Part shown: piece after piece, positions 1 to 64,000 of the stretch | Layout: each line of letters begins with the position of its first letter | Numbering within the stretch: the stretch's first letter is position 1 | Assembly: GCA_017471825.1 (NCBI GenBank) | Contig: JAFURQ010000007.1 | Span: 166,278 to 230,277 of the forward strand | Source: Clostridia bacterium | GTDB taxonomy: Bacteria > Bacillota > Clostridia > Oscillospirales > CAG-272 | Reading direction: 5' to 3' | DNA length: 64,000 nucleotides | The notes under the pieces: generated by a model | What the model saw: only the letters and a program-made list of their open reading frames with translations | What the model was told of the DNA's origin: nothing | Database searches by the model: none | Position numbers and translations under genes: made by a program

Positions 1-730
1 TGACGTTACTCCCCTTTCTCTCGGTATCGAGACTCTCGGCGGTATATTCAACAAGATAATCGAGCGCAACACCACTATTCCCGTAAAGAAGAGCCAGGTT
101 TATTCGACTGCGGCAGACGGACAGACCTCTGTTGAGATTCACGTTCTTCAGGGTGAGCGCGAGATGGCGGCAGGCAACACCACCCTCGGCAGATTTATTC
201 TTGACGGTATTCCTGCGGCACCCCGCGGAATTCCCCAGATTGAGGTTACCTTCGATATTGACGCTAACGGTATCGTAAACGTTACCGCCTGCGACAAGGG
301 CACCGGCAGAGAGCAGCACATAACCATCACCTCCTCCACCAACATGTCCAAGGAAGATATTGAAAAGGCAGTTCGTGAGGCAGAGAAGTTTGCTGAAGAG
401 GATAAGAAGCAGAAGGAAGCTGTTGAGGTTAAGAACCAGGCTGAAAATATGATATTCCAGATGGAAAAGAGCATGCAGGATCTCGGCGACAAGATCACCG
501 ACGCTGACAAAGCACCCGTAAACGATGCAATCGCAAAGCTTAAGGAGACCATTAAGGGCGGCGACGTTGAGGCGATAAGAGCCGACACCGATGCACTTCA
601 GAAGGCATTCTATCCCATCGCAGAGAAGATATATGCGGATCAGCAGGCGGCAAACGGCGCAAACGGCGCGAATGACGGTGCAACCCCTAACGGCGACGTA
701 TACGGCACTGATTTCGAGGACAAAACCTAA
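1..730 (+). CDS. dnaK: Chaperone DnaK (Hsp70), C-terminal part
   Basis: The gene runs in from the left edge; the reading frame begins at base 2 and about 242 C-terminal residues are visible of a family length near 610. The first residues, [11 protein letters not shown], are the conserved start of the DnaK substrate-binding domain, followed by the beta-sandwich ([28 protein letters not shown]) and the helical lid (about the last 120 residues). The tail is Ala/Asn/Gly-rich and ends DFEDKT, an acidic end typical of DnaK. DnaK is the ATP-driven Hsp70 that works with DnaJ and GrpE in the cytoplasm. dnaJ follows 114 bases later, the classic Bacillota order. The ATPase domain lies outside the window. 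Confidence 0.97.
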
Positions 731-742
731 ATAATTTAACAC

Positions 743-776
743 GGGTCTGTGGCTTTCGTAAGATTGCCATAGACCC
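743..776 (+). other. Hairpin between dnaK and dnaJ
   Basis: GGGTCTGTGGC (743-753) pairs with GCCATAGACCC (766-776) with one mismatch. No T-run follows, so it is not an obvious terminator; it could be a processing or stability hairpin that sets the dnaK:dnaJ ratio. A copy of the dispersed ACACGGG motif overlaps its left arm (739-745). Confidence 0.5.
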
Positions 777-844
777 AAGTGGTTTAATAAACGAATGAAT
801 GAAAACATTTGTTTACAAAAACAACCCATTTTTAAGGAACGGCT

Positions 845-1984
845 ATGGCAGAAAACAAGAGAGATTATTATGAGGTGCTCGGCGTATCGAAGGGTGCCTC
901 GGCAGATGAGATAAAGAAGGCTTACCGAAGGCTTGCGAAGCAGTATCACCCCGATATGAACCCCGGTGATGCAACGGCAGAGGTCAAGTTCAAGGAGGTC
1001 AACGAGGCTTACGACGTGCTCTCCGATGAGGAAAAACGTCACAAGTACGACCAATACGGCCATGCGGCGTTTGACCCGTCGAGCGGCGGCGGACCCGGAT
1101 TTGGCGGATTCGGTGGCTTTGGCGGCTCCGATTTTGATTTCGGTGATATATTCTCCTCCTTCTTCGGCGGGGGATCTACCACGCGCTCAAATCGCAACGC
1201 GCCCGTAGCCGGTGACGACGTTGGAGTCAGGGTTACGGTAACCTTTGATGAGGCGGTGTTTGGCTGTAAGAAGGAGATTTCCTTTGCAAGAATTGAGGAG
1301 TGCCCTGAGTGTAATGCGACGGGTGCGGCAAAGGGAACAAGACCCGAAACCTGTAATCGCTGTCGCGGAAGCGGTACCGTTACCGTGCAGCAGCAGACGA
1401 TGCTCGGATATATGCAGACTCAGCGCGCCTGCCCCGAGTGCCGCGGAAGCGGTAAGATTATCAAGACGCCCTGCAAAAACTGTAACGGAAAGGCGTTTAT
1501 ACGCATAAACAAGAAGCTCGACGTTACCATACCTGCAGGAATTGACTCTATGCAGAGAATTATTCTGCGCGGTCAGGGCTCGGCAGGAAGAAACGGCGGC
1601 AGAGCCGGCGACCTTATTATTGAGGTGCGCGTCAAGGAGCATAAGATTTTCACAAGAAGCGGAAACAATATTTACTGTGAAATTCCGATTTCCTTTACCG
1701 AGGCGGCTCTCGGTGCTGAAATTGATATTCCCGTGCTTGGTGACAAGACCGAGAAATACACGATACCCGAGGGAACGCAGACCGGTACGACCTTCACACT
1801 TCGCGGAAAGGGTATTCCCGACGTTAATTCGAAGAAAAAGGGCGACCTCGTGATTACGGTTGTGGTGGAAACGCCAAAGGATCTGAATGCGGAGCAGAAG
1901 AAGCTTCTGGTCAAGCTTTCTGAGAGTCTTGGCGAGGATAACACAGGAAAGAAAAAGAGCTTTTTCAAGAAGATTTTTAACTGA
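845..1984 (+). CDS. dnaJ: Co-chaperone DnaJ (Hsp40)
   Basis: This 379-residue protein has the full type I DnaJ layout: a J-domain (residues 5-70) with the HPD tripeptide at 35-37, a Gly/Phe-rich linker (about 78-115), a zinc domain with four Cys motifs ([32 protein letters not shown]; about 150-215) and two C-terminal beta-sandwich domains. DnaJ delivers clients to DnaK and stimulates its ATPase. The fourth zinc motif ends GKA instead of GxG, a minor departure. AAGGAACGGCT supplies the ribosome binding site. Cotranscribed with dnaK or processed from the same message; a strong terminator follows. Confidence 0.97.
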
Positions 1985-2011
1985 TAATACGGAAAAAACG
2001 CAAAAAAACAG

Positions 2012-2046
2012 GCACCCGATTCGGAGCTTTCGAATCGGGTGCTTTT
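2012..2046. terminator. Bidirectional intrinsic terminator after dnaJ
   Basis: GCACCCGATTCG (2012-2023) pairs perfectly with CGAATCGGGTGC (2031-2042), followed by TTTT on the plus strand and a T-rich tract on the minus strand. It separates dnaJ from the convergent gene ending at 2100. Confidence 0.85.
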
Positions 2047-2099
2047 GTTGGTTATGGGGGCTTTGGGTAGGGGTGGAGCCTGCGACGTGCGGGGGCGTG

Positions 2100-2630
2100 T
2101 TAGATTTTACAGCTCGGGCATTTTGGCTCGGTAGCAAGGCGCGCCTTGCCGCACAGGGGGCAGACCGAGCATTTTGAGGCGGGGGATTTGCCCTCGGATT
2201 CAAGAATTACGGGAAATTCGGTAGAGCGTATGCGCAGAATTTTATCTCCGACCTCGTAGACGCCTGCAAGCTCGGCAGGGAGCTTTTTCAAAATGACGGT
2301 TTCTCTGTTATCGCACTTGACTGTGAGGGTGGTTGTGGTGACGGTGCGCTCGCCCGAGGATTTTGTGACGGTGCGCTTGTCGGTTATCTCACCCTTTATT
2401 TCGGTGGCGAAGATGGCGCGAGGGGGCTTTTTCTTCAAGAGCCCGACGAGAGTGGCGATTATCCAGACGAGAGCCACTGTGCCTGCTATTACGGCGACGG
2501 GGTTTTCTCGGAGAAGGATTACGGCGACTATTGCGGCGGCGATTATCACGGCGTAGACCGTGAGGGTTATTATGAAGTCGGTTTTGCGGTTTTTTGCCGC
2601 GTCCGTGTATTTTTGAATATCTTGCTGCAT
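2100..2630 (-). CDS. Membrane protein with C-terminal zinc ribbon
   Basis: Function not recognised. The 176-residue protein has a short charged N-terminus, two adjacent hydrophobic segments (about residues 20-40 and 44-64) forming a hairpin in the membrane, a soluble beta-rich domain, and a C-terminal zinc ribbon (CPLCGKA...CPSC, with a further CSVC just before). The middle domain repeats Thr-Val-Thr-type strands. The zinc ribbon would face the same side as the N-terminus, probably the cytoplasm. A GAAAGGGGC ribosome binding site and a TTGCAA-17-TAAAAT promoter precede it, so it is probably monocistronic. It is convergent with dnaJ. Confidence 0.7.
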   Translation of the reverse strand: MQQDIQKYTDAAKNRKTDFIITLTVYAVIIAAAIVAVILLRENPVAVIAGTVALVWIIATLVGLLKKKPPRAIFATEIKGEITDKRTVTKSSGERTVTTTTLTVKCDNRETVILKKLPAELAGVYEVGDKILRIRSTEFPVILESEGKSPASKCSVCPLCGKARLATEPKCPSCKI

Positions 2631-2670
2631 TGTGTGCCCCTTTCGTTTTTTGAGTCTGTTTTATAGCTCT

Positions 2671-2699
2671 ATTTTACATTATTCGGGGATTTTTTGCAA
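2671..2699 (-). promoter_or_regulatory. Sigma-A promoter for the zinc-ribbon membrane protein
   Basis: On the minus strand, TTGCAA (2694-2699), a 17-base spacer and TAAAAT (2671-2676). Confidence 0.5.
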
Positions 2700-2719
2700 T
2701 AGCAAAGGAATAAAATATG

Positions 2720-2748
2720 TTGACAGTGTGGGAAAAGTTTGGTATCAT
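2720..2748 (+). promoter_or_regulatory. Sigma-A promoter for the aconitase X operon
   Basis: TTGACA (2720-2725), a 17-base spacer, TATCAT (2743-2748). It leaves a leader of about 100 bases before the start codon at 2855. The leader holds two hairpins: CAGAATC-TATAA-GATTCTG (2783-2801) and GCAGG...CCTGC (2807-2840), the second ending just before the GGAAAGGAAG ribosome binding site. No known riboswitch was recognised. Confidence 0.75.
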
Positions 2749-2854
2749 AGAGTTGCCGACGTACCGTTCGGTTTGGCGGCGGCAGAATCTATAAGATTCT
2801 GTGAAGGCAGGATGAGAGCTTGTATTTATCTCTTGCCTGCGGAAAGGAAGAATT

Positions 2855-4147
2855 ATGGCAAATTACAAAATGACCCTTACGCCCGAGCAACAGGAAATTC
2901 TCGACGGCAAAAAGGGTGAAACGCTTGCGAAGGTTATGGAGAGCGTTATCAGATACGGCGAGCTGTTCGGTGCGGAGAAGCTCGTGCCTATCACGAGCGA
3001 GCATAACCATCTTGTGACCTCGTTCGGTCTTAAGGCGCTCGGGCCTGTTTACGACCTTATGACGAAGCTTATTGACGACGGGGCGGTATCGAAGCAGAGC
3101 TTTTCGATGGACCCGCGACCGATTGACAAGAACGTTCCTGCAAATTTCTTGCAGAAATTTATTTTCAATAATTTTATGTATTCGAGGCAGGATTTCTACG
3201 AGGAGCAGCTTGAAAAGCTCGGACTTATGAGCAAGGATGCCTTTACCTGCACCTGCTATATGGACGAGGTTGGAAACACGCCAAGGAAGGGTGAGGTGCT
3301 CTCCTGGTCGGAGTCGAGCGCGGTTGTTTACGCGAACTCGGTTCTTGGTGCACGCTGTAACAGAAACTCGGGAATTATAGACCTTATGGGCTCGATTATC
3401 GGCTACGTGCCTTATTTCGGATTCGTTACGGACGAGGGCAGACGCGCGGACTGGATAGTTGAGGTCAGGACGACGAAGAAGCCCGAGGCACAGCTTCTCG
3501 GCTCGGCGATAGGAATGAAGGTTGTTGAGGCGGTACCCTACGTCAAGGGACTCGACAAATGGCTCGGCACGCTTGACGATGCGGCAAAGACCTATCTTAA
3601 GGATTTCGGTGCGGCGACCGCATCAAACGGAGCGGTAGGACTTTATCATATTGAGGGAATTACGCCCGAGGCGGTTGAGATGGGCGAGACTCTTATTAAC
3701 GAGGGCGCAGAGGTTTACGTTATCGACGATGCGGAGCTTGAGAGAGTTTACAAGAGCTATCCCGTTATATGGAAGAATCCCGATGCGAAGCCGAAGCTCT
3801 GCTTTATGGGCTGTCCTCATATGAGCCTTGAACAGCTTATGAGCTGGACGGACAAGGTAGAGGCGGCTCTTGCCGAGGCGGGAAACAAGAGGGTGGTTAT
3901 ACCTACGGTATTTACTGCGGCACCCGGAGTGCTTGAGCAGTTCGAGAAAACGCCTTACGCGGCAAGACTGAAGGCGACGGGAGTTATAACCTCGTATATT
4001 TGTCCGCTTATGTATATGAACAATCCGCTGTGCGCGAAGATGCCCGTTATTACGTCGAGCAACAAGCTCCGCACGTACACGACGGCGAAATATTATACAG
4101 ACGACGAGATACTCGTTCAGATAACGAAGGGAGGAAGCAGTAAATGA
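2855..4147 (+). CDS. Aconitase X catalytic (large) subunit, DUF521 family
   Basis: This 430-residue protein matches the large subunit of the aconitase X superfamily. Visible family signatures include the N-terminal LTPEQQEILDGKKG block, SEHNHLVTSFG, the Cys-rich TCTCYMDEVGNTP, SWSESSAVVYANSVLGARCNR, and CFMGCPHMS near residue 325. Known members are hydro-lyases: cis-3-hydroxy-L-proline dehydratase in bacteria and mevalonate 5-phosphate dehydratase in archaea; they bind an Fe-S cluster through conserved cysteines. Which substrate this enzyme uses cannot be told from sequence. The stop overlaps the start of the small subunit by four bases (ATGA), the usual arrangement when the two parts are not fused. 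Confidence 0.88.
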   Translation: MANYKMTLTPEQQEILDGKKGETLAKVMESVIRYGELFGAEKLVPITSEHNHLVTSFGLKALGPVYDLMTKLIDDGAVSKQSFSMDPRPIDKNVPANFLQKFIFNNFMYSRQDFYEEQLEKLGLMSKDAFTCTCYMDEVGNTPRKGEVLSWSESSAVVYANSVLGARCNRNSGIIDLMGSIIGYVPYFGFVTDEGRRADWIVEVRTTKKPEAQLLGSAIGMKVVEAVPYVKGLDKWLGTLDDAAKTYLKDFGAATASNGAVGLYHIEGITPEAVEMGETLINEGAEVYVIDDAELERVYKSYPVIWKNPDAKPKLCFMGCPHMSLEQLMSWTDKVEAALAEAGNKRVVIPTVFTAAPGVLEQFEKTPYAARLKATGVITSYICPLMYMNNPLCAKMPVITSSNKLRTYTTAKYYTDDEILVQITKGGSSK

Positions 4148-4587
4148 AGCAGTTTAAGGGACGTGTGGTAGCACCCGGCAAGGTAAGCGCGGAGGCTTTG
4201 GTTTCTCACGGCGGTCTTAATACGCTCGCCTCCTTCCAGAAGGCGTTGCAGTTTGGCGACAAGAGTGCGACCTGCGGAGATCAGAATAATGCAGATCTTT
4301 ACGGACATAAGATGGCGGGAAAGGCGCTTTGCCTTCCGCAGACGATAGGCTCGACGACGGGCGGACTTGTGCTTTACTGCGCCTGCTCGATGAAGCGTCA
4401 GCCTGCGTGTATGCTTTTTTCAAAGCCGATAGATTCTCTTGCCGGCGCGGGAGTTATTCTTGCGGACGTGTGGCTTGAGGGTGTGTCGATGCCCGTTGTG
4501 GACTCGCTCGGAGACGAGTTTCTCGAATACGTTAAGACGGGAATGACCGTTACGGTTGACGAGGACGGAGTTGTTACGGTGGAGTAA
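4144..4587 (+). CDS. Aconitase X swivel (small) subunit, DUF126 family
   Basis: This 147-residue protein is the small swivel domain that completes the aconitase X active site. The start KGRVVAPGKVSAEALVSHGGLNT and the block GKALCLPQTIGSTTGGLVL are the family's hallmark: the Ser/Thr/Gly stretch lies at the active site. It is translationally coupled to the large subunit by an ATGA overlap. No transporter, amino-acid or mevalonate gene sits beside it, so the substrate stays open; no hydroxyproline catabolic gene is visible in the window. Confidence 0.88.
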   Translation: MKQFKGRVVAPGKVSAEALVSHGGLNTLASFQKALQFGDKSATCGDQNNADLYGHKMAGKALCLPQTIGSTTGGLVLYCACSMKRQPACMLFSKPIDSLAGAGVILADVWLEGVSMPVVDSLGDEFLEYVKTGMTVTVDEDGVVTVE

Positions 4588-4589
4588 GG

Positions 4590-4620
4590 GCGTGTTATCC
4601 TTAACGGACAAATCACGCTA
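4590..4620 (+). repeat. Left copy of the 'CCTTAACGGACA' hairpin repeat
   Basis: An imperfect hairpin containing TCCTTAACGGACA (4598-4610) and ATCACGCTA, matching the perfect hairpin at 6361-6389. Both copies are accompanied by the same TTTGTGTTTGCTCTTTTTG tract (about 4695-4713 and 6391-6409). The two copies bound the cassette that holds the coiled-coil membrane protein and the XRE regulator. Confidence 0.6.
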
Positions 4621-4677
4621 ACTAAATTTGCCCTGCGGTTAACTTTACTTTTGTGTCAACAAAAACTTCACTAAATC

Positions 4678-4712
4678 AAAAAGAGCAAACACAATTTGTG
4701 TTTGCTCTTTTT
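4678..4712. terminator. Bidirectional terminator between aconitase X and the membrane coiled-coil gene
   Basis: AAAAAGAGCAAACAC (4678-4692) pairs with GTGTTTGCTCTTTTT (4698-4712) across a short AAttT loop; the A- and T-runs allow termination from both sides. Confidence 0.8.
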
Positions 4713-4715
4713 GTT

Positions 4716-5834
4716 TTACCAATTGTCGCGGAGATATTTGAGGTCCTTGGCGAGCTCGTCGCTGGTTCTTTGTGCCTTTGCTACGAGGGCGGTGTTCATT
4801 TCGGTTTTGGAGATGAGTATTCTGTTTGATTCGTTCAGGCTGCTTATGCCGGCTCTTATTGAGCCAACGCTATCCTCAATGGAATCAAGTCTGTCGTTAA
4901 TCATATTGAAGCTCGCTTCAAGAATCGAGCCAAGCTCTGCAAAGGCATTTTTGATAGAGTTGCATATTTCGCGAGAGGCGAAGCGAACGGATTCGATAAT
5001 TCTTTGCGTTTGACGCTCGCGGTCTACAAGCTGGAGCGCCTCCTTCATCGTTTCGGCTCTGCCTGTAATAAAGTAAAAGATTATAAGGTCGAGATTTTCC
5101 CAGTCCTGCTCAATGAGGGTTGAGTTGTAAGCATTGCGAAGAGCTGTATATACCAGCTTGCCGTGGCTTGCGTAGGCTTTGATTTTGTTGTTTTCCTCGG
5201 TGATTACTTGAGCGGTTTTTTCTTTGCAAGACAAATATTCTCTTTCGGCGGTAGCGGCATTTGATTCGGCATATCTGACTTCTCTTTCAAGGCTTGCGTG
5301 TTCCGTGTTGAATTGGGCAGATTCTTGCTTGAACTCTTTTTCTACTTCTTCGTGTAATTTTTTATAATGCGATACATTTTTACATATACTTGTTGCAAGG
5401 AATACTACAAAAACGATAACGGATAACGCTCCGGATATTATTAAGTTGATTTGCCAAGATAAAATGACTTCAAAGAAAACTTCAGAAATAAACATAAGGA
5501 TAAAACCGAACACATAAATGGCAACTCCGGCTAAAATTAACCCAATGAAAATTGTTCTGAGAAGGCCATCAACTGCGGCGGATGATTTTGAGGGAAAATT
5601 ATCTAAACGTTTTTTTAGTTGTTGTACCTTTTCGTCCGAGTGAGCGTATAGTTTTTCGCGACATTCAGATAACTTTGATAATGCTTCGCTATGAGTTTCT
5701 TTGGCCGAATCCAAGGATTGAGTTAGATGTTTGATTCTTTTCTTTGAATAGTTGATACCGTCTGCATCATTGGAAATCAAGGATAAGCCGGCACGGATGC
5801 TGTAGAGATTTGCGATAAGCTGGTTGTTTTCCAT
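4716..5834 (-). CDS. Membrane-anchored coiled-coil protein, partner of an XRE regulator
   Basis: Function unknown. The 372-residue protein has an N-terminal coiled coil (residues 20-80), two hydrophobic segments (about 90-115 and 128-150), a second long coiled coil (about 155-215), a more globular segment around TGRAETMKEALQLVDRERQTQRI (about 255-280) and a C-terminal amphipathic/coiled tail resembling repeated short heptads. Both ends would face the cytoplasm. Base composition is more AT-rich than the flanking housekeeping genes. It reads away from a small XRE repressor across a shared promoter region, and the pair lies between two copies of a hairpin repeat, which suggests an accessory cassette. 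Control by the neighbouring repressor is an inference. Confidence 0.6.
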   Translation of the reverse strand: MENNQLIANLYSIRAGLSLISNDADGINYSKKRIKHLTQSLDSAKETHSEALSKLSECREKLYAHSDEKVQQLKKRLDNFPSKSSAAVDGLLRTIFIGLILAGVAIYVFGFILMFISEVFFEVILSWQINLIISGALSVIVFVVFLATSICKNVSHYKKLHEEVEKEFKQESAQFNTEHASLEREVRYAESNAATAEREYLSCKEKTAQVITEENNKIKAYASHGKLVYTALRNAYNSTLIEQDWENLDLIIFYFITGRAETMKEALQLVDRERQTQRIIESVRFASREICNSIKNAFAELGSILEASFNMINDRLDSIEDSVGSIRAGISSLNESNRILISKTEMNTALVAKAQRTSDELAKDLKYLRDNW

Positions 5835-5860
5835 TTTTTCTCCTTTTGATTTACTGTGGT

Positions 5861-5905
5861 GAAATATAGTCGTCCTCGCCCGCTTGCAAGCAGACGGCTC
5901 GGACT
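5861..5905. repeat. 45-base direct repeat, copy 1
   Basis: Identical over 45 bases to 6000-6044; contains the palindrome GCTTGCAAGC and is followed, as in copy 2, by ATTATAATC after a short gap. It lies in the leader of the coiled-coil gene (minus strand). Confidence 0.85.
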
Positions 5906-5950
5906 TGGGTATTATAATCCGCGTGATGTAAATTTTGAAAAATTTACGGC

Positions 5951-5988
5951 AATGCCTACGGCATTTTTTCGAAAACCGTAGGGTTTTC
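5951..5988. repeat. Pair of tight hairpins between the 45-base repeats
   Basis: AATGCC-TAC-GGCATT (5951-5965) and GAAAACC-GTAG-GGTTTTC (5971-5988). Similar hairpins with TAC or GTA loops occur at 44350-44366 and 57409-57423. Confidence 0.65.
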
Positions 5989-5999
5989 GCACGCTCCTT

Positions 6000-6044
6000 G
6001 AAATATAGTCGTCCTCGCCCGCTTGCAAGCAGACGGCTCGGACT
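6000..6044. repeat. 45-base direct repeat, copy 2
   Basis: Exact copy of 5861-5905, 139 bases away. The ATTATAATC that follows it supplies the minus-strand -10 element of the divergent promoter. Confidence 0.85.
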
Positions 6045-6050
6045 GACTAT

Positions 6051-6105
6051 ATTATAATCTATTTCAGGTTAAAAGTCAATAGTCTGTTTCAGGTTAACAT
6101 ATAAT
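6051..6105. promoter_or_regulatory. Divergent promoter with paired operator-like repeats (XRE cassette 1)
   Basis: Minus strand: TTGACT (6074-6079), 17-base spacer, TATAAT (6051-6056), reading toward the coiled-coil gene. Plus strand: TATAAT (6100-6105), reading toward the XRE gene. Two direct copies of TTTCAGGTTAA (about 6062-6072 and 6087-6097) bracket the element AAAGTCAATAGT, so each copy overlaps one promoter. This is the expected layout for a repressor that controls itself and its neighbour. Confidence 0.65.
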
Positions 6106-6138
6106 ATTCTCATATCTGTAAAAGTGGGAGAGGGAAGT

Positions 6139-6351
6139 ATGTATCCAAGAATCAGAGATATGAGAGAGGACAGGGACCTGAATCAGACACAGGTGGCGAG
6201 GATGCTTGGAATGTCACAGACGGGGTATTCAAAATACGAAACCGGAGAAAACGATATTCCGACAGCGGTGCTTATCAAGCTGGCGAGATTTTACAATACG
6301 AGCATTGATTATCTTTTAGGGGAGTGCGACAGCTCTGCAAGATACAAATAA
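6139..6351 (+). CDS. Small XRE-family repressor
   Basis: The 70-residue protein is almost entirely a Cro/C1-type helix-turn-helix domain: LNQTQVARMLGMSQTGYSKYETGENDIPT is the HTH core and IDYLLGE the terminal motif. The ATG at 6139 is preferred over the in-frame GTG at 6124 because GGGAGAGGG lies just before it. There is no separate sensor domain, so it probably acts as a simple dimeric repressor. It is divergent from the membrane coiled-coil gene and overlaps the operator-like repeats TTTCAGGTTAA. A second regulator with the same organisation sits at 39427. Phage origin is possible but no phage genes are nearby. Confidence 0.85.
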   Translation: MYPRIRDMREDRDLNQTQVARMLGMSQTGYSKYETGENDIPTAVLIKLARFYNTSIDYLLGECDSSARYK

Positions 6352-6360
6352 AAGGAGTAT

Positions 6361-6410
6361 AGCGTGATGTCCTTAACGGACATCACGCTATTTGTGTTTG
6401 CTCTTTTTGC
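6361..6410 (+). terminator. Terminator-like perfect hairpin, right copy of the flanking repeat
   Basis: AGCGTGATGTCC-TTAAC-GGACATCACGCT (6361-6389) followed by a T-rich tract identical to that at 4695-4713. It ends the XRE gene and separates it from convergent glmM. Confidence 0.7.
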
Positions 6411-6416
6411 TTGTGT

Positions 6417-7754
6417 TTAGCTTGTGGCGGATAAAATGGCGGTGGAGAGGGAGTCGACTATTTCGCGGCAGGTGGACTCGCTCGGGTGCTCGACCATGAT
6501 GCGCACGACGGGCTCAGTTCCGCTCTTGCGAAGAAGGATTCGCCCCTCCCCGTGTAACGTTTTTTCGCATTCGGAGCGTGCTTTTACGACTGACGGGGCG
6601 TTTATGGCGGCGTCCTTATCGGGCACGCGGATGCTTTTGGTGAGATGGGGATAGCGGATGAGGTCTTTTGCGAGGGCGGATGCCTTGCCCTTGGATTCTA
6701 TCAGTATTTCCATAATTTTTATTGCGGTAATAAGGCCGTCGCCCGTGGTTGAATACTTTGAAAATATAATATGCCCCGATTCCTCGCCGCCGAGGGAGTA
6801 GCCGCCCTCGCGCATCTTCTCCCACACGAAGCGGTCGCCGACGTCGGTGAGAATGCATTTTATGCCTTCGTTTTCGAGGGATTTTACGAGTCCGAGGTTT
6901 GACATAACCGTGGTCACGACGGTGCCGTTATGAAGGTCGCCGTGGGATTTCATATATTTTGCGGCGAAGAAGAGGATATCCTCGCCGTTTATGACATTGC
7001 CGCACTCGTCTACGGCAAGGCATCTGTCGGCATCTCCGTCAAAGGCGAAGCCTATATCGAGGCTGTTATCTTTTACAAGGCGGCTCAGGGCTTCGATATG
7101 GGTGGAGCCGCAGTCGCGGTTGATGTTGGTGCCGTTTGGGGTATTGCCTATGACGAAGGTTTTTGCGCCGAGGGCATCGAAGATGCTTTTCGCGAGCATC
7201 CAGGTTGAGCCGTTGGCGGAGTCGATGCCGATTTTTATATTCTTATAGGAGTGGCGCGCACAGCCTATGACGTACCCCGTGTAACGATTTCTGCCCTGCG
7301 CGTAGTCTACGGTGCGGCCGATATTCTCGCCTTTTGCGAGGGGGATTTCTCCCTTACCGTCGAGGTATTCCTCGATTTTGTCGGTGAGGCCGTCGCTCAT
7401 TTTCTCGCCGTCGGAGTTTATGAGCTTTATGCCGTTATCGGTGTAAGGGTTATGGCTTGCGGAAATCATAATGCCGGCGTCGAAGTCCTCGCTTTTTGCC
7501 ACGAAGGCGACTGAGGGGGTGGTGGTGACGTGGAGAAGGTAGGCATCGGCGCCCGATGCGCAGATGCCTGCGGCGAGGGCGTATTCGAGCATATAGCTCG
7601 AGAGTCTTGTGTCCTTACCGATGACTATTTTGCTTTTTGTGCCTTTTTTGTTATAGTATGCGCCGAGGAATCTGCCGATTTTGTAGGCGTGCTCAACGGT
7701 GAGGGTGACGTTTGCTTCGCCGCGGAAGCCGTCGGTTCCGAAATATTTTCCCAT
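6417..7754 (-). CDS. glmM: Phosphoglucosamine mutase
   Basis: GlmM interconverts glucosamine-6-phosphate and glucosamine-1-phosphate on the way to UDP-GlcNAc for peptidoglycan. The 445-residue protein has the four-domain phosphohexomutase layout: KYFGTDGFRG at the N-terminus, the phosphoserine loop ISASHNP (about residue 100), the metal loop FDGDADR (about 240), the sugar-binding GGEESGH (about 325) and the C-terminal phosphate loop RKSGTEP. All key residues are present and the length is normal. It starts one base after the stop of the GlmU-like gene, sharing its GAGG ribosome binding site with that gene's last codons, so the two are one operon. Confidence 0.96.
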   Translation of the reverse strand: MGKYFGTDGFRGEANVTLTVEHAYKIGRFLGAYYNKKGTKSKIVIGKDTRLSSYMLEYALAAGICASGADAYLLHVTTTPSVAFVAKSEDFDAGIMISASHNPYTDNGIKLINSDGEKMSDGLTDKIEEYLDGKGEIPLAKGENIGRTVDYAQGRNRYTGYVIGCARHSYKNIKIGIDSANGSTWMLAKSIFDALGAKTFVIGNTPNGTNINRDCGSTHIEALSRLVKDNSLDIGFAFDGDADRCLAVDECGNVINGEDILFFAAKYMKSHGDLHNGTVVTTVMSNLGLVKSLENEGIKCILTDVGDRFVWEKMREGGYSLGGEESGHIIFSKYSTTGDGLITAIKIMEILIESKGKASALAKDLIRYPHLTKSIRVPDKDAAINAPSVVKARSECEKTLHGEGRILLRKSGTEPVVRIMVEHPSESTCREIVDSLSTAILSATS

Positions 7755-7755
7755 A

Positions 7756-8427
7756 TTACATTACCTCGCGATTTTCTTTTTCAAGCACTACGCCCTCGCT
7801 CTTGAAAATTGAGTTTTCAGGGATATATCCGCGGACGCGGCAGAGGGGGTAGACGGTGGAATTTTTGGCGACGACGGTGCCGGGACAGAGGACGCTTCCG
7901 CATCCGACCTCGACCATATCACCGAGGGCGGCGCCGAATTTCTTGCGACCCGTGTGAATTTTTTCGCCGTTTTTGGTGACTGTGACCTCGCTTTTATCGC
8001 TTTTCAGATTTGAGGTAACGGCACCTGCGCCGAGGTGGGAGCGGTAGCCGAGTATGGAGTCGCCGACGTAGTTGTAGTGGGGTGCCTGTGCGCCGTCAAA
8101 GAAAATGCTGTTTTTTACCTCTGTTGAGTTGCCGACGACGCATTCCCTGCCTATGATTACGCCGCCGCGAAGAAAGGCTCCGTGGCGGATTTCGGCGCCC
8201 TCGCAAATGATGGTGGGGCCTGCAATGGCGGCGGTCTTTGCGAGCCTTGCATTTTTGGCTATCCAGACGTTTTTGATTGGCTCATAGAAGCGGTCCTTTG
8301 GCAGAGAGCCGCCAATTCTGAGGATATATTCCTTTATCATATCCAAGAGCTGCCACGGGTACTCGCAGGTATCGAGCAGACGGGCGGCTACGGTGTTTTC
8401 GAGTGAAAATAGTTCTTTGTTTTTCAT
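7756..8427 (-). CDS. GlmU-like left-handed beta-helix acyltransferase/nucleotidyl-sugar protein
   Basis: The 223-residue protein contains an extended hexapeptide repeat region (about residues 55-205: AAIAGPTIICEGAEIRHGA, VIIGRECVVGNSTEVKNS, AVTSNLKSD) that folds as a left-handed beta-helix. The block HYNYVGDSILG is the conserved acetyl-CoA/active-site loop of GlmU-type acetyltransferases. It lacks the N-terminal uridylyltransferase domain of full GlmU, whose length is about 455. Being cotranscribed with glmM suggests acetylation of glucosamine-1-phosphate or a related amino sugar. A hairpin (8437-8463) whose arm reaches the ribosome binding site may tune translation. Confidence 0.8.
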   Translation of the reverse strand: MKNKELFSLENTVAARLLDTCEYPWQLLDMIKEYILRIGGSLPKDRFYEPIKNVWIAKNARLAKTAAIAGPTIICEGAEIRHGAFLRGGVIIGRECVVGNSTEVKNSIFFDGAQAPHYNYVGDSILGYRSHLGAGAVTSNLKSDKSEVTVTKNGEKIHTGRKKFGAALGDMVEVGCGSVLCPGTVVAKNSTVYPLCRVRGYIPENSIFKSEGVVLEKENREVM

Positions 8428-8436
8428 AAATTGCCT

Positions 8437-8463
8437 CCGCAGTTAGTATATGCAAAACTGCGG
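8437..8463 (-). promoter_or_regulatory. Hairpin next to the ribosome binding site of the GlmU-like gene
   Basis: On the minus strand CCGCAGTT (8456-8463) pairs with AACTGCGG (8437-8444); the second arm runs directly into GGAGG of the ribosome binding site. It could be a translational switch or an operator; TATACT lies in its loop. Confidence 0.5.
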
Positions 8464-8475
8464 TAAATATAAATA

Positions 8476-8511
8476 AAGGATGGCATATCGCGTTTTTGCG
8501 CTGCCATCCTT
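8476..8511 (-). terminator. Terminator after the AraC-type regulator
   Basis: AAGGATGGCA pairs with TGCCATCCTT (8476-8485 and 8502-8511), with an inner GCG/CGC extension. Downstream T content on the minus strand is moderate. Confidence 0.6.
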
Positions 8512-8517
8512 ATTGTT

Positions 8518-9342
8518 TTAAGTATTTTTCGTTCTTTTAATGCGGCGGTATTCGGTGGGGCTTATGCCCCTGACTGCCTTGAAGCTACGGGAGAAGTAGT
8601 TAACGTCGTCGAAGCCGACGAGCTCGGCGATTCGGGTTATGCTCTCGTCGGTGTCCCTAAGGAGCACGGTGGAGCGGTCGATGCGAAATTCGCGCACGTA
8701 TTCGAGGGGGGATTTACCCGTTGCTTTTTTGAAAAAGCGGCAGAAGTGTCCCTCGGAGAGATAGCAGAGCGCGGCGAGAGTGCGGGTGGTTATTTTGCCG
8801 CTGTATGACGAGGCGACGTACGCTGTGACCGATGCGATGCGGCGCAGGGTTTGGCTTTTTTGCTCGCGCTCCTTTTCGGAGACGTCTGCGGAGTGGTTTC
8901 TCAAAAGATATGCCATAAGGCTGTAGGTGAGGCTTTTGAGCATCATATCGGCGCCGCTTTTGCCCGATTCGTATTCGGCGTGGATTTCGGTCATACAGTC
9001 CTTGATGAAGGGGTCGCCTTTTATGAGGTTTTTAATAAGTGTGCCGTCGAAGCGGACGTCGGAGAAGAAGGCGGGGTATATGAGTATGCAGAAATATTTT
9101 GCGGTGCGCTCGACGGTGAAGGAGTGGATTTCGGTGCTGTTTACCACGACAAAATCGCCGTTCTCAACGGAGAAGGAGTCGCCGTCCAGTATAAAGGTGC
9201 ATTTGCCGTCGAGGAAGTAAAGCAGCTCTATATGCTCGTGCCAATGGGGGACGAGGGCGCTGTGGTTGTTATAGACTCTGAATTTCACCGTGAGGTCGTT
9301 TTCCTCGGGCGGAACGTTTTCGTAAAGTGATATATCCTTCAT
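8518..9342 (-). CDS. AraC-family transcriptional regulator with cupin sensor
   Basis: Starting at the ATG at 9342, which has a TTTGGAGC ribosome binding site, the protein is 274 residues; an upstream in-frame start at 9360 lacks one. Residues about 15-95 form a cupin sugar-sensing domain (HSALVPHWHEHIELLYFLDG). The C-terminal 100 residues hold two helix-turn-helix units, including LAALCYLSEGHFCRFFKKATG and DDVNYFSRSFKAVRGISPTEYR. It is divergent from a sugar isomerase/oxidoreductase pair and probably activates it in response to the sugar concerned; the intergenic region holds an inverted repeat over the divergent promoter. Confidence 0.92.
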   Translation of the reverse strand: MKDISLYENVPPEENDLTVKFRVYNNHSALVPHWHEHIELLYFLDGKCTFILDGDSFSVENGDFVVVNSTEIHSFTVERTAKYFCILIYPAFFSDVRFDGTLIKNLIKGDPFIKDCMTEIHAEYESGKSGADMMLKSLTYSLMAYLLRNHSADVSEKEREQKSQTLRRIASVTAYVASSYSGKITTRTLAALCYLSEGHFCRFFKKATGKSPLEYVREFRIDRSTVLLRDTDESITRIAELVGFDDVNYFSRSFKAVRGISPTEYRRIKRTKNT

Positions 9343-9380
9343 TACTGCTCCAAATATCAAAATTGTGCTAATTTATAGCA

Positions 9381-9418
9381 AAGGTGTGCTTGACACACTT
9401 ACACCTTTATTATATACT
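9381..9418 (+). promoter_or_regulatory. Promoter and inverted-repeat operator for the isomerase operon
   Basis: TTGACA (9390-9395), 17-base spacer, TATACT (9413-9418). AAGGTGT (9381-9387) and ACACCTT (9401-9407) form an inverted repeat over the -35 and spacer, a likely site for the adjacent AraC regulator or another repressor. Confidence 0.75.
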
Positions 9419-9468
9419 AAAGGTAGAATTAAATCAAGCGTGTGCTTGGAGGAAAGGGAGAAATATTT

Positions 9469-10284
9469 ATGAATATCGGCGTTTTGCTTGTTCTGAACGA
9501 CGACAGAGTTGAGGAAAAAATTGCGAGGGTGCGCGAGTTTGGCTTTGATTATTGCCAATTTACCTGCTGGAATCACTCGCTTTTAACCGACGAGCTTGCC
9601 GAGAGGATTGTTCGTGCGTGCGAGAAGTACAGCGTTAAAATTTCGACTCTTTGGGTGGGCTGGTCAGGTCCTGCCGTTTGGGATTTTATAGAGGGACCTG
9701 CGGTGCTCGGAATAGTTCCCGTTGAGTACCGTTATGCGAGAATGCAGGAGCTGATGCACGGCTCGGATTTTGCGAAAAAGCTCGGAGTCGGTCAGATAGC
9801 CACACATATGGGATTTCTTCCCGAGTCGCCGGTGGATCCGCAGTATTTGCCGATGCTGGCGGCGATAAGACATCTTGCAGACCACTGCAAAGCAAACGGA
9901 CAGTATCTTCTTTTTGAGACCGGTCAGGAGACTCCTGTTACCGTGCTTCGTTTTATTGAGGATTCGGGCCGCGACAATTTGGGTGTAAACCTTGACCCTG
10001 CGAATCTTATTATGTACGGCAAGGCGAATCCTATTGATGCGCTTACGGTTTTTGGAAAATACGTTCGCGACGTTCACGCGAAGGACGGAAAATATCCTAC
10101 CTGCGGACGCGAGCTTGGTCCCGAGGTGCCTATCGGTGAGGGTGAGGTGAATTTTCCTGCGCTTGTGAAGCGACTCAAGGAGATAGGATACGACGGAGTG
10201 CTTACGATTGAGCGCGAGATTGAGGGCGACGAACAGACGAGAGATATAATTGCGGCGAAAAAGCTTTTAGAAAGATTGGTGTGA
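9469..10284 (+). CDS. Sugar phosphate isomerase/epimerase (xylose isomerase-like TIM barrel)
   Basis: The ATG at 9469 follows TGGAGGAAAGGGAG and gives 271 residues. The protein is a TIM barrel of the AP-endonuclease 2 / IolE-IolI type. The expected metal ligands are visible: Glu in LLFETGQET, Asp in NLDPANL, His in VRDVHAKDG and Glu in LTIEREI. Family members isomerise or epimerise inositol derivatives or ketoses such as psicose/tagatose; the exact substrate is not readable. It leads an operon with a Gfo/Idh/MocA dehydrogenase six bases downstream, a pairing common in inositol or unusual-sugar catabolism. Confidence 0.88.
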   Translation: MNIGVLLVLNDDRVEEKIARVREFGFDYCQFTCWNHSLLTDELAERIVRACEKYSVKISTLWVGWSGPAVWDFIEGPAVLGIVPVEYRYARMQELMHGSDFAKKLGVGQIATHMGFLPESPVDPQYLPMLAAIRHLADHCKANGQYLLFETGQETPVTVLRFIEDSGRDNLGVNLDPANLIMYGKANPIDALTVFGKYVRDVHAKDGKYPTCGRELGPEVPIGEGEVNFPALVKRLKEIGYDGVLTIEREIEGDEQTRDIIAAKKLLERLV

Positions 10285-10290
10285 AAAAAT

Positions 10291-11265
10291 ATGATAAAGG
10301 TCGGACTTGTTGGAATAGGCGGAATGGGCTTCGTTCACTACAATGCTTACAAGGCGATAGACGGAGCGAAAATTACCTCTGTTGCGGACGTGCGCGTTGA
10401 GGTGGCGAAGGAGAAGATCGGGGAGGACGACGTGCGCGTTTACTCCTCCATTGACGAGCTTCTGGCGAGCGAGAGTGTGGATATGATTGATATTTGCACG
10501 CCGAGCTATATGCACACCGAGATGGCGATAAAGGCGCTTTCGGCGGGCTGTCACGTGCTTTGCGAGAAGCCTATGAGCATATCGAGTGCGGATACGGCGC
10601 GGGTTATAGAGGCGGCAAGGAGCGCGGGAAAAAGATTTATGACTGCGCACGTTGTTCGCTTTATGGCGCCCTACGCATATCTCAAATCGGTTGTTGACAG
10701 CGGCGAGCTTGGCGCGCCCGTGCATATTGATATGAAGCGCTTGTCTGCGGTTCCCACGTGGAGCTGGGAGGACTGGATGCGCGACGTAAGCAAGAGCGGC
10801 GGTGCTCCGATAGATTTGTCGATTCACGATATAGATTTTGCAAGATACGTATTCGGAGAGCCTGCGCGCGTTGGCGGCACGCACCATCCGCTTCGCGACA
10901 ACAATGACGTTATCGTTTCGAATCTTGCGTACGACGGCTTTACCGTTACTGTGACGGGCGGATGGTTTGCGGCGGACATACCCTTCACGGCGGAGTATTT
11001 CGCGGTTTTTGAGAGGGGATACGTTTCTTTACGCGACGGTGTGCTTGTGAAAAACGGCGAGACCGTTGAGCTTGAGGTCAAGGCAGAGCGAGTCAGCGAA
11101 AACACCGGAATAAACATTCCGCGCGCGGACGGATATGCGGACGAGATTGAGTATTTCGTCGGCTGTCTTAACGACGGGACGGAGCCGAATATAATCACCC
11201 CCGAGGATTCCGAGGCGACGGTTAAGCTTGTGGAGAGAATTTTGGAAAGTGCTATTAAGATTTAA
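10291..11265 (+). CDS. Gfo/Idh/MocA-family NAD(P)-dependent oxidoreductase
   Basis: The 324-residue protein begins with a Rossmann nucleotide-binding fold (VGLVGIGGMGFVHYNAY, GxGxxG) and carries the signature CEKPMS near residue 95, whose Lys helps catalysis. The second domain includes DLSIHDIDFARYVFG, with the catalytic-site His/Asp typical of inositol-dehydrogenase relatives. It is expected to oxidise or reduce a cyclitol or sugar. It is six bases from the isomerase stop and so cotranscribed; a bidirectional terminator ends the operon. Substrate not assignable. Confidence 0.92.
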   Translation: MIKVGLVGIGGMGFVHYNAYKAIDGAKITSVADVRVEVAKEKIGEDDVRVYSSIDELLASESVDMIDICTPSYMHTEMAIKALSAGCHVLCEKPMSISSADTARVIEAARSAGKRFMTAHVVRFMAPYAYLKSVVDSGELGAPVHIDMKRLSAVPTWSWEDWMRDVSKSGGAPIDLSIHDIDFARYVFGEPARVGGTHHPLRDNNDVIVSNLAYDGFTVTVTGGWFAADIPFTAEYFAVFERGYVSLRDGVLVKNGETVELEVKAERVSENTGINIPRADGYADEIEYFVGCLNDGTEPNIITPEDSEATVKLVERILESAIKI

Positions 11266-11279
11266 TCTTAAAATATGAA

Positions 11280-11318
11280 AACAGGCTTTAGCGGCATTGC
11301 GCTAAAGCCTGTTTTTTT
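11280..11318. terminator. Bidirectional terminator between the sugar operon and addA
   Basis: ACAGGCTTTAGCG pairs with CGCTAAAGCCTGT around a six-base loop (11281-11312), with A-run before and T-run after. Confidence 0.9.
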
Positions 11319-11325
11319 GCTTGGC

Positions 11326-14300
11326 TTATATACAGTCGAGCGTTTTTATTGGCAACGATTTGCCGATTGGGGTTGAGTATACGCTCACGGTCTTTGGCTT
11401 TTTGCCAAAGATTTTTTCTATTGCAAGGGTGTAATAGGTGAGCTGGAGGGCGTGCTTTTTTTGAAGGGCTGCCCGAGCAAGAGTGTGGTCTGAGAACTCC
11501 TCGCGCGTGAGGCGGTCGGTTTTGTAGTCCACGAGGTGATAGTTGCCCTCGGCGTCCTCGATTATGCAGTCGATAACGCCCTGCACGAGAATCTCCATAC
11601 CCGAGAGTGCGGAGCGCCTTTCGGCGTCCTCGGAGAAGTATTCGGCGGGGAGACTTGTATTGAAGCGGAACTCGCGCCACACGTTTTTGGCGTTTTTCAT
11701 TTCGGAGAAAAGCTTTGATTTTGCAAAAAGCTCGATTTCGCGAAGGCGGACGCGCTCCTTGTTGGCGGGCGAGAGGAAGCCGAGAGTACAGAGTCTGTCG
11801 AGCTCGCGCTCTGCGCCGTTTTCCTCGATTGATTGAAGGTCGCAGAACTGAAGCACCATGTGCGTGGCGATGCCTCGGCGTGCGCTTTCGTCGAGCTCCT
11901 CACCCGTGAAGAAGGACGGAAGGACTCGGCGCTCGTCGGGCTCGTCCACGGGGATTGAGGTACTCTCCTCGGTGCCGTCGAGGACGGCGGGGTAAAGACG
12001 GGATACCGACATTTTTTCGGGTAGGGTGGTTTTCTTGTCGTCGGGGTAGGTGAAGGTGAAGCGCTCGGCGAGAGTGGTGTAGACCTCGTGTGCCGAGGCG
12101 GTGGCTTTAGGCTTGTTTTTTTGATTGTTACCGGCACCCGTGTTGAGTTTTTTATCCGATTTGATGCTGTTTGCCTCCACAAATTCGACGGTTGCATCGG
12201 TTCCCGACGCCATAATTATGTCGAGGTAGGATTTGAGCTTGGTGAGTCCGTAGGGGGAGAGGGCAGAGGATTTGATTCTGATATCTCTTTCATAATCCTC
12301 GAGGCTGTCGTATTCGAGGTTGCCTACGACGAAGAGCTCCTCTCTGGCACGGGTGAGGGCAACGTAAAGGACGCGAAGCTCCTCCTCGTAGAATTTCTCG
12401 TTCATGCGCTTGCGAATTATGTGCTGGACGGGATTTCTGACCATACAAAGACCGTCGGGCTCGCGCAGGTAGAAGGACACGCCGTAGCCCTCGGAGTAGG
12501 CGACGCGCGCGGTGAGGTCTATATTGTGAAGCCTGCGAGATGCCTCAGCGAGAAAGACTATCGGATATTCAAGTCCCTTTGAGGAGTGGACGGTTACGAT
12601 TTTTACCGAGTCGGAGTCGCTGACCTTATTATCTCCGTCCTCGAGTCCTTCGTCCTTTGCCGCTACGTTGTTGACGTAGTTGATGAAATTATAAAGTCCC
12701 TTGAAGGACGAGCCCTCAAATTTTCTTGCGTAGTTGTAAAGGAGCATAAGGTTTTCCTTGCCGCCGTGCTTTGAGGCGAGGGCGAGGAGTCCTGTTTCGG
12801 AATAGAGCCTGTATATGAGTGCGTCGACGTTCATACCCTCGGCAAGACATCTGTAATGCGCGAGCGAGGTGAGGAAGTGGGAAAGCTTTGCATCGTTGGG
12901 GGTTTCCTCACTGTATTTGCGAATAGATCTATATAGGGTTGAGTCGGGGGCGCTTATGCGGTATTTTAACAGGTCGTCGGCGGTGAAGCCGTAGAGGGGC
13001 GAGCACATAAGGCCTGCGAGGTAGACGTCCTTTGAGGGATTGTCTATCGCGTTGAGCAGGCAGAGGGTGAGGAGCACCTCGGAGTTCATAAAGAAGCCCG
13101 ATGAGTTCGGGGTTTCGTAGGGAATGCCGAGCTTGGTAAGCGCCTCGGCGAAGGAGTCTATGCCGTCCTTTTTTCGCACGAGAATGGCGATGTCAGAGTA
13201 CTTTATCCCGTCGCCGTTTTTGAGGGTGCCATTGGGTACAAGCTCCTTGATTTTTTGGGCTATGAACTGCGGCTCGAGGGTGTTTTCAAGCTCCTCCTCG
13301 CCGAGTGCGTCATCGGAAATCGGCTTCTCGAGAATGAAGATTTTCGCCGGGGTGTAGGGCGGAATTACGCCGTTCTTATAAACCTTGGAAAAGGCGAGAG
13401 CGTCCTCGGGCATATAGCCTATGCTTTCCTTCACGATAGAGAACATACGGTCAAATACGGTGTTTACGAATTTGATTATACCCTCGTCGCAACGGAAATT
13501 CTTTGACATAAAAATCGAGGCTCCGAGGCTTTTGTCCGCACCCGTGTCAAGTTTTGGGAAGTTGGTTTTCATTTCTGCGAAGATTTCGGGCTTTGCGGAG
13601 CGGAAGCTGTATATACTCTGCTTTATATCACCGACCATAAAGCGATTGTTGCTCGAGATTGCGGAGAAGATAGCGTCCTGCAGGGCGTTTACGTCCTGAT
13701 ATTCGTCTATGTAGACCGAGGTGAGCCGCGAGGCGTATGCCTTGGCAATGTCGGTGATTGTGCCGTCGGGATTATAGAGGCACTCGTAGGTGTAGCGCGA
13801 CACGTCGGCGTGCTCGAGCATTCCGCGGCGGAGCTTTTCCTGCATATAAATCCCGTCGAATTTTATTATAAATTTCGAGAGGACGGTGAGCATAGAGTGC
13901 ATCTCGGAGAAGAGCGTGCGCCACTCGTCCTCGGTATATACGAAATAGTCCTCGTAGATTTTGTCGAGGGCTTTTTTGATTTCGGTAAAGCGCTCGCGGC
14001 AGAAATCAAGCTCCTCGGTGTGCGCGTCCTTCGGGCATTTCGGTATTTTGGGAAATTCTATCGAGGAAAGCGCGAGGCGAAGCGAGGCGTAGGTGGTATT
14101 CTCGGCGAGGGCGGAGATTATGTCGGCGTAGGTGAGGTAAGCCTCACCGTCGAGCCTCTCGTTTTCGGTACCGTCCGAAAGCTCCCTTGCAAGAGCCCTT
14201 GTGACGTCGGCGTAGTATTTTATCATACCGTAGACGAAGGTCATAAGGTCGCGGCCGTAGGGTACATTTTCAACCGCAAACGGCTCGCTTTGGTTATACA

Positions 14301-14913
14301 GCTCGGCGTAAAGCTCGTATATGCGGACCCCCTCGATGGCGCTTTTTGATTTCGTATGGAGCAGGCGGAAGATTTCCGCGAGCTTTTTGGTCGTTTTTGA
14401 GTCGGTGAGGCAGGATGCGAGGCGCTCAAATTCTTTGGTGGTGGCGACCTCGGGCATATCACCCTCGTATATCGCGTTTATGAGCGCGTCGAGAAGGGCG
14501 TCCGTGAGAATGGTGGTTTCCGCCTTTTCTGCGAGGCGATAGTTGGGCGGCACACCGACCTTATCGGCGTTTGAGCGGAGTATATCGTTGCAGAAGGAGT
14601 CTATCGTGCTTATTCTCGCGCCGGGCAAAAGATGGAGCTCTCTCTCAAGTCTTTTGTTTTCGGGATTTGCCTTTATTGCCTCCTTCAGCGCCTCTGCAAT
14701 TTTGCGGTTGAGGTCGGCGGTGGCGGCGTTGGTGAAGGTGACGATAAGCATATTCTGAAGGCTTTCGGGATTGTCCTCGTCAAGAAGCGAGCGAATGATT
14801 CGCTCGGTGAGGGTGGTGGTTTTGCCCGAGCCTGCGGCGGCAGAAACAAGAAGGGTTCTGTCGCGGGTATTTATAGCGGACAGCTGTTCGTCCGAAAAAT
14901 TATTTTCTGCCAT
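11326..14913 (-). CDS. addA: ATP-dependent helicase/nuclease subunit A (AddA)
   Basis: AddA is the helicase-nuclease subunit that with AddB resects DNA breaks for recombination and responds to Chi sites. The 1195-residue protein has UvrD-type motifs in order: Walker A AAAGSGKTT (about residue 24), DEYQD (about 410), GDIKQSIYSFR, TVHSSKGLEYP (about 770), LYVALTRAREEL, and a C-terminal RecB-type nuclease with GVIDCI and VDYKTDR followed by QLTYY. All catalytic residues are present. Its ribosome binding site GGAGA overlaps the truB stop. addB is not adjacent or elsewhere in the window, although it usually lies directly upstream. Confidence 0.95.
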   Translation of the reverse strand: MAENNFSDEQLSAINTRDRTLLVSAAAGSGKTTTLTERIIRSLLDEDNPESLQNMLIVTFTNAATADLNRKIAEALKEAIKANPENKRLERELHLLPGARISTIDSFCNDILRSNADKVGVPPNYRLAEKAETTILTDALLDALINAIYEGDMPEVATTKEFERLASCLTDSKTTKKLAEIFRLLHTKSKSAIEGVRIYELYAELYNQSEPFAVENVPYGRDLMTFVYGMIKYYADVTRALARELSDGTENERLDGEAYLTYADIISALAENTTYASLRLALSSIEFPKIPKCPKDAHTEELDFCRERFTEIKKALDKIYEDYFVYTEDEWRTLFSEMHSMLTVLSKFIIKFDGIYMQEKLRRGMLEHADVSRYTYECLYNPDGTITDIAKAYASRLTSVYIDEYQDVNALQDAIFSAISSNNRFMVGDIKQSIYSFRSAKPEIFAEMKTNFPKLDTGADKSLGASIFMSKNFRCDEGIIKFVNTVFDRMFSIVKESIGYMPEDALAFSKVYKNGVIPPYTPAKIFILEKPISDDALGEEELENTLEPQFIAQKIKELVPNGTLKNGDGIKYSDIAILVRKKDGIDSFAEALTKLGIPYETPNSSGFFMNSEVLLTLCLLNAIDNPSKDVYLAGLMCSPLYGFTADDLLKYRISAPDSTLYRSIRKYSEETPNDAKLSHFLTSLAHYRCLAEGMNVDALIYRLYSETGLLALASKHGGKENLMLLYNYARKFEGSSFKGLYNFINYVNNVAAKDEGLEDGDNKVSDSDSVKIVTVHSSKGLEYPIVFLAEASRRLHNIDLTARVAYSEGYGVSFYLREPDGLCMVRNPVQHIIRKRMNEKFYEEELRVLYVALTRAREELFVVGNLEYDSLEDYERDIRIKSSALSPYGLTKLKSYLDIIMASGTDATVEFVEANSIKSDKKLNTGAGNNQKNKPKATASAHEVYTTLAERFTFTYPDDKKTTLPEKMSVSRLYPAVLDGTEESTSIPVDEPDERRVLPSFFTGEELDESARRGIATHMVLQFCDLQSIEENGAERELDRLCTLGFLSPANKERVRLREIELFAKSKLFSEMKNAKNVWREFRFNTSLPAEYFSEDAERRSALSGMEILVQGVIDCIIEDAEGNYHLVDYKTDRLTREEFSDHTLARAALQKKHALQLTYYTLAIEKIFGKKPKTVSVYSTPIGKSLPIKTLDCI

Positions 14914-14922
14914 TTCTTTCTC

Positions 14923-15816
14923 CTATACGTCAAACTGCTTTATTGGCTTGATTGCGGTACCCGTGTCAAATTCTCTTACCTCGCCAACCGCGAAGAAGCT
15001 CTTGTCGTCAAAGAGAGCCACGCGTGTGCCAAGGGGGAGTGATACCGAGATTTTTTTGGTATATATTTCGACTCCGCACCGAGCAAGACGGGCGAAGAAG
15101 GGGGAGAGGGTGATGCCCTCGAGGTCAGCGAATATTTTTTCGGTGGGGATAAGCACGGCGGCTCTTTGTTCCTCGCTCATTTCCTCAAGCTGTGCGAGGG
15201 TGTGGGCATCGCTTACGGTGAAGCCTGCGCACTTGGTGCGCTCGAGGGTCTTCATAACCGCGCCGCATCCGAGGGCGGCGCCTATATCGGCGCAGAGGGT
15301 GCGGATGTAGGTACCCTTGGAGCAGTGGACGGAGAGTGTGTATTCTCTGTCGTTTATTCGGGTGGCGGTGATGCTGTGAATGAATACGTCGCGCGGCTCG
15401 CGCTCGACGGTTTTGCCCTCGCGGGCAAGCTCGTAAAGCTTTTTACCGTCCTTTTTGATTGCCGAATACATCGGGGGGACCTGCTTTGATGCGCCGAGCA
15501 TTGCGCGGACAGCCGCCTGCACCTCGGGCTCACTTGGGATTTTATCGGATTCTGTGAGGGTCTCGCCCGTTATATCCTCGGTGTCGGTGGTAAGACCGAG
15601 AAGGAGGGTGGCACAGTAGTGCTTATCCTCTGTTATCATATACTCGCTTGCCTTGACGGCGCGGCCTATAAGCACGGGCAGAACTCCCGTTGCGAGAGGG
15701 TCGAGGGTGCCTGTATGACCTGCCTTTTGCGCGCCGAAAAGACGCTTGACACGGTTGACTGCGCCCTGCGAGCTTATATTTTCGTCCTTATAGAGTATAA
15801 CCACTCCGCTCTTCAT
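14923..15816 (-). CDS. truB: tRNA pseudouridine-55 synthase
   Basis: TruB makes pseudouridine 55 in the T-loop of all tRNAs. The 297-residue protein has the motif HTGTLDPLATGVLPV with the catalytic Asp (about residue 41), KHYCATLLLG and a C-terminal PUA-like domain. The length is normal. The start has a GGAGT ribosome binding site. It is followed closely by addA, nine bases after its stop, so the two are cotranscribed; in many Bacillota truB instead follows rbfA, which here sits in a different operon at 53.2 kb. Confidence 0.95.
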   Translation of the reverse strand: MKSGVVILYKDENISSQGAVNRVKRLFGAQKAGHTGTLDPLATGVLPVLIGRAVKASEYMITEDKHYCATLLLGLTTDTEDITGETLTESDKIPSEPEVQAAVRAMLGASKQVPPMYSAIKKDGKKLYELAREGKTVEREPRDVFIHSITATRINDREYTLSVHCSKGTYIRTLCADIGAALGCGAVMKTLERTKCAGFTVSDAHTLAQLEEMSEEQRAAVLIPTEKIFADLEGITLSPFFARLARCGVEIYTKKISVSLPLGTRVALFDDKSFFAVGEVREFDTGTAIKPIKQFDV

Positions 15817-16123
15817 ATTTTTACTCCAACAGCTATGATTTTAATTCTTCTTCTATTCTACCATAAAAGCGGAAAAAATTCAACATAAAACGCGCGGTGC
15901 AGAGAAAAAAGAGCGATTAGAAATATTCGGTTTAAATATAGCATATTTTGGCAAGCGGCGGCAAAAGGGGCGAAAAGGTGACACGGATAGGGGGATAGGG
16001 CTCGATTTTGGGGCGGTTTTGTCGTTCGCGGCTGACGGATATCGACTTATTTTGCCCGTGCGCGGAGTTAGGATTATTACAGCTATGTCAGCTATAAAGC
16101 TAAAATAAGGACGGATTTATAAA
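15817..16123. other. Intergenic region upstream of spoIIE
   Basis: Divergent region of 307 bases. No ORF or RNA gene was seen. TTTTGTCGTTCGC (16017-16029) resembles a Spo0A box (TTTGTCGAA) at seven of nine positions, which would fit spoIIE control, but no convincing -35/-10 pair was found. The repeat AGCTAT occurs at 16082 and 16091, with a third AGCTA following. A near copy of the ACACGGG motif (GTGACACGGAT) is at 15979-15989. Confidence 0.35.
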
Positions 16124-18481
16124 ATGAACGGAAACGGAACAAGGGAGGGCAGGTCGTTTTTTGACGGGCTTGTCCGAATGATAAAGAACGAGGCGAAAAA
16201 GCGAAAAAACGAGAAGGGGGCGCTACTCTTTGACGTGGCGATATTTTTGCTGTCGCTGTTTTTTGCGCGGTGTCATATTGCGTTTGGCGCGTATCCGCTC
16301 GGCGCGGCGCTTGTGGGGGTTCTGCCGTCGAGGGTGTGGATTTCCCTTTTCGGTGTGCTTTTCGGGGCTTTTTCGCTTGGGCGCGCGGGGATTATTCACG
16401 CGATAATAGCGGTGGTTATAGTATTCCTTCGGGTTATAATGTCGGGCGGTGTGGGAGAGAGCGGCACGCTTTTTCGCGAGAGCTACACAATGCGCGTATG
16501 CTCGGTTGCCGTCGGCGCATTCGTGGGAGCGATATACGAGATACTTTTAAATTCCTTTTCGCTTGAGTCGCTAACGTTTGGCTCGCTCGGGGTGCTTCTC
16601 TCGGTTGCTCTTGCGTTTTCATATTACGGCGTGGTTGCCTCAGAGGTACATATTTCGGATATTATAGGCAACGGGCGGAGCATTTTTGCAGGGCGGCGCG
16701 GTGACAAGGAGGAGGTTGCCGCCGTTATGCTTCAGGGCTCTTTTCTCATACTTTCGTTTCTGACTGCAATCTCTCTTGACGGGTACGATTTTTTCGGTAT
16801 ATCGCTATCTTATATTTTCGTGAGCGCGCTTACGCTGTTTGTGGCGAAGCGGTTTGGCGCGATACGCGCAGGGGCGGTAGGCTTTGTGAGTGCGGTAGGA
16901 TTGGGCGCGATGGGGGCAGTGGGCCTCGGGCTTGCAGGAATAGCGGCAGGGCTTTTATTCAATATAGGGCTTGGGTATGCGCTTTTCGGCGGAGCGGCGG
17001 TGCTTGCGGCGTGGTGTGCGTATGCCGGTGGGCTTACGGTTTTTCTTTCGACTCTGCCCGAATATGCGGTGGCGGCGATGCTTATGACTCCGTATCTCAA
17101 GGGAGCGAAAAGAGAGGGGCGCGAGGACGTAGAGCTACCCGTGACGAAGAAGGCCTCGCTGGCGGTGCTTGCAGAGGTGGCGGAGTGCGCTTTTCGGCGT
17201 ACGGACACGAAGGAGCTCGAGGAGTCGCTGCTGTTGACCTCCGCCGCGATAAAGACCTACGGCGAGGGCGGCGAGAGGGGCGAGTTCGACGAGTACAGAA
17301 ATATAGTTATAGCGGCAACGGCATCGCTTGATGCCACCCCGTGTGAAGAAAAAATAGATATTTTGTCAACGAGGCTTTACAAAAGGGCGCCTGTTACAGC
17401 AGAGGTTATATCAAGGATTTTCGATATATCCGAGGGGGATGCCGAGTCGCTGGCACAGAAGCTGCGCGAGCTGGTCGGTGAATATGAGCGCGAGTGCTAC
17501 GAGCTGTGCCGTATGTCAGGACTTTCCCGTGAATACGAGCTGATTTCGGGAATGATGAGCGGCGTGGGGTATTCCCATACCGTAGAGTCGGAGCGCGACG
17601 AGGAGCTTTCGCGCAGGCTCGCCTCGGTGCTTACGGTGCTCGGGTTTCCCGATGCCTCGGCGGCGGTGATAGGCAGGCGGAGGAGGCGCGTTATATATGC
17701 GGTGGACACCGATGCGGCGCACGCGTTTACCGATGAGATACGTGCGAGGATTGAGCGCACACTCGGGTTTAGTCTTGCGGAGCCCAAGATAACCGAGGAC
17801 GACGGTATAGCGCTGGTGTCGGCAGATGCCTTACCTCTTTGGAGAGTTGAATACGCGACGGCGTCGGCGGCGGCGAGCGAGGCGGAGCCGTCGGGAGACA
17901 GTACGGCGTTTTTCGAGCGCGGCGGAGTGTTTCACGCGATTATCTCCGACGGAATGGGAACGGGCGCGGTGGCGGCGCGGACCTCTGCCTTTGCGGTGGA
18001 CTATCTCGGGCAAATGATTTCACACGGGGTGTCCGATGAGCTGATTTTCGATGCGCTCAATCACATTATAAAATACAGGGGAGAGGAGTGCTCTACTACC
18101 GTTGATATGCTCTCACTCGACCTTTACACAGGGGAGCTTGCACTGACGAAGAGCGGCGCGGCGCCGTCATACGTTGTGGGTGAGGAATCGGTGTTCAGGC
18201 TTGCCGCTTCGACCGCGCCGCTCGGACTGATAAAGGATGCGGACAGCGACACGCTTCGCCGCGAGATGCATAGCGGAGAGGTTGTGGTTATGATTTCCGA
18301 CGGGGCAGGGGTTTTGCCCGAGGAGAGCGCGTGGCTTACCGAGCTTCTCGCAGGGGGTGAGCCGTTTGAGGTAGAGGAATATGCACGGCGCATACTCGAT
18401 GGAGCGAGGAAAAACGTGGGATGCGGCGACGATATAACCGTTTCGGTCATAAAAATTCTTGCGGCGCAGGCTACCTCTTGA
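16124..18481 (+). CDS. spoIIE: Stage II sporulation protein E, PP2C phosphatase
   Basis: SpoIIE is the membrane PP2C phosphatase that dephosphorylates SpoIIAA at the polar septum and so turns on sigma F in the forespore. The 785-residue protein (827 in B. subtilis) has a basic start, about ten hydrophobic segments (residues 25-330), a middle oligomerisation region and a C-terminal PP2C domain with SDGMGTGAVAARTS, DMLSLDLYTGELALTKSGAAP, MISDGAG and GCGDDITV, which carry the metal-binding Asp residues. Its presence marks the organism as a genuine endospore former. A PAP2 gene follows, with its promoter inside the last codons. Confidence 0.96.
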   Translation: MNGNGTREGRSFFDGLVRMIKNEAKKRKNEKGALLFDVAIFLLSLFFARCHIAFGAYPLGAALVGVLPSRVWISLFGVLFGAFSLGRAGIIHAIIAVVIVFLRVIMSGGVGESGTLFRESYTMRVCSVAVGAFVGAIYEILLNSFSLESLTFGSLGVLLSVALAFSYYGVVASEVHISDIIGNGRSIFAGRRGDKEEVAAVMLQGSFLILSFLTAISLDGYDFFGISLSYIFVSALTLFVAKRFGAIRAGAVGFVSAVGLGAMGAVGLGLAGIAAGLLFNIGLGYALFGGAAVLAAWCAYAGGLTVFLSTLPEYAVAAMLMTPYLKGAKREGREDVELPVTKKASLAVLAEVAECAFRRTDTKELEESLLLTSAAIKTYGEGGERGEFDEYRNIVIAATASLDATPCEEKIDILSTRLYKRAPVTAEVISRIFDISEGDAESLAQKLRELVGEYERECYELCRMSGLSREYELISGMMSGVGYSHTVESERDEELSRRLASVLTVLGFPDASAAVIGRRRRRVIYAVDTDAAHAFTDEIRARIERTLGFSLAEPKITEDDGIALVSADALPLWRVEYATASAAASEAEPSGDSTAFFERGGVFHAIISDGMGTGAVAARTSAFAVDYLGQMISHGVSDELIFDALNHIIKYRGEECSTTVDMLSLDLYTGELALTKSGAAPSYVVGEESVFRLAASTAPLGLIKDADSDTLRREMHSGEVVVMISDGAGVLPEESAWLTELLAGGEPFEVEEYARRILDGARKNVGCGDDITVSVIKILAAQATS

Positions 18482-18506
18482 AAAATGCGTATCAGTGTGG
18501 TATAAT
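18478..18506 (+). promoter_or_regulatory. Promoter of the PAP2 gene overlapping the spoIIE stop
   Basis: TTGAAA (18478-18483), 17-base spacer, TATAAT (18501-18506). The -35 overlaps the spoIIE stop codon. Confidence 0.7.
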
Positions 18507-18537
18507 ATCCTTGAATTTAAGAAGGGGGCGCGACGGA

Positions 18538-19029
18538 ATGGAGAAGCTCTTGAAGGATATATACGGCAATGAGAAAAAGAAGCTATGTCTTAAGATTGTC
18601 GGCACGGTGGCGGTTTATCTGTCGGCGGTGTTTTTCGGGCTGGGACTTCTGCTTCTGATATTTGAGGAGCGGTACGTTACGGCGGCGGAGCTTGCCGTGA
18701 CTATGTCTGTCGGTTACGTCGCGGTCACGGTGGTGCGCAGGCTGATAAATGCGCCGCGGCCTTACGAGCTTTACGATTTCTACGAGGTGAAGCCGAAGGA
18801 CAAGAGCGGACAGTCGTTTCCGAGCCGTCACTGCTATTGCGCGTTTGCTATTGCGACTCTTTTGTGGGTGGTGCATCCGCTCGTCACGGTGGGGCTTCTG
18901 ATAGCTTCGCTCGTTATTGCGCTGACGAGGGTTTTGCTTGGCATACATTTCATACGCGACGTGGTATGCGGTGCGCTTATAGGAATTATAACCGGCGTCA
19001 CGGGAATTTTACTTGATTATATTTTGTAG
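18538..19029 (+). CDS. PAP2-family membrane phosphatase
   Basis: The 163-residue protein is a membrane phosphatase of the type 2 phosphatidic acid phosphatase family. The three catalytic blocks are visible: RRLINAPRP (about 63-71), FPSRH with the catalytic His (about 95-99) and TRVLLGIHFIRDV with the nucleophile His and Asp (about 127-139). Five or six transmembrane segments surround them. It could act on undecaprenyl pyrophosphate or a phospholipid. The start at 18538 follows GAAGGGGG. It is expressed from its own promoter; a GH29 gene follows 14 bases downstream and may be cotranscribed. Confidence 0.87.
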   Translation: MEKLLKDIYGNEKKKLCLKIVGTVAVYLSAVFFGLGLLLLIFEERYVTAAELAVTMSVGYVAVTVVRRLINAPRPYELYDFYEVKPKDKSGQSFPSRHCYCAFAIATLLWVVHPLVTVGLLIASLVIALTRVLLGIHFIRDVVCGALIGIITGVTGILLDYIL

Positions 19030-19043
19030 ACCTTGGAGGAAAT

Positions 19044-20276
19044 ATGATAGTTAAGGACTATATTAAGAGATTTGAAAAGCTGGAGTTTGGACTGTTCGTT
19101 CATTTCGGTCTTTACAGCATTATCGGCAGGGGAGAGTGGGCGTTCAACCAGTGCGGAATCGACCGTGCGGAGTATGAGAGGCTGCCCGAGAAATTCTGCC
19201 CTGACAAGAGCTGGGCGGCAGAGCTTGCCGCAACTGCAAGGGCGGCGGGCTGTAAGTACATAACCCTTACTACCCGACATCACGACGGTTTTTCGCTTTA
19301 CGACAATTCGCCCCTGAATGATTACGACGCTCCGCACGCTCTGGCAGGACGCGACCTTGTTCGCGAGTTTGTTGATGCCTGCAATGCCGAGGGGCTGATA
19401 CCGTTTTTCTATCACACGCTTCTTGACTGGCACGAGGAAAGCTACAATACCGATTTCAAAAAATATCTTGAATATCTGCGTGCGAGCATAGAAATTCTCT
19501 GCACGAGATACGGCAGGATTGGCGGCTTCTGGTTTGACGGAATGTGGAACAAGCCTGACGAGGATTGGGAGGAGGATGCGCTCTATTCTCTTATCAGAAA
19601 ATATCAGCCCGAGGCTATGATAATAAACAACACGGGTCTTTCCGCGCGCGGCGAGCTCGGTCATATAGAGCTTGACTCGGTAACGTTTGAGCGCGGCAAG
19701 CCCGAGCCGATAAATCTCGAGGGGGCGCCGAAATACGTGGCGAGTGAGATGTGCCAGATATTCGGAGATCACTGGGGCTATGCGAGCCTTGACTACAATT
19801 TCAAGTCGCTCGCCGACATAATCAAGGATTATTGCACCTGCCGCAGATATGGCTCGAATTTGCTTTTGAACGTCGGTCCTATGGGCGACGGCAAGCTTCG
19901 TCTGCTTGATACGGCGATGCTTCGCACTCTCGGCGATTGGATAAGGAGCTTCTCCGAGGCGACTGCCGGAACTCTGCCGACGGGTGTAGAGGTTGACGGC
20001 AGGGACGGAGATTTTCTTATGAAGGGCGAGGGCGCGTATTACCTTTTCTGTCACGATCTGGCAATGCGCGGAGCCGCGGACGTTGTTGTAAACGACGACG
20101 AGCGAGAGGATTTCACGGTGCGCTTTAAGCTTGCTGAGAGGGTTAAGTCTATGAGCTGGCTTGAAAACGGGAGCAAGGTTTCCTTCGTTCAGGACGGCGA
20201 CGAGCTTACGGTTTACACCGAGCCGCAGCCCTACGGACAGAGCGTGGTTGTGAGAATTGTTAAGATAGAGGTATAA
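19044..20276 (+). CDS. Alpha-L-fucosidase, GH29
   Basis: The 410-residue protein matches the GH29 catalytic domain: FGLFVHFGLYS near residue 18, TTRHHDGFSLYD (about 76-87) and GGFWFDGMW (160-168), where Asp165 is the expected nucleophile. A short C-terminal beta domain follows. There is no signal peptide, so it is probably intracellular and acts on imported fuco-oligosaccharides. The ribosome binding site is TTGGAGG. The linkage and glycan are not readable. Together with the GH78 genes it suggests use of plant or host glycans containing deoxy-sugars. Confidence 0.92.
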   Translation: MIVKDYIKRFEKLEFGLFVHFGLYSIIGRGEWAFNQCGIDRAEYERLPEKFCPDKSWAAELAATARAAGCKYITLTTRHHDGFSLYDNSPLNDYDAPHALAGRDLVREFVDACNAEGLIPFFYHTLLDWHEESYNTDFKKYLEYLRASIEILCTRYGRIGGFWFDGMWNKPDEDWEEDALYSLIRKYQPEAMIINNTGLSARGELGHIELDSVTFERGKPEPINLEGAPKYVASEMCQIFGDHWGYASLDYNFKSLADIIKDYCTCRRYGSNLLLNVGPMGDGKLRLLDTAMLRTLGDWIRSFSEATAGTLPTGVEVDGRDGDFLMKGEGAYYLFCHDLAMRGAADVVVNDDEREDFTVRFKLAERVKSMSWLENGSKVSFVQDGDELTVYTEPQPYGQSVVVRIVKIEV

Positions 20277-20278
20277 CA

Positions 20279-20318
20279 AAAAAGGACTTCCCCGAGAAAA
20301 TCGGGGAAGTCCTTTTTT
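20279..20318. terminator. Bidirectional terminator between the fucosidase and asnA
   Basis: AAAAAAGGACTTCCCCGA pairs with its complement across a GAAAA loop, ending in TTTTTT. Confidence 0.9.
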
Positions 20319-20344
20319 ATTATAAAATGTGACACGGGGTGCTG

Positions 20345-21352
20345 TTAAAGCAGATTTATGCCTGCTTCGCGGCAGCCGTCGAGGGTTGCCTTGTCCCAGA
20401 TGCTGGACTGCACCTCACCTATGTGCGCACAGCTCATCATAAGCATACACAGTCTGGACTGGCCTATACCGCCGCCGACTGTGAGGGGAAGCTCGCCCGC
20501 GAGGAGCATTTTGTGGAAGGGGAGAGTGCGGCGGTCGTCACAGCCGCTCTCGCGGAGCTGCTTATCGAGGGATTTTTCGTCAACTCTTATTCCCATTGAG
20601 GAGATTTCGAGGGCGGAGTCCAAGACCTCGTTATAGATTAAAATATCGCCGTTGAGCTCCCAATCATCGTAGTCGGGGGCGCGGCCGTCGTGCTTTTTGC
20701 CGCTTTTCAGCGTTTTGCCTATCTGCATTATGAGGACGGTGCTGTATTCCTTGGTTATGGCGTTTTCGCGCTCCTTCGGAGTGAGGGTGGGATACATATC
20801 CTCGAGCTCCTGGGTGGTGACTGCCTTTACCGTGCGGGTTATGGTTGCAGAGAGCTCGGGGAAGTCTATTTTCAAAAGCTCGTTAGTGTCGCAGATTACG
20901 CCGACGATTTTGTTGACGGTGTCGATAAGGTAATCGAGGGTGCGCTCATCGCGGGTGATAACCTTTTCCCAGTCCCACTGGTCAACGTAGATGGAGTGGA
21001 TATTGTCGAGCTCCTCGTCGCGCCTTATGGCGTTCATATCGGTATAGAGCCCGTTGCCGACGTAGAAGCGGTATTCCTTGAGGGCGAGTCTTTTCCATTT
21101 TGCAAGCGAATGAACCACCTGTCCCGATTCGCCGACGGCGGGAATATCGAAGGTGACGGGGCGCTCGTAGCCGTTCAGGTTGTCGTTAAGACCTGAGGAT
21201 TCGGTGACGAAGAGGGGCGCGCTGACGCGCTTGAGATTCAGTGCCGCGGCAAGCCGCGCCTGGAAGGTTTGCTTTATGAAGGCTATTGCCTTCTGGGTTC
21301 TGTAAACGTCAAGCCTTTGCTTGTAGTTTTCCGGAATTATAAGCTTGTTCAT
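20345..21352 (-). CDS. asnA: Aspartate--ammonia ligase
   Basis: AsnA makes asparagine from aspartate, ammonia and ATP. The 335-residue protein matches the family throughout: LNLKRVSAPLFVTESSGLNDNLNGYERPV, VHSLAKWKR, AIRRDE, VDQWDWEKV, GRAPDYDDW, LNGDILIYN and GGGIGQSR, a class II aminoacyl-tRNA-synthetase-like fold. Length is normal. The ribosome binding site is weak. No T-box was found in the 66 bases that separate it from guaB, which ends just upstream; a hairpin lies between them. Confidence 0.96.
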   Translation of the reverse strand: MNKLIIPENYKQRLDVYRTQKAIAFIKQTFQARLAAALNLKRVSAPLFVTESSGLNDNLNGYERPVTFDIPAVGESGQVVHSLAKWKRLALKEYRFYVGNGLYTDMNAIRRDEELDNIHSIYVDQWDWEKVITRDERTLDYLIDTVNKIVGVICDTNELLKIDFPELSATITRTVKAVTTQELEDMYPTLTPKERENAITKEYSTVLIMQIGKTLKSGKKHDGRAPDYDDWELNGDILIYNEVLDSALEISSMGIRVDEKSLDKQLRESGCDDRRTLPFHKMLLAGELPLTVGGGIGQSRLCMLMMSCAHIGEVQSSIWDKATLDGCREAGINLL

Positions 21353-21380
21353 ATCATTTTACCGTTTGATAAATAGATTT

Positions 21381-21411
21381 GCCCGCAATGCGCGTTTCGG
21401 CGACTGCGGGC
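21381..21411 (-). terminator. Hairpin after guaB, possible terminator
   Basis: GCCCGCA (21381-21387) pairs with TGCGGGC (21405-21411). The following T-run on the minus strand is short, so termination may be partial and asnA may also be transcribed from the guaB promoter. Confidence 0.5.
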
Positions 21412-21418
21412 ATTTGTA

Positions 21419-22909
21419 TTACTTTTTGAGCATTACGTCGTGGTAACCGCCCTCGACGATACTCGTTGCGGAGACGAGAGTCATTTTCGCCTTTTGCTGA
21501 AGCTCCTCGATGGTTATTGCACCGCAGTTGCACATCGTGGATTTAACCTTATAGAGCGACTTTTCAACATTGTCGTGAAGGGGGCCTGCGTAGGTAACGT
21601 AGGAGTCGACACCTTCCTCGAAGGAGAGCTTTGCTTTGCCGCCGAGGTCGTATCTCTGCCAGTTTCTTGCTCTGTTGGAGCCTTCTCCCCAATACTCCTT
21701 TACGTACTGTCCGTTTACGAGAATTTTGGGTGTGGGGCTCTCGTCAAATCTTGCAAAATATCTGCCGAGCATCATAAAGTCGGCGCCCATTGCAAGAGCG
21801 AGAGTCATATGGTAATCGTGTACGATACCGCCGTCGGAGCAGATCGGGATATACACGCCTGTTTCCTTGAAGTATTCGTCACGGGCCTGTGCGACCTCGA
21901 TAACCGCGCTTGCCTGTCCGCGACCAATGCCCTTTTGCTCACGGGTGATACAGATGGAGCCGCCGCCGATACCGATTTTAATAAAGTCGGCACCTGCTCT
22001 TGCGAGGAAGAGGAAGCCCTCTCTGTCTACTACGTTTCCTGCACCGACCTTAACGGTGTCGCCGTAGCGCTCGCGGATGAAGTCAAGGGTTTTCTTCTGC
22101 CATACGGTGTAGCCCTCGGACGAGTCGATACACAAAACGTCGGCGCCTGCCTCGATAAGAGCGGGGACGCGCTTTTCGTAGTCGAGGGTGTTTATGCCCG
22201 CACCGACCACGTAGCTCTTGTTTTTATCGAGAAGCTCGAGGGGGTTTTCCTTATGCTGTGAGTAGTCCTTACGGAATACGAAGAATTTGAGATTGCCGTT
22301 TTTGTCAACGATGGGAAGGGAGTTGAGCTTGTGATCCCAGATGATGTCGTTTGCCTGCTTGAGAGTGGTTCCCTCGGGGGCGGTTACGAGCTTTTCAAGA
22401 GGGGTCATAAAGGTGGAAACCTTCTCGTCGCCGGTCATACGGCTGATGCGGTAGTCGCGGCCGGTTACGATGCCGAGCAGCTTTCCGTTTGCAGTACCGT
22501 CGTCGGTGACTGCCATGGTATTGTGTCCGTTTTCCTCTACAAGACGGAGAACGTCGGTGAGGGTGGAGTCAGGGGTGAGATTGGAGTCGCTTACAACGAA
22601 GCCTGCCTTATAATTCTTTACACGGGCTACCATAGCCGCCTCGTCCTCGATGGACTGAGAGCCGTAGATGAAGGAGATTCCGCCCTCCTTTGCAAGAGCT
22701 ATCGCCATCTTATCGTCGGAGACAGACTGCATTATTGCGGAAACCATGGGAATGTTCATCATAAGAGGACATTCCTCCTCGCCCTTTCTGTACTTTACGA
22801 GAGGGGTTCTTAACGAAACGTTTGCAGGGATGCATCTCTCATCGGTGTAGCCGGGAATGAGAAGATACTCGCTGAAGGTGTGTGAAGGCTCGTTAAAGAT
22901 GATTGCCAT
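21419..22909 (-). CDS. guaB: Inosine-5'-monophosphate dehydrogenase
   Basis: IMPDH oxidises IMP to XMP, the committed step to GMP. The 496-residue protein has a TIM barrel interrupted by a pair of CBS domains (about residues 95-215). Catalytic Cys lies in [20 protein letters not shown], departing from the usual GPGSICTTR but keeping the Cys; the flap is present around [12 protein letters not shown]. The C-terminal region is longer than usual, as in a subgroup of Clostridia and protist-like IMPDHs. It has its own strong promoter. Confidence 0.94.
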
Positions 22910-22945
22910 TTTAAATCCTCACTTATATTTTATAAAATTTTTTCT

Positions 22946-22974
22946 ATTTTATCACAGTGACGTGCCGATGTCAA
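22946..22974 (-). promoter_or_regulatory. Sigma-A promoter of guaB
   Basis: Minus strand TTGACA (22969-22974), 17-base spacer, TAAAAT (22946-22951), 37 bases before the ATG. Confidence 0.8.
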
Positions 22975-23026
22975 CAGATTATTTAAAATTATTTTTCGTA
23001 GCTGTCGAGTATGCGTACGCTTTCGA

Positions 23027-23593
23027 TTATCGGCTTTCTCGATTCGATAAGAATGAGGCCGGAATAGTAGTGGTATAGGGGGCGGTGCTCTCGGTTATTG
23101 CGTCAACCACGTCCATACCCGAAACGACGTGTCCGAAGGCGGCGTACTGACCGTCAAGGGAGCCGCTTGCATCGGCGTTGCAGATAAAGAATTGGCAGGA
23201 TGCGGAATCGTACGAGTCACTGCGGCGCGCCATTGAGATGGTTCCGCGGGTGTGGGATATGGGGTTATCGTAGCCGTTGGCGGAAAATTCGCCCTTGATT
23301 TTGTTGGGACTGCTACCCGAGCCGTTGCCGTTTGGGTCGCCGCCCTGTATCATAAAGTTTTCCACAACGCGGTGAAAGGTGAGACCGTCGTAGAAGCCCT
23401 CGTTTGCGAGGGTCACAAAGTTTTCAACGGTTATGGGTGCCGCCTGGGCATCGAGATACACAACGATGGTTCCGTAATCCTTGACCTTGATTTCGGCATA
23501 GCAGCTTTCAGCGTCGTCGGTGCAGGATGCGAGTGATACGGTGAGTGCGAGCGCGAGTGCGAGGGTGAGAATGAGTGCGATTATTTTCTTCAT
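23027..23593 (-). CDS. Lipoprotein cyclophilin-type peptidyl-prolyl isomerase
   Basis: The 188-residue protein has a lipoprotein signal (MKKIIALILTLALALALTV followed by the lipobox LASC), so it is anchored outside the membrane by its N-terminal Cys. The rest is a cyclophilin domain: FVTLANEGFYDGLTFHRVVENFMIQGGDP with the catalytic Arg in FHR, and CQFFICNAD. It should catalyse proline isomerisation in exported proteins. It ends the holA transcription unit, ten bases after the holA stop. Confidence 0.93.
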   Translation of the reverse strand: MKKIIALILTLALALALTVSLASCTDDAESCYAEIKVKDYGTIVVYLDAQAAPITVENFVTLANEGFYDGLTFHRVVENFMIQGGDPNGNGSGSSPNKIKGEFSANGYDNPISHTRGTISMARRSDSYDSASCQFFICNADASGSLDGQYAAFGHVVSGMDVVDAITESTAPYTTTIPASFLSNRESR

Positions 23594-23603
23594 AGTTTTT
23601 CCT

Positions 23604-24632
23604 TTATATATTTTTAGTTATGAACATTTCTACCGTTTTATATCCGGTGATGCCGCCCGCCTTTGACGAGGCGTCGATTCTGACAAGCTCGGCGAGGGAC
23701 TCGGAGAGTCTTTTTGTGCCGATTTTCTTCGCCGCGGACATATAGAGCTTCAGGCGGTAGGGGTGGAATTTCATTATTTCGGCGATGTCGTCCGCATCTC
23801 TGCCCTCGTCGATAAGCAGGGAGATGGAGAGCAGCTCGCCGTAGGTTTTTGCAAGCTGTGAGAGAATAACGTAGGGCTCGATGCGCTGCTGCTTCATATC
23901 TGTGAGCGCGAGGAATGCCTTTTCCACGTTTTTCTCGATTATTGCATTGGAGATTGCGAAGGCATCGCACTCAACGGTGGTGGAGCATACCTCTGCGACG
24001 TCGGTCGGATTTATAGAGGTGCGGCCCGTCGCCTTGGCGTAGGCGGAGAGCTTTGAGATTTCCTCGTGCAAGACCTGCATTGAGTGTCCGACTCTGAAGA
24101 GCAGGGCGTTAAGAGTGGGTGCATCAACCGATATTCCCTCGGCGTCAAAATGCTTCTTCATCCAGGAGAGGAGTTGCGCATCGGTGGATTTTTCAAAAAC
24201 GGTTATATCAAAGCTGTCGGAGAGCTTTTTGAAGAGCTTTGAGGGCTTTTTCTCGGTACCCGTGTCAAATCCGTCGGCGAGCGAGGTGATTACGACCACG
24301 GCGTAAGGGTAGTCCTCGCGGCGCTCGGCAAGCTTGATTAAGGCGTCCTTGTCGCTCTCCTTCATTTTATCAAGGTCGGCGTGGCGCCATTCTACGAGCT
24401 TTTTGTCCGACATCATCGGCGGAGCATAGAGGGCATCGCGGAATGAGGCAATATCCATATCCGCGCCGTCAAAGACCGAGTGATTGAACATATCGAAGGC
24501 GTCGTCCTCGAGGACGGACTTTTTAATGGCACCGCGGTAGTGGCGCTTGAGGTAATCCTCCTCGCCTGCGAGTATGAGCCATTTATCAAAATCGGCGCAT
24601 TTCAGCTTTGCTTTAAGCTCGGTGACGGTCAT
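23604..24632 (-). CDS. holA: DNA polymerase III delta subunit
   Basis: HolA is the clamp-loader wrench that opens the beta sliding clamp. The 342-residue protein has the typical pattern: an N-terminal AAA-like domain with LILAGEEDYLKRHY, YAPPMMSDKKLVEW and YAVVVITSLADGFDTGTEKKPSK, and a C-terminal collar domain around GHSMQVLHEEISKLSAYA and VECDAFAISNAIIEKN. Length is normal. Its start overlaps the preceding gene's stop (ATGA) and has a GGGAGGTG ribosome binding site. Confidence 0.93.
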   Translation of the reverse strand: MTVTELKAKLKCADFDKWLILAGEEDYLKRHYRGAIKKSVLEDDAFDMFNHSVFDGADMDIASFRDALYAPPMMSDKKLVEWRHADLDKMKESDKDALIKLAERREDYPYAVVVITSLADGFDTGTEKKPSKLFKKLSDSFDITVFEKSTDAQLLSWMKKHFDAEGISVDAPTLNALLFRVGHSMQVLHEEISKLSAYAKATGRTSINPTDVAEVCSTTVECDAFAISNAIIEKNVEKAFLALTDMKQQRIEPYVILSQLAKTYGELLSISLLIDEGRDADDIAEIMKFHPYRLKLYMSAAKKIGTKRLSESLAELVRIDASSKAGGITGYKTVEMFITKNI

Positions 24633-25066
24633 ACTGCACCTCCCACCGAGGTTATTTTCATACGCACGCGCTTGTCGGCACCGCCGACGGTCATATCGTA
24701 AAGAATTGAGAGCTTACCCCCGGTGCGTGTGAAGTTATTGCGTATTTTCCGGGTAAAAATTCTGGCGTCGAAGGAGTATTCGCCCGCCTTGTAAAGAGAG
24801 CTTGTCCACTCGCCCTCGGTAAAGACGAACTCGGAGCAAAGCGCGCCGCTTCTGCAAACGGTGATTTTTTCGCCGCTTACGGTGAGGGCTGTATCGGTTT
24901 TGCCGTTGTCGTCCGATTCGGTGTACATAAGGGAGAGGGTATTGTCGGTTACCTTGAGGATTGCGGTGAGGGAGCTTGAATATCTTTCGGAGCTTACGAC
25001 GGTGTCACCTTCGATATCGTCTATGAAGGATTCAACGGTTATTTTTATCGTTTTTATTTCTTCCAC
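24629..25066 (-). CDS. DUF1934 / YwiB-like beta-barrel protein
   Basis: The best start is GTG at 25066, just after AAAGGAGC, giving 145 residues; longer forms lack a ribosome binding site. The protein is rich in beta strands (IKTIKITVESFIDDIEGDTV, SYSSSLTAILKVTDNTLSLMYTE-type pattern, GEYSFDARIFTRKIRNNFTRTGGKLSILYDMTVGG), as in the lipocalin-like YwiB/DUF1934 family, whose function is unknown. It overlaps holA by four bases. Confidence 0.65.
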   Translation of the reverse strand: MEEIKTIKITVESFIDDIEGDTVVSSERYSSSLTAILKVTDNTLSLMYTESDDNGKTDTALTVSGEKITVCRSGALCSEFVFTEGEWTSSLYKAGEYSFDARIFTRKIRNNFTRTGGKLSILYDMTVGGADKRVRMKITSVGGAV

Positions 25067-25148
25067 GGTTAAAGCTCCTTTCTTAAAAATAAATGTTGCC
25101 GCCAAGGGACTCTGTGCGCCAGAGCGCCCTCGGATGCAACAATCGGGT

Positions 25149-25580
25149 TTATTTTTTCTTCTTTTTGAGGTTGTAATCGCTGCGCGGATTTACGAGCTCG
25201 CGCCAATCGAGGCTTCCTGCGTCGAGCGCGGTTACGAGAACCTCTGCGGTTGCGATATTGGTTGCGAGCGGGATGTTGTGTATGTCGCAAAGGCGAAGAA
25301 GCGCAAGCTCCGCCTCAGATGCGCTCTTCTCGGAGTCGGTGCCTCTGAAATAGAAAACGAGGTCGATTTCGTTGAACGAAACGCGCGAGGCAATCTGTTC
25401 TGTTCCTCCTGCTTCGCCGGAGAGGTAGCTCTCTATTTCAAGTCCTGTGGCATCGGACACATAGTTGCCCGTTGCGTAGGTAGCGCAGAGGGTGTGACGG
25501 CAAAGAATTCCGCAATAGGCAATGCAGAACTGTGCCATCAGTTCTTTTTTGTTGTCGTCGGCAATAAGTGCAATGTTCAT
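25149..25580 (-). CDS. Methylglyoxal synthase-like protein lacking the catalytic residues
   Basis: The 143-residue protein aligns along its whole length with methylglyoxal synthase (MgsA): MNIALIADDNKKELM, ATGLEIESYLSGEAGG, IDLVFYFRG, LALLRLCDIHNIPLATNIATAE. However, every residue known to be catalytic in E. coli MgsA is changed: His19 is Asp8, Asp71 is Thr60, Asp91 is Gly80, His98 is Ala87 and Asp101 is Ala90, by alignment to the known sequence. The fold should be kept but dihydroxyacetone-phosphate conversion is unlikely. It may be a ligand-binding or regulatory relative. The tail is poly-lysine. It leads the unit with DUF1934, holA and the cyclophilin. Confidence 0.8.
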   Translation of the reverse strand: MNIALIADDNKKELMAQFCIAYCGILCRHTLCATYATGNYVSDATGLEIESYLSGEAGGTEQIASRVSFNEIDLVFYFRGTDSEKSASEAELALLRLCDIHNIPLATNIATAEVLVTALDAGSLDWRELVNPRSDYNLKKKKK

Positions 25581-25661
25581 GGGTGAATCCTTTCCGTTTA
25601 AAATAACAGTTTTTATCGTGAGGTTTGCGGGTTTTATTTGTGCATATAATAATTGTATATT

Positions 25662-25690
25662 ATTATAACATCCTTGGTTGGTTTTGTCAA
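25662..25690 (-). promoter_or_regulatory. Sigma-A promoter of the MGS-like/holA unit
   Basis: Minus strand TTGACA (25685-25690), 17-base spacer, TATAAT (25662-25667). Confidence 0.85.
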
Positions 25691-25772
25691 TGTCAAAGAA
25701 AAATTTTGTTTTTCGTTTTTTCGGGGGTTTGCTCGAAAAATATCAAAAAAATAAAAATTTATGAAAATGCCA

Positions 25773-25801
25773 TTGTAAAAATAAAAAAAGTATGCTACAA
25801 T
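25773..25801 (+). promoter_or_regulatory. Sigma-A promoter of pfkA
   Basis: TTGTAA (25773-25778), 17-base A-rich spacer, extended -10 TGCTACAAT with TACAAT at 25796-25801. Confidence 0.7.
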
Positions 25802-25853
25802 ATGTACTTGATATGTGTTTTAAATTAGCGTGACATATTACGAGGTAAAGCAA

Positions 25854-26918
25854 ATGAAAGAATTCAAGAAAATAGGCGTACTGACCTCCGGCGGCGATGC
25901 ACCCGGAATGAATGCGGCAATCAGAGCCGTAGTTCGTACTGCGATAAGCAACGGCGTTGAGGTTGTAGGTATATACAGAGGATATTCGGGACTTATCAGC
26001 GGCGACATCAAGCCTCTCGGCTTGCGCGACGTGTCCAACATAATCAACAAGGGCGGAACGATGCTTTATTCCGACCGTTGCCCCGAATTCAAGACCGAGA
26101 AGGGAATGCAAAAGGCGGTACAGACCTGCCGCGAGTTCGGCATCGACGGTATCGTTGCCATCGGCGGCGACGGAACCTTCCGCGGTGCGACCGACCTTAC
26201 CGCGCACGGTATTCCTTGCGTAGGTATTCCCGGCACGATAGACAATGATATTTCTTCGACCGACAGCACGATAGGCTACGACACGGCGATGAACACGGTA
26301 ATAGAGCTCGTTGACAAGCTTCGCGACACCTGCGAGTCTCACGCGAGATGCAACGTTGTTGAGGTTATGGGCAGAGGCGCGGGCGACATTGCGCTGAGCA
26401 CCGGTATTGCATCGGGTGCGACTGCTGTGGTTATTCCCGAGTTTGAGGTTGACGACCAGGAGATATGCAACAAAATTTCTACGTCGAGAAGATGCGGAAA
26501 GCGTAATTTCATAGTGCTCGTTTCAGAGGGAGTGGGCTCCGAATATGCGCCTGCTCTTACCGAAAAAATTATGCGACAGACGGGTGTTGACACGAAATTT
26601 GCGCGCCTGGCACACGTTGTGCGCGGCGGTAATCCCAATCTGCGTGACAGAGTTATGGCATCGGAGATGGGCGTTTTTGCGGTGAAGGAGCTTCTTGAGG
26701 GCAATTCCAATATCGTAATCTGTATAAGAAACGGTGATATAGTTGCCACCGACATCAACTACGCGCTCAATCTCGACAAGCTTTACAAGGGCAAGGTAAC
26801 CAAGGAGCAGCTTGTCGGCTTTGACGAGGTGACGGTTGAAAAAATGTGCGCTGAGGCCGCCGAAAGACGCAAAAGACTCGAGCGACTTTATAACGCTGCA
26901 AAAACCATTTCGCTTTAA
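25854..26918 (+). CDS. pfkA: 6-phosphofructokinase
   Basis: PfkA phosphorylates fructose-6-phosphate in glycolysis. The ATG at 25854 has an ACGAGGT ribosome binding site; a GTG upstream at 25830 does not. The 354-residue protein has LTSGGDAPGMNAAIRA, the nucleotide loop IGGDGTFRGA, the catalytic block GTIDNDISSTDSTIGYDTA and MGRGAGDIAL. A Gly rather than Asp after GGD suggests ATP rather than pyrophosphate as donor. The protein is about 30 residues longer than E. coli PfkA, mostly at the C-terminus, as in many Clostridia. Confidence 0.95.
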   Translation: MKEFKKIGVLTSGGDAPGMNAAIRAVVRTAISNGVEVVGIYRGYSGLISGDIKPLGLRDVSNIINKGGTMLYSDRCPEFKTEKGMQKAVQTCREFGIDGIVAIGGDGTFRGATDLTAHGIPCVGIPGTIDNDISSTDSTIGYDTAMNTVIELVDKLRDTCESHARCNVVEVMGRGAGDIALSTGIASGATAVVIPEFEVDDQEICNKISTSRRCGKRNFIVLVSEGVGSEYAPALTEKIMRQTGVDTKFARLAHVVRGGNPNLRDRVMASEMGVFAVKELLEGNSNIVICIRNGDIVATDINYALNLDKLYKGKVTKEQLVGFDEVTVEKMCAEAAERRKRLERLYNAAKTISL

Positions 26919-26925
26919 TGATTAT

Positions 26926-26958
26926 AGAGCACGGCGCGGAGCCGTGCTCTTGTTTTTT
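26926..26958 (+). terminator. Terminator of pfkA
   Basis: AGAGCACGGC-GCGGA-GCCGTGCTCT followed by TGTTTTTT. Confidence 0.9.
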
Positions 26959-27009
26959 AAAAGCAAGCTACTCTTGTACGAAGATTTACAAAACGTTAAA
27001 GTATGGCGG

Positions 27010-27038
27010 TTGACCTTTTGGGCTCGGTGTGCTATACT
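27010..27038 (+). promoter_or_regulatory. Sigma-A promoter of the 27 kb membrane protein
   Basis: TTGACC (27010-27015), 17-base spacer, TATACT (27033-27038). Confidence 0.75.
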
Positions 27039-27059
27039 TGATTTAAGAAAGGCGGCGAT

Positions 27060-27824
27060 GTGGATATGGAAAATTACGATAGCTCTGCGCCCGAGATGAA
27101 AGAGGCGAAAAAGAGTAAATTTGCGCTTTGGATAGAGAATTTCTTCTATCACTACAAGTGGTACGTTATTGCCGCGGTGTTTGTGATTGCGGTTATAACC
27201 GTTTGCACGGTTCAGCTCTGCCAGAGAGAATCGTACGATGCGCTTATACTGTATGCCGGCGGTAAGCAGATAGGAAAGACGGGGGCAGACGGCGAGACCG
27301 CCGAATACGTGACCGTCAACAAGGCGATAAAAACCGAGATGAAGGATTACGACGGAAACGGCGAGATTATGCTCGGGCTCGAGACGTTTTTCTGGCTTTC
27401 CGCCGAGGAAATACGCGAGCTTGAGGCTACGAAGCTGCCGACCGAGGAGATTCCGTACGGCACGATAATGACCAACAAGGAATCTATTGACAGTATGCTT
27501 TTGTACAGCGATTATTTCGTTTGGTTTATTTCGGACGATTTGTACGAGGAGTATTACGAGGCGGACGAGAGCAGAATGAGATTCGTCGTCATAGAGGGGC
27601 TTGTTGAGGACGGCTCCGAGGTTGAGTTTTACGTTAACAAAAGCGGGGTGACGGACAAGCACGCGATAAGGCTTGCGAGCACAGAGCTTTACGAGCTCCC
27701 GGGAGTTAAGGATTTGCCCGAGGATACGCTCATAGTATTGAGAAAACTCGGCACGGGTGCCAACAAATCGACCGAGCGCGCCTATGAAAACGCGCAGGAT
27801 ATAATAAGAAATATAGCAAACTAA
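27060..27824 (+). CDS. Single-pass membrane protein with extracytoplasmic domain
   Basis: Function not recognised. The GTG at 27060 is seven bases from AAAGG and yields 254 residues; the ATG at 27066 is an alternative. The protein has a short cytoplasmic N-terminus containing FFYHYKWY, a phrase seen in several Clostridia membrane proteins, one transmembrane segment (about residues 37-58), and an outside domain of about 195 residues rich in Glu and Asp (GETAEYVTVNKAIKTEMKD, LYSDYFVWFISDDLYEEYY, YELPGVKDLPEDTLIVLRK). It is transcribed alone between two terminators. Confidence 0.65.
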   Translation: MDMENYDSSAPEMKEAKKSKFALWIENFFYHYKWYVIAAVFVIAVITVCTVQLCQRESYDALILYAGGKQIGKTGADGETAEYVTVNKAIKTEMKDYDGNGEIMLGLETFFWLSAEEIRELEATKLPTEEIPYGTIMTNKESIDSMLLYSDYFVWFISDDLYEEYYEADESRMRFVVIEGLVEDGSEVEFYVNKSGVTDKHAIRLASTELYELPGVKDLPEDTLIVLRKLGTGANKSTERAYENAQDIIRNIAN

Positions 27825-27831
27825 AGTTTAC

Positions 27832-27864
27832 AAAAAAGAGGCGCAGATACTGCGCCTCTTTTTT
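27832..27864. terminator. Bidirectional terminator
   Basis: AAAAGAGGCGCAG-ATA-CTGCGCCTCTTTT, between the membrane protein and the convergent GH78 gene. Confidence 0.9.
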
Positions 27865-30064
27865 AGAGCTTGATATTGAATTTACCTGTGGTTACGGGGA
27901 TTGTTTTGCCGCCGGGGATGGTGAGGGTGGCGGTGGAGCCCTGGGGCACGTTTATCTCGGCGGTGAAGAGGTCGGAGCGCTTTTCCCAAGAGATAGACGC
28001 GACGCCCTTCGGGGTTTCGGTTTTTGCCGAGGCGGAGCATCTTTCGGCGAAGAAATAGGGCTCGAAGGAGATTTTGTCATAGGCTATGCCGCGGTTTTTG
28101 AGTCCTGCGACGTTGCGAATCATCCAATTGACCGCGTCGGAATACATATGGTGGTTTCGCGACTGATCCTCCTCCCAGGTTTCGCAGAGGGTGGTTTCGC
28201 CGATGGAGCGCCAATAGCTGTAAGAGGGGTAGCCCTCGCGAGTGATATATTTGTAGGCGACGTCGGTGTAGCCGTATTCGGAGAGCGCGTTGGGCAGAGC
28301 CTTCATACCGAGGATTCCGACCTTATAGACGTAGCCCTCCTCTGTCACGAGGTCGGCGAGGAGCTTAGCTATTTTTGCGCCGTCCTTGCCCGATACGATT
28401 TTATAGTAGAGAAGGAAGGCGAGGGCGCCCTGGCCGTGTGATGCGAGGTCGCATTCGTCGACGTATATTTTCTTTATTGCGGATTTTACGTCCTTTGCTC
28501 TTTTTGTGAATGCTCTCATTGCCGCCGCGTCTGCGTGGAGCTCGGCATTTTTTGCCGCTATGGCGAGCATTGCGTAATAGATACAGGAATCGGAGAGCCT
28601 GTTGGGGAGCTTGTTGAATTCACCGATTTTTCGCGGCGGACACCAATCGTTAAGTCCGTAGCAGACGAGTCCGTCCCCGTCCTCACGCGTTTTGGCGTAT
28701 GCGAGGTATTTTTTCTGTGCGGAGTAGACGAGGTCGAGAAGCTCTGCGCTTCCCGTTTCGGTGTAGTGAAGGTAGGGAAGGGTAAACATCGCGGTATCCC
28801 AAGCGGGGCCGCTACCCCAATTGAAGCCCCAGCCGCCCGTGGGGGCTATGCCAGGGAGCTGACCGCTTTCTCTTTGGGAGTCCATAATATCCTTCAGCCA
28901 TTTTGAGTATGCCTCCTTCATATCAAAGAGGCAGATGGCGTAGTCAGCCGAGATTACAGCGTCGCCCGTCCAGCCATTTTTCTCTCTTTGCGGGCAGTCG
29001 ATGGGAAGGCCCTGGTAATTGGAGAGAAAGGCGCGGATGCCTGCGCTGTATATCCAGGAGAGAAGCTCGCTTGAGCATTTGAAATCGCCGCGCTGTGTGA
29101 GGTCGGTATGGACAAAATGAGCGGTGAGGGCGTTGCGCGGCGGAATGGTATTTGTATTCCAGGAAAACTCGACGTATCTGAAGCCGTGATAGACAAACTG
29201 AGGGCGCCACCTTTCAACCCCGACACCAGAAAAGATGTATCTGTCCTCGGCGAAGGGGTATTCGTTGCCTGCGTTTACGTTGACGAAGGATTGGTTTATT
29301 TCCTTCCCGTCAAGGGCCTCTGCGTAGCGGAGCTTAAGCTTGGTGCCGCGCTTTCCCTCACAGGTGAGGCTGACGTAGCCGGAAATATTCTTGCCGAAGT
29401 CGTAAATCCAGCCGCGCTCACTGCGCCATCTGTTAACGGGTGCGAGCTCCTCGAGCTCCTTTACCTCGGGCATTGTCATTTCCTCGATTTTGCCGCCTGC
29501 GGGATGCACTGCTTTCGCAAAGTCCCACCCCGTGTCACAATATTCGGTATCGCACCAACCGTCCTCGAGGCGCGCATCGTAGTACTCGCCCGTGCGGATG
29601 CAATTATGTACGGTTGCGCCGTTTGTGCGGCAACGCCAGCGGGTATCGCTTGCGAGGGCGCTTTTTTCGTTGATGAAAAGCTCGAAGAGCATTCGGGGGG
29701 AGTTGCGCCATGAGGCGTGCTGAAAATTCCAGGCATCGCTCGTGCTTATATTGAAAAATCCGTTGCCGAGCTTGACGGCGATGACGTTCTCACCCTCCCT
29801 TAGCAGCTTGGTAACGTTGTGCCTTACGAAAAGCGAGCGCTTGTCGTATGCGGTGAAGGCAGGCGAGAGAACTCCGTCGCCAACGCGCTTACCGTTTATA
29901 TAGAGTGTATATAGACCGAGGCCGAGGATAAGGCATTCTGCCGCTCTCGGTGCGGAATCGAGCCTGAAGCTGCGGCGGAGCTCGGTTGCGGGAATATTAC
30001 CGCCCGTGCCGAAGTCACCCTCGCCGTTTCCTATCCATTTTGCGTTTTCGGTAAAGAAGGTCAT
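27863..30064 (-). CDS. Alpha-L-rhamnosidase-like GH78 (copy 1)
   Basis: The 733-residue protein has the GH78 domain order: an N-terminal beta domain (NAKWIGNGEGDFGTGGN, LYTLYINGKRVGDGVLSPAF), a second beta domain with WIYDFGKNISGYV, an (alpha/alpha)6 catalytic barrel with IDCPQREKNGWTGDA (about 360) and GSGPAWDTAMFTLPYL (about 420), and a C-terminal beta domain. No signal peptide, so likely intracellular. It would release L-rhamnose from glycosides or pectin-derived oligomers. It is divergent from a second GH78 of almost the same size. The start has a TTGGAGG ribosome binding site. Confidence 0.9.
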   Translation of the reverse strand: MTFFTENAKWIGNGEGDFGTGGNIPATELRRSFRLDSAPRAAECLILGLGLYTLYINGKRVGDGVLSPAFTAYDKRSLFVRHNVTKLLREGENVIAVKLGNGFFNISTSDAWNFQHASWRNSPRMLFELFINEKSALASDTRWRCRTNGATVHNCIRTGEYYDARLEDGWCDTEYCDTGWDFAKAVHPAGGKIEEMTMPEVKELEELAPVNRWRSERGWIYDFGKNISGYVSLTCEGKRGTKLKLRYAEALDGKEINQSFVNVNAGNEYPFAEDRYIFSGVGVERWRPQFVYHGFRYVEFSWNTNTIPPRNALTAHFVHTDLTQRGDFKCSSELLSWIYSAGIRAFLSNYQGLPIDCPQREKNGWTGDAVISADYAICLFDMKEAYSKWLKDIMDSQRESGQLPGIAPTGGWGFNWGSGPAWDTAMFTLPYLHYTETGSAELLDLVYSAQKKYLAYAKTREDGDGLVCYGLNDWCPPRKIGEFNKLPNRLSDSCIYYAMLAIAAKNAELHADAAAMRAFTKRAKDVKSAIKKIYVDECDLASHGQGALAFLLYYKIVSGKDGAKIAKLLADLVTEEGYVYKVGILGMKALPNALSEYGYTDVAYKYITREGYPSYSYWRSIGETTLCETWEEDQSRNHHMYSDAVNWMIRNVAGLKNRGIAYDKISFEPYFFAERCSASAKTETPKGVASISWEKRSDLFTAEINVPQGSTATLTIPGGKTIPVTTGKFNIKL

Positions 30065-30094
30065 AGTGCTTCCTCCAAAGAAAATCTTTCCTAT

Positions 30095-30123
30095 ATTCTA
30101 CATTATTTTACGTCTTCCGTCAA
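30095..30123 (-). promoter_or_regulatory. Promoter of GH78 copy 1
   Basis: Minus strand TTGACG (30118-30123), 17-base spacer, TAGAAT (30095-30100). Confidence 0.65.
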
Positions 30124-30155
30124 GGGAATTTGGTGTTTTATTTTTTGTCAAGCAC

Positions 30156-30184
30156 TTGACTTCGATTTTTAATAATGGTAGAAT
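30156..30184 (+). promoter_or_regulatory. Promoter of GH78 copy 2
   Basis: TTGACT (30156-30161), 17-base spacer, TAGAAT (30179-30184). Both GH78 promoters use the same TAGAAT -10. GTCAAGCACTTGAC (30147-30160) is an inverted repeat (GTCAAG, CTTGAC) over this -35 and a likely operator. Confidence 0.7.
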
Positions 30185-30210
30185 AAAGAAAAAACCATAT
30201 GAGGAAAGAT

Positions 30211-32400
30211 ATGAAGCAGGTTGAAGTGTTCGGCGAGGCAAAATGGATAGCCGCTACTCCCAAAAATATAGAGGCGGCTCCGCTGATACGAAGGAGCTTT
30301 GATGCTTCGCGCGGTGACGAGGCGACTCTTCGCATTATAGGGCTTGGAACCTTTGAGGCATTTATGAACGGCAAGCGAATAAGCGAGGATTATTTTCTTC
30401 CGCTCAATTCTGAATATGAGAAAACCGAGTTTCCCGTTGGAGAGGAGCTTACGGGATTTCGTATTTACGTTACGGAATACGACGTTACGGAGTATCTTTG
30501 CGAGGGCGCAAACACCCTTGCGGTGCTTGTGGGGGCAGGCTGGTACAACGGATGCTATTACGGTATTCACAAGTGCTATGGCGAGAAAAAGCTGATTTTT
30601 AAGATTGATATTAAGGGTGCTGACGGGGCAGTGCGCTCGGTTGTGTCCGACGGCAGCGAGATATGGCGCGAGTCCTTCGTAAAGAAAAGCGATATAAACA
30701 AGGGCGAGTCGCACGATTACAGAGGCTGGTGTGACGGGTGGCTATGCGATGCGGCAGACGGCGACGGATGGGAGAATGTGAGGCTATCGAAGCCCGTGGA
30801 GTCGGATTATTGTTTCACAGAATGTCCCCCCGACAGAGTGCGCGAGCGTATCCTTCCGCGGCTGGTTTATGAATGTGATGAATATAGAATTTACGATGCT
30901 CTGTCGAATCTTTCGGGCTACCCGACGCTTGTCAGCGACGAGGGATATTCGGGCGAAATAAAGGTGACCTTCTCCGAGGATTTGGCACAGGGTGGTGAGG
31001 ACGTTGACGAGGCGCACGTTTTTTATCAGGAGCTTTATGCGACGGTTGACGGGACCCCGTGTGAAATTTTTCCGCGCTTTACCTGGTACGGATTCCGCTA
31101 TTTTAAGGTAGAGGGCGGAGCATGGGTAAAGGACGTAGCGCTCGTCTGCTCTGCGGTTGAGGTGACTTCGGGATTCGATTCGGACAACGAGGTCCTTAAC
31201 TGGACGTACGGTGCGTATATTCATACACAGCTTACGAATATGCACAGAGGAATTCCGAGCGACTGCCCTCATAAAGAGCGGCTTGGATATACCGGCGACG
31301 GACAGCTCGTTGCAAGGGCGTCTATAATGTCGCTCGGTGCAAAGGAATTTTACAAGAAATGGATTAAGGATATATCAGACTGTCAGGACAAGCTGACGGG
31401 CAGGGTTCAGTATACAGCGCCCTTCTATTACTGTGGCGGCGGTCCCGGCGGCTGGGGCTGTGCGATAATTACGGTGCCGTATGAGTATTACAGATTTTAT
31501 GGCGACGATACCTATATTCGCGAGCTTTATCCGCAGATGCTCCGATTCTTTGATTTTCTTGACGAGCATTCGGAGGCGGGTGTTGTAACGAGCTACAAGG
31601 AGGGCGGCTGGTGCCTTGGAGATTGGTGCACGCCGGTTAAATGGACTCTCCCGACTCCGTTTGTCAATACATATTTTTACGTTTTTTCGATACAGCGTGT
31701 CATTGAGATAGCCCGTGTTATCGGCAGAGATGAGGATATTCCCGCGCTTGAGGAGAAGATGGCGCGGCTTAAAAAGGCTATCAATACCTTCTATTTTAAT
31801 TCGTTTGAACGGGACGATACCTACGTATGCAATGCGCAGGGCGCAGGAGCGTTTGCGACGGATATAGGGCTTGGAACCGAGATAACGCGCCAAAAGCTCA
31901 TAAAATATTACGACGAGCTCGGTTATTACGACACGGGAATTTTCGGCACGGAGATTGTTACGAGGGTGCTTTTTGAGCTCGGCGAGGCGGACGTTGCCTT
32001 CAAGCTTTTGACCGCAGGAGAGCCTCACGGCTACGGAAGATGGATGAGGATAGGCTCGACGACTCTGCGCGAGTATTGGGGCAAGGAGTGTCGCTCGTTC
32101 AGCCATCCGATGTTCGGCGCGGTTGTTGCTCATTTTTATGAGTATATACTCGGCATTCGGCAGGAGATGGGAAGCGCAGGATACGAGAAAATCCTTATCG
32201 CGCCCGCAAATATCAAGGCACTCGGCAGAGCAAGCGGACACATAACCACGCCGAAGGGTAGAATAGCCGTTTCCTACGTGACCGAGGGCGACAAGAGGAT
32301 CTACACCGTTGAAATTCCCGAGGGCTCTGTAGCGACCGTCAGGCTTCCAGACGGTATTGAGCGCACAGCTTGCGGCGGTGTTCATACCTTTGAGATTTAA
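30211..32400 (+). CDS. Alpha-L-rhamnosidase-like GH78 (copy 2)
   Basis: The ATG at 30211 follows GAGGAAAG and gives 729 residues; the upstream ATG at 30199 lacks a ribosome binding site. Domain order matches copy 1: beta domains with AKWIAATPKN and FEAFMNGKRISEDYFLPLN, the catalytic barrel with SDCPHKERLGYTGDGQLVA (about 350) and GGPGGWGCAIITVPYEYY, and a C-terminal beta domain. It carries Tyr where copy 1 has Trp in the G(W/Y)TGD motif, and the two share only motif-level similarity, so they probably act on different linkages. No signal peptide. Confidence 0.9.
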   Translation: MKQVEVFGEAKWIAATPKNIEAAPLIRRSFDASRGDEATLRIIGLGTFEAFMNGKRISEDYFLPLNSEYEKTEFPVGEELTGFRIYVTEYDVTEYLCEGANTLAVLVGAGWYNGCYYGIHKCYGEKKLIFKIDIKGADGAVRSVVSDGSEIWRESFVKKSDINKGESHDYRGWCDGWLCDAADGDGWENVRLSKPVESDYCFTECPPDRVRERILPRLVYECDEYRIYDALSNLSGYPTLVSDEGYSGEIKVTFSEDLAQGGEDVDEAHVFYQELYATVDGTPCEIFPRFTWYGFRYFKVEGGAWVKDVALVCSAVEVTSGFDSDNEVLNWTYGAYIHTQLTNMHRGIPSDCPHKERLGYTGDGQLVARASIMSLGAKEFYKKWIKDISDCQDKLTGRVQYTAPFYYCGGGPGGWGCAIITVPYEYYRFYGDDTYIRELYPQMLRFFDFLDEHSEAGVVTSYKEGGWCLGDWCTPVKWTLPTPFVNTYFYVFSIQRVIEIARVIGRDEDIPALEEKMARLKKAINTFYFNSFERDDTYVCNAQGAGAFATDIGLGTEITRQKLIKYYDELGYYDTGIFGTEIVTRVLFELGEADVAFKLLTAGEPHGYGRWMRIGSTTLREYWGKECRSFSHPMFGAVVAHFYEYILGIRQEMGSAGYEKILIAPANIKALGRASGHITTPKGRIAVSYVTEGDKRIYTVEIPEGSVATVRLPDGIERTACGGVHTFEI

Positions 32401-32447
32401 AAAAATACGACAAAAATAAGAACTGCAAACCGCATTATAAAAGCAAC

Positions 32448-32485
32448 AAAAAGGCACTTATGGCAAAACCATAAGTGCCTTTTTG
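32448..32485. terminator. Bidirectional terminator after GH78 copy 2
   Basis: AAAAAGGCACTTATGG pairs with CCATAAGTGCCTTTTT around a CAAAA loop; serves the GH78 gene and the convergent small gene. Confidence 0.9.
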
Positions 32486-32509
32486 TATAGCCCGCAAAAG
32501 AAATTCGGT

Positions 32510-32695
32510 TTATTTTTGCTCTTGTGGAATTTTAATTTCTCCCTCGCTTTTTTCAAAAGCCTTTATCTCTTGTCTTATCAAATAAAGTATTTCTCCGTTT
32601 GCTGAACGACCGTAATACTTTGAGATATAGTGCAGTTTATAGTGAAGTTCCGGGTCGATTTCTATTCCAATATGCTTATTGCTTTTATTTCTCAT
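32510..32695 (-). CDS. Small ribbon-helix-helix (Arc-like) DNA-binding protein
   Basis: The real start is probably the ATG at 32695, after GGAGAtttttt, giving 61 residues. The segment NKHIGIEIDPELHYKLHYISKYYGRSANGEILYLIRQEI follows the strand-helix-helix pattern of Arc/CopG proteins: a beta strand, the helix ending in YGRSANGE and a second helix. It would bind DNA as a dimer. The upstream region holds a perfect 12-base inverted repeat AAAAAATCTTAA (32707-32718; its partner at about 32731-32742), a candidate site for autoregulation. It is AT-rich and isolated between two terminators or gaps, a sign of an accessory gene. No toxin partner is adjacent. Confidence 0.7.
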   Translation of the reverse strand: MRNKSNKHIGIEIDPELHYKLHYISKYYGRSANGEILYLIRQEIKAFEKSEGEIKIPQEQK

Positions 32696-32706
32696 AAAAA
32701 ATCTCC

Positions 32707-32742
32707 AAAAAATCTTAATATAAGTATATTTTAAGATTTTTT
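32707..32742. promoter_or_regulatory. Inverted repeat upstream of the RHH gene
   Basis: AAAAAATCTTAA and TTAAGATTTTTT separated by an AT-rich spacer containing TATAAGTATA. Probable operator/promoter of the RHH gene. Confidence 0.5.
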
Positions 32743-32804
32743 GTTGGTAGGTAGCGTTTTTAAAAACCGTACTTAAGAACACTTGCTATTTGAAGGTCGT
32801 ATTT

Positions 32805-33518
32805 TTATTTGTATTCGTCAAGCAGGGCTTCAAGCTCTGACATTTTTGCTCTGTCGGGGGTTGGCAGGTCGGCAAAGGGGAAGGCGATGCCGAGGCTGTC
32901 GTATTTCACCGAGCAGATTTTCTTGAAGGGTAAAAGCTCGATTTTATCGACACAGGGGTGCACCCGTGCGACGTTTTTGAGGAAATTCACGCTTTCTGCG
33001 TTGTCGGTAAGCGTTGGGATTGTCACCTGACGGAGTGTGGTTTTTATGCCTTGCTCATTGAGGTAGCGAAGAAAATCAAGCGGTACGGAAAGAGAGCATC
33101 CGACGTGAGAGCGGTACAGCTCGTCGGTCGGATATTTTATATCAAGAAGTACTCTGTCGGTGAGCGCGAGGAGTGATTTTACCCCGTCGTTAAGAAGGAC
33201 GCCCGAGGTGTCGAGGCAGGTGCTTATGCCCTCGCTCTTGCACAGCGAGAACAGCTCGCGCACGAAATCTGCTTGCAGAAGCGGCTCGCCGCCCGATACG
33301 GTTATACCGCCGTCCTCGCCGAAATATTCACGGCAACGCAGTACCCGTGCAACGATTTGCTCGGGGGTGTAGGGGGTGCCGCCACTCAATTCCCACGTGT
33401 CGGGGTTGTGGCAGCAGCCGCATCTGAGGGGGCAGCCCTGTGTGAACACTACGAAGCGAACGCCGGGGCCGTCGAGGGTTCCCATGCTTTGCAGGGAATG
33501 TACTCTTCCCGTTATCAT
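32805..33518 (-). CDS. pflA: Pyruvate formate-lyase activating enzyme
   Basis: PflA is the radical-SAM enzyme that installs the glycyl radical on PflB. The 237-residue protein has [20 protein letters not shown] and the CX3CX2C cluster motif (CPLRCGCC, about residues 29-36) followed by HNPDTW, plus the SAM-binding GGI/GGEPLLQ block. Length is normal. Its start overlaps the pflB stop by four bases, so it is translationally coupled and controlled by the same leader. Confidence 0.95.
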
Positions 33519-35746
33519 AGCGACTCGTGGAAGGTACGGCTGATAACCTCTCTTTGCTGTTCGCGAGAGAGCTTATTGAAGTTAACCGCATAGCCTGAAA
33601 CGCGAATGGTGAGGTTGGGATATGCCTCGGGGTTTTCGTACGCCTTCATAAGCGTTTCTCTGTTCATAACGTTTACGTTTATATGGTGTGCCTTCTTGGA
33701 GAAATATCCGTCGAGGATATTGACGAGGTTGGACACTCTTGCCGCGTTATCTCTGCCGAGAGCCTCGGGGGTGATGGAGAAGGTGTTGGATACACCGTCG
33801 CGGCAGTCGTCGTAGCTGATTTTTGCTACCGAGTTGAGCGAGGCGAGGGCTCCGTTTTCCTCTCTGTTGTGCATCGGGTTTGCACCGGGGGCAAAGGGCG
33901 ATGCCGCCTTTCTGCCGTCGGGTGTTGCACCCGTGTTTTTACCGTACATAACGTTCGAGGTGATGGTGAGGACGGAGAGGGTATGCTCTGCGTGTCTGTA
34001 GGTGGGAGTTTTGCGAAGCTCCTCTATCACCTTATGAGTCATTTCCTTGGCAATCAGGTCAACTCTGTCGTCGTCGTTGCCGAATTTGGGGAAGTCGCCG
34101 ACGGTTTCAAAGTCGACAACGTATCCGTTTTGGTCCTTTACGGGACGGACGCTTGCAAATTTTATTGCGCCGAGCGAGTCGGCGACAACCGAGAGGCCTG
34201 CTATACCGAACGCCATAAATCTTCCAACTGTGGTATCGTGGAGCGCCATCTGCGTCTTTTCATAGCAATACTTGTCATGCATATAGTGAATGACGTTCAT
34301 AGTGTTGACGTAGAGGCGAGAGAGCCAAGCGATATATATATTGTAGCGCTCCATAACTGCGTCAAAGTCGAGCGAATCGCCCTCGAGCACGGGCATCTGG
34401 GGGCCTATCTTCATACCGCTGGTAGCATCGTAGCCGCCGTTGATGGCGATGAGGAGAAGCTTTGCGAGGTTGCAGCGCGCGCCGAAGAACTGCATTTGCT
34501 TACCGACCTTCATAGCCGATACGCAGCAGGCGATGGCGTAGTCGTCGCCGTAGATGGGACGCATTATATCGTCGTTTTCATACTGAATGGAGTCTGTGTC
34601 TATGGAAACCTTGGCGCAGAAGTCCTTGAAGCCCTTGGGGAGCGAGGTTGACCAGAGCACCGTGAGGTTGGGCTCGGGAGAGGAGCCGAGGGTATAGAGG
34701 GTATTGAGAATACGGAAGGAGGATTTGGAAACGAGGGTTCTGCCGTCCTCACCCATACCGCCGACCGCCTCGGTAATCCACATGGGGTCGCCGCCGAAGA
34801 GCTCGTTGTATTCGGGGGTGCGAAGGTGGCGCGCAAGGCGAAGCTTGATAACGAAATCGTCGATAAGCTCCTGTGCCTGCTCCTCGGTGAGAGTGCCGTT
34901 CTGAATATCTCTTTCGATATATATATCGAGGAAGGTGCTGACTCTGCCGAGCGACATTGCGGCACCGTTTTGCTCCTTTATTGCACCGAGATAGCCGAAA
35001 TAGGTCCACTGAATTGCTTCGCGCGCGTCCTTTGCGGGAGCGGAGATGTCGAAGCCGTACATAGCCGCCATTTCCTTGAGCTTGCCGAGAAAGGAAATCT
35101 GCTGGTAAAGCTCCTCTCCAAGACGGATATTTTCGGTGTTGAAGGGGTTTGCCGCGAGGCTTGCCTTATCCTTTTTCTTTTCTTCTATGAGCTTGTCCAC
35201 GCCGTAGAGGGCGATGCGTCTGTAGTCTCCGATTATTCTGCCTCTGCCGTAAGCGTCGGGAAGGCCAGTGATTACGTGGCACTTGCGTGCGGCTCTCATC
35301 TCATCGGTGTAGGCGCGGAAAACTCCGTCGTTATGGGTGGTACGGAAGGTGAACTCCTCCTCGACCTTTTTACTGATTTTATAGCCGTATGCCTCGCACG
35401 CCTGACGCGCCATTCTCATACCGCCGAAGGGGTTTACGCCGCGCTTCAGGGGACGGTTGGTCTGGAGTCCGACTATAAGCTCGTTTTCCTTGTCAACGTA
35501 GCCGGGACCGTATGAGGTAAGTGAGGTTACGGTATCTGTATCTATTTCAAGAACGCCGCCGAACTGACGCTCAAGAGCGAAGAGCATTTCGACCTTTTTC
35601 ATAAGTGCGCGGGTGCGCTCGGTAGCACCTGCGAGGAAGGCTGCATCTCCCGTATATTCGGCGTAGTTCTTCTGTATAAAATCACGAACGTTTATTTCAT
35701 CCTGCCATACGCCAGGGGTGAAGCCGTTCCAATTCTGATGTGTCAT
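33515..35746 (-). CDS. pflB: Pyruvate formate-lyase
   Basis: PflB splits pyruvate with CoA into acetyl-CoA and formate during fermentation. The ATG at 35746 follows ACGGAGGT and gives 743 residues, the family length; a longer frame has no ribosome binding site. Catalytic cysteines lie in [20 protein letters not shown] and the glycyl radical loop is RVSGYAVNF near the C-terminus (Gly about 718). The gene leads a pflB-pflA operon preceded by a ZTP-riboswitch with a terminator. Formate made here feeds one-carbon metabolism and purines, which explains ZTP control. Confidence 0.97.
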
Positions 35747-35785
35747 ATTTTTACCTCCGTGATTACAATGTGTTATCAAATGCGC

Positions 35786-35881
35786 AAAAAAAGCAAACCA
35801 GCACCTAAAACTGATTTGCCCAGACGGTCGGCATATTTTCCCACACTCCACCGCGGTGCTCCGCGATTACCGTCAGTCATA
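35786..35881 (-). ncRNA. ZTP (pfl-motif) riboswitch with intrinsic terminator
   Basis: In the pflB leader, read on the minus strand, the segment GACTGACGGTAA...CGGTGGAGTGTGGGAAAA is followed by GCCGACCGTCTGGGC, the highly conserved 3' half of the pfl/ZTP aptamer. Directly after it GCAAATCAG (35811-35819) pairs with CTGGTTTGC (35793-35801) and a T7 run follows, an intrinsic terminator. ZTP or ZMP, signals of low 10-formyl-tetrahydrofolate, would bind the aptamer and prevent termination, raising pflBA expression. Aptamer about 35821-35881. Confidence 0.85.
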
Positions 35882-35894
35882 TGGTAACGGTAAT

Positions 35895-35923
35895 ATTGTA
35901 GCACAAGAGAGGGATTTTGTCAA
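35895..35923 (-). promoter_or_regulatory. Sigma-A promoter of the pflBA operon
   Basis: Minus strand TTGACA (35918-35923), 17-base spacer, TACAAT (35895-35900) with the extended form TTGTGCTACAAT, also seen at the 40.6 kb promoter. Confidence 0.85.
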
Positions 35924-35942
35924 TATAAAGTGTAAAATATTT

Positions 35943-35969
35943 AAAAAGCTCCCGTGTGGGAGCTTTTTT
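35943..35969. terminator. Bidirectional terminator between the GH-G-like gene and pflB
   Basis: AAAAAGCTCCC-GTGT-GGGAGCTTTTTT. The loop and arm include a copy of CCCGTGT (35951-35957). Confidence 0.85.
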
Positions 35970-35970
35970 A

Positions 35971-37188
35971 TCAGAGGGCTTCGAGCCATTCGAGCATATT
36001 GAGCGAGAGAAAATTCCAATTCTGGAAGCCCGGGTTGTTCACGCCCTCGCCGCTCTCGGGGTCGTAGTATTCGTGCATTTCGCCGCATTTTTCAATATCC
36101 TTGCCGAAGAGGGTGACGGTTTTTTCGGCAAGCTCGCGCGCTTCGGTCAGGTAGCCGTAATTGCAGAGTCCCTCGAATACCATATAGTTAGAGATTCCCC
36201 AAATCGGGCCGAGCCAGCAGGACGGATTTCCCGATTTGATTACAGCGTACATTTTCTCCATTTTTGAGAGCGTGCGCACGCCGAAGGGGGCGGCGAAGGT
36301 TCGCTCGTTCAAGAGGTGCTCCTTTACCATTCTTTCCGCCTGCTCGGGCGTTGCGATGCCCGCCCACATAGGAAGGAAGCACGCCCAGACCTCAATTCTC
36401 TGGATAACCGTGCTCCAGTGCCGCGGACAGCCCGAATGGAGAAGGGCGGTTTTGTCTACGGGTAAAAGGCCTGCGTCGGCGTTATAGAAGATTCCGTCGC
36501 GCTCGTCCCACATACACTCCTGTATTGCCGAGCAGAGAGCCTCGGCGCGAGCGGTGTATTCGTCGGTGACGGTTGGCAGGGAGAGAAGCCCTGCCAGCTC
36601 GGCTATTGCGAGCAGCTCGCGGTACATAAGGCAGTTGAGGAATAGAGATGCGGAGCTTTTTTCGGGGCGGTAGAAGGTGCAGGGGTCGTTATCGACACCG
36701 ATGGCGAAATCGTCAAGCCAGACGTAGAGCCCCGACTCGTGCAGGCAGTTTTTGTCGTACCAGCCGATATGTTTCAAAAAAAGACCGAATTTTTCGCGGA
36801 GCCATTCGGCGTCGCCGTTTTCTCTTGCAACAAAGAGGGCGTGCTGTGCAAGGCAGGGCTTGTGAATGTTTTTGACGCCGGGGTAAATAGTAAAGGCGGT
36901 GTCCTCGGGGGTTATGAACACGGGTATGGCGCCGCACGCGTCGGTGTGGTCGAGGAAGTTGAGTATACAGCCCTTCTCGTATTCGGCAATATTTTCAGCT
37001 CCCGATATTTTCCGCAGGGCGAGATTAGTCAGCCAGCTGTCCCAGTCCCAAAGACTGTCGGAGTAGCAGCTGCCGGGGACAATGAAGCGGTGCTTCAGTC
37101 TTCCGTCGGGGGCGCGGAAGCAGTCCTTGTAATTCTTTTTTGCATAGTCGCGAATAAGCTCGCCGTATCTTTTGATTTCGGGTTTCAT
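35971..37188 (-). CDS. Clan GH-G-type glycoside hydrolase (GH63/GH37-like barrel)
   Basis: The 405-residue protein is an (alpha/alpha)6 barrel with the marks of GH63/trehalase-like enzymes: SCYSDSLWDWDSWLTN near residue 40, CFLPMWAGIATPEQAERMV, NPSCWLGPIWGISNYMVFEGL and YYDPESGEGVNNPGFQNWN near the C-terminus. The last block contains the Glu that acts as general base in relatives such as mannosylglycerate hydrolase. No signal peptide is present. The substrate is unknown, probably an alpha-linked glucoside or mannoside. It starts nine bases after the glutaminase stop, so the two are cotranscribed. Confidence 0.8.
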   Translation of the reverse strand: MKPEIKRYGELIRDYAKKNYKDCFRAPDGRLKHRFIVPGSCYSDSLWDWDSWLTNLALRKISGAENIAEYEKGCILNFLDHTDACGAIPVFITPEDTAFTIYPGVKNIHKPCLAQHALFVARENGDAEWLREKFGLFLKHIGWYDKNCLHESGLYVWLDDFAIGVDNDPCTFYRPEKSSASLFLNCLMYRELLAIAELAGLLSLPTVTDEYTARAEALCSAIQECMWDERDGIFYNADAGLLPVDKTALLHSGCPRHWSTVIQRIEVWACFLPMWAGIATPEQAERMVKEHLLNERTFAAPFGVRTLSKMEKMYAVIKSGNPSCWLGPIWGISNYMVFEGLCNYGYLTEARELAEKTVTLFGKDIEKCGEMHEYYDPESGEGVNNPGFQNWNFLSLNMLEWLEAL

Positions 37189-37197
37189 TTGTAACTC

Positions 37198-38112
37198 CTA
37201 AAAAATACTTAAATTAAGCTCGCGGCTCAAAAGCTCGAGAGCCTTGACGCCCGCGCGGCTGTTTCCCTTTTTGTCGAGGGCGGGAGAATAGGTGCCGATG
37301 CCCATTCGAGAGGGCACCACTGCCATAATTCCGCCGCCTACGCCGCTTTTTGCGGGAATTCCAACATTGAGGGCAAACTCGCCCGAGCCGTCGTACATAC
37401 CGCAGATGCTGAGGATTGCGTTTACGCATCCTGCAAACTCAGCGGGGAAGAGCTGCTTATCGGTTTTGGGGTCGCGGCCCTTTCTCGATAGGACGAGCGC
37501 GATTCTTGCAAGGTCGCGGCAGTCTACCTTGATTGAGCAGGCGCGGAAATAGATGTCCACGACCTCCTCCACCTCACAGCTTATCATTCCGTACGCCTTG
37601 AGCATATAGGCGAGGGCGCGGTTTTTGCTACCCGTCTGACTCTCGGAAAGATATACCGCCTCGTCAACCTCGAGGCTTGGATTGTCGGCGAGGGTGCGCG
37701 TCAGGGAGAGCAGGCGGTCGAACTTTTCGGCATAGCTGTCGCCGTTTATGAGGGTGAGGAGCGCTATTGCTCCTGCGTTTACCATGGGATTTATGTGAGC
37801 ACCCGTGAGGGCTCTGTCGCTGTAATTGAAGGTATCAAAGGGCTTGCCCGTTGCTTCGACGCCGACGAGGTCACGCACCTTTTCAAGCCCGTTGTCCATA
37901 AGGGCTAAGAGAAGAATCATAGGCTTGACGACGCTTTGCATAGTGAATTTTTCATCACAGTCACCGACGGCGAGGATCTCGTTTTCGGTCATAATACAGA
38001 TACCGAGCGCGTCGTAGCGAGCCTTCTGAAGCTCGGGAATGTATGAGGCGACGGTGCCCTCCGAGGTGAATTTACGGCACTCTGCAAGTGCCTTATCCAA
38101 AGTGTTTTTCAT
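37198..38112 (-). CDS. glsA: Glutaminase A
   Basis: GlsA hydrolyses glutamine to glutamate and ammonia. The 304-residue protein has the serine-dependent beta-lactamase-like fold: the SxxK motif in FTMQSVVKPM (about residue 58), NPMVNAGAIA, YLSESQTGSKNRALAYML and the Gly-rich GIPAKSGVGGGIM. Length is normal. It has a GGAG ribosome binding site. It is the first gene of a unit with the GH63-like enzyme, an unrelated pairing. The gap to the ZIP gene carries a copy of the ACACGGG motif. Confidence 0.94.
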   Translation of the reverse strand: MKNTLDKALAECRKFTSEGTVASYIPELQKARYDALGICIMTENEILAVGDCDEKFTMQSVVKPMILLLALMDNGLEKVRDLVGVEATGKPFDTFNYSDRALTGAHINPMVNAGAIALLTLINGDSYAEKFDRLLSLTRTLADNPSLEVDEAVYLSESQTGSKNRALAYMLKAYGMISCEVEEVVDIYFRACSIKVDCRDLARIALVLSRKGRDPKTDKQLFPAEFAGCVNAILSICGMYDGSGEFALNVGIPAKSGVGGGIMAVVPSRMGIGTYSPALDKKGNSRAGVKALELLSRELNLSIF

Positions 38113-38175
38113 AAAAACTCCTGTTATTTTGTTACACGGGTAGGGGTGTAGTGGGTTGTATGGGGTAAAATTTAA

Positions 38176-38940
38176 TTATCCGAGCAGTACGTCGGTCACG
38201 AGCATAACGCAAAAGCCGACGAGCAGGGCGTAGGTCGCGCCTCGCTCCGAGCCGTGCGCGTGTGTTTCGGGGATCATTTCGTCGCTTATTACGTAGAGCA
38301 TCGTGCCGCCTGCAAAGGCGAGGGCGAAGGGGAGAATTACCGTTGCTACACTTACAGCGAAATATCCGACAAGAGTGCCGATAACCTCGATAAGTCCCGT
38401 CATTGCTGCAAATGCGAAGGTTTTTCCGGGCTTTATACCTGCGGAAAGCATCGGGGAGATTATCACCATACCCTCGGGTATGTTTTGCAGGGCGATGCCG
38501 CCTGCGATAACGAGCGCCTGCGCGGTTGCCTCGGGGCTGTCTCCTGCGCCGAAGCTTACGCCTGCGGCGATTCCCTCGGGCAGATTGTGAATGGCGATTG
38601 CGGTAATGAAGAGCAGTATCCTATTGAGATTTGCATTGTTATGCGACTCTGTATCGGTGCCTGCGAGCTTGTGCAGGTGAGGGACGAGCTTATCTACGAG
38701 GTTGAGGCAGACAGCGCCTGCGAAGATGCCGCCGACGGTAATGAGGATACCGTATTCTCCGCCGTATTCAAGCGAGGGGATAATTAATCCGAGAACTGCC
38801 GCGGCGAGCATAACGCCTGCGGCGAAGGAGAGCACGATGTCCGAAAATCTGTGCGAAATTTTCTTAAAAATAAAGCCTATTGCGGCTCCGAAAACAGTCG
38901 AGGCGCCGACGCCGAGCGCGGTAAGAAGAACCAATTCCAT
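38176..38940 (-). CDS. ZIP-family divalent metal transporter
   Basis: The 254-residue protein has eight transmembrane segments. HNLPEGIAAGVSFGAG in the fourth and GGIALQNIPEGMVII in the fifth hold the His/Glu metal-site residues of the ZIP family (GufA/ZupT type). It likely imports zinc or iron through the cytoplasmic membrane. The usual His-rich loop is replaced by a short LHKLAGTDTESHNN stretch. GGAGGG gives the ribosome binding site. Probably monocistronic. Confidence 0.93.
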   Translation of the reverse strand: MELVLLTALGVGASTVFGAAIGFIFKKISHRFSDIVLSFAAGVMLAAAVLGLIIPSLEYGGEYGILITVGGIFAGAVCLNLVDKLVPHLHKLAGTDTESHNNANLNRILLFITAIAIHNLPEGIAAGVSFGAGDSPEATAQALVIAGGIALQNIPEGMVIISPMLSAGIKPGKTFAFAAMTGLIEVIGTLVGYFAVSVATVILPFALAFAGGTMLYVISDEMIPETHAHGSERGATYALLVGFCVMLVTDVLLG

Positions 38941-39024
38941 TTTTTCCCTCCAATCATATCTTATTTACTTGATTATAGCATAAAAACGGGGGCGTGTAAA
39001 GAAAAAACAGAAAAAAGCCTTATA

Positions 39025-39056
39025 AAAAAACAGCCTCGTAAAAGAGGCTGTTTTTA
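39025..39056. terminator. Terminator, left boundary of XRE cassette 2
   Basis: AAACAGCCTC-GTAAAA-GAGGCTGTTT. Almost identical to 39651-39681; together they flank the cassette. Confidence 0.85.
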
Positions 39057-39063
39057 CTATATG

Positions 39064-39306
39064 TCACTTAAAACGGTCACAGGCAATTTGTTCAGGATAA
39101 ACTTGTGTATCGTTCTTTGCGGAACAATAATGATTCATTCTAACAAACAGTCCCGAGCCTTTGTGACAATATATGCAATCCTTACATCTTTGTTCATAAA
39201 AGAAAGAACAAGATTCGCCACCTAATTTATGCTGGGCTGAAACGTTTCTGTTTGTACAAGAAAAAGAACTTGTACTAAAATATTTGCACTTTTTGCAATT
39301 TGCCAT
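39064..39306 (-). CDS. Small cysteine-rich protein, partner of an XRE regulator
   Basis: Function unknown. The ATG at 39306 follows AAAGGAGG; a longer frame to 39351 would start inside the promoter. The 80-residue protein holds nine cysteines in two similar halves: CKKCKYFSTSSFSC...C and CKDCIYCHKGSGLF...C...C, each opening with CxxC. This suggests an internal duplication of a zinc-binding unit. No membrane segment or signal is present. It reads away from an XRE repressor across a shared operator region, and the pair is closed off by two near-identical terminators. AT-rich relative to neighbours. Confidence 0.75.
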   Translation of the reverse strand: MANCKKCKYFSTSSFSCTNRNVSAQHKLGGESCSFFYEQRCKDCIYCHKGSGLFVRMNHYCSAKNDTQVYPEQIACDRFK

Positions 39307-39339
39307 ACATGCTTTTCCTCCTTTCAACGATTTAACATA

Positions 39340-39394
39340 ATTATAGTACAAATATTTACTAAAGTCAATAGTAAATTTATTTACTTGGTATAAT
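39340..39394. promoter_or_regulatory. Divergent promoter with operator-like repeats (XRE cassette 2)
   Basis: Minus strand: TTGACT (39363-39368), 17-base spacer, TATAAT (39340-39345). Plus strand: TATAAT (39389-39394). AAAGTCAATAGT lies between, bracketed by ATTTACT (39354-39360) and ATTTACT (39379-39385), with AGTAAAT as an inverted copy. The geometry is the same, base for base, as in cassette 1. Confidence 0.7.
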
Positions 39395-39426
39395 TGTCTA
39401 AAATACTATATAAGAGGGTTTGAAAT

Positions 39427-39651
39427 ATGGAAATGTGGTATATAAAAAGAATGAGAGATTTGCGCGAGGATAACGATAAAACCCAACAGGATATTGCAGA
39501 TGTTCTTGGTACTTCACAAACAATGTATGCAAGATATGAAAGAGGGGCAAACGAATTGCCTATACATCATTTATTAACGCTTTGCGAATATTACAAGGCT
39601 AGTTCGGATTATTTACTTGGTTTAACTGATAAAAAACAGCCGTATGAATAA
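39427..39651 (+). CDS. Small XRE-family repressor (cassette 2)
   Basis: The 74-residue protein is a bare Cro/C1-type helix-turn-helix: KTQQDIADVLGTSQTMYARYERGANELPI is the HTH and SSDYLLGL the closing motif. It is clearly related to the regulator at 6139 (R-DLREDNDKTQQD against R-DMREDRDLNQTQ; SDYLLGL against IDYLLGE). AGAGGG precedes the ATG. It probably represses itself and the divergent Cys-rich gene through the ATTTACT repeats. A terminator follows immediately. Confidence 0.86.
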   Translation: MEMWYIKRMRDLREDNDKTQQDIADVLGTSQTMYARYERGANELPIHHLLTLCEYYKASSDYLLGLTDKKQPYE

Positions 39652-39681
39652 AAACAGCCTCGCAAAAGAGGCTGTTTTTTT
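39651..39681. terminator. Terminator, right boundary of XRE cassette 2
   Basis: AAACAGCCTC-GCAAAA-GAGGCTGTTTTTTT, differing from the left copy at one loop base. Confidence 0.9.
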
Positions 39682-39726
39682 GTGTTAGCGATTTATTACG
39701 GTTTTGCTGTTGACGATGTGGGGGAT

Positions 39727-40593
39727 TTATAGCTCTATATCGATATATGCGGGGGAGTGGTCGGATATGGGAAAATAGTAGTCGGGGGAGTAACGCTCAA
39801 AGCGTTTGACCGCGCCGCCCTTCTCGCCAATAACGAGAATGTGGTCAATTGCGGTTTCAAACGGTGTATCGAAGTACTCAGTCTCGAAGCCCCAAGGGAA
39901 ACAATTGTGATATCCTATGCTCTCCTCGGCGTATTCGGTTGCAATATCGTGTGCGTGGCGGAAGCCGTGCGCAAGTGCGCTTCTGATAGCCTTTGAATTG
40001 TAGTCGGTGTTCATATCTCCGACCATAATGGCAGGACAGTTATACATTGCACGATATTTTTCGATTTTTTCGGTGAGGAGTCCTATCTGATATTCTCTTG
40101 CCTCGTCGGAAAACTCCTGAAATGCCGAGCCGGCAGAAAAAAGCTTGTCTGATGGGTTCTTTTTCCACCAAAGATGCGTGGTTGCAAAGACGAATACCTT
40201 GCCGCTTTCCTTGACTCGAAAAACGCCGAGGTTCCAAGATTTTGATCCGACGTCGTTGAAGCAGCCTTCATAGCCATCTATGTTTTCGGGATATGCGCCG
40301 AATTCCGAGTCAATAAGCTCAAATTTATCTGCTCTGTAAATGATGGGTGTGAATCGACCCCAAATAAGTGTGTATTTTACGCCTTCACCTTCAAATCCCG
40401 TTTTTAGTAGATCAGCCATAAGCGCAGATGCCTCCTGACACCCTATAACGTCGGGCAGTGTTTCGTGGTATACGCGGAGAAGTCCACCCACTCGTGCCTG
40501 CGCGGAGCAATCCTGTCCTTTTGCTTCCCATTCGGAACAATTCTCATCATTATTCCAAATATTGTGTGTCATAAGTCTGATGCTATTAGACAT
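39727..40593 (-). CDS. Endonuclease/exonuclease/phosphatase family protein
   Basis: The 288-residue protein has the EEP (DNase I-like) fold: LMTHNIW at the start, GCQEAS with the metal-binding Glu (about residue 54), ATTHLWW, VGDMNTD with Asp/Asn (about 195) and SDHSPAYIDIEL at the C-terminus with the catalytic His. There is no signal peptide. Substrate could be nucleic acid, a phosphoinositide or a sugar phosphate. AAGGGGGC supplies the ribosome binding site; the promoter is TTGACA-17-TACAAT. Confidence 0.88.
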   Translation of the reverse strand: MSNSIRLMTHNIWNNDENCSEWEAKGQDCSAQARVGGLLRVYHETLPDVIGCQEASALMADLLKTGFEGEGVKYTLIWGRFTPIIYRADKFELIDSEFGAYPENIDGYEGCFNDVGSKSWNLGVFRVKESGKVFVFATTHLWWKKNPSDKLFSAGSAFQEFSDEAREYQIGLLTEKIEKYRAMYNCPAIMVGDMNTDYNSKAIRSALAHGFRHAHDIATEYAEESIGYHNCFPWGFETEYFDTPFETAIDHILVIGEKGGAVKRFERYSPDYYFPISDHSPAYIDIEL

Positions 40594-40635
40594 ATGTTAG
40601 CCCCCTTGAGTTTTGATATTTAAATGTGCGATTAC

Positions 40636-40664
40636 ATTGTAGCACAAACGGTCGGGGGTGTCAA
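40636..40664 (-). promoter_or_regulatory. Promoter of the EEP phosphoesterase
   Basis: Minus strand TTGACA (40659-40664), 17-base spacer, TACAAT (40636-40641), with extended -10 TTGTGCTACAAT. Confidence 0.8.
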
Positions 40665-40670
40665 GGAAGC

Positions 40671-40935
40671 TTTGGGGTTCGAAGGTGCGGTTTCGCGGCA
40701 ATAAAAAATGCACCCCTCGGATGAGGGGTATGGAACTAGGGTATTCGCTACAAGCGAAGATACCTAGAGATACAGAGTTTGCCGCTCGGGGTTTAGTTTG
40801 CAAAGGCCGTTCCGCTTTAACATAGGGAAAGCAATATCTCCTCGCATGGCAAGATACCGCATTCGCGGTATGCACAGTCTGCTAACTTCGCCGTTGGCGA
40901 AGGCAGCCACTGCTCGTATGTCTGGGTTCGGAACG
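40671..40935 (-). repeat. Decayed copy of the terminator/tRNA-Gln unit with inserted hairpins
   Basis: On the plus strand a diverged copy of the tRNA terminator (about 40701-40730), then TGGAACTAGG (tRNA 3' arm), a hairpin TTCGCT-ACA-AGCGAA, ATACAGAGT (anticodon arm), an insertion with further hairpins, and CAGTCTGCT. GTATGTCTGGGTTCGG (40917-40932) is a T-arm-like piece in the opposite orientation. No functional tRNA can form. Confidence 0.65.
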
Positions 40936-40952
40936 CTGCTTCACGACGATAA

Positions 40953-40987
40953 AAAACATACCCCTCATCTGAGGGGTATGTTTTTTA
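40953..40987 (-). terminator. Terminator of tRNA-Gln
   Basis: ATACCCCTC-ATCT-GAGGGGTAT with A- and T-runs on both sides, directly after the tRNA 3' end. Confidence 0.85.
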
Positions 40988-41061
40988 TGGCAGCGGAACT
41001 AGGATTCGAACCCAGACATACAGAGTCAGAGTCTGCTGTGCTACCTTTACACAATTCCGCT
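40988..41061 (-). tRNA. tRNA-Gln (anticodon CTG)
   Basis: Read on the minus strand: acceptor AGCGGAA pairs with TTCCGCT, then G and an encoded CCA. The D-arm is GTGTAAAGGTAGCAC, the anticodon stem GCAGA/TCTGT with loop CTCTGAC, giving anticodon CTG for the Gln codon CAG, and the T-arm contains GGGTTCGAATC. A sigma-A promoter (41260-41288) and a strong terminator (40953-40987) define the transcription unit. Between promoter and tRNA lies a broken copy of the 5' half of the same tRNA. Confidence 0.93.
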
Positions 41062-41097
41062 AGATATTAAATTAATGGTTCATCGCGAGGCGATGAA

Positions 41098-41232
41098 ATA
41101 CAGAGTTTGCCGCTCGGGGAGGGCTTCTTTCAAATTGAGGCGCGAACACCGCGTGGAGAAATATCTCCTCGCAAGGCAATATTCCGCAAGCGGAATGCAG
41201 AGCCTGCTGTGCTACCTTTACACAATTCCGCT
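41098..41232 (-). pseudogene. Broken tRNA-Gln copy interrupted at the anticodon loop
   Basis: On the minus strand the 5' half of tRNA-Gln (acceptor, D-arm, 5' anticodon arm through CAGGCTCTG; 41198-41232) is nearly identical to the intact gene. At anticodon positions 36/37 a 91-base stretch (41107-41197) intervenes, rich in short hairpins such as ATTCCGC-AA-GCGGAAT, after which only ATACAGAGT-equivalent sequence (41098-41106) of the 3' half remains. The T-arm and 3' acceptor are missing. It is transcribed from the tRNA promoter. Confidence 0.75.
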
Positions 41233-41259
41233 ATATGGCTTTTTCTTTTGCGCTTGTCT

Positions 41260-41288
41260 ATTTTATCACAGCAATTTGTGTTTGTCAA
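41260..41288 (-). promoter_or_regulatory. Promoter of the tRNA-Gln unit
   Basis: Minus strand TTGACA (41283-41288), 17-base spacer, TAAAAT (41260-41265). A TGTCAA just upstream forms an inverted repeat with the -35. Confidence 0.8.
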
Positions 41289-41426
41289 GTACTTTTTGAC
41301 AAAAATTTAGTGGGTGGGGCTTGCTTTGCTTGAGTTTTGGTGGAGAGTGTGTCGTAAGGGTGGGGTTTGTGCGATTTTTTGTATGCTTTTAACAAAAAAG
41401 TTAAAATTTGTTTGAATGGAAAGATA

Positions 41427-41455
41427 TTGACAAACGTATTATAAAATGATATACT
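41427..41455 (+). promoter_or_regulatory. Promoter of the 41.5 kb gene, with upstream inverted repeat
   Basis: TTGACA (41427-41432), 17-base spacer, TATACT (41450-41455). TTTTAAC-AAAAAA-GTTAAAA (about 41388-41407) upstream is a perfect inverted repeat that could bind a regulator or act as a UP-like element. Confidence 0.8.
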
Positions 41456-41502
41456 GAATACAGCAAGATGCTAAAAATATTATTTTAAAGGAGATTACAC
41501 CA

Positions 41503-42108
41503 ATGGCAAGTTATACCCCCGAGCAGGTCGTAGGCGTTGCAGGCGCGAGATACGCTGAGTGCAAGAGCCTCATTCAGGAGATGTCTGACGTTGTTAAGAG
41601 CGTTAGCCCTGATTTTTCTTTTGAAATCGCAATGAGACAGTTTGATATAGTTCTTCAGACCATTCTTCTTTGCGCATCCCTCAAGGATAAGAACTTCGAG
41701 GCTCAGGAGTGCGCTCTTATGCGTGCTGTTACCGAGTATGCAGACGTTCTTCCCGTTATCAACGCAAAGTTTAAGGAAGAGAATGCAGATTGGCCCGGTA
41801 TGGACTGGGGCGACATCAACCTTCTTACCGACGAGAACAAGGAAAACCTTACTATGATCGTTGGCTCTATGGTTGAGAAGTATGCAACCGAGTTCGTTTC
41901 CTACTTCGCAGTAGTTGATAAGGTTGTTACCGAGAAGGATTACATGGTGCTGCTTGACGAGGCTATTACCGGAATCATCTTCTCCGTTGCTCTTATCGAC
42001 GGCGACGACATCGACAGTGACGTTGTTAAGGAAGAGGCTGTTTCCGCACTCGCTATGTACAACGTGCTTCTTAAGAACAAGTGGAAGGAAATGGTTGAGT
42101 CCAACTAA
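41503..42108 (+). CDS. All-helical protein, possibly TerB-like, probably highly expressed
   Basis: Not recognised with certainty. The 201-residue soluble protein is predicted to be all alpha-helical. Two segments, QTILLCASLKDKNFEAQECALMRA and GIIFSVALIDGDDIDSDVVKEEA, resemble the acidic helix-turn-helix pairs of TerB-like proteins and may be a duplication. Codon use is biased toward AAG, GTT, GCA and CTT, unlike the GC-rich neighbours and like that of dnaK, suggesting abundant expression. A consensus promoter and AAAGGAG ribosome binding site support this. It is a single-gene unit with its own terminator. Confidence 0.6.
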   Translation: MASYTPEQVVGVAGARYAECKSLIQEMSDVVKSVSPDFSFEIAMRQFDIVLQTILLCASLKDKNFEAQECALMRAVTEYADVLPVINAKFKEENADWPGMDWGDINLLTDENKENLTMIVGSMVEKYATEFVSYFAVVDKVVTEKDYMVLLDEAITGIIFSVALIDGDDIDSDVVKEEAVSALAMYNVLLKNKWKEMVESN

Positions 42109-42118
42109 TTTTCTACAT

Positions 42119-42153
42119 AAAAAATCGCACTCCTTCGGGAGTGCGATTTTTTG
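42119..42153. terminator. Bidirectional terminator
   Basis: AAAAATCGCACTCC-TTC-GGGAGTGCGATTTTT. Confidence 0.9.
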
Positions 42154-42156
42154 CTT

Positions 42157-43905
42157 TTACTGCTTTTTGAGCATTTTGAGAACGGTTGACTTATACTTTG
42201 CGCGTGGGTCGGTGAAGGAGCGCTTTGCCGCTTCGCCGTAAAGCTGGTAGGCGCGCGTTTTGTCGGTGCTGACACCGCCGCCGAACTCGTAAAGGCAACC
42301 GAGAGTGTAGATAGCCTTCGGGTGGGAGAGCTTCATTGCGTTAGCGAGTGCCTTTGCCGCGGGGATGAGCTTTTTGTTATAAATCAGGCGCATGGCGGTG
42401 GAGTAGAGCTTGTCACCGAGGTGGCGGCGCTTGTTCTCGTAGATTCTGCGGAGCTCGCGCCTTGCTCTTTGCTCGCCGCTGTTTTGTGCGAGGGTGAGAT
42501 ATTTCACCGCGAGGTCGAAATCAAAGGCGGTGCCTATACCGCGTGAATAGCAGACACCGAGAGGGAGATAGGCGTCGGTGACTCCGAGGGCAACAGCCTT
42601 CGTGTAATTTTCGAAGGCGCCGCGGCGAAAGACGTCGGTGCCTATGCCGAGGGCATAGCATTCGCCGACCTTGAGATAGCCGAGAGGGAAGCCCATAAGA
42701 GCGGAGATTGAGTAATCGCGGAAGGCGTCCTCCGGTCTTTCGTCCTCCGCCTCTGCCGCGCGGTAAAAATAATTCTCGCGTGATTTGCGGATTTCCCTTG
42801 CCTTTTCTGCGGCGGTCGTGCTTCCGCCGTTTGCGGCAAGCTCAAAGAGCTCGCAGGCACGTGCGACGTCGCGGCCGTGGTAGTCCTTATGGTGATAGAT
42901 GTCGCCCATATATTCGTAGGCGAGAGTTGAGCCGAGGCTTGCGGCGTGCTCGAAGGATTCGAGCGCGAGGCGGATATTCTGCTTCACGTGCTCGCCGCTT
43001 CTGTACATCAGACCGAGCATAAGATAGGCTCTGGCGGAGCCTGTTGCGGCGGCGTGGGAGAGGACGCGGACTGCCTCCTGCGGATTTTTTTCGCTCTCGC
43101 AGGAGAGGTAGTGCTCGGCGAGCTCGCACATTCTGTCGGGATTGCCGCCTTCGGCGAGCATAACGTAAAGCTTTGTTTGCGCGCTTTCAAATCCGAGCCT
43201 TTTCGCCTGACCTATGAGCCCCTCGATAAGACCCTCGTAATCCTCGCAAACGATGCGCGGCGGCTCCTCTGCCTTGACTGCGCGGAGCTTGTACGCGAGC
43301 TTTAGGGCGTAGAGCGGCGGGAAGGTGAATTTATCCATATACCATTTTGCGTATTCGTTTGAGCGCTCGATTCCGTCGCCGTTATAGTATCTCATAGCGA
43401 GCTTTACTATTGCGTCGGAGTCGCCGCCCGCCGCGGCAAGATAGTAGTAGCAGTTTGCGTAAACGTTTTTACCCTGCTCCGCGTAGTAGTCTGCCGCGGA
43501 GAGATATGCGTTTTCACAGCCGAGGGCGGCGGAGAAGAGAAGCCAGAATTTGCTGAGCTCGTCGCTCATTCTGGAGATAAGCCTTGAATATCTGTATGCG
43601 GAATATGGGTCGCATTTTTTCGCCGCGCGGAAGAAAAATTCGGTTGCGCGGTCTATATCGCGCGGCACGGGTCCGCCCTTTTCGAGCAGCTTGGCGTATT
43701 CGCGCTCTGCCGCGGTGTCGCCCGCGTCGGCAAGAATCATATAATTTTCAACGACGGTTTCCTCCTCGCCTGCACGAAGGGCAACGTCGAGCTCACGGCG
43801 GTATTCTGCAATTTCCGCCGCGGAAAGAACTATTTTTTCGTGACATTCGGGGCAAACGGGGCCGGTGTAGACGCCCTCGTAACCGCATTTTTTACAACGA
43901 ATCAT
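42157..43905 (-). CDS. Sel1-repeat protein with N-terminal zinc ribbon
   Basis: The ATG at 43905 follows GGAGT and gives 582 residues. Residues 1-25 form a zinc ribbon (CKKCGYEG...CPECHEK). The remainder is a chain of Sel1-like (TPR-related) helical repeats of about 36 residues, recognisable from blocks such as AYLMLGLMYRSGEHVKQN, LAYEYMGDIYHHKDY, AYLPLGVCYSRGIGT and AIYTLGCLYEFGGGVSTD. Such proteins are protein-interaction scaffolds. No signal peptide or membrane segment is present. Partners are unknown. Confidence 0.85.
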   Translation of the reverse strand: MIRCKKCGYEGVYTGPVCPECHEKIVLSAAEIAEYRRELDVALRAGEEETVVENYMILADAGDTAAEREYAKLLEKGGPVPRDIDRATEFFFRAAKKCDPYSAYRYSRLISRMSDELSKFWLLFSAALGCENAYLSAADYYAEQGKNVYANCYYYLAAAGGDSDAIVKLAMRYYNGDGIERSNEYAKWYMDKFTFPPLYALKLAYKLRAVKAEEPPRIVCEDYEGLIEGLIGQAKRLGFESAQTKLYVMLAEGGNPDRMCELAEHYLSCESEKNPQEAVRVLSHAAATGSARAYLMLGLMYRSGEHVKQNIRLALESFEHAASLGSTLAYEYMGDIYHHKDYHGRDVARACELFELAANGGSTTAAEKAREIRKSRENYFYRAAEAEDERPEDAFRDYSISALMGFPLGYLKVGECYALGIGTDVFRRGAFENYTKAVALGVTDAYLPLGVCYSRGIGTAFDFDLAVKYLTLAQNSGEQRARRELRRIYENKRRHLGDKLYSTAMRLIYNKKLIPAAKALANAMKLSHPKAIYTLGCLYEFGGGVSTDKTRAYQLYGEAAKRSFTDPRAKYKSTVLKMLKKQ

Positions 43906-43973
43906 TTTTTTACTCCTATAAATCAATAGGCTCTTTGACTTAACAAAAAATTATGAAGCCGTGCTTCACTACA

Positions 43974-44002
43974 ATTTTACACTATACCGCAATTTTTGTC
44001 AA
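43974..44002 (-). promoter_or_regulatory. Promoter of the Sel1 gene
   Basis: Minus strand TTGACA (43997-44002), 17-base spacer, TAAAAT (43974-43979). Confidence 0.8.
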
Positions 44003-44072
44003 ATAATTTTTAAATATGCGGGGAAAATAGAGAAAAAGGACGCGTAAAATATGCGTTGGAATGGAGGTTTTT

Positions 44073-44240
44073 ATGCTTTTCGGAAAGAGTGAGAGAAAAA
44101 AGAGCTCTGCCTGTATGCTTGTTGTGATAGGCGCGCTCGCCGTTGTCGGTGCGGCAAGCATAACCAACAAGGGCAAGAAGATTGTTAATTGCGTTTCAAC
44201 GAAAATTAAGGGTCTTGTCAAGGGCGACGAGGAAATGTAA
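44073..44240 (+). CDS. 55-residue membrane peptide
   Basis: A short gene with a textbook ribosome binding site (TGGAGG, nine bases before the ATG). The peptide begins MLFGKSERKKSSACMLVVIG, has one hydrophobic segment (about residues 13-31: ACMLVVIGALAVVGAASI) and ends in a basic tail with IKGLVKGDEEM. Topology is probably N-terminus inside. The terminator at 44282 follows. Small peptides of this kind are widespread in Clostridia; their role is unknown. Sense codon use looks genuine, and the ORF overlapping on the other strand lacks a ribosome binding site. Confidence 0.75.
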   Translation: MLFGKSERKKSSACMLVVIGALAVVGAASITNKGKKIVNCVSTKIKGLVKGDEEM

Positions 44241-44281
44241 TATATTGGGACTGCCGCATTTAGGCATAACCGAATAAAAAC

Positions 44282-44316
44282 AGAGGTATTGTGCGAAAAA
44301 CACAGTACCTCTTTCT
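44282..44316 (+). terminator. Terminator of the small peptide gene
   Basis: AGAGGTATTGTG pairs with CACAGTACCTCT (one mismatch), followed by TTTC. Confidence 0.75.
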
Positions 44317-44423
44317 TGTAAAAACATTTTTTAGAGAAAAAGAGAGGTAGAAAACCTACGGTTTTCCTCGTTTCTATTGTTTTTTCTCGGGTTTTACCTT
44401 GATTTTTCTGAATTCTTAATGAG

Positions 44424-44453
44424 ACACCCCCTTTTTCGTGCGCGCATAAAATG
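44424..44453 (+). promoter_or_regulatory. Possible sigma-K-type promoter of dpaAB
   Basis: ACAC (44424-44427) and CATAAAATGATA (44445-44456) resemble the mother-cell sigma K elements AC and CATAnnnTA at a spacing of 16-17 bases. No sigma-A promoter is apparent, and dpaAB is a known sigma-K target. Confidence 0.4.
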
Positions 44454-44512
44454 ATATTGTAGGCAGGACGTAATTGTGCCTGCCTTCCTTAGACTACATT
44501 TGGAGAAAGACC

Positions 44513-45292
44513 ATGAAAATAGAAAATTACGGCGTTGGGCCGCGGTGTGCGGAGGTGATGCGCCGTCTTGTCGTCTGGGACACGGAGGGCGGTATCCCCG
44601 AGGGCGTCGGGCGCATAATTCTTCTGCCGATACCGACTGCGCGCGATAAGATTCATATTACGGGCACCGACAGGCTCGTCAGCGAGGTGCTTGCGGACGT
44701 TGGCGAGGGGGACGTGGTGGTTGGCTACGGCATATCCGCCGACGATACGGCATATATTGCGGCGGTCGGTGCATACTGCTTTGATGCCGCCGAGGACGAG
44801 GTATTCCTCGGGGAGAACGCCGAAATAAGCGCTCTCGGTGCTCTGGGATACATTCTTACCACATCGGATAAGGTGCCGAGCGACCTGACGGTCGGGGTTA
44901 TCGGCTATGGAAGGATAGGAAGCGCGCTTGTTCGCTCGCTCCTGTTTTACGGGGCGAGGGTGAGGGTATATACCTCAAAGGAGCTTACACGGGTGGAGCT
45001 TGGCGAGTGCGCGATAGATACGGTTTATATGCCTCGGGGAGAGGAAATTATCCCCGATATAGACTTCTGCGATATCATTATAAACACTGCGCCGACACCC
45101 CTTGCAAAAAGCTTTCCGACGGGGCGAGTGCCCGACGGGGTGCGAGTTATCGAGCTTGCCTCGGGAAACAATTTTTCGGGTGTGGACGGAGTGGAAAAGC
45201 AGATGTCGATACCGGATAAAATGTATGCGAAAAGCGCAGGTCGGGCATATTTCCAAGCAATAAAGAGATACATCGAGGGGGTGTTTGTATGA
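44513..45292 (+). CDS. dpaA: Dipicolinate synthase subunit A
   Basis: DpaA with DpaB converts a lysine-pathway intermediate to dipicolinic acid in the mother cell; this is packed into the spore core with calcium. The ATG at 44513 follows TTTGGAGAAAG and gives 259 residues, about 35 shorter than B. subtilis SpoVFA, mainly at the N-terminus. The Rossmann motif is LTVGVIGYGRIGSALVRSL (about residues 125-143), followed by an NAD-type domain with DIIINTAP and GVRVIELASG. It overlaps dpaB by four bases. A mother-cell promoter is likely. Confidence 0.9.
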   Translation: MKIENYGVGPRCAEVMRRLVVWDTEGGIPEGVGRIILLPIPTARDKIHITGTDRLVSEVLADVGEGDVVVGYGISADDTAYIAAVGAYCFDAAEDEVFLGENAEISALGALGYILTTSDKVPSDLTVGVIGYGRIGSALVRSLLFYGARVRVYTSKELTRVELGECAIDTVYMPRGEEIIPDIDFCDIIINTAPTPLAKSFPTGRVPDGVRVIELASGNNFSGVDGVEKQMSIPDKMYAKSAGRAYFQAIKRYIEGVFV

Positions 45293-45846
45293 TCGGATAT
45301 GCGTTTTGCGGCTCCTTTTGCACTCTTTCGGATTCGCTAGCGGCGCTTGAAAAAATAATTGACACGGGTGCCGAGGTTCAGCCGATTGTGAGCGAAAACG
45401 TATGGAATACCGACACGCGTTTTTTTGCCGCGAGTGATTTTCGGCGCAGGGTGCGCGAGCTTTGCGGCAGGGAGATTGTCAGCACGTCGGTTGCGGCAGA
45501 GCCGTTTGGGCAAAAAAGACTCGAATATCTCGTTATAGCGCCCTGCACGGGCAACACGCTCGCAAAGCTTGCCTGCGGAATAACCGACACCGCCGTTACA
45601 ATGGCGGCAAAGGCGCATCTGCGCTGTGACGGTGACCTTCTGATAGCTCTGGCGAGCAATGACGCGATGTCACAGAATCTCAAGAGCATCGCTACGCTTC
45701 TGACGCGCAAATCGGTTTATATGGTACCTATGCGGCAGGATAATCCCGTGGGCAAGCCGCATTCGCTCGTCGCGGATTTCACAATGATTCCCGACGCGAT
45801 AAAGGCTATGAAGGAGGGGCGACAGCTTCGTCCCTTGTTTCTGTAA
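45289..45846 (+). CDS. dpaB: Dipicolinate synthase subunit B
   Basis: DpaB is the flavoprotein partner of DpaA. The 185-residue protein has the flavoprotein signature GYAFCGSFCT at the start, LVIAPCTGNTLAKLACGITDTAVTMAAKAHLR and NPVGKPHSLVADF, and is of normal length. It is translationally coupled to dpaA (ATGA). Together with spoIIE it makes the sporulating lifestyle secure. The gene contains a copy of the motif TTGACACGGGT (45359-45369). Confidence 0.93.
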   Translation: MIGYAFCGSFCTLSDSLAALEKIIDTGAEVQPIVSENVWNTDTRFFAASDFRRRVRELCGREIVSTSVAAEPFGQKRLEYLVIAPCTGNTLAKLACGITDTAVTMAAKAHLRCDGDLLIALASNDAMSQNLKSIATLLTRKSVYMVPMRQDNPVGKPHSLVADFTMIPDAIKAMKEGRQLRPLFL

Positions 45847-45953
45847 TTCGGAATAAACGAAAAAACGGCAGTTGTGCTGTGTCCGGCGGTGCTTCTGCCG
45901 TAAAAATATTTCGCGGGAGTTGGGACTAAAAGCTCTGAGCTCTGCTTTTTGCC

Positions 45954-45982
45954 TTGACATTGAGGCGCGGTTTTGATACAAT
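45954..45982 (+). promoter_or_regulatory. Sigma-A promoter of the U32 peptidase gene
   Basis: TTGACA (45954-45959), 17-base spacer, TACAAT (45977-45982). Confidence 0.85.
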
Positions 45983-46011
45983 TATTGTATTGAAAAGGAA
46001 AGGAGAGCGCG

Positions 46012-48048
46012 ATGAGAAGAAGAAACGAGCTGCCCGAGCTTCTCGCACCTGCGGGATCTATGCAAGCCTTGCTTGCCGCCGTTGAGGCGGGCGCCGACGC
46101 CGTGTACGTTGGCGGAAAGAGCTTTGGCGCGCGGGCGTATGCCGAAAATTTCGACCTTGACGGACTTCGTGCGGCGGTTGAATACTGTCATATTCACGGA
46201 GTGAAGCTGTACGTGACGGTGAACACCCTTGTTTTCGACAGGGAGCTTGCCGCGCTTTCCGATTACGCCGCCCTGCTGTACAGAATGGGGGTTGACGCGC
46301 TTATCTGCGCGGATTTGGGTGCGATAAGAGAGATCAGGCGCCGACTGCCCGATTTTGAAATTCACGCATCAACACAGATGTCGATTCACAACACAAGCGG
46401 CGCCGTTATGGCGGCGGAGCTCGGCTGTACGAGGGTTGTACCCGCGAGGGAGCTCTCGCTTCGCGATATAGTATCCATAGTCGAAAAATCGCCCGTTGAG
46501 GTTGAGGTTTTTTTACACGGGGCGCTGTGTGTGTGCCATTCCGGGCAATGCCTTATGTCCTCGATGGTGGGCGGAAGGAGCGGAAACAGAGGCGAGTGTG
46601 CGCAGCCTTGCCGACTTCCGTACAACCGCGATAAATATCTGCTATCCCTGAAGGATTTATCTCTTGCCGACCATATTGGCGAGCTCATTGATTCGGGTGT
46701 TGCCTCGCTCAAGATTGAGGGAAGGATGAAATCCGCACAGTACGTTTACAATATAACGAAAATATACAGGACTCTTCTTGACGAGCGCAGAGGTGCTGTC
46801 GAGAGCGAGCGGCGCATTCTCGCCGACACGTTTTCCCGCGGCGGCTTTACCGACGGATATTTCGTCGGCAAAACGAACGGTAAAATGACAGGAGTGAGAA
46901 GCGAGGAGGACAAGGAGCGTACCGAAAGACTCGGCGAGCGTAGCTTTGAGCCGATGAGGGTTAAGGCAACGGCAAGCATTGTTATGCGACTTGGCGAGCC
47001 GTCGAGAATGACTCTCACCGCCAACGGAAAAATGGTATGCGTCAGCGGTGCCGTCCCTGCCACTGCAGAAAGCTCTCCGCTCACGGCAGATGGAGTGAAG
47101 GCGCGCCTTGCGAAGATGGGAAACACCTACATTTCGCTTGCGCCTGAGGATATAGATATACAGCTCGACGAGGGGATAAATCTCGCGCCGTCGGCTATTA
47201 ATGCTCTGCGCAGAGATGCTGCCGCGGCATATCAGTCCTGCGAGAGAAAAATTGCGGTTAATACCGACCCGTGTGAAGAAATTCTGCCGAAAAGGCGCTC
47301 AAAAAGGTTTAAAACGGCAACGTTTTTTGCCCCTCGGGCGTATTCGGAGCTTACCGCGAGGCATCCGGAGCTTGTCGGGGAGCTTGATATAGCATTTTTG
47401 CCGCTTCACAGGCTCGACGAGCTTGATGCGGTGCCGAGCGGCGTATATATTCCGCCCGTTGTGTTCGACAGCGAGCTTGACGAGGTTGGTGATATGCTTG
47501 CCCGTGCGGCAGAGCGCGGCGTGAAATACGCGCTTGTCAGCAATATCGGTGCGATAGCTTTGGCGAAGAAATACGGTCTTGTGCCGATTGGCGATTTTCG
47601 TCTTAACGTTACTAATGCGCTCTCCCGTGCGGAATACGAGAGGCTTGGAGTTTGCGAGATTATACTCTCTCCCGAGCTTACTCTGCCGATGGCGAGAGAT
47701 ATAGGGGGCGGAGTCATTACACTCGGCAGAATTCCGCTTATGCTTACCGAGCGGTGCTTTATGCGCGAGAGCGTTGGCTGTGAGGCTTGCGCGGCGGGCA
47801 AGGGCGGTATAACCGACAGAAAGGGCGCGCGTTTTCCGATGCTTCGTGAATACAGGCACAGAAATCTGATTTTCAATTCTGCGCTTACCTATATGGGCGA
47901 CCGCCGCGACGAGCTTTGCCGTGCGGACGTAAAATTTGAGCATTTTATTTTCTCGGTTGAGAGCGCAGATAGGATTGCGGAGCTGATGTTGAGATACAAA
48001 CGCGGCGAGCCGCTGAAGGATGCAGTGCGGAGAATAGGAAAAAGATAA
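46012..48048 (+). CDS. U32-family peptidase / RlhA-type protein
   Basis: The 678-residue protein has the U32 signature: LLAPAGSMQALLAAVEAGADAVYVGG, VTVNTL, ADLGAIREIRR, STQMSIHN, VFLHGALCVCHSGQCLMSS and NRGECAQPCRLPY, followed by a long C-terminal domain (about residues 330-678) with further conserved Cys (ERCFMRESVGCEACAAG). Family members include collagenase-like proteases and RlhA, which hydroxylates 23S rRNA C2501; the Cys in FLHGALC...C...C and CAQPC may bind an Fe-S cluster, favouring the RNA-modifying role. Expressed alone from its own promoter. Confidence 0.87.
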   Translation: MRRRNELPELLAPAGSMQALLAAVEAGADAVYVGGKSFGARAYAENFDLDGLRAAVEYCHIHGVKLYVTVNTLVFDRELAALSDYAALLYRMGVDALICADLGAIREIRRRLPDFEIHASTQMSIHNTSGAVMAAELGCTRVVPARELSLRDIVSIVEKSPVEVEVFLHGALCVCHSGQCLMSSMVGGRSGNRGECAQPCRLPYNRDKYLLSLKDLSLADHIGELIDSGVASLKIEGRMKSAQYVYNITKIYRTLLDERRGAVESERRILADTFSRGGFTDGYFVGKTNGKMTGVRSEEDKERTERLGERSFEPMRVKATASIVMRLGEPSRMTLTANGKMVCVSGAVPATAESSPLTADGVKARLAKMGNTYISLAPEDIDIQLDEGINLAPSAINALRRDAAAAYQSCERKIAVNTDPCEEILPKRRSKRFKTATFFAPRAYSELTARHPELVGELDIAFLPLHRLDELDAVPSGVYIPPVVFDSELDEVGDMLARAAERGVKYALVSNIGAIALAKKYGLVPIGDFRLNVTNALSRAEYERLGVCEIILSPELTLPMARDIGGGVITLGRIPLMLTERCFMRESVGCEACAAGKGGITDRKGARFPMLREYRHRNLIFNSALTYMGDRRDELCRADVKFEHFIFSVESADRIAELMLRYKRGEPLKDAVRRIGKR

Positions 48049-48049
48049 T

Positions 48050-48083
48050 AAAAAGGGAAATCCGAAACGGATTTCCCTTTTTA
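48050..48083. terminator. Bidirectional terminator between U32 and the dnaI-type gene
   Basis: AAAAAGGGAAATCC-GAAAC-GGATTTCCCTTTTT. Confidence 0.9.
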
Positions 48084-49034
48084 TTAATTGGAAAGGCGGT
48101 TGTCCTTGCCTCCGAAGAGAAGGATTATCGAATCCTTACCCACTATGCGCGAGTAGATTCTGTCCTCGTATTTGCGGGAGAGCTCTTCGGGCGAGAGATT
48201 CGTGGAGATTATGGATGCGAGCCCCTTATTAAGTCTGGTGTTAAGCAGATTGTAGAGGCAGGAAACGGTGAATTGATTCACAAACTCGGTGCCGAGGTCG
48301 TCGATTATAAGGAGGTCGCACTCCATATACTTTTCGCCCTTGGGCTCGTAGGGGCCGTAGCCGCTTCTGAAGCGGTCCTGCTCAAATGCCGAGATGATGT
48401 TCTGCGCGGAATCGTAGAGAACCTCGTAGCCACGCTCTATGACCGTTTTTGCAATGGCGGTGGAAATATGGGTTTTTCCCGTTCCCGTCGGGCCTATAAG
48501 AAGGAGATTCTTAGTTTCCTCGGTGCTACCGAAATTATCGGCGAAGCCGCGTGCGACGCTGTAGTTACGTGCCATTCTCTTTCTTACGGTTTCATCCTCG
48601 TATTTTGTGAGGTCGAAGTTCTCGAAGGACTGCTTCTCGATAAGGTTGCCGATGCCCGAGGAGCGAATGTTTTCCTTGAGCAAGAGCTCGCGGAAGCAGG
48701 AGCACATACCCGTACCCGTGTAACCTGAATCGGAGCAAAGGGGGCAGGTGTATTTAACCTCGGTGTAGTCCTCGGGATAGCCGAGTGCCTTGAGGACCTT
48801 GCGCCTTTTTTTGACAAGCTGTGCGTTTCTTTCTCTTATGGGGGTGATATCCCGTCCCTCGCAGGCGGTTTTGAAAAGAAGGAGTCCTGTGCCTACAAGC
48901 TCGTCGTCGATTTCTCTTATTTCATCGGACTCGAGTCTTACCTCTGCGTTTCTTGCATCAGCCTCGGCAATTGCCACAAGACGTCTTGACTCTATTTCGT
49001 TTTTTACCTTCTGGTAATTTTCATATCCGTACAT
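48084..49034 (-). CDS. Helicase loader, DnaC/DnaI-type ATPase
   Basis: The 316-residue AAA+ protein has an N-terminal helical region, a small zinc cluster (CPLCSDSGYTGTGMCSC, about residues 95-111), Walker A GPTGTGKTH (about 180), Walker B LLIIDDLG (about 240) and sensor ISTNLS. It loads the replicative helicase at origins or stalled forks. It is the last gene of the long leftward operon, right after dnaD, which fits a primosomal pair. A copy of the ACACGGG motif lies in its zinc-cluster codons. Confidence 0.9.
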   Translation of the reverse strand: MYGYENYQKVKNEIESRRLVAIAEADARNAEVRLESDEIREIDDELVGTGLLLFKTACEGRDITPIRERNAQLVKKRRKVLKALGYPEDYTEVKYTCPLCSDSGYTGTGMCSCFRELLLKENIRSSGIGNLIEKQSFENFDLTKYEDETVRKRMARNYSVARGFADNFGSTEETKNLLLIGPTGTGKTHISTAIAKTVIERGYEVLYDSAQNIISAFEQDRFRSGYGPYEPKGEKYMECDLLIIDDLGTEFVNQFTVSCLYNLLNTRLNKGLASIISTNLSPEELSRKYEDRIYSRIVGKDSIILLFGGKDNRLSN

Positions 49035-49052
49035 ATTTGCGTCCTTTCATAC

Positions 49053-50039
49053 TCAATCTGTCGTTTCGTCTGTGCCGTAGCTACGCTCGAGTGCCTTTGC
49101 AAAGGCGTCCTCGACGTCAAAGTCGCCGTAGCGGAGGGGTGTTTTTTCTGCTCTCTTGCCGCGCGGTGCGGGCTTTCTATATTCTGCGCTCAATTCCGCA
49201 GCCCTTCTCTCGTGCTCAGCGTTGCAGTCGTCGACGGTTTTGCATCCTGCCTCGTGCCAGCTGACGAGAAGCTTGTTCATATAAGAGTAGGAGAGCTCTC
49301 CGCAGGCATCGACCGTGTAATTGAAGGCGGCGAGAAGTATCTTTTCACCAAAGCCAAACTCGTCCACCCATCTTTTTATGTACATTCTCTGATTGTCTGT
49401 CAGAATGGGGTTCTTGATACGGAAGGTTTTTATAAACATACGCTCGGACGAGGTTATGCTGTCCTGCGCTTTTATGTAGTCGTCGAGGTCGTCTGAGGAG
49501 AGTATTCCATGCTTTACAAGAGCTCTTGCCTTGTTGTAAATTTTTGATACCGTAACCTTGCCCTTATCCTTCATCCAGCCTGCGAGGTTGATTATATAAT
49601 CCTCCTCAAGTCCCTCGTCCTCATAGAGCTCGGAGATTTTTTTAATCTCGCTTCTTTCGAGGGTTGGCTTTTCGATTATACCTGCGATAATCTCAAAGAG
49701 CTCCTTCAGGTTGTTATCTCGTATGCTTTTGACAAGCTCGACGGCGGTTTTTTCATTGTCGTCAAATATGCCGCTGTCCTCAAATTCCTCGGTAACGGTG
49801 GGGGGCGTGTCGTTTTTTTTCTTGCTTGCGGCGGAGATAACTCCCGAATCCTCCCAGAAAACGAGCGATGCTCTGGCGCGTGCCGCCGAGGTTGAGGCGA
49901 GCCTTGCAATCGCGTTCTGCGAATCCACTCTGCCCTCAAGGCTTATAACGGCAAGAAGGACGCGGAGCTCCTCTGCTGTGGCTTCCTTGAAGTCCATATT
50001 GTCATTAAGGCTCGAAAGGTTGATTTTATATTCAGTCAT
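49053..50039 (-). CDS. DnaD-domain primosomal protein
   Basis: The 328-residue protein has two helical DnaD/DnaB2 repeats (about residues 105-185 and 200-285). The second contains RMYIKRWVDEFGFGEKILLAAFNYTV and YSYMNKLLVSWHEAG, the typical YxxxIxxxW motif form. N-terminal residues resemble a winged helix (AEELRVLLAVISLEGRVDSQNAIARLASTS-type). DnaD proteins remodel DNA at the origin and recruit the helicase loader encoded next door. It starts inside the rex gene, overlapping by eight bases with a GAGGAGG ribosome binding site. Confidence 0.88.
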   Translation of the reverse strand: MTEYKINLSSLNDNMDFKEATAEELRVLLAVISLEGRVDSQNAIARLASTSAARARASLVFWEDSGVISAASKKKNDTPPTVTEEFEDSGIFDDNEKTAVELVKSIRDNNLKELFEIIAGIIEKPTLERSEIKKISELYEDEGLEEDYIINLAGWMKDKGKVTVSKIYNKARALVKHGILSSDDLDDYIKAQDSITSSERMFIKTFRIKNPILTDNQRMYIKRWVDEFGFGEKILLAAFNYTVDACGELSYSYMNKLLVSWHEAGCKTVDDCNAEHERRAAELSAEYRKPAPRGKRAEKTPLRYGDFDVEDAFAKALERSYGTDETTD

Positions 50040-50733
50040 TGTCTGCCTCCTCGCTCTTCGTTTTGATTTTGAAGCAGAGCTTCATAAGCGAATCGCCGAG
50101 GTGAATGTTTTCAACTATGACATCGGGGTTGTCGAGCTTCAGCTCCATATTCGCAAAATTCCAAAGTCCCTTGACGCCTGCATCTACCATAACGCGAGCG
50201 ACGTCGTATGCCGCCTCCTTTGGCACTGAAAGGACACCGATTGAGATGCTCTCTCGCTCGCAGAAGCTACCGAGCTCGTCCACCGAATAGACGGGGATGC
50301 CGTAAATTTTGGTGCCGATTATATCGGGGTTGGTGTCAAACATCGCCACGCGGGCGATGCCGCGGCGCTCAAACATATGGGTAGCCGCCAGAGCGCTTCC
50401 GAGATTGCCCGCGCCGACTATGACGGCACGGTAGCCCTCGTTTACGCCGAGAAGCTCGCTGATTTTGCCATATAGGTATTTCACGTTATATCCGTAGCCC
50501 TGCTGACCGAAGCCGCCGAAGCAGTTGAGATCCTGACGTATCTGCGATGCGGTTACGTTCATAAGGCGCGAGAGGCTTGCCGACGATATACGAAGGATTC
50601 CCTCACGCAAAAGGTCGCCGAGGTATCTGTGATATCTCGGGAGTCTTTTTATGACGGCGGCGGAAACCTGACCGTTTTTTTGCTCGCTTTGCTTTTTCTC
50701 AAAGGTTCCGTGTATTTTATCTATGCTTTCCAT
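50032..50733 (-). CDS. rex: Redox-sensing repressor Rex
   Basis: Rex represses fermentative and respiratory genes and lets go when NADH rises. The 233-residue protein has a winged-helix domain (RLPRYHRYLGDLLREGILRISS, DLNCFGGFGQQGYGY) and a Rossmann domain with IVGAGNLGSALA (about residue 105), plus the C-terminal swapped helix. The C-terminal tail is slightly longer than usual. No clear Rex site (TTGTTAA-n4-TTAACAA) was found at the pfl promoter or elsewhere in the window. Cotranscribed with dnaD. Confidence 0.95.
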   Translation of the reverse strand: MESIDKIHGTFEKKQSEQKNGQVSAAVIKRLPRYHRYLGDLLREGILRISSASLSRLMNVTASQIRQDLNCFGGFGQQGYGYNVKYLYGKISELLGVNEGYRAVIVGAGNLGSALAATHMFERRGIARVAMFDTNPDIIGTKIYGIPVYSVDELGSFCERESISIGVLSVPKEAAYDVARVMVDAGVKGLWNFANMELKLDNPDVIVENIHLGDSLMKLCFKIKTKSEEADND

Positions 50734-50748
50734 ATTTATGGTACCTCT

Positions 50749-51822
50749 TTATTTTGAATCCTCTGCGCTCGCGTTGAGCGAGGAGTCGCTTATATTGCCG
50801 GACATATATTCGTAGTATCCCGCAACCGCTATCATAGCCGCGTTATCGCCGCAAAGAGAGCGCTCGGGGACGTGAAACGTCACGTTATTCTTTTTTGCCA
50901 CCTCTGCAAGACGTGCGCGAAGGTGAGAGTTTGCGGCAACACCGCCCGATACGGCAAGTGAGCAACCCGGGTGTGCCTTGATGGCGGCATCGAGCTTCTT
51001 TGCAACCGCTTCAACCGCCTCGTAGGTGTACCTCGCCGCAAAAAGCTCGCGGTCTATTTCCTCGCCTCTTTGCTCGTATCTGTGAAGCAGATTTATCGCT
51101 GCAGTTTTTAGTCCCGAGAAGGAGAAATCGAGCGTTCCGTCGGGGATAGCAGGGGAGGGGAGCGTCATATCGGCATTCTTGTACGCCGCGCTTTTCTTGT
51201 AAAGTGAATAAAAATTATCCTCGCTTCCCGTTGCCTTTATAAATCCGCTACGGGCGAGCGCGTCGAAGCCTGCGCCTGCGGGGTAGGGTATTCCTATAAT
51301 TCTGCCTATCTTGTCAAAGGATTCGCCTATAGCGTCGTCGCGCGTTGCGCCGATTACCTCAACACCCGTGTAAGATTTTACAAGGTAAATCGAGGTGTGG
51401 CCGCCCGATGCCGCAAGAGCGATGAATGGCGGTGTCGGAGCGTCTATGCCGAGATAGCAGGCGGCAATATGCCCCTTTATGTGATCCACCGCAACGAGAG
51501 GAATTTTATTTGCCGCGGCAAGAGCCTTAGCAAAATTCACACCGACGAGAAGGGCTCCGATTAGCCCCGGATTTGCCGTTACGGCAATGACGTCTATGCT
51601 CGAAAGCGCGGTTTTTGCCACGTCAAGCGCCTCGTAGGTTATACGCGAGATTGCCTCAATATGCGCGCGGCTGGCAATTTCGGGAACGACACCGCCGTAG
51701 AGCCTGTGCGTTTCTATCTGCGAGGCTACAATATTCGATTTTATCTCAAAGCCCGACTCGGTCACGCTGACGACGGCGGCACTCGTTTCATCGCACGAGC
51801 TTTCAAATGCAAGTATGTTCAT
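50749..51822 (-). CDS. tsaD: tRNA N6-threonylcarbamoyladenosine transferase
   Basis: TsaD transfers threonylcarbamoyl to A37 of ANN-decoding tRNAs. The 357-residue protein has the ASKHA fold: LAFESSCDETSAAVV, SRAHIEAI with the metal-binding His pair, ALAASGGHTSI, DKIGRIIGIPYPAG and LAVSGGVAANSHLR. Length is normal. It follows rimI in the operon; tsaB and tsaE are not in the window. Rex follows 15 bases downstream. Confidence 0.95.
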   Translation of the reverse strand: MNILAFESSCDETSAAVVSVTESGFEIKSNIVASQIETHRLYGGVVPEIASRAHIEAISRITYEALDVAKTALSSIDVIAVTANPGLIGALLVGVNFAKALAAANKIPLVAVDHIKGHIAACYLGIDAPTPPFIALAASGGHTSIYLVKSYTGVEVIGATRDDAIGESFDKIGRIIGIPYPAGAGFDALARSGFIKATGSEDNFYSLYKKSAAYKNADMTLPSPAIPDGTLDFSFSGLKTAAINLLHRYEQRGEEIDRELFAARYTYEAVEAVAKKLDAAIKAHPGCSLAVSGGVAANSHLRARLAEVAKKNNVTFHVPERSLCGDNAAMIAVAGYYEYMSGNISDSSLNASAEDSK

Positions 51823-51847
51823 AAGATGTCCTTCGTTACTCTGTTGC

Positions 51848-52294
51848 CTATGTATTGTGTACCCCTTGCTTGACCATAACTATCGCATCGTCATCGGGGT
51901 TTTTGTAGTATTTTTTCCGTATTCCTACTTCCTTGAAGCCGTAGGAGCGGTAGAGAGCCTTGGCGGCCTCGTTTTGTGACCTGACCTCCAAAAACAGCAC
52001 CTCAAGTCCCTCGCCGAGCTCGGTTTTGTAGGCGTAATCGAGCAGGCGGTAGGCTATTCCTCTGCCGCGAAAGCGCGGGAGAGTGGCAATGCGGTATATT
52101 TCTCCCTCGGGGGCGATGATTCTGCCGATTACGTATGCGACAAGCTCGCCGTCCTTTATGGCGGAGTAGCACATTGCTCCCTCGGTGCCTATTGCCGAGG
52201 TTATATCGCGCTCACACCACGGGTCAGAGAAGATTTCGCGCTCTGCCGCGGCTATTGCGGATACGTCTGACGGTAGGGACCTTCTGATTTCCAA
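51848..52294 (-). CDS. rimI: Ribosomal-protein-S18-alanine N-acetyltransferase
   Basis: The start is the unusual TTG at 52294, with a GAGGAGC ribosome binding site inside the end of galU. The 148-residue protein is a GNAT acetyltransferase with IATLPRFRGRGIAYRLLDYA (acetyl-CoA loop, about residues 67-86) and LFLEVRSQNEAAKALYRSYGF. Its place beside tsaD matches the RimI family, which acetylates the N-terminus of S18, although specificity is inferred from position. Confidence 0.88.
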   Translation of the reverse strand: MEIRRSLPSDVSAIAAAEREIFSDPWCERDITSAIGTEGAMCYSAIKDGELVAYVIGRIIAPEGEIYRIATLPRFRGRGIAYRLLDYAYKTELGEGLEVLFLEVRSQNEAAKALYRSYGFKEVGIRKKYYKNPDDDAIVMVKQGVHNT

Positions 52295-52296
52295 AA

Positions 52297-53175
52297 TCAG
52301 AGCTCCTCCACTATTCCCTTGAGGAATGCCTTGAGCTCCTCGCCCGTTTCGGGGTGGGAAAGGCCGCGCGTGATGTTTGCCTTAAGGAAGCCGACCTTGG
52401 AGCCCATATCGTATCTTTCACCCTCAAATTCAAGTGCGTAAACTCCGTCCGTTCTTGCCATTTTCGCCATAGCGTCGGTAAGCTGTATTTCTCCGCCTGC
52501 GCCGGGCTTAAGGGCGTCTATAATGTCGAAAACCTCGGGGGTGAGGAGAACTCTGCCGAGAATGGAGAGATTGGAAAATTCCTCGCCGGGCTTCGGCTTT
52601 TCTATCATATCGGTGCAGTAGGTTATTCTGTCCTCGCCGGGCAGCTCGTCCACCTTGAGAGAGCAGTATTTTCTTATATCCTGCATAGAGACGGGCTTGA
52701 CGCCGACAACTGCCTTGCCGTATTTTTCATACACGTCGCACATCTGGCGGCAAACGGGAGTTTCGGAGAAGATAATATCGTCGCCGTACATTACCATAAA
52801 AGGCTCGTCGCCGACGAAGGAGCGCGCTCTGCCGACCGCGTGTCCGAGTCCCTTAGTTTCCTTCTGGCGAAGGAAATAAACGTTTGCCATATTTGCAATA
52901 TCGTAGAGTCTTTTTGCCTCCTCGGTCTTGCCCTTCAGGGTGAGGGCGTTGCCGTATTCGATAGAGAGGTCGAAGAAATCCTCCATAGCATCCTTGTCGC
53001 GATTGGTGATAATGAGAATATCGGTTATGCCGCTCTTTACTGCCTCCTCGACGAGAAAATAAACGGCGGGAAGGTCAACTATCGGGAGCATTTCCTTCGG
53101 CACTGCGTGCGAGATGGGGAGCATTCTTGTTCCAAGACCTGCCGCGGGGATGATAGCCTTTGTAATTTTTTTCAT
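52297..53175 (-). CDS. galU: UTP--glucose-1-phosphate uridylyltransferase
   Basis: GalU makes UDP-glucose for glycans and cell-wall polymers. The 292-residue protein shows TKAIIPAAGLGTRMLPISHAVPKEMLPI, the nucleotide-binding loop, YGDDIIF, EKPKPGEEFSNLSILGR and GGEIQLTDAM. Length is normal. It sits in the operon before rimI and has an AGAGGA ribosome binding site. Confidence 0.96.
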   Translation of the reverse strand: MKKITKAIIPAAGLGTRMLPISHAVPKEMLPIVDLPAVYFLVEEAVKSGITDILIITNRDKDAMEDFFDLSIEYGNALTLKGKTEEAKRLYDIANMANVYFLRQKETKGLGHAVGRARSFVGDEPFMVMYGDDIIFSETPVCRQMCDVYEKYGKAVVGVKPVSMQDIRKYCSLKVDELPGEDRITYCTDMIEKPKPGEEFSNLSILGRVLLTPEVFDIIDALKPGAGGEIQLTDAMAKMARTDGVYALEFEGERYDMGSKVGFLKANITRGLSHPETGEELKAFLKGIVEEL

Positions 53176-53226
53176 TTCAGTATCCTCTCTTTTGTTATTT
53201 CTTAATTGATTTTCGGCGGTGCAGAC

Positions 53227-53586
53227 TCACTGCCCGTCCGTTGCGTCGCCCGAGGGCATAACCTCGTCAAGAAGCTTCGCTATTCTTGCGCCGTGCTCGA
53301 TGGAGCCGTCCTTTACGAAGTGGAGCTCGGGGGTGATGCGTAGATTAAGCGTTACCGCAAGGTGATGGCGGAGCATGCCCGTGCATTTTTTGAGGCCCTC
53401 CGCCGCCTCCTTGGAATCACCTATACAGGAAAAATACACCGTCGCGTATTTGAGGTCGGGTGCGACCTCGGCGCGAGTTATGCTGATAAAGTTATTGACA
53501 ACCTTCGGCTCTCTGACCTCGCCGATTGCTATTGCCAGCTCCTGTGCCACTGCATCGTTTATTCTTCCGCGTCTGTAATTTGCCAT
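53227..53586 (-). CDS. rbfA: Ribosome-binding factor A
   Basis: RbfA is a 30S maturation factor. The 119-residue protein has the KH-like fold: YRRGRINDAVAQELAIAIGEV, ISITRAEVAPDLKYATVYFS, LRHHLAVTLNLRITPELHF and GARIAKLLDEV. Length is normal. It is usually next to infB and truB, but here lies between murI and galU. Confidence 0.94.
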   Translation of the reverse strand: MANYRRGRINDAVAQELAIAIGEVREPKVVNNFISITRAEVAPDLKYATVYFSCIGDSKEAAEGLKKCTGMLRHHLAVTLNLRITPELHFVKDGSIEHGARIAKLLDEVMPSGDATDGQ

Positions 53587-53628
53587 TTTAATTTTTCCTT
53601 TCCGCCAAGCGGCAGATTGCCGTCGGCA

Positions 53629-54306
53629 CTATAAATATACCGTCGCACCGACACCGTCGGTGCAGGCGACTCTTGATATTTCGAGCGCTCCCTCGTATGC
53701 GGAGCTTATAAGCCTTACGCTTCCCATAACGTCCGAGATTATTCCCGAAAGACGGGGGAAGTGCGTGCAGCCGAGTATCAGCGCGTCAATTTTTTCGTTC
53801 TTGATTTCGGAAAGAGCATCCCTCACACATTTAAGCCCCGTGCGAGTTATATAGGAATCGGATTCTCCGCCCTCGACGAGAGAAACGAGAGCCTGGGCGG
53901 CGTATTCGACCGCAACGGCGCCTTCGCGCTCTATCTCTTGCCGAAAGGCGTGGGAGCGCACGGTTGCCTCGGTGGCGATAACGCCTATCCGTCCGATTTT
54001 CGTCGCTGTGAGCGCCGCTTTTACGGTTGGCTTGATTATCGGGAAAACACGCCGACGCTCACCCTCGGAAAGCTCGCCGTAAACGGTGCTCGCCGTGCAA
54101 CAGCCGATGAGAATTTCGTCCGCGCCGCACTCGCGCAAAAGCTTTACGTCGCGCCTGACGAGGCGCAAAAGCTCGCTCGGCGATTTTGTTCCGTACGGGG
54201 CGTTTTCTCGGTCTGCGAAGAAGCACACGTCACACAGAGGGGCTATCTGCCGAAGCTCTGCGAGGACGTTAAGTCCGCCCATTCCGCTGTCGAAGATGCC
54301 TATCAT
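53629..54306 (-). CDS. murI: Glutamate racemase
   Basis: MurI supplies D-glutamate for peptidoglycan. The 225-residue protein is short (usual 255-275). It has GIFDSGMGGLNVLAEL with the catalytic Asp/Ser region, FADRENAPYGTKS, and both catalytic cysteines: one in IGCCTAST, where the usual CNTAS reads CCTAS, and one in LGCTHFP (about 180). It begins within the ddl stop (ATGA), so D-Glu and D-Ala-D-Ala functions are coupled. Confidence 0.9.
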   Translation of the reverse strand: MIGIFDSGMGGLNVLAELRQIAPLCDVCFFADRENAPYGTKSPSELLRLVRRDVKLLRECGADEILIGCCTASTVYGELSEGERRRVFPIIKPTVKAALTATKIGRIGVIATEATVRSHAFRQEIEREGAVAVEYAAQALVSLVEGGESDSYITRTGLKCVRDALSEIKNEKIDALILGCTHFPRLSGIISDVMGSVRLISSAYEGALEISRVACTDGVGATVYL

Positions 54307-55349
54307 ACCGCGGCTTCGTCAAGAAGTTGGTTGATAAACTCGCCGCGTGAAAGCCCCATATCCTCCGTCATAGCGGGATAAAGGCTTGAATCGGTCATTC
54401 CCGGAATGGTGTTTATCTCGTTGAAATAGATGCCGTCATCTTCCGTCAGGAAGAAATCAATTCTCGCTATATGGCGAAGCCCTATTGCCTCGCCGAGCTT
54501 GCGCGCGTAGCGCGCGATTTCTGCTCTTTTGCCCACTTGGGCCGCCCCGTGTGAAATTTTGAGAGCCTTTTCGCCCTTGTATTTCGCGCCGAAGCTGTAA
54601 AATTCACCGTCGGTGTGTGCTGTTCCGCTCGCGAGGTAAAGCTCTTGCCCCCCAAGCTCGAGAAATGCACATTCGACCTCACAGGCAACCGACAGCCGTT
54701 TTTCGATAAGAATTTTGTCCGAATACCGCTTTGCCTCGGCGTATGCCGCCTCGAAGCCTTCGGCATTCTCTGCAACCGCCGCGCCGATAGAGCTGCCGAG
54801 CTCTGCCGGCTTTATAAACATGGGGTAGGGGAGTCTGCGCTCAGCGAGAGCGCGTGCCTCGTTCGCGCCTAAGTCAACGGCGCAAACCCAATCGGCAACG
54901 GGTATGCCGAGGTGCTCGGCAATTATTTTAGTAAAAACCTTGTCGGCACAGACGGCGCTTGCGCCGACTCCGCAACCAACGTAGCTGATGTGCGCCGTGT
55001 CAAGCGCACCCTGAACTCTTCCGTCCTCGCCGTAGCTTCCGTGCAAAACGGGAAGCGCGACGTCAACGGGTAAAAGCTCGCCGTTTACAAAAAAGCCGCT
55101 TTTTCCGTCTAGCCTTACGGGATAGGTCGGAGTTCCGCTATCAAGCGGGGCACCGTCCTCGAGCATGAGCCAATCGCCCGACGGCGATATGTAAATCGGA
55201 AAAACCGAAAAACGCTCACGGTCTATTGCCCGAAGGATGTTTTTTGCGCTCAACTCGGAGATATGGCGCTCCGGCCCCTCTCCGCCAAATATAAGAGCGA
55301 CGTTCTTTTTCGTATATACCACCTCCGTTCGAGGTGGTTTTGAAATCAC
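54303..55349 (-). CDS. ddl: D-alanine--D-alanine ligase
   Basis: Ddl joins two D-alanines for the peptidoglycan stem. The ATP-grasp protein has LIFGGEGPERHISELSA, LPVLHGSYGEDGRVQG, MFIKPAELGSSIGA and YFNEINTIPGMTDSS. The frame from a GTG at 55349 encodes 348 residues, but that start has no good ribosome binding site; GGAGG (about 55323-55327) lies eight bases before an in-frame ACG, giving the typical Ddl beginning (M/T)KKNVALIFGG. A hairpin ACCACCTC/GAGGTGGT overlaps that site. Start codon therefore uncertain. Confidence 0.94.
   Translation of the reverse strand: MISKPPRTEVVYTKKNVALIFGGEGPERHISELSAKNILRAIDRERFSVFPIYISPSGDWLMLEDGAPLDSGTPTYPVRLDGKSGFFVNGELLPVDVALPVLHGSYGEDGRVQGALDTAHISYVGCGVGASAVCADKVFTKIIAEHLGIPVADWVCAVDLGANEARALAERRLPYPMFIKPAELGSSIGAAVAENAEGFEAAYAEAKRYSDKILIEKRLSVACEVECAFLELGGQELYLASGTAHTDGEFYSFGAKYKGEKALKISHGAAQVGKRAEIARYARKLGEAIGLRHIARIDFFLTEDDGIYFNEINTIPGMTDSSLYPAMTEDMGLSRGEFINQLLDEAAV
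55318..55345 (-). promoter_or_regulatory. Hairpin over the ddl ribosome binding site
   Basis: On the minus strand AACCACCTC pairs with GAGGTGGT across GAACG, burying GGAGG. Another AACCACCTC copy lies upstream near the prmC stop, allowing alternative pairing. Confidence 0.5.
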
Positions 55350-55383
55350 CTCAACACAGAATATGAATGAGGTGGTTTATTTG

Positions 55384-56193
55384 CTAATTTCTGAGAATTG
55401 CAACCCTGTCAAGACCCGAAAAATCCTTCAGTATCTCACAGCTCATTGCGTATTTTTGCGCTATTTTTTTGAGCGCGTCTGCCTGGTCGTAGCCTATCTC
55501 GTAGGCTATGAAGCCCCGGGGGGCTATTTTGCCGTGATAGAGCTCGGTTATGCGCTCGTAAAACTCGGTGCCGTCCTCTCCGCCGCCGACAAACGCCTCG
55601 CGAGGCTCGAAATATATTTCGGGCGCAAGCGCGGAATACGCGCGTTCGGTCACGTAGGGCGGATTTGAGATTACGGCGAAAAACTCGCCGTCGAGAGCCT
55701 CACCGAGAACGTCGCATCTGACAAAGGCTGCTCTGTCGGCAACGCCGTTTTCCTCGGAATTTTTTGTTGCGATTTTTATTGCGCCGGCGGAAATATCGGC
55801 GCACACGGCAGTCGTATCGGTCGTGTTGCAAAGCACCGATATGGCAATGCAACCGCTTCCGGTGCATAAATCGGCAAGCCTTGCGCCGCGCGGCAGATTT
55901 TTTACCGCGAAGTCGACGAGGAGCTCGGTATCCTGACGGGGAATGAGGCAGTCGGGGGATACGGTGTATTTCTCACGGTAAAAATCGACCCTGCCGATGA
56001 TATATTGAAGCGGCTCGCGCTTTGCTCGGCGCTCTATTGCGTCGATAACGGAGGGCGCGGAGGATTCCGGGTCGGTGCCGACGGTTGCGGCAATGCTTAT
56101 CCCGCCGAGCTCGGAGAATATGATTCTCGCGTCGTGTGAGGCACTGTCAATTCCTGCCGCCCGAAGAGTGTGGGTTGCTTCAGACAGCTTCAT
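55384..56193 (-). CDS. prmC: Peptide chain release factor N5-glutamine methyltransferase
   Basis: PrmC methylates the GGQ glutamine of release factors. The 269-residue protein has an N-terminal helical domain (residues 1-80), the SAM-binding GARLADLCTGSGCIAISVL (about 115-135) and the NPPYV catalytic motif (VISNPPYVTERAY, about 180). The start lies inside the DUF1385 gene with a 14-base overlap. prfA itself is not seen in the window. Confidence 0.94.
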   Translation of the reverse strand: MKLSEATHTLRAAGIDSASHDARIIFSELGGISIAATVGTDPESSAPSVIDAIERRAKREPLQYIIGRVDFYREKYTVSPDCLIPRQDTELLVDFAVKNLPRGARLADLCTGSGCIAISVLCNTTDTTAVCADISAGAIKIATKNSEENGVADRAAFVRCDVLGEALDGEFFAVISNPPYVTERAYSALAPEIYFEPREAFVGGGEDGTEFYERITELYHGKIAPRGFIAYEIGYDQADALKKIAQKYAMSCEILKDFSGLDRVAILRN

Positions 56194-57343
56194 TTGATTC
56201 TTCTGCTTCTTCGCCGTTCTGATTTGTGCTTTCCGCGGCTTCGTTTACGGGTGTGGGCTCGGTATTTTCATCACCGTTACCGTTGTTACTGTCGGTCTCG
56301 GAGGCTTCCTGCGGCTGCTCTGCTTCCTCGGGCTCCTCGTTTTTAGGCTCCCACTCGCGAGCATCGTAAAACTCACGGAATTCAGGGAAATCATCGCGGA
56401 GCGCGCACTTGATTGAGATTATGGCAACCTCAAGCATATCGTCGGTCGGCTCCTTGGTGGTAAGCCTCTGCATCCAGAGTCCGGGGGCAGAAAGCGCGCG
56501 TGTCACGACGTTGTCGTGCTTGCCTGCAAACATAATAAATTCGTAGCCGATACCGACAACAAGGGGAAGGATAAGAAGGCGGATTGCGGAAAGAGCAAAG
56601 CGGTTCCAATCCGAAAAAACGTTGTTAACAACGATGCCGACGGCAATGCCGAGAAGAATCATAACGAACATAAAGCTCGTGCCGCAACGGGGGTGGAAGC
56701 GGGTGTATTCTCTTGCATTCTCGGGGGTGAGCTCCGCACCCGATTCGAAGCAGGCGATGGATTTATGCTCGGCACCGTGATACATAAAGGTGCGCTTGAT
56801 GTCGGGCATCAGAGAAACGAGGGCAAGGTAGGATATGAAAATAAGTATCTTTGCCACTCCCTCAATAACAGCCTTCCAGGTTGCGCCGAGGGTGATGTCG
56901 CCCCATATTCTGAAGAGATATTCCGCGAGGTCGGACACGAGTCCGGGTAAAACTATGAAAAGACCTACGGCAAGGAGAATGCCGAGTACCATACCCACGA
57001 CCATAACGACAGAGGTGGTGTTGCTCTTTTTACCCTCTTTTTTCTCGCTCGGCTCGTCAAGGTCGAGAGCATCTGCGGAAATGCTGAGCGTGCGGTAGCT
57101 GAGCAGAAGCATCTCCACGAAGTTTATAACTCCGCGCAGAATCGGGATATTCAATATTTTGTTTTTCTTTCTTACAGACTCAAAGCTTCCGTCGGTAACG
57201 ACGAGCGAGCCGTCTTCCTTTCTACAGGTGGTAACCGTGCGGTTGCCCGCCTTCATCATAACGCCTTCAAGCACCGCCTGGCCGCCAACCTTGTTTAAGC
57301 GAGCAGGATCCTTTCCGGCACAGCATTTCTTGTTTTTTGCCAT
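56180..57343 (-). CDS. DUF1385 membrane protein (YqhQ-like)
   Basis: The 387-residue protein begins KVGGQAVLEGVMMKAG, the DUF1385 hallmark, with FVEMLLLSYRTLSISAD, TFMYHGAEHKSIACFE and HPRCGTSFMF. Four or five hydrophobic segments follow. The C-terminal 60 residues are a low-complexity Glu/Asn tail. The family is widespread in Bacillota, usually next to prmC and prfA, but has no established function; the conserved His and Cys suggest a metal site. It leads the long leftward operon that ends at 48084. Confidence 0.9.
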   Translation of the reverse strand: MAKNKKCCAGKDPARLNKVGGQAVLEGVMMKAGNRTVTTCRKEDGSLVVTDGSFESVRKKNKILNIPILRGVINFVEMLLLSYRTLSISADALDLDEPSEKKEGKKSNTTSVVMVVGMVLGILLAVGLFIVLPGLVSDLAEYLFRIWGDITLGATWKAVIEGVAKILIFISYLALVSLMPDIKRTFMYHGAEHKSIACFESGAELTPENAREYTRFHPRCGTSFMFVMILLGIAVGIVVNNVFSDWNRFALSAIRLLILPLVVGIGYEFIMFAGKHDNVVTRALSAPGLWMQRLTTKEPTDDMLEVAIISIKCALRDDFPEFREFYDAREWEPKNEEPEEAEQPQEASETDSNNGNGDENTEPTPVNEAAESTNQNGEEAEESNEAV

Positions 57344-57649
57344 TTTATATACCTTTCACGTGATATGCATATATAGTTTTATTGCCTCATGAGCGTGTAG
57401 CGCGTGTGGGCGCGTACCGCGCCACTAAAATATTATATCATAAATAATTAAAAAAATAAATAGAAAAATCACAAAATTAACATTTGACGGATTTGCGTAA
57501 AAATGCGCGAGCACTTAAAAGCAAATAAAGGTTTACAAAAAATCAAAAAAGCACCGACCCGTGATAAATTTTTGCGTATTTGGTATATTTTTCAGCGCTT
57601 GTGCAAATAATTTTTTCGAAATCCAAAAAAAGAAAGGAAGAAAAGAAAA
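57344..57649. other. Intergenic region between DUF1385 and the coat protein gene
   Basis: AT-rich, divergent promoters expected. Contains the tight hairpin GGCGCG-TAC-CGCGCC (57409-57423), a TATAAT on the minus strand (57432-57437) without a good -35, and ACCCGTGATAAA (57556 on), a near copy of the dispersed motif. No clear sporulation promoter for the coat gene could be fixed. Confidence 0.4.
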
Positions 57650-58105
57650 ATGACACTTACCGCAAAGGAAACGACACTTCTCACGGACCTCAAAAGCCAG
57701 GAGCAGCTTTGTATTGAAAAGTACACCAAATACGAAAACGAGGCGTGCGACCCGACGCTTAAGGCTCTGTTTGGTAAAATCAAGACGACGGAGCAAAATC
57801 ACCTCCAGACTATAAACCGCATACTCGGCGGCGAGGAGGTAAAAACCACGACCACGCCCTCTGCCGAAACCGAAAAGTTCTCCTGTCAGCCATCCTCCTG
57901 TTCTCAGGATGCGAAGCAAAAGGACGCCTTTCTTTGCAAGGACGCTTTGAGCATGGAGAAGCACGTGTCCTCTGTTTACGACACCACGATTTTTGAGTTC
58001 ACGAGCCCCACGCTCCGCGATACTCTCAACCATATTCAAAAGGAAGAGCAGATTCACGGTGAGCAGCTCTACCAGTATATGTCGTGCAATAATATGTATT
58101 CGTAA
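57650..58105 (+). CDS. CotF-type spore coat protein
   Basis: The 151-residue protein is a four-helix ferritin-like bundle. MTLTAKETTLLTDLKSQEQLCIEKY, ALFGKIKTTEQNHLQTINRIL and TLRDTLNHIQKEEQIHGEQLYQYM match CotF-family coat proteins, with a duplicated helix pair around a Cys/Ser-rich linker (about 75-100). Such proteins coat the spore. Ends CNNMYS. AAAGGAAG serves as ribosome binding site; expression would be mother-cell specific. A terminator follows at once. Confidence 0.88.
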   Translation: MTLTAKETTLLTDLKSQEQLCIEKYTKYENEACDPTLKALFGKIKTTEQNHLQTINRILGGEEVKTTTTPSAETEKFSCQPSSCSQDAKQKDAFLCKDALSMEKHVSSVYDTTIFEFTSPTLRDTLNHIQKEEQIHGEQLYQYMSCNNMYS

Positions 58106-58149
58106 AAACCGGCAAGCCCGACCAAAGCGGTCGGGCTTGCCGGTTTTTT
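58104..58149. terminator. Bidirectional terminator
   Basis: AACCGGCAAGCCCGACC pairs with GGTCGGGCTTGCCGGTT across AAAGC, with A- and T-runs on either side. Confidence 0.92.
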
Positions 58150-58157
58150 GTTTTTTA

Positions 58158-60053
58158 TCATTCGCCGATTTTTACAGCCTTGAATTCATCGCCGAGAAGA
58201 TAAAGATAGCTGTCGATGCAAACGCTTCTTTTTCTTTCGTTATCGCCCTTGAGTGCCTCGTCAAGCAGCAGGTGAAGCTGATAGCCGTCAAAATGGAGAA
58301 GGATATATCTGCTGTTATCGCCGGAGCTCCACATATTCGTAATTCCGATTCCTATGAGAGATGGCTCTCTGTTGATATAGTAGGATTTGTAATCTGTGGA
58401 AAAGCTCGTCATTTCTCTTTCAAATTTGCAAACCGAGATAACGCCGCTCTCACCTTCCTCATACACCTCTACCTTGAGGGTTGAGGTAGAGGAGCCGTAG
58501 CCTATGCCGAGAAGATAACCGCCGCCGAGGTTTACAAGAGAGGATGAATATCCGTCTATCGTCCCTGTATCCTTGTAGGTTATGTTGTTAATATCTGACA
58601 GGTCGAAGAAGAAAACGGGGTCGGTAAGCTGTACCGAGGTACAAACGTACGCGCTATCGCCGTCAAATCTTACAGAGCGAACAACCTCTCCCCAAGGAGC
58701 GAAGGCTTCAACACTTGATATGATTTCAAGGGAGTCGGTGCTTATGCAGTAAAGGCTTGCGTTGGTGCCCGAGCGGACGGTGGTGTCGGCAGATGCGTAA
58801 TATCCGTCGGTGTAGCAGACCGATTGTCTAGTCGTGGTAACGACTCTTAACACGTTTTCATTTTGGTCGAGGCTGTACTGATTGTTTACGTATCCGTCAA
58901 CGGTAATGCTTCCGAGAAGCGACAGACCGCTCTCACCGTATGCAATGCGTGATATATCGGTCACGGTTTTGCTTATGCCGTAGCCCTCGCAGGATTCGCT
59001 TTTTGAGTCTGTTCGGGTTGCGTAAACCGAATCGCGTGACACGTACACTTCGTCGGAATAGGAGACCAGAGCCATTGATTCGGTGGGCTCCGTAGCGTCG
59101 GGGTCAAGCATTGTGATTACCGTGTATTTCAGCGACGTCGGAACGTCGGGACAGACAATATTATCGGCAGGAATCAGCTTGAGACCGCACCCCGTGTCAA
59201 TTTGCGGCACGAAGGTTTCCGGATTTTCAAAGTCGGGCTTTGATGGGCGGTAATTCGAAATAAGGAGTAATTTGCCGTCAACCATACGCGAGCTGACGTA
59301 AGAGCCGAGCAGTGTGGTGCGGCTCTTTATTTTCATTGCTTCGGGGGACGAAACGTCGAGCGAGAATATAGCGATGCTCGCCCCGTAAAATGAATCGCTG
59401 AAGGGGGCAACGACCGTTGCAGTCTTGCAGTCCTCGGAAAGATACATACCGTAATTACCGTAGTAGCAATACGAGGAGTCCGGGATTTTAAGCTCGCAGG
59501 AGCCCACCATACGGGACGCTTCCTTTTCTATCGAATACGCGCAAAGGATACCGCTTGAGTTGAGGTAAAAGATATGTGTACTGCTTCGCTTGATGGCATC
59601 TGCTTCAATTACACCCTCAACCTGATTGTCGGTTACCTCCTCGTATTGTGACGATGACTCTCCGTTTGATGTGCTTCCGTTCGTTTCCAGACCGTATTCG
59701 GGCATCTGGTCTGCACCTGCCGCAAAATCCGCGTCAACCATTCCGCCAAGGGTAATGTCGCCGAAGAATTTATCGAAATTATTGTCGTATTCGGGCTCAT
59801 CGGCATATAGGGGGGCGAGCTTTACAATAAGACTGTAGTAGTCGCTTCCCTTATACTGCTCGGGGTCAAGAGTTATCATTCGAAACGGCAAAAACAGCCA
59901 AAGCGAAAGCCCTGTAACCAGCACGGCAATGCAAGCCGCCACGGCAACGAATTTTTGCCATTTTATGCCGTGTTTTTTGACACGGGGGGCCGCCTCATCA
60001 ATATATTCGCCGTTTATTTCTCCAACAGCTCTGATGAAATCATCGTTTTTCAT
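58158..60053 (-). CDS. Membrane-anchored beta-propeller protein, likely anti-sigma partner
   Basis: Starting at the ATG at 60053, which overlaps the sigma gene stop (ATGA), the protein has 631 residues. A cytoplasmic N-terminus (about residues 1-38: DDFIRAVGEINGEYIDE) leads to one transmembrane segment (about 42-60), a Ser/Asn-rich linker and a large extracytoplasmic C-terminal beta-propeller of the COG4880 type, with repeated FYLNSSGILCAYS, LPIDTGCGLKLI-like and YLYLLGDEF strands. The coupling to an ECF sigma factor suggests it holds the sigma factor at the membrane and senses an outside signal. Confidence 0.85.
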   Translation of the reverse strand: MKNDDFIRAVGEINGEYIDEAAPRVKKHGIKWQKFVAVAACIAVLVTGLSLWLFLPFRMITLDPEQYKGSDYYSLIVKLAPLYADEPEYDNNFDKFFGDITLGGMVDADFAAGADQMPEYGLETNGSTSNGESSSQYEEVTDNQVEGVIEADAIKRSSTHIFYLNSSGILCAYSIEKEASRMVGSCELKIPDSSYCYYGNYGMYLSEDCKTATVVAPFSDSFYGASIAIFSLDVSSPEAMKIKSRTTLLGSYVSSRMVDGKLLLISNYRPSKPDFENPETFVPQIDTGCGLKLIPADNIVCPDVPTSLKYTVITMLDPDATEPTESMALVSYSDEVYVSRDSVYATRTDSKSESCEGYGISKTVTDISRIAYGESGLSLLGSITVDGYVNNQYSLDQNENVLRVVTTTRQSVCYTDGYYASADTTVRSGTNASLYCISTDSLEIISSVEAFAPWGEVVRSVRFDGDSAYVCTSVQLTDPVFFFDLSDINNITYKDTGTIDGYSSSLVNLGGGYLLGIGYGSSTSTLKVEVYEEGESGVISVCKFEREMTSFSTDYKSYYINREPSLIGIGITNMWSSGDNSRYILLHFDGYQLHLLLDEALKGDNERKRSVCIDSYLYLLGDEFKAVKIGE

Positions 60054-60610
60054 ATTCGTATCTCTCTTTCTTCCAAAAAGCTCTTTAGCGCCGCTCTCGT
60101 GCGGTGAAGCGATACCTTTACGCTTGTGCACGTTGCGCCGATATCTTCGGCAATCTCCTCAATACTGCACATATACCAATAGCGCTTTACAAAGATTATC
60201 CTTGCGCGCTTGCTCAACGTGCCGAGAAAAAGGTTGATTGCTTCTGTCAGCGCGATTTTTTCGGTGATGCCTTCACTGCCGCGCTCCCTGTCGGGTATTA
60301 GCTCCGCAACCTCATCAAAGATAAGCTCAACGCCCGCGTTTCGCTTTATTGCACGAGCTCGGGTGTAGCGGTTAAGAGCAAGATTTCTCGTTATTCTTCC
60401 GACAAAGGACGAAAAACGCATCGGGCGGTTTGGCGGAATACTGTTCCAGAGCTGCATATAGGTGTCGTTAACGCATTCCTCCGCCTCGGTGTCGGAGCGC
60501 AGAATGTTCGAGGCAATATGAAAACAATATTTTCCGTACTTCTTGCCTGTTTCCTCAATCGCGATTTCGGAGCGCTCCCAATACAAATCTACGATTTTTT
60601 TATCCTCCAC
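60050..60610 (-). CDS. ECF-type RNA polymerase sigma factor
   Basis: The 186-residue protein has sigma region 2 (YCFHIASNILRSDTEAEECVNDTYMQLW, about residues 28-55), followed by a linker and region 4 with a helix-turn-helix (YMCSIEEIAEDIGATCTSVKVSLHRTRAALK, about 148-178). Start is GTG with the perfect ribosome binding site AAGGAGGT. It overlaps the propeller gene by four bases. Its own promoter region has no obvious sigma-A promoter, so autoregulation is likely. Confidence 0.92.
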   Translation of the reverse strand: MEDKKIVDLYWERSEIAIEETGKKYGKYCFHIASNILRSDTEAEECVNDTYMQLWNSIPPNRPMRFSSFVGRITRNLALNRYTRARAIKRNAGVELIFDEVAELIPDRERGSEGITEKIALTEAINLFLGTLSKRARIIFVKRYWYMCSIEEIAEDIGATCTSVKVSLHRTRAALKSFLEEREIRI

Positions 60611-60690
60611 ACCGTCACCTCCTTGCTTTGTCCTTCATACATAAAGACAGATTTTGGAATAAAAAGGTTACATAAATCTTGAAAAAATCA

Positions 60691-60720
60691 AAAAATCCCG
60701 AAGAAGCCCACGGGATTTTT
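60691..60720 (-). terminator. Terminator of the DUF308 gene
   Basis: AAAAATCCCG...CGGGATTTTT with a ten-base loop; T-rich on both sides. Confidence 0.75.
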
Positions 60721-60726
60721 GGAAAA

Positions 60727-61416
60727 TTATTCATCGCTTGCGCTATCCTCGGCAGTCTGCTCGACATCGGGAGTCTGTGACTCTGCGGATTCGTCGTTCG
60801 AGTCCTCCTCACCGTCGGTTGAGCTATCTGATTCACTTTCGGTTGCGGGGCAGCTTTCGGCGATGAAATCGCGCTTCCGGCACTTTTCGACCTCGGTAAG
60901 AAAGAATGCCGAAAGAAAGTTGGACACGGCATCAATGATGAAAATTATACCGAGAAGAATCGAGGTTGTCGTGACGTTTTCAGGGGGATATTTTATCATA
61001 AAGAAGCCGCTTGCTATTACCGTGACCGAAATTGCGAGGATAACCCACCAGAGCGGAAGGGAATATCGCTTTGACATAACCGTAGTGTTGAGCTTGAACG
61101 AAGCATCAACGATAAGCAAGAGGCTGAAGATTGAAACGAGAATTTCAACCGTTCCTTCGTTAAATATTGCGGTCACAACGCCGCCTATCAAGGCGATAGC
61201 CGCAAAAAATATTTTGAAGCCGAAGGCAAAGCCGCGATTCTTGTCCGCAAGCGTGACTATGCCGAAGATTATGCCGGAAACGGCAAGCAGACAGCCTATC
61301 GTTATAGCGAGTGCGACGAGCGCGTTGCTCATTGCAATAAGACACACGCCAACGGCGATGAGTCCGAGTGTGATAACCATATAGCCCCATTTGAAGCTCT
61401 TTAATTTTTTAAGCAT
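60727..61416 (-). CDS. DUF308/HdeD-like membrane protein with acidic tail
   Basis: The 229-residue protein has six hydrophobic segments in three hairpin pairs (about residues 12-175), as in the HdeD/DUF308 family, and a Glu/Asp/Ser-rich tail of about 40 residues (SESDSSTDGEEDSNDESAES). HdeD of E. coli helps acid tolerance but the function here is unknown. AAGGAGGC is the ribosome binding site; it follows the MATE exporter by 15 bases and is probably cotranscribed. Confidence 0.85.
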   Translation of the reverse strand: MLKKLKSFKWGYMVITLGLIAVGVCLIAMSNALVALAITIGCLLAVSGIIFGIVTLADKNRGFAFGFKIFFAAIALIGGVVTAIFNEGTVEILVSIFSLLLIVDASFKLNTTVMSKRYSLPLWWVILAISVTVIASGFFMIKYPPENVTTTSILLGIIFIIDAVSNFLSAFFLTEVEKCRKRDFIAESCPATESESDSSTDGEEDSNDESAESQTPDVEQTAEDSASDE

Positions 61417-61431
61417 TTATTTGCCTCCTTT

Positions 61432-62763
61432 TTACATATAATTGTACTTTTTGCGGTTTGCAAAAATAAATATCAGGGTAGTTACAAAGGCGAGAACCTC
61501 TGCAATCAGTGTTGAGAACCACACGCCGTCAAGACCCCAGACAGCAGGGAGAATGAGTATCAGGAGCATCTGAAAAACGAGCGTACGCATAAAGGATATT
61601 ATTGCCGAAATGAGCCCGTCGTTGAGCGCCGTGAAGAACGAGGAGCCGTAAATGCAGAAGCCCGAGAAAATGAACGAAAATGCGAAAATTCGGAACCCGT
61701 GTGACGTCATTTCAAGCAAAGAGACGCTTCCGTTCGCGAAAACCGTAGATAGCGGGCGCGCCAGAACGAACGCGAGAGTGGTCATTATTGCACCTGCGAC
61801 GAGGTTAACGACAGTGCTTTTGCGCAACAGGCTTTTAAGCTCGTCCGTGTTTTTTGCTCCGTAATGATAGCCCACGATTGGGGCAGTACCTATTGCGTAG
61901 CCGATAAGCATAGCGATAAATATGAAGCCAACGTACATTATAGCGCCGTAGGCGGCTACGCCGTCCTCTCCAACGAGCTTCATAAGCTGCATATTATAGA
62001 GCATAGTAACCACCGAGGCGGAAACGTTGCTCATAAGCTCAGAGGAGCCGTTGGTTGTCGCTCGCAGGAGTGCTTTGCCGTAGAATTTGGTGCGAGTGAA
62101 GCGGAGAAGGCCGGAATTTTTTCTTGAAAAATAGAAAAGAGGAACGAGCCCGCCGACTGCCTGGCTGATAGACGTGGCGAGTGCCGCGCCCTCAAGACCG
62201 ATGGGGATAACCGCAACCAAGAGTGCATCGAGCACCATATTCGTAACTCCCGCGGCAACAGTTACCGCGAGCCCGAGCTTCGGCTTTTCCGCAACGATGA
62301 AGAAGCTTTGGAAAAGGTTTTGAAGCATAAAAAACGGCATTGCCGCAACAACAATTCTTCCATAACGGACGCAAGCCTCGAAAAGTGCTCCGTCTGCGCC
62401 GAGAAAAGCAGAAAGCGGTCTTAAAAATATCACTCCAAGTGCTGCCATAACGGCACCTGCCGTCGCGGTCACGATAACGAAAAGGGTGAAGTACTTGTTT
62501 GCGAGCTCACCGTCGCCCTCGCCGAGCGTTTTTGCCACGATAGCAGTACCGCCCGCACCCATCATAAAGCCGAGCGCGCCGATGATCATAAAAATAGGCA
62601 TTATAAGGTTGACTGCCGCGAACTCGGTGGTTCCGACGAATTCCGAAACGAAAATTCCGTCAACAACGCCGTATATTGAGGAAAAGACCATCATTATAAC
62701 CGACGGTGCGGCAAATTTAAAGAGCTTGCCGTACGTGAAATGGTCAGATAAGCGAATTGCCAT
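61432..62763 (-). CDS. MATE-family efflux transporter
   Basis: The 443-residue protein has twelve transmembrane segments in two related halves. KFAAPSVIMMVFSSIYGVVDGIFVSEFVG at the start, FMMGAGGTAIVAKTLG and FALPLLYFSRKNSG-type segments match MATE transporters of the DinF/MepA kind. It exports drugs or metabolites using a Na+ or H+ gradient. AAGGAGATAT gives the start. It precedes DUF308. Confidence 0.93.
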   Translation of the reverse strand: MAIRLSDHFTYGKLFKFAAPSVIMMVFSSIYGVVDGIFVSEFVGTTEFAAVNLIMPIFMIIGALGFMMGAGGTAIVAKTLGEGDGELANKYFTLFVIVTATAGAVMAALGVIFLRPLSAFLGADGALFEACVRYGRIVVAAMPFFMLQNLFQSFFIVAEKPKLGLAVTVAAGVTNMVLDALLVAVIPIGLEGAALATSISQAVGGLVPLFYFSRKNSGLLRFTRTKFYGKALLRATTNGSSELMSNVSASVVTMLYNMQLMKLVGEDGVAAYGAIMYVGFIFIAMLIGYAIGTAPIVGYHYGAKNTDELKSLLRKSTVVNLVAGAIMTTLAFVLARPLSTVFANGSVSLLEMTSHGFRIFAFSFIFSGFCIYGSSFFTALNDGLISAIISFMRTLVFQMLLILILPAVWGLDGVWFSTLIAEVLAFVTTLIFIFANRKKYNYM

Positions 62764-62815
62764 TATATCTCCTTAAAATAGGGTTGCTACAATCAAATGC
62801 AGCAACCCGTGTCAA

Positions 62816-63241
62816 TTATTCTTCTTCCTCGAACTCCTCGTTGAACGCCGCCTCATCAAGCTCGTCGTTGAATTTCGTGGCGCCCCTCGCGTTTGAAAAG
62901 TCATCGCTGCCCACAGGGCTGACAAAGCTGTATTCCTCGTCGCTTATATCGTAAAGATGTCCTACGACGTCAAGCTTCCTTGCCGCCTTGCATACGACCT
63001 CCAGAAATTCATCCGTGTCCAACTCGTCAATTTCGATACCGAGATCGTCGTTTGTGAAAACGATCTCCGCCTTTTCGCCATCGTCCGCGGTTGCATATTC
63101 GTCGCTGTAATTTATATATTCCGAGGTGATTTCAAAAAAGTCGTCGAGCTCTCCCGATTTGAGAAATTTCGCAAGCTTTTTTAACTCGGATTTTTCACCC
63201 TTAAAGGTGATTTCAAAGTAAATTTCTTCGCTTAAAATCAT
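62816..63241 (-). CDS. Acidic protein of unknown function
   Basis: The 141-residue protein is very acidic, ending FNEEFEEEE. Residues 1-100 look like an alpha/beta domain (EEIYFEITFKGEKSELKKLAKFLKSG, AEIVFTNDDLGIEIDELDTDEFLEVVCKAARKL). No membrane segment, signal or catalytic motif. GGAGT precedes the ATG. It has its own promoter with an 18-base spacer. A copy of the ACACGGG motif lies just after its stop. Confidence 0.7.
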   Translation of the reverse strand: MILSEEIYFEITFKGEKSELKKLAKFLKSGELDDFFEITSEYINYSDEYATADDGEKAEIVFTNDDLGIEIDELDTDEFLEVVCKAARKLDVVGHLYDISDEEYSFVSPVGSDDFSNARGATKFNDELDEAAFNEEFEEEE

Positions 63242-63283
63242 AAGTACTCCAAAACAAAAAAGGTTTTATACTCCTGTGATTAG

Positions 63284-63313
63284 AGTATATCATAGTTTTA
63301 TAAAAGTTGTCAA
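63284..63313 (-). promoter_or_regulatory. Promoter of the acidic protein gene
   Basis: Minus strand TTGACA (63308-63313), 18-base spacer, TATACT (63284-63289). Confidence 0.7.
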
Positions 63314-63363
63314 TAGAGGATATAAAATTAATATACGCTTAATTTCTTGTTCATTCAATACCG

Positions 63364-63392
63364 TTGACATCTGCTCATTTATATGGTAAAAT
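63364..63392 (+). promoter_or_regulatory. Promoter of the 63.4 kb membrane protein
   Basis: TTGACA (63364-63369), 17-base spacer, TAAAAT (63387-63392). Confidence 0.8.
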
Positions 63393-63426
63393 GTATGAGC
63401 AATAATAAGGAAAGAGGTACAAAGGT

Positions 63427-63819
63427 ATGACGGAAAATATTGAAGCTCGCAAATATACAAGGCGTTCCACAGTCGCGGTTGTAATCAACCTCGTGCTATC
63501 GCTACTGTCTCTCGCTCCGCTCCTTTATTATTGGGCGTGTGTAGTGGAGGGAGTGCTTCTCAGATTTTTTAAAGAAGCTCCACAGCCCTCGGACGGTATG
63601 GCTCTTGCCGTGCTTATCGTTGTTTCTCTCATAGCCGGTATGGTTTTTCTCGCTTTTGCACTTTTTGGTGTGATTTTCTTTATAATCGGCAGAAAAAGTG
63701 AAAATCCCAAGCTTAAGACGTCGACACTTGCTACCTTTATATATTATATAGTAGCCGTTGTATTGTCGATTGTTGCCTTCTTTATAGTATTTTATGCCTC
63801 CGGCTCTGTAGGAAGTTAA
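63427..63819 (+). CDS. Small membrane protein, three transmembrane segments
   Basis: Not recognised. The 130-residue protein has three hydrophobic segments (about residues 15-38, 50-82 and 98-122), the second pair separated by GRKSENPKLK. Ends GSVGS. It is preceded by a consensus promoter and AAGAGGT. It resembles small multipass proteins (DUF-type) of Bacillota with no known role. Confidence 0.7.
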   Translation: MTENIEARKYTRRSTVAVVINLVLSLLSLAPLLYYWACVVEGVLLRFFKEAPQPSDGMALAVLIVVSLIAGMVFLAFALFGVIFFIIGRKSENPKLKTSTLATFIYYIVAVVLSIVAFFIVFYASGSVGS

Positions 63820-63839
63820 CAAAAATAAAAAAAGCGTCA

Positions 63840-64000
63840 AAAAACTCAAAAAAACCTTAAAATTTCTCTTGACAAATGAAAAAGATTGAGATATAATAAT
63901 ATGGCGCGCTTGAGAGAGCGTGCCCTGGTTCCTTGAAAATTGAACAACATGAAATTTCTGAGCACTGAAAAGTGCAGAGATCTCGTTAAAACACTTTGAA
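63840..64000 (+). promoter_or_regulatory. Promoter and leader of a probable rRNA operon
   Basis: TTGACA (63869-63874), 17-base spacer, TATAAT (63892-63897), with A-tracts upstream that look like a UP element. The leader contains GGCGCGCTTGAGAGAGCGTGCC, and CCTTGAAAATTGAAC (63932-63946), a phrase typical of sequence just before and within Clostridia rRNA operons. The 16S gene itself would begin beyond the window. Confidence 0.65.

Follow-up and report, generated by a model that had tools for sequence, protein, structure and literature searches.

A dispersed asymmetric DNA motif with helically phased flanks in one clade of an uncultured Clostridia-like genus

In a 64,000-nt stretch of DNA from a Clostridia genome (the window), one short word, ACACGGG, recurs both inside unrelated genes and between them. 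This raises the question of whether the word is a functional DNA site and, if so, what reads it. A sequence-only reading had counted about 30 copies, roughly four times the approximately eight expected at random. We found 32 exact copies of ACACGGG/CCCGTGT, 12 on the forward and 20 on the reverse strand (Table 1), whereas 100 dinucleotide shuffles of the window gave a mean of 4.01 copies and a maximum of 9. Twenty-nine of the positions listed earlier were correct, two copies (7949 and 31712) had been missed, and 33940 should read 33930. The common flanks noted in that reading were also observed: a T was present two bases upstream of the core in 26 of the 32 copies and three bases upstream in 18, and a G or T directly followed the core in 28. 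The 16-base match claimed between 31055 and 54545 was exact (AAAATTTCACACGGGG). As had been claimed, protein function does not account for the copies, which lie sense in three frames, antisense and in intergenic DNA.

Table 1. Copies of the ACACGGG core and of the second core type in the window.
Position	Strand	Feature and context	Basis
739..745	+	Core, intergenic, full consensus aataatttaACACGGGt	exact match
2092..2100	-	Second core type ACACGCCCC	
6549..6555	-	Core, sense, gene 6417-7754	exact match
7276..7282	-	Core, sense, gene 6417-7754	exact match
7949..7955	-	Core, sense, gene 7756-8427; absent from earlier list	exact match
12137..12143	-	Core, AddA-like gene, Asn-Thr-Gly	exact match, domain search
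13541..13547	-	Core, AddA-like gene, Asp-Thr-Gly	exact match, domain search
14960..14966	-	Core, sense, gene 14923-15816	exact match
17338..17344	-	Core, antisense, SpoIIE-domain gene 16124-18481	exact match, domain search
18022..18028	+	Core, sense, SpoIIE-domain gene 16124-18481	exact match, domain search
19630..19636	+	Core, sense, alpha-L-fucosidase-like gene 19044-20276	exact match, domain search
20332..20338	+	Core, intergenic, convergent genes either side, strong flanks	exact match
22620..22626	+	Core, antisense, gene 21419-22909	exact match
24259..24265	-	Core, sense, gene 23604-24632	exact match
29529..29535	-	Core, sense, gene 27863-30064	exact match
31056..31062	-	Core, antisense, rhamnosidase gene 30199-32400; 16 bases shared with 54546	exact match, domain search
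31712..31718	-	Core, antisense, rhamnosidase gene, without upstream A/T tract; absent from earlier list	exact match
31931..31937	+	Core, sense, rhamnosidase gene 30199-32400	exact match, domain search
33930..33936	-	Core, sense, pyruvate formate lyase-like gene; listed earlier as 33940	exact match, domain search
35951..35957	-	ACACGGG within terminator-like inverted repeat; probably a chance occurrence	exact match
36918..36924	+	Core, antisense, gene 35971-37188	exact match
38134..38140	+	Core, intergenic	exact match
38989..38997	-	Second core type ACACGCCCC	
44987..44993	+	Core, sense, gene 44474-45292	exact match
45362..45368	+	Core, sense, gene 45289-45846	exact match
46515..46521	+	Core, sense, U32 peptidase-family gene	exact match, domain search
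47268..47274	-	Core, antisense, U32 peptidase-family gene	exact match, domain search
48715..48721	-	Core, sense, gene 48084-49034	exact match
49802..49810	-	Second core type ACACGCCCC	
51365..51371	-	Core, sense, gene 50749-51822	exact match
54546..54552	-	Core, sense, gene 54303-55349; 16 bases shared with 31056	exact match
59191..59197	-	Core, sense, gene 58158-60131	exact match
59980..59986	+	Core, antisense, gene 58158-60131	exact match
61696..61702	-	Core, sense, gene 61432-62763	exact match
62806..62812	-	Core, intergenic	exact match

The enrichment was not confined to the window. In the whole 1.63-Mb genome, TTNACACGGGK occurred 112 times (61 forward and 51 reverse), and the reversed pattern, used as a control, occurred twice on the forward and never on the reverse strand. 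In a 464-kb sample of the same genome, an order-2 Markov model predicted 38.6 copies of ACACGGG and 0.7 of TTNACACGGGT; the observed numbers were 128 and 34. ACACGGG was not the top 7-mer in this ranking, being outranked by codon-type words, and 9- and 10-mers containing it headed their respective lists. The motif thus stood up to the Markov count that the sequence-only reading had proposed as a check, with a genome count far above expectation and enrichment that extended beyond codon contexts. Single-base variants of TTNACACGGGT were found at about chance frequency at most positions, the exceptions being the final T to G (20) and changes of the first T (2, 5 and 9). Perfect copies outnumbered one-off copies, which is the over-strong consensus expected of uptake signals (USS/DUS). 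The consensus TTBACACGGGK suggested earlier proved too narrow: the 66 intergenic copies gave approximately AAAAYTTNACACGGGKNGGGNYTWW, flanked left and right by further A/T tracts at intervals of about one helical turn, and a second core type, ACACGCCCC, had the same flanks as ACACGGG. The dispersed DNA-level motif is therefore real.

The flanks provided a new result beyond the motif itself. On either side of the core, A+T content oscillated in step with the helical repeat, and the oscillation was clear out to about 60 bp (14 species, 348-354 sites; these pooled flank and position analyses left out the motif-rich AddA stretches of G060, G013 and G029), whereas 42,779 composition-matched 7-mer sites gave a flat profile. 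Harmonic fits gave periods of 11.3 on the left and 9.9 on the right. With the core and nearest tracts excluded, a phase template trained on other species predicted the 128 sites of the own genome (z = 10.7), and ACACGGG ranked first among 13,380 7-mers for this template. Phasing was seen at the 280 genic sites and, more strongly, at the 66 intergenic ones. Flank scores were still raised at some one-base-off cores (among them ACACGGT, TCACGGG and ACAAGGG), an indication that flank and core work jointly. Phased flanks around a strict asymmetric core are a signature of a protein that bends or wraps DNA, and from this combination we infer binding and wrapping.

Enrichment was highest in intergenic DNA and reached 3.95-fold between convergent genes (23 sites, P = 1.6e-8). 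Pairs less than 200 bp apart were rarer than chance (11 vs 21.3 expected; 0.7% of simulations were as low), and counts per stretch were over-dispersed (chi2/df = 1.68). The absence of strand bias claimed earlier was borne out by the forward and reverse counts given above and by 35 leading-strand vs 39 lagging-strand copies in stretches with |GC skew| > 0.02, GC skew being an imperfect proxy for replication strand. Across seven motif-rich species, the ComEC-parC region had one copy and the AddA region 46 (P = 1.4e-6; G023, with no copies in its ComEC-parC stretch, was left out of these totals). G061 is motif-rich overall, yet its AddA stretch had only one copy. Sequence constraint may be the source of such regional differences. 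The scarcity of copies in the ComEC-parC region is not taken as active depletion, since motif-poor congeners have few copies of ACACGGG in any case (33 in 556 kb, where a control 7-mer averages about 102). In the own genome, density was high near the origin, suggesting an origin-to-terminus gradient, and density correlated with skew (rho = 0.45), a correlation that largely disappeared when G+C was taken into account (partial r = 0.16). However, the 14 sites on the 494-kb origin contig of G016 did not peak at the origin, which leaves a simple organisation from origin to terminus without support. A search for a dif site with a consensus sequence gave no match with fewer than 7 mismatches of 28.

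Of the 70 genomes compared, all of them drafts (G000 with an estimated contamination of 5.23%), 24 were motif-rich, with 16-203 copies each. They clustered in one clade of an uncultured Clostridia-like genus, and the motif was scarce in many congeners. This pattern is one of clade-wide persistence with an inferred gain and losses; seven poor species (G014, G012, G059, G076, G022, G075 and G031) lie nested among the rich ones. A smaller set of poor species had 7 sites in 288 kb. The larger set (33 sites in 556 kb), which includes G005 with its 11 full motifs, showed a weak far-flank signal (z = 2.5) and a near-flank z of 0.7. No alternative dialect was visible in six poor congeners (k-mers of two, flank scan of all six, 288 kb).

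We tentatively prefer to read the motif as a protein site at which DNA is bent or wrapped, most likely in chromosome handling, with an uptake-type self-DNA tag as a close rival. Each copy would be a double-stranded recognition site for a candidate protein that probably occurs only in a single clade of the genus. This reader would recognise the strict asymmetric core, TTNACACGGGK or the ACACGCCCC variant, and would bend or wrap about 60 bp on either side, aided by the A/T tracts one helical turn or so apart. Its hypothesized role would be folding, topology or nucleoid positioning; among the functions listed in the sequence-only reading, a chromosome-handling site fits the phased flanks. What counts against this reading is that no protein emerged as the reader. 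An IHF-like HU paralogue was rejected, HU (PF00216) never exceeding one copy in the genomes where it was detected, namely the own genome and 48 of 69 congeners. A ParB/Noc paralogue was also rejected: only four rich species, rather than the whole clade, carried an additional weak match to ParB_N (E 1e-18 to 1e-20), and the presence of ParB-domain proteins across genomes did not correlate with the motif.

The excess of perfect over one-off copies also counts against a chromosome-handling site, since such an excess is more usual for a tag spread by transfer than for sites that selection maintains individually. If the motif were a self-DNA tag, a DNA-bending receptor would favour import or transfer from relatives, and recombination would accumulate the tag. 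On the opposite strand the motif reads as a core, A's then T's and, roughly one turn further, another A/T tract, which is the layout of the Pasteurellacean USS in the partial text of PMC1626085. The absent strand bias, the short-range avoidance between copies, the second core type and the clade-wide persistence with losses fit this as well as the over-strong consensus and non-coding preference do, and ComEC was present in 22 of 22 high-quality congener genomes. However, ComEC does not split rich from poor genomes. With scoring of the top 24 first-look candidates in each genome, the pilus gene searched, a full PilB/ComGA-type ATPase (PF00437, E < 1e-130), was found in 10 of 70 genomes, nine of them motif-poor and only one among the 24 motif-rich, even though completeness among the rich ones is as high as 98%; taken as a negative association, the difference was not significant (P = 0.15). 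In addition, the phased flanks lie on both sides of the core and reach further than in that partial USS description. Uptake, which the sequence-only reading had also offered, agrees with the motif's layout and statistics, but the pilus motor went undetected in all but one motif-rich genome, and we consider a self-DNA tag rather unlikely. Strong DNA gyrase sites, with the core in the cleaved segment and phased arms wrapped on the GyrA C-terminal domains, seem a good deal less likely still. The span of the phasing is similar to the gyrase pattern, which in the partial text of PMC6379681 covers 130 bp with a 10.75-bp G+C periodicity in E. coli, all gyrases compared in the partial text of PMC12324340 having a 10-11 bp periodicity; enrichment between convergent genes also fits places of positive supercoiling. 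The motif does have such a helically phased pattern, clear to about 60 bp each side, but its core is strict and asymmetric. This counts against gyrase, because a two-fold symmetric enzyme predicts a symmetric, degenerate centre; the asymmetry concerns the core, the symmetry centre of the A+T profile not being fixed. No flank phasing was found at sites of the palindromic relatives ACACGTG and ACCCGGG, and their corresponding 11-mers were not enriched. No GyrA column separated 11 rich from 6 poor species (the G071 row, in a wrong reading frame at 21% identity, was outside the compared groups). The annotated phage Mu gyrase site ranked 18 of 73,122 with the smoothed profile and 124 with the raw one, and lay about 32 bp out of register.

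Another function offered earlier, that of a Chi-like site, here taken to control AddAB in recombination, is very unlikely. Chi sites share a range of length, G-rich 3′ end and spacing into which the motif falls, and not every known Chi is skewed; 68 of 69 congeners gave an AddA match, in a few cases a weak one. On the other hand, a leading-strand excess was absent, AddA is retained in species without the motif, and the helically phased A/T tracts suggest double-stranded recognition. By the same strand counts, orientation does not follow replication as in a Chi/KOPS-type guiding sequence. We give practically no credence to the idea that the motif merely reflects codon usage, composition, terminators or membership of a repeat family. 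Sense copies did favour the frame Asn/Asp/Tyr/His-Thr-Gly (46 of 60 in the own-genome sample), but the strongest enrichment lies outside genes and the motif is scarce in many congeners, which excludes a codon or composition effect, and the reversed pattern stands at only 2. Terminators are not the source, as only 2 of the 23 convergent-gene copies lay within perfect stems and 21 outside. No Rfam family was found at motif sites within the window, and a HIP1-type iterated palindrome does not apply to a non-palindromic word with unenriched palindromic relatives.

Among known systems, Chi of AddAB/RecBCD is likewise a short asymmetric G-rich word scattered over the chromosome, but no replication-strand bias was found for our motif, and its flanks have double-strand bending features. 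The sites of Noc and SlmA are dispersed over the chromosome and differ in density between regions, as the motif does; unlike these nucleoid-occlusion sites, it is not palindromic, shows no origin-centred pattern in G016 and has no matching ParB-family paralogue clade-wide. Self-DNA tags are described, in the partial texts, for Pasteurellaceae and Neisseriaceae. The motif shares with the Pasteurellaceae USS a strict short asymmetric core, A/T segments about one turn apart, no strand bias, non-coding preference, an over-strong consensus and core variants within a clade. It differs in flanks phased on both sides, in the rarity of the type IV pilus ATPase among the candidates scored, and in a bare-core density of 27.6 per 100 kb, about a quarter of the USS density of about one per kb (partial text of PMC1626085). 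With the phage Mu SGS and the E. coli gyrase motif it shares flanks in which A+T and G+C alternate with helical phasing, left and right, over a similar distance, but its core is strict and asymmetric, the phage Mu site is out of register, and the motif is limited to one clade while GyrA is universal in the genus and not different between the rich and poor species compared. A tag-like motif with wrapping flanks, in carriers mostly without a detected pilus motor, would mean another route of self-DNA exchange or an undescribed sequence-specific chromosome architecture protein. The inferred gain and losses within the clade offer a natural comparison for finding the reader gene, which would be present in the 24 rich and absent from the poor species. 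The motif resembles two known kinds of site, the Haemophilus self-DNA tag and the sequence that DNA gyrase wraps, yet fails one test for each. It is possible, though somewhat doubtful, that these carriers, mostly without a detected competence pilus motor, have a clade-specific genome-wide address system of hundreds of sites, in which a candidate protein would recognise an invariant word and wrap DNA around itself, and which would combine the self-spreading word of an uptake tag with gyrase-like wrapping arms.

ACACGGG occurred 32 times in the window, where dinucleotide shuffling gave an expectation of 4.01, and the over-representation claimed by the sequence-only reading was therefore borne out. 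The fuller form TTNACACGGGK had 112 copies in the 1.63-Mb assembly of the source genome (33 contigs, 89.8% complete), and its reversed control had 2. The k-mer count against a Markov model that the same reading proposed was run on a 464-kb sample of this genome (the window plus 20 stretches). With an order-2 model, ACACGGG had 128 copies against 38.6 expected, and TTGACACGGG had 25 against 0.7. The top 7-mer was not ACACGGG, as codon-type words ranked above it; the lists of 8-, 9- and 10-mers were headed by motif words. TTNACACGGGT had 34 copies and its version with the final G had 20. Single changes in the core of TTNACACGGGT gave counts mostly near the expectation of about one copy.

The motif is not a codon effect. 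Of the 54 copies of TTNACACGGGK in the 464-kb sample, 25 lay in sense orientation, 20 were antisense and 9 fell between genes, according to gene calls made with a simple custom script. We pooled 14 motif-rich species (at least 16 copies of TTNACACGGGK per genome) and used all other 7-mers made of A2C2G3 as the reference. The motif was enriched 3.95-fold in gaps flanked by convergent genes (23 sites; P = 1.6e-8) and 2.07-fold in co-directional gaps (36 sites). The ratio was 1.01 for divergent gaps (7 sites) and 0.89 within genes (281 sites). This enrichment between genes upholds the earlier view that protein function cannot explain the motif. Among the sense copies in the sample of the source genome, 46 of 60 were in the frame reading Asn/Asp/Tyr/His-Thr-Gly, which is expected if coding constraint filters the sites that tolerate the motif.

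The motif is a real, clade-specific and genome-wide DNA site. A survey of related genomes, also proposed earlier, found 0 to 203 copies of TTNACACGGGK per genome among 69 congeners and the source genome, with at least 16 copies in 24 of the 70. Compared with 295 genomes sampled order-wide, the source genome was far ahead; a few of the others had 10 to 14 copies. G195, which belongs to a different family of the order, had 28 copies (reversed control, 1), possibly an independent appearance. Mapped onto a tree of AddA from 41 congeners, motif richness (22 rows) required three changes, and none of 500 shuffles was as low. With a midpoint root, a shortest history had one gain and two losses, one in G014 and one in a group of modest support (G012, G022, G031, G059, G075 and G076); an alternative of one gain, one loss and one regain needs no more steps. 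Congener AddA proteins were 34-51% identical to that of the source genome over their main segments, so the motif has been kept across great sequence distance. Motif sites within AddA mostly differed among species, with few codon positions in common.

Around 354 ACACGGG sites, A+T content peaked near −7, −17, −27 and −39 and near +15, +24, +35 and +46, alternating with G+C peaks; at control sites the A+T profile was flat, near 0.50. A harmonic fit gave periods of 11.3 on the left (−60 to −9) and 9.9 on the right (+12 to +60), and the signal was weak past about 60 bp from the core. The mirror correlation was 0.83 about +9 and +14.5 and 0.46 about +4, values that do not fix the symmetry centre. 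The 66 intergenic sites, a subset free of coding constraint, had AAAA at −8 to −5, TT at −3 and −2, a G-rich stretch at +9 to +11, A/T at +14 to +16, and further A/T blocks at −19 to −14, +23 to +26 and +33 to +36. A flank template learned on other species, with the core and nearest tracts excluded, gave z = 10.7 on the 128 sites of the source genome, and ACACGGG was first of 13,380 7-mers for the template score. ACACGCCCC (52 sites) was a second core with the same phased flanks. Its mean flank score was 3.09, compared with −5.33 for background and 5.36 for ACACGGG, although the last value came from a matrix built on ACACGGG itself and the other-species template is the independent test. Several one-base core variants had mildly raised flank scores; ACACGTG, ACCCGGG and the reversed GGGCACA had no raised score in the same scan. 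The motif thus has the signature of a putative bending or wrapping protein.

Contig C30, which contains the window, carried an origin-like set of dnaA-, dnaN-, recF-, gyrB-, gyrA-, parB- and parA-like genes, identified by visual inspection of translations; for gyrA and parB, family searches gave matches as well. The GC skew of the contig flips near 155 kb, and the window, which begins at 166 kb, is therefore origin-proximal. ACACGGG had 84 copies in 230 kb of C30 versus 10 in 121 kb of another contig, C26. By eye, C26 held largely housekeeping genes, with G+C near 0.44 and the full motif nearly absent. Its tetranucleotide make-up agreed with that of other contigs of the source genome, which makes contamination unlikely. 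Two regions were compared across the seven motif-rich species for which both were available. The ComEC-parC region, which the source genome carries on C26, had 1 ACACGGG copy (control mean 10.1) versus 46 in the AddA region (control 22.8; P = 1.4e-6), which suggests regional control of motif density. As ACACGGG counts are low even where the motif is missing, the ComEC-parC region is unenriched rather than demonstrably purged. A 494-kb contig of the congener G016, with 14 sites, showed no peak at its origin.

In the 464-kb sample, CTAG, with 78 occurrences over the two strands, was avoided about ten-fold (ratio 0.095); GGCC, CATG, GATC and CCGG were likewise low. Two RNA features lie in the window.

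RNA features in the window
Feature	Position	Strand	Remark
ZTP riboswitch (RF01750)	35811-35890	-	overlaps start of pyruvate formate lyase-like gene
tRNA	40991-41061	-	

We tentatively favour chromosome handling as the function of the motif, at somewhat below even chances. Among candidate readers of the motif, HU had one copy in each genome with a match, and the presence of ParB-domain proteins did not follow the motif. A second, weak ParB_N-like protein was seen in the source genome (contig C21, 2662-2934); comparable matches, also weak (E between 1e-18 and 1e-20), were confined to three motif-rich genomes, G023, G002 and G060, the last with two. A tag for self-DNA is possible and rather unlikely. 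ComEC (PF03772) was matched in 53 of the 69 congeners, including all 22 with good genomes, whether motif-rich or motif-poor. The full PilB-type ATPase (PF00437, E below 1e-130) was patchy, in 10 of 70 genomes, nine of them motif-poor (Fisher P = 0.15); the remaining PF00437 matches, including that of the source genome, were partial and weaker.

That the motif is a site of gyrase itself seems improbable. GyrA/ParC-family genes were present in the source genome and all 69 congeners. GyrA of 16 congeners, motif-rich and motif-poor, was 77-86% identical to that of the source genome, and an alignment of 11 rich and 6 poor genomes had no column separating the groups. Comparison of the motif profile with the annotated strong gyrase site of phage Mu was a weak test. 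AddA was matched in 68 of 69 congeners. A Chi-like role is very improbable, and other functions take the remaining weight.

No report of the motif showed up among the papers listed in searches of open-licence literature for uptake sequences in Firmicutes or Gram-positives, for the word ACACGGG and for over-represented motifs in Clostridia; those listed for ACACGGG concerned plants, insects, penguins, an oomycete or genome editing. According to PMC1626085, the uptake signal sequence (USS) of Pasteurellaceae consists of a 9-bp core followed immediately 3' by an A/T segment in which A's precede T's; another A/T segment lies about one turn further on. It occurs about once per kb, with no orientation bias, somewhat regular spacing, a preference for non-coding DNA and an unusually strong consensus. 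The other strand of our motif matches this layout and these statistics, but the bare core has about a quarter of the USS density. Uptake in the USS system starts with a type IV pilus machine (PMC7811141), whereas the pilus motor was matched in only 1 of 24 motif-rich genomes here. Gyrase sites are phased in G+C at 10-11 bp over some 130 bp and have a symmetric degenerate centre with palindromic preferences (PMC6379681, PMC12324340 and PMC12393610). The flanks of the motif fit this G+C phasing; its core does not fit such a centre.
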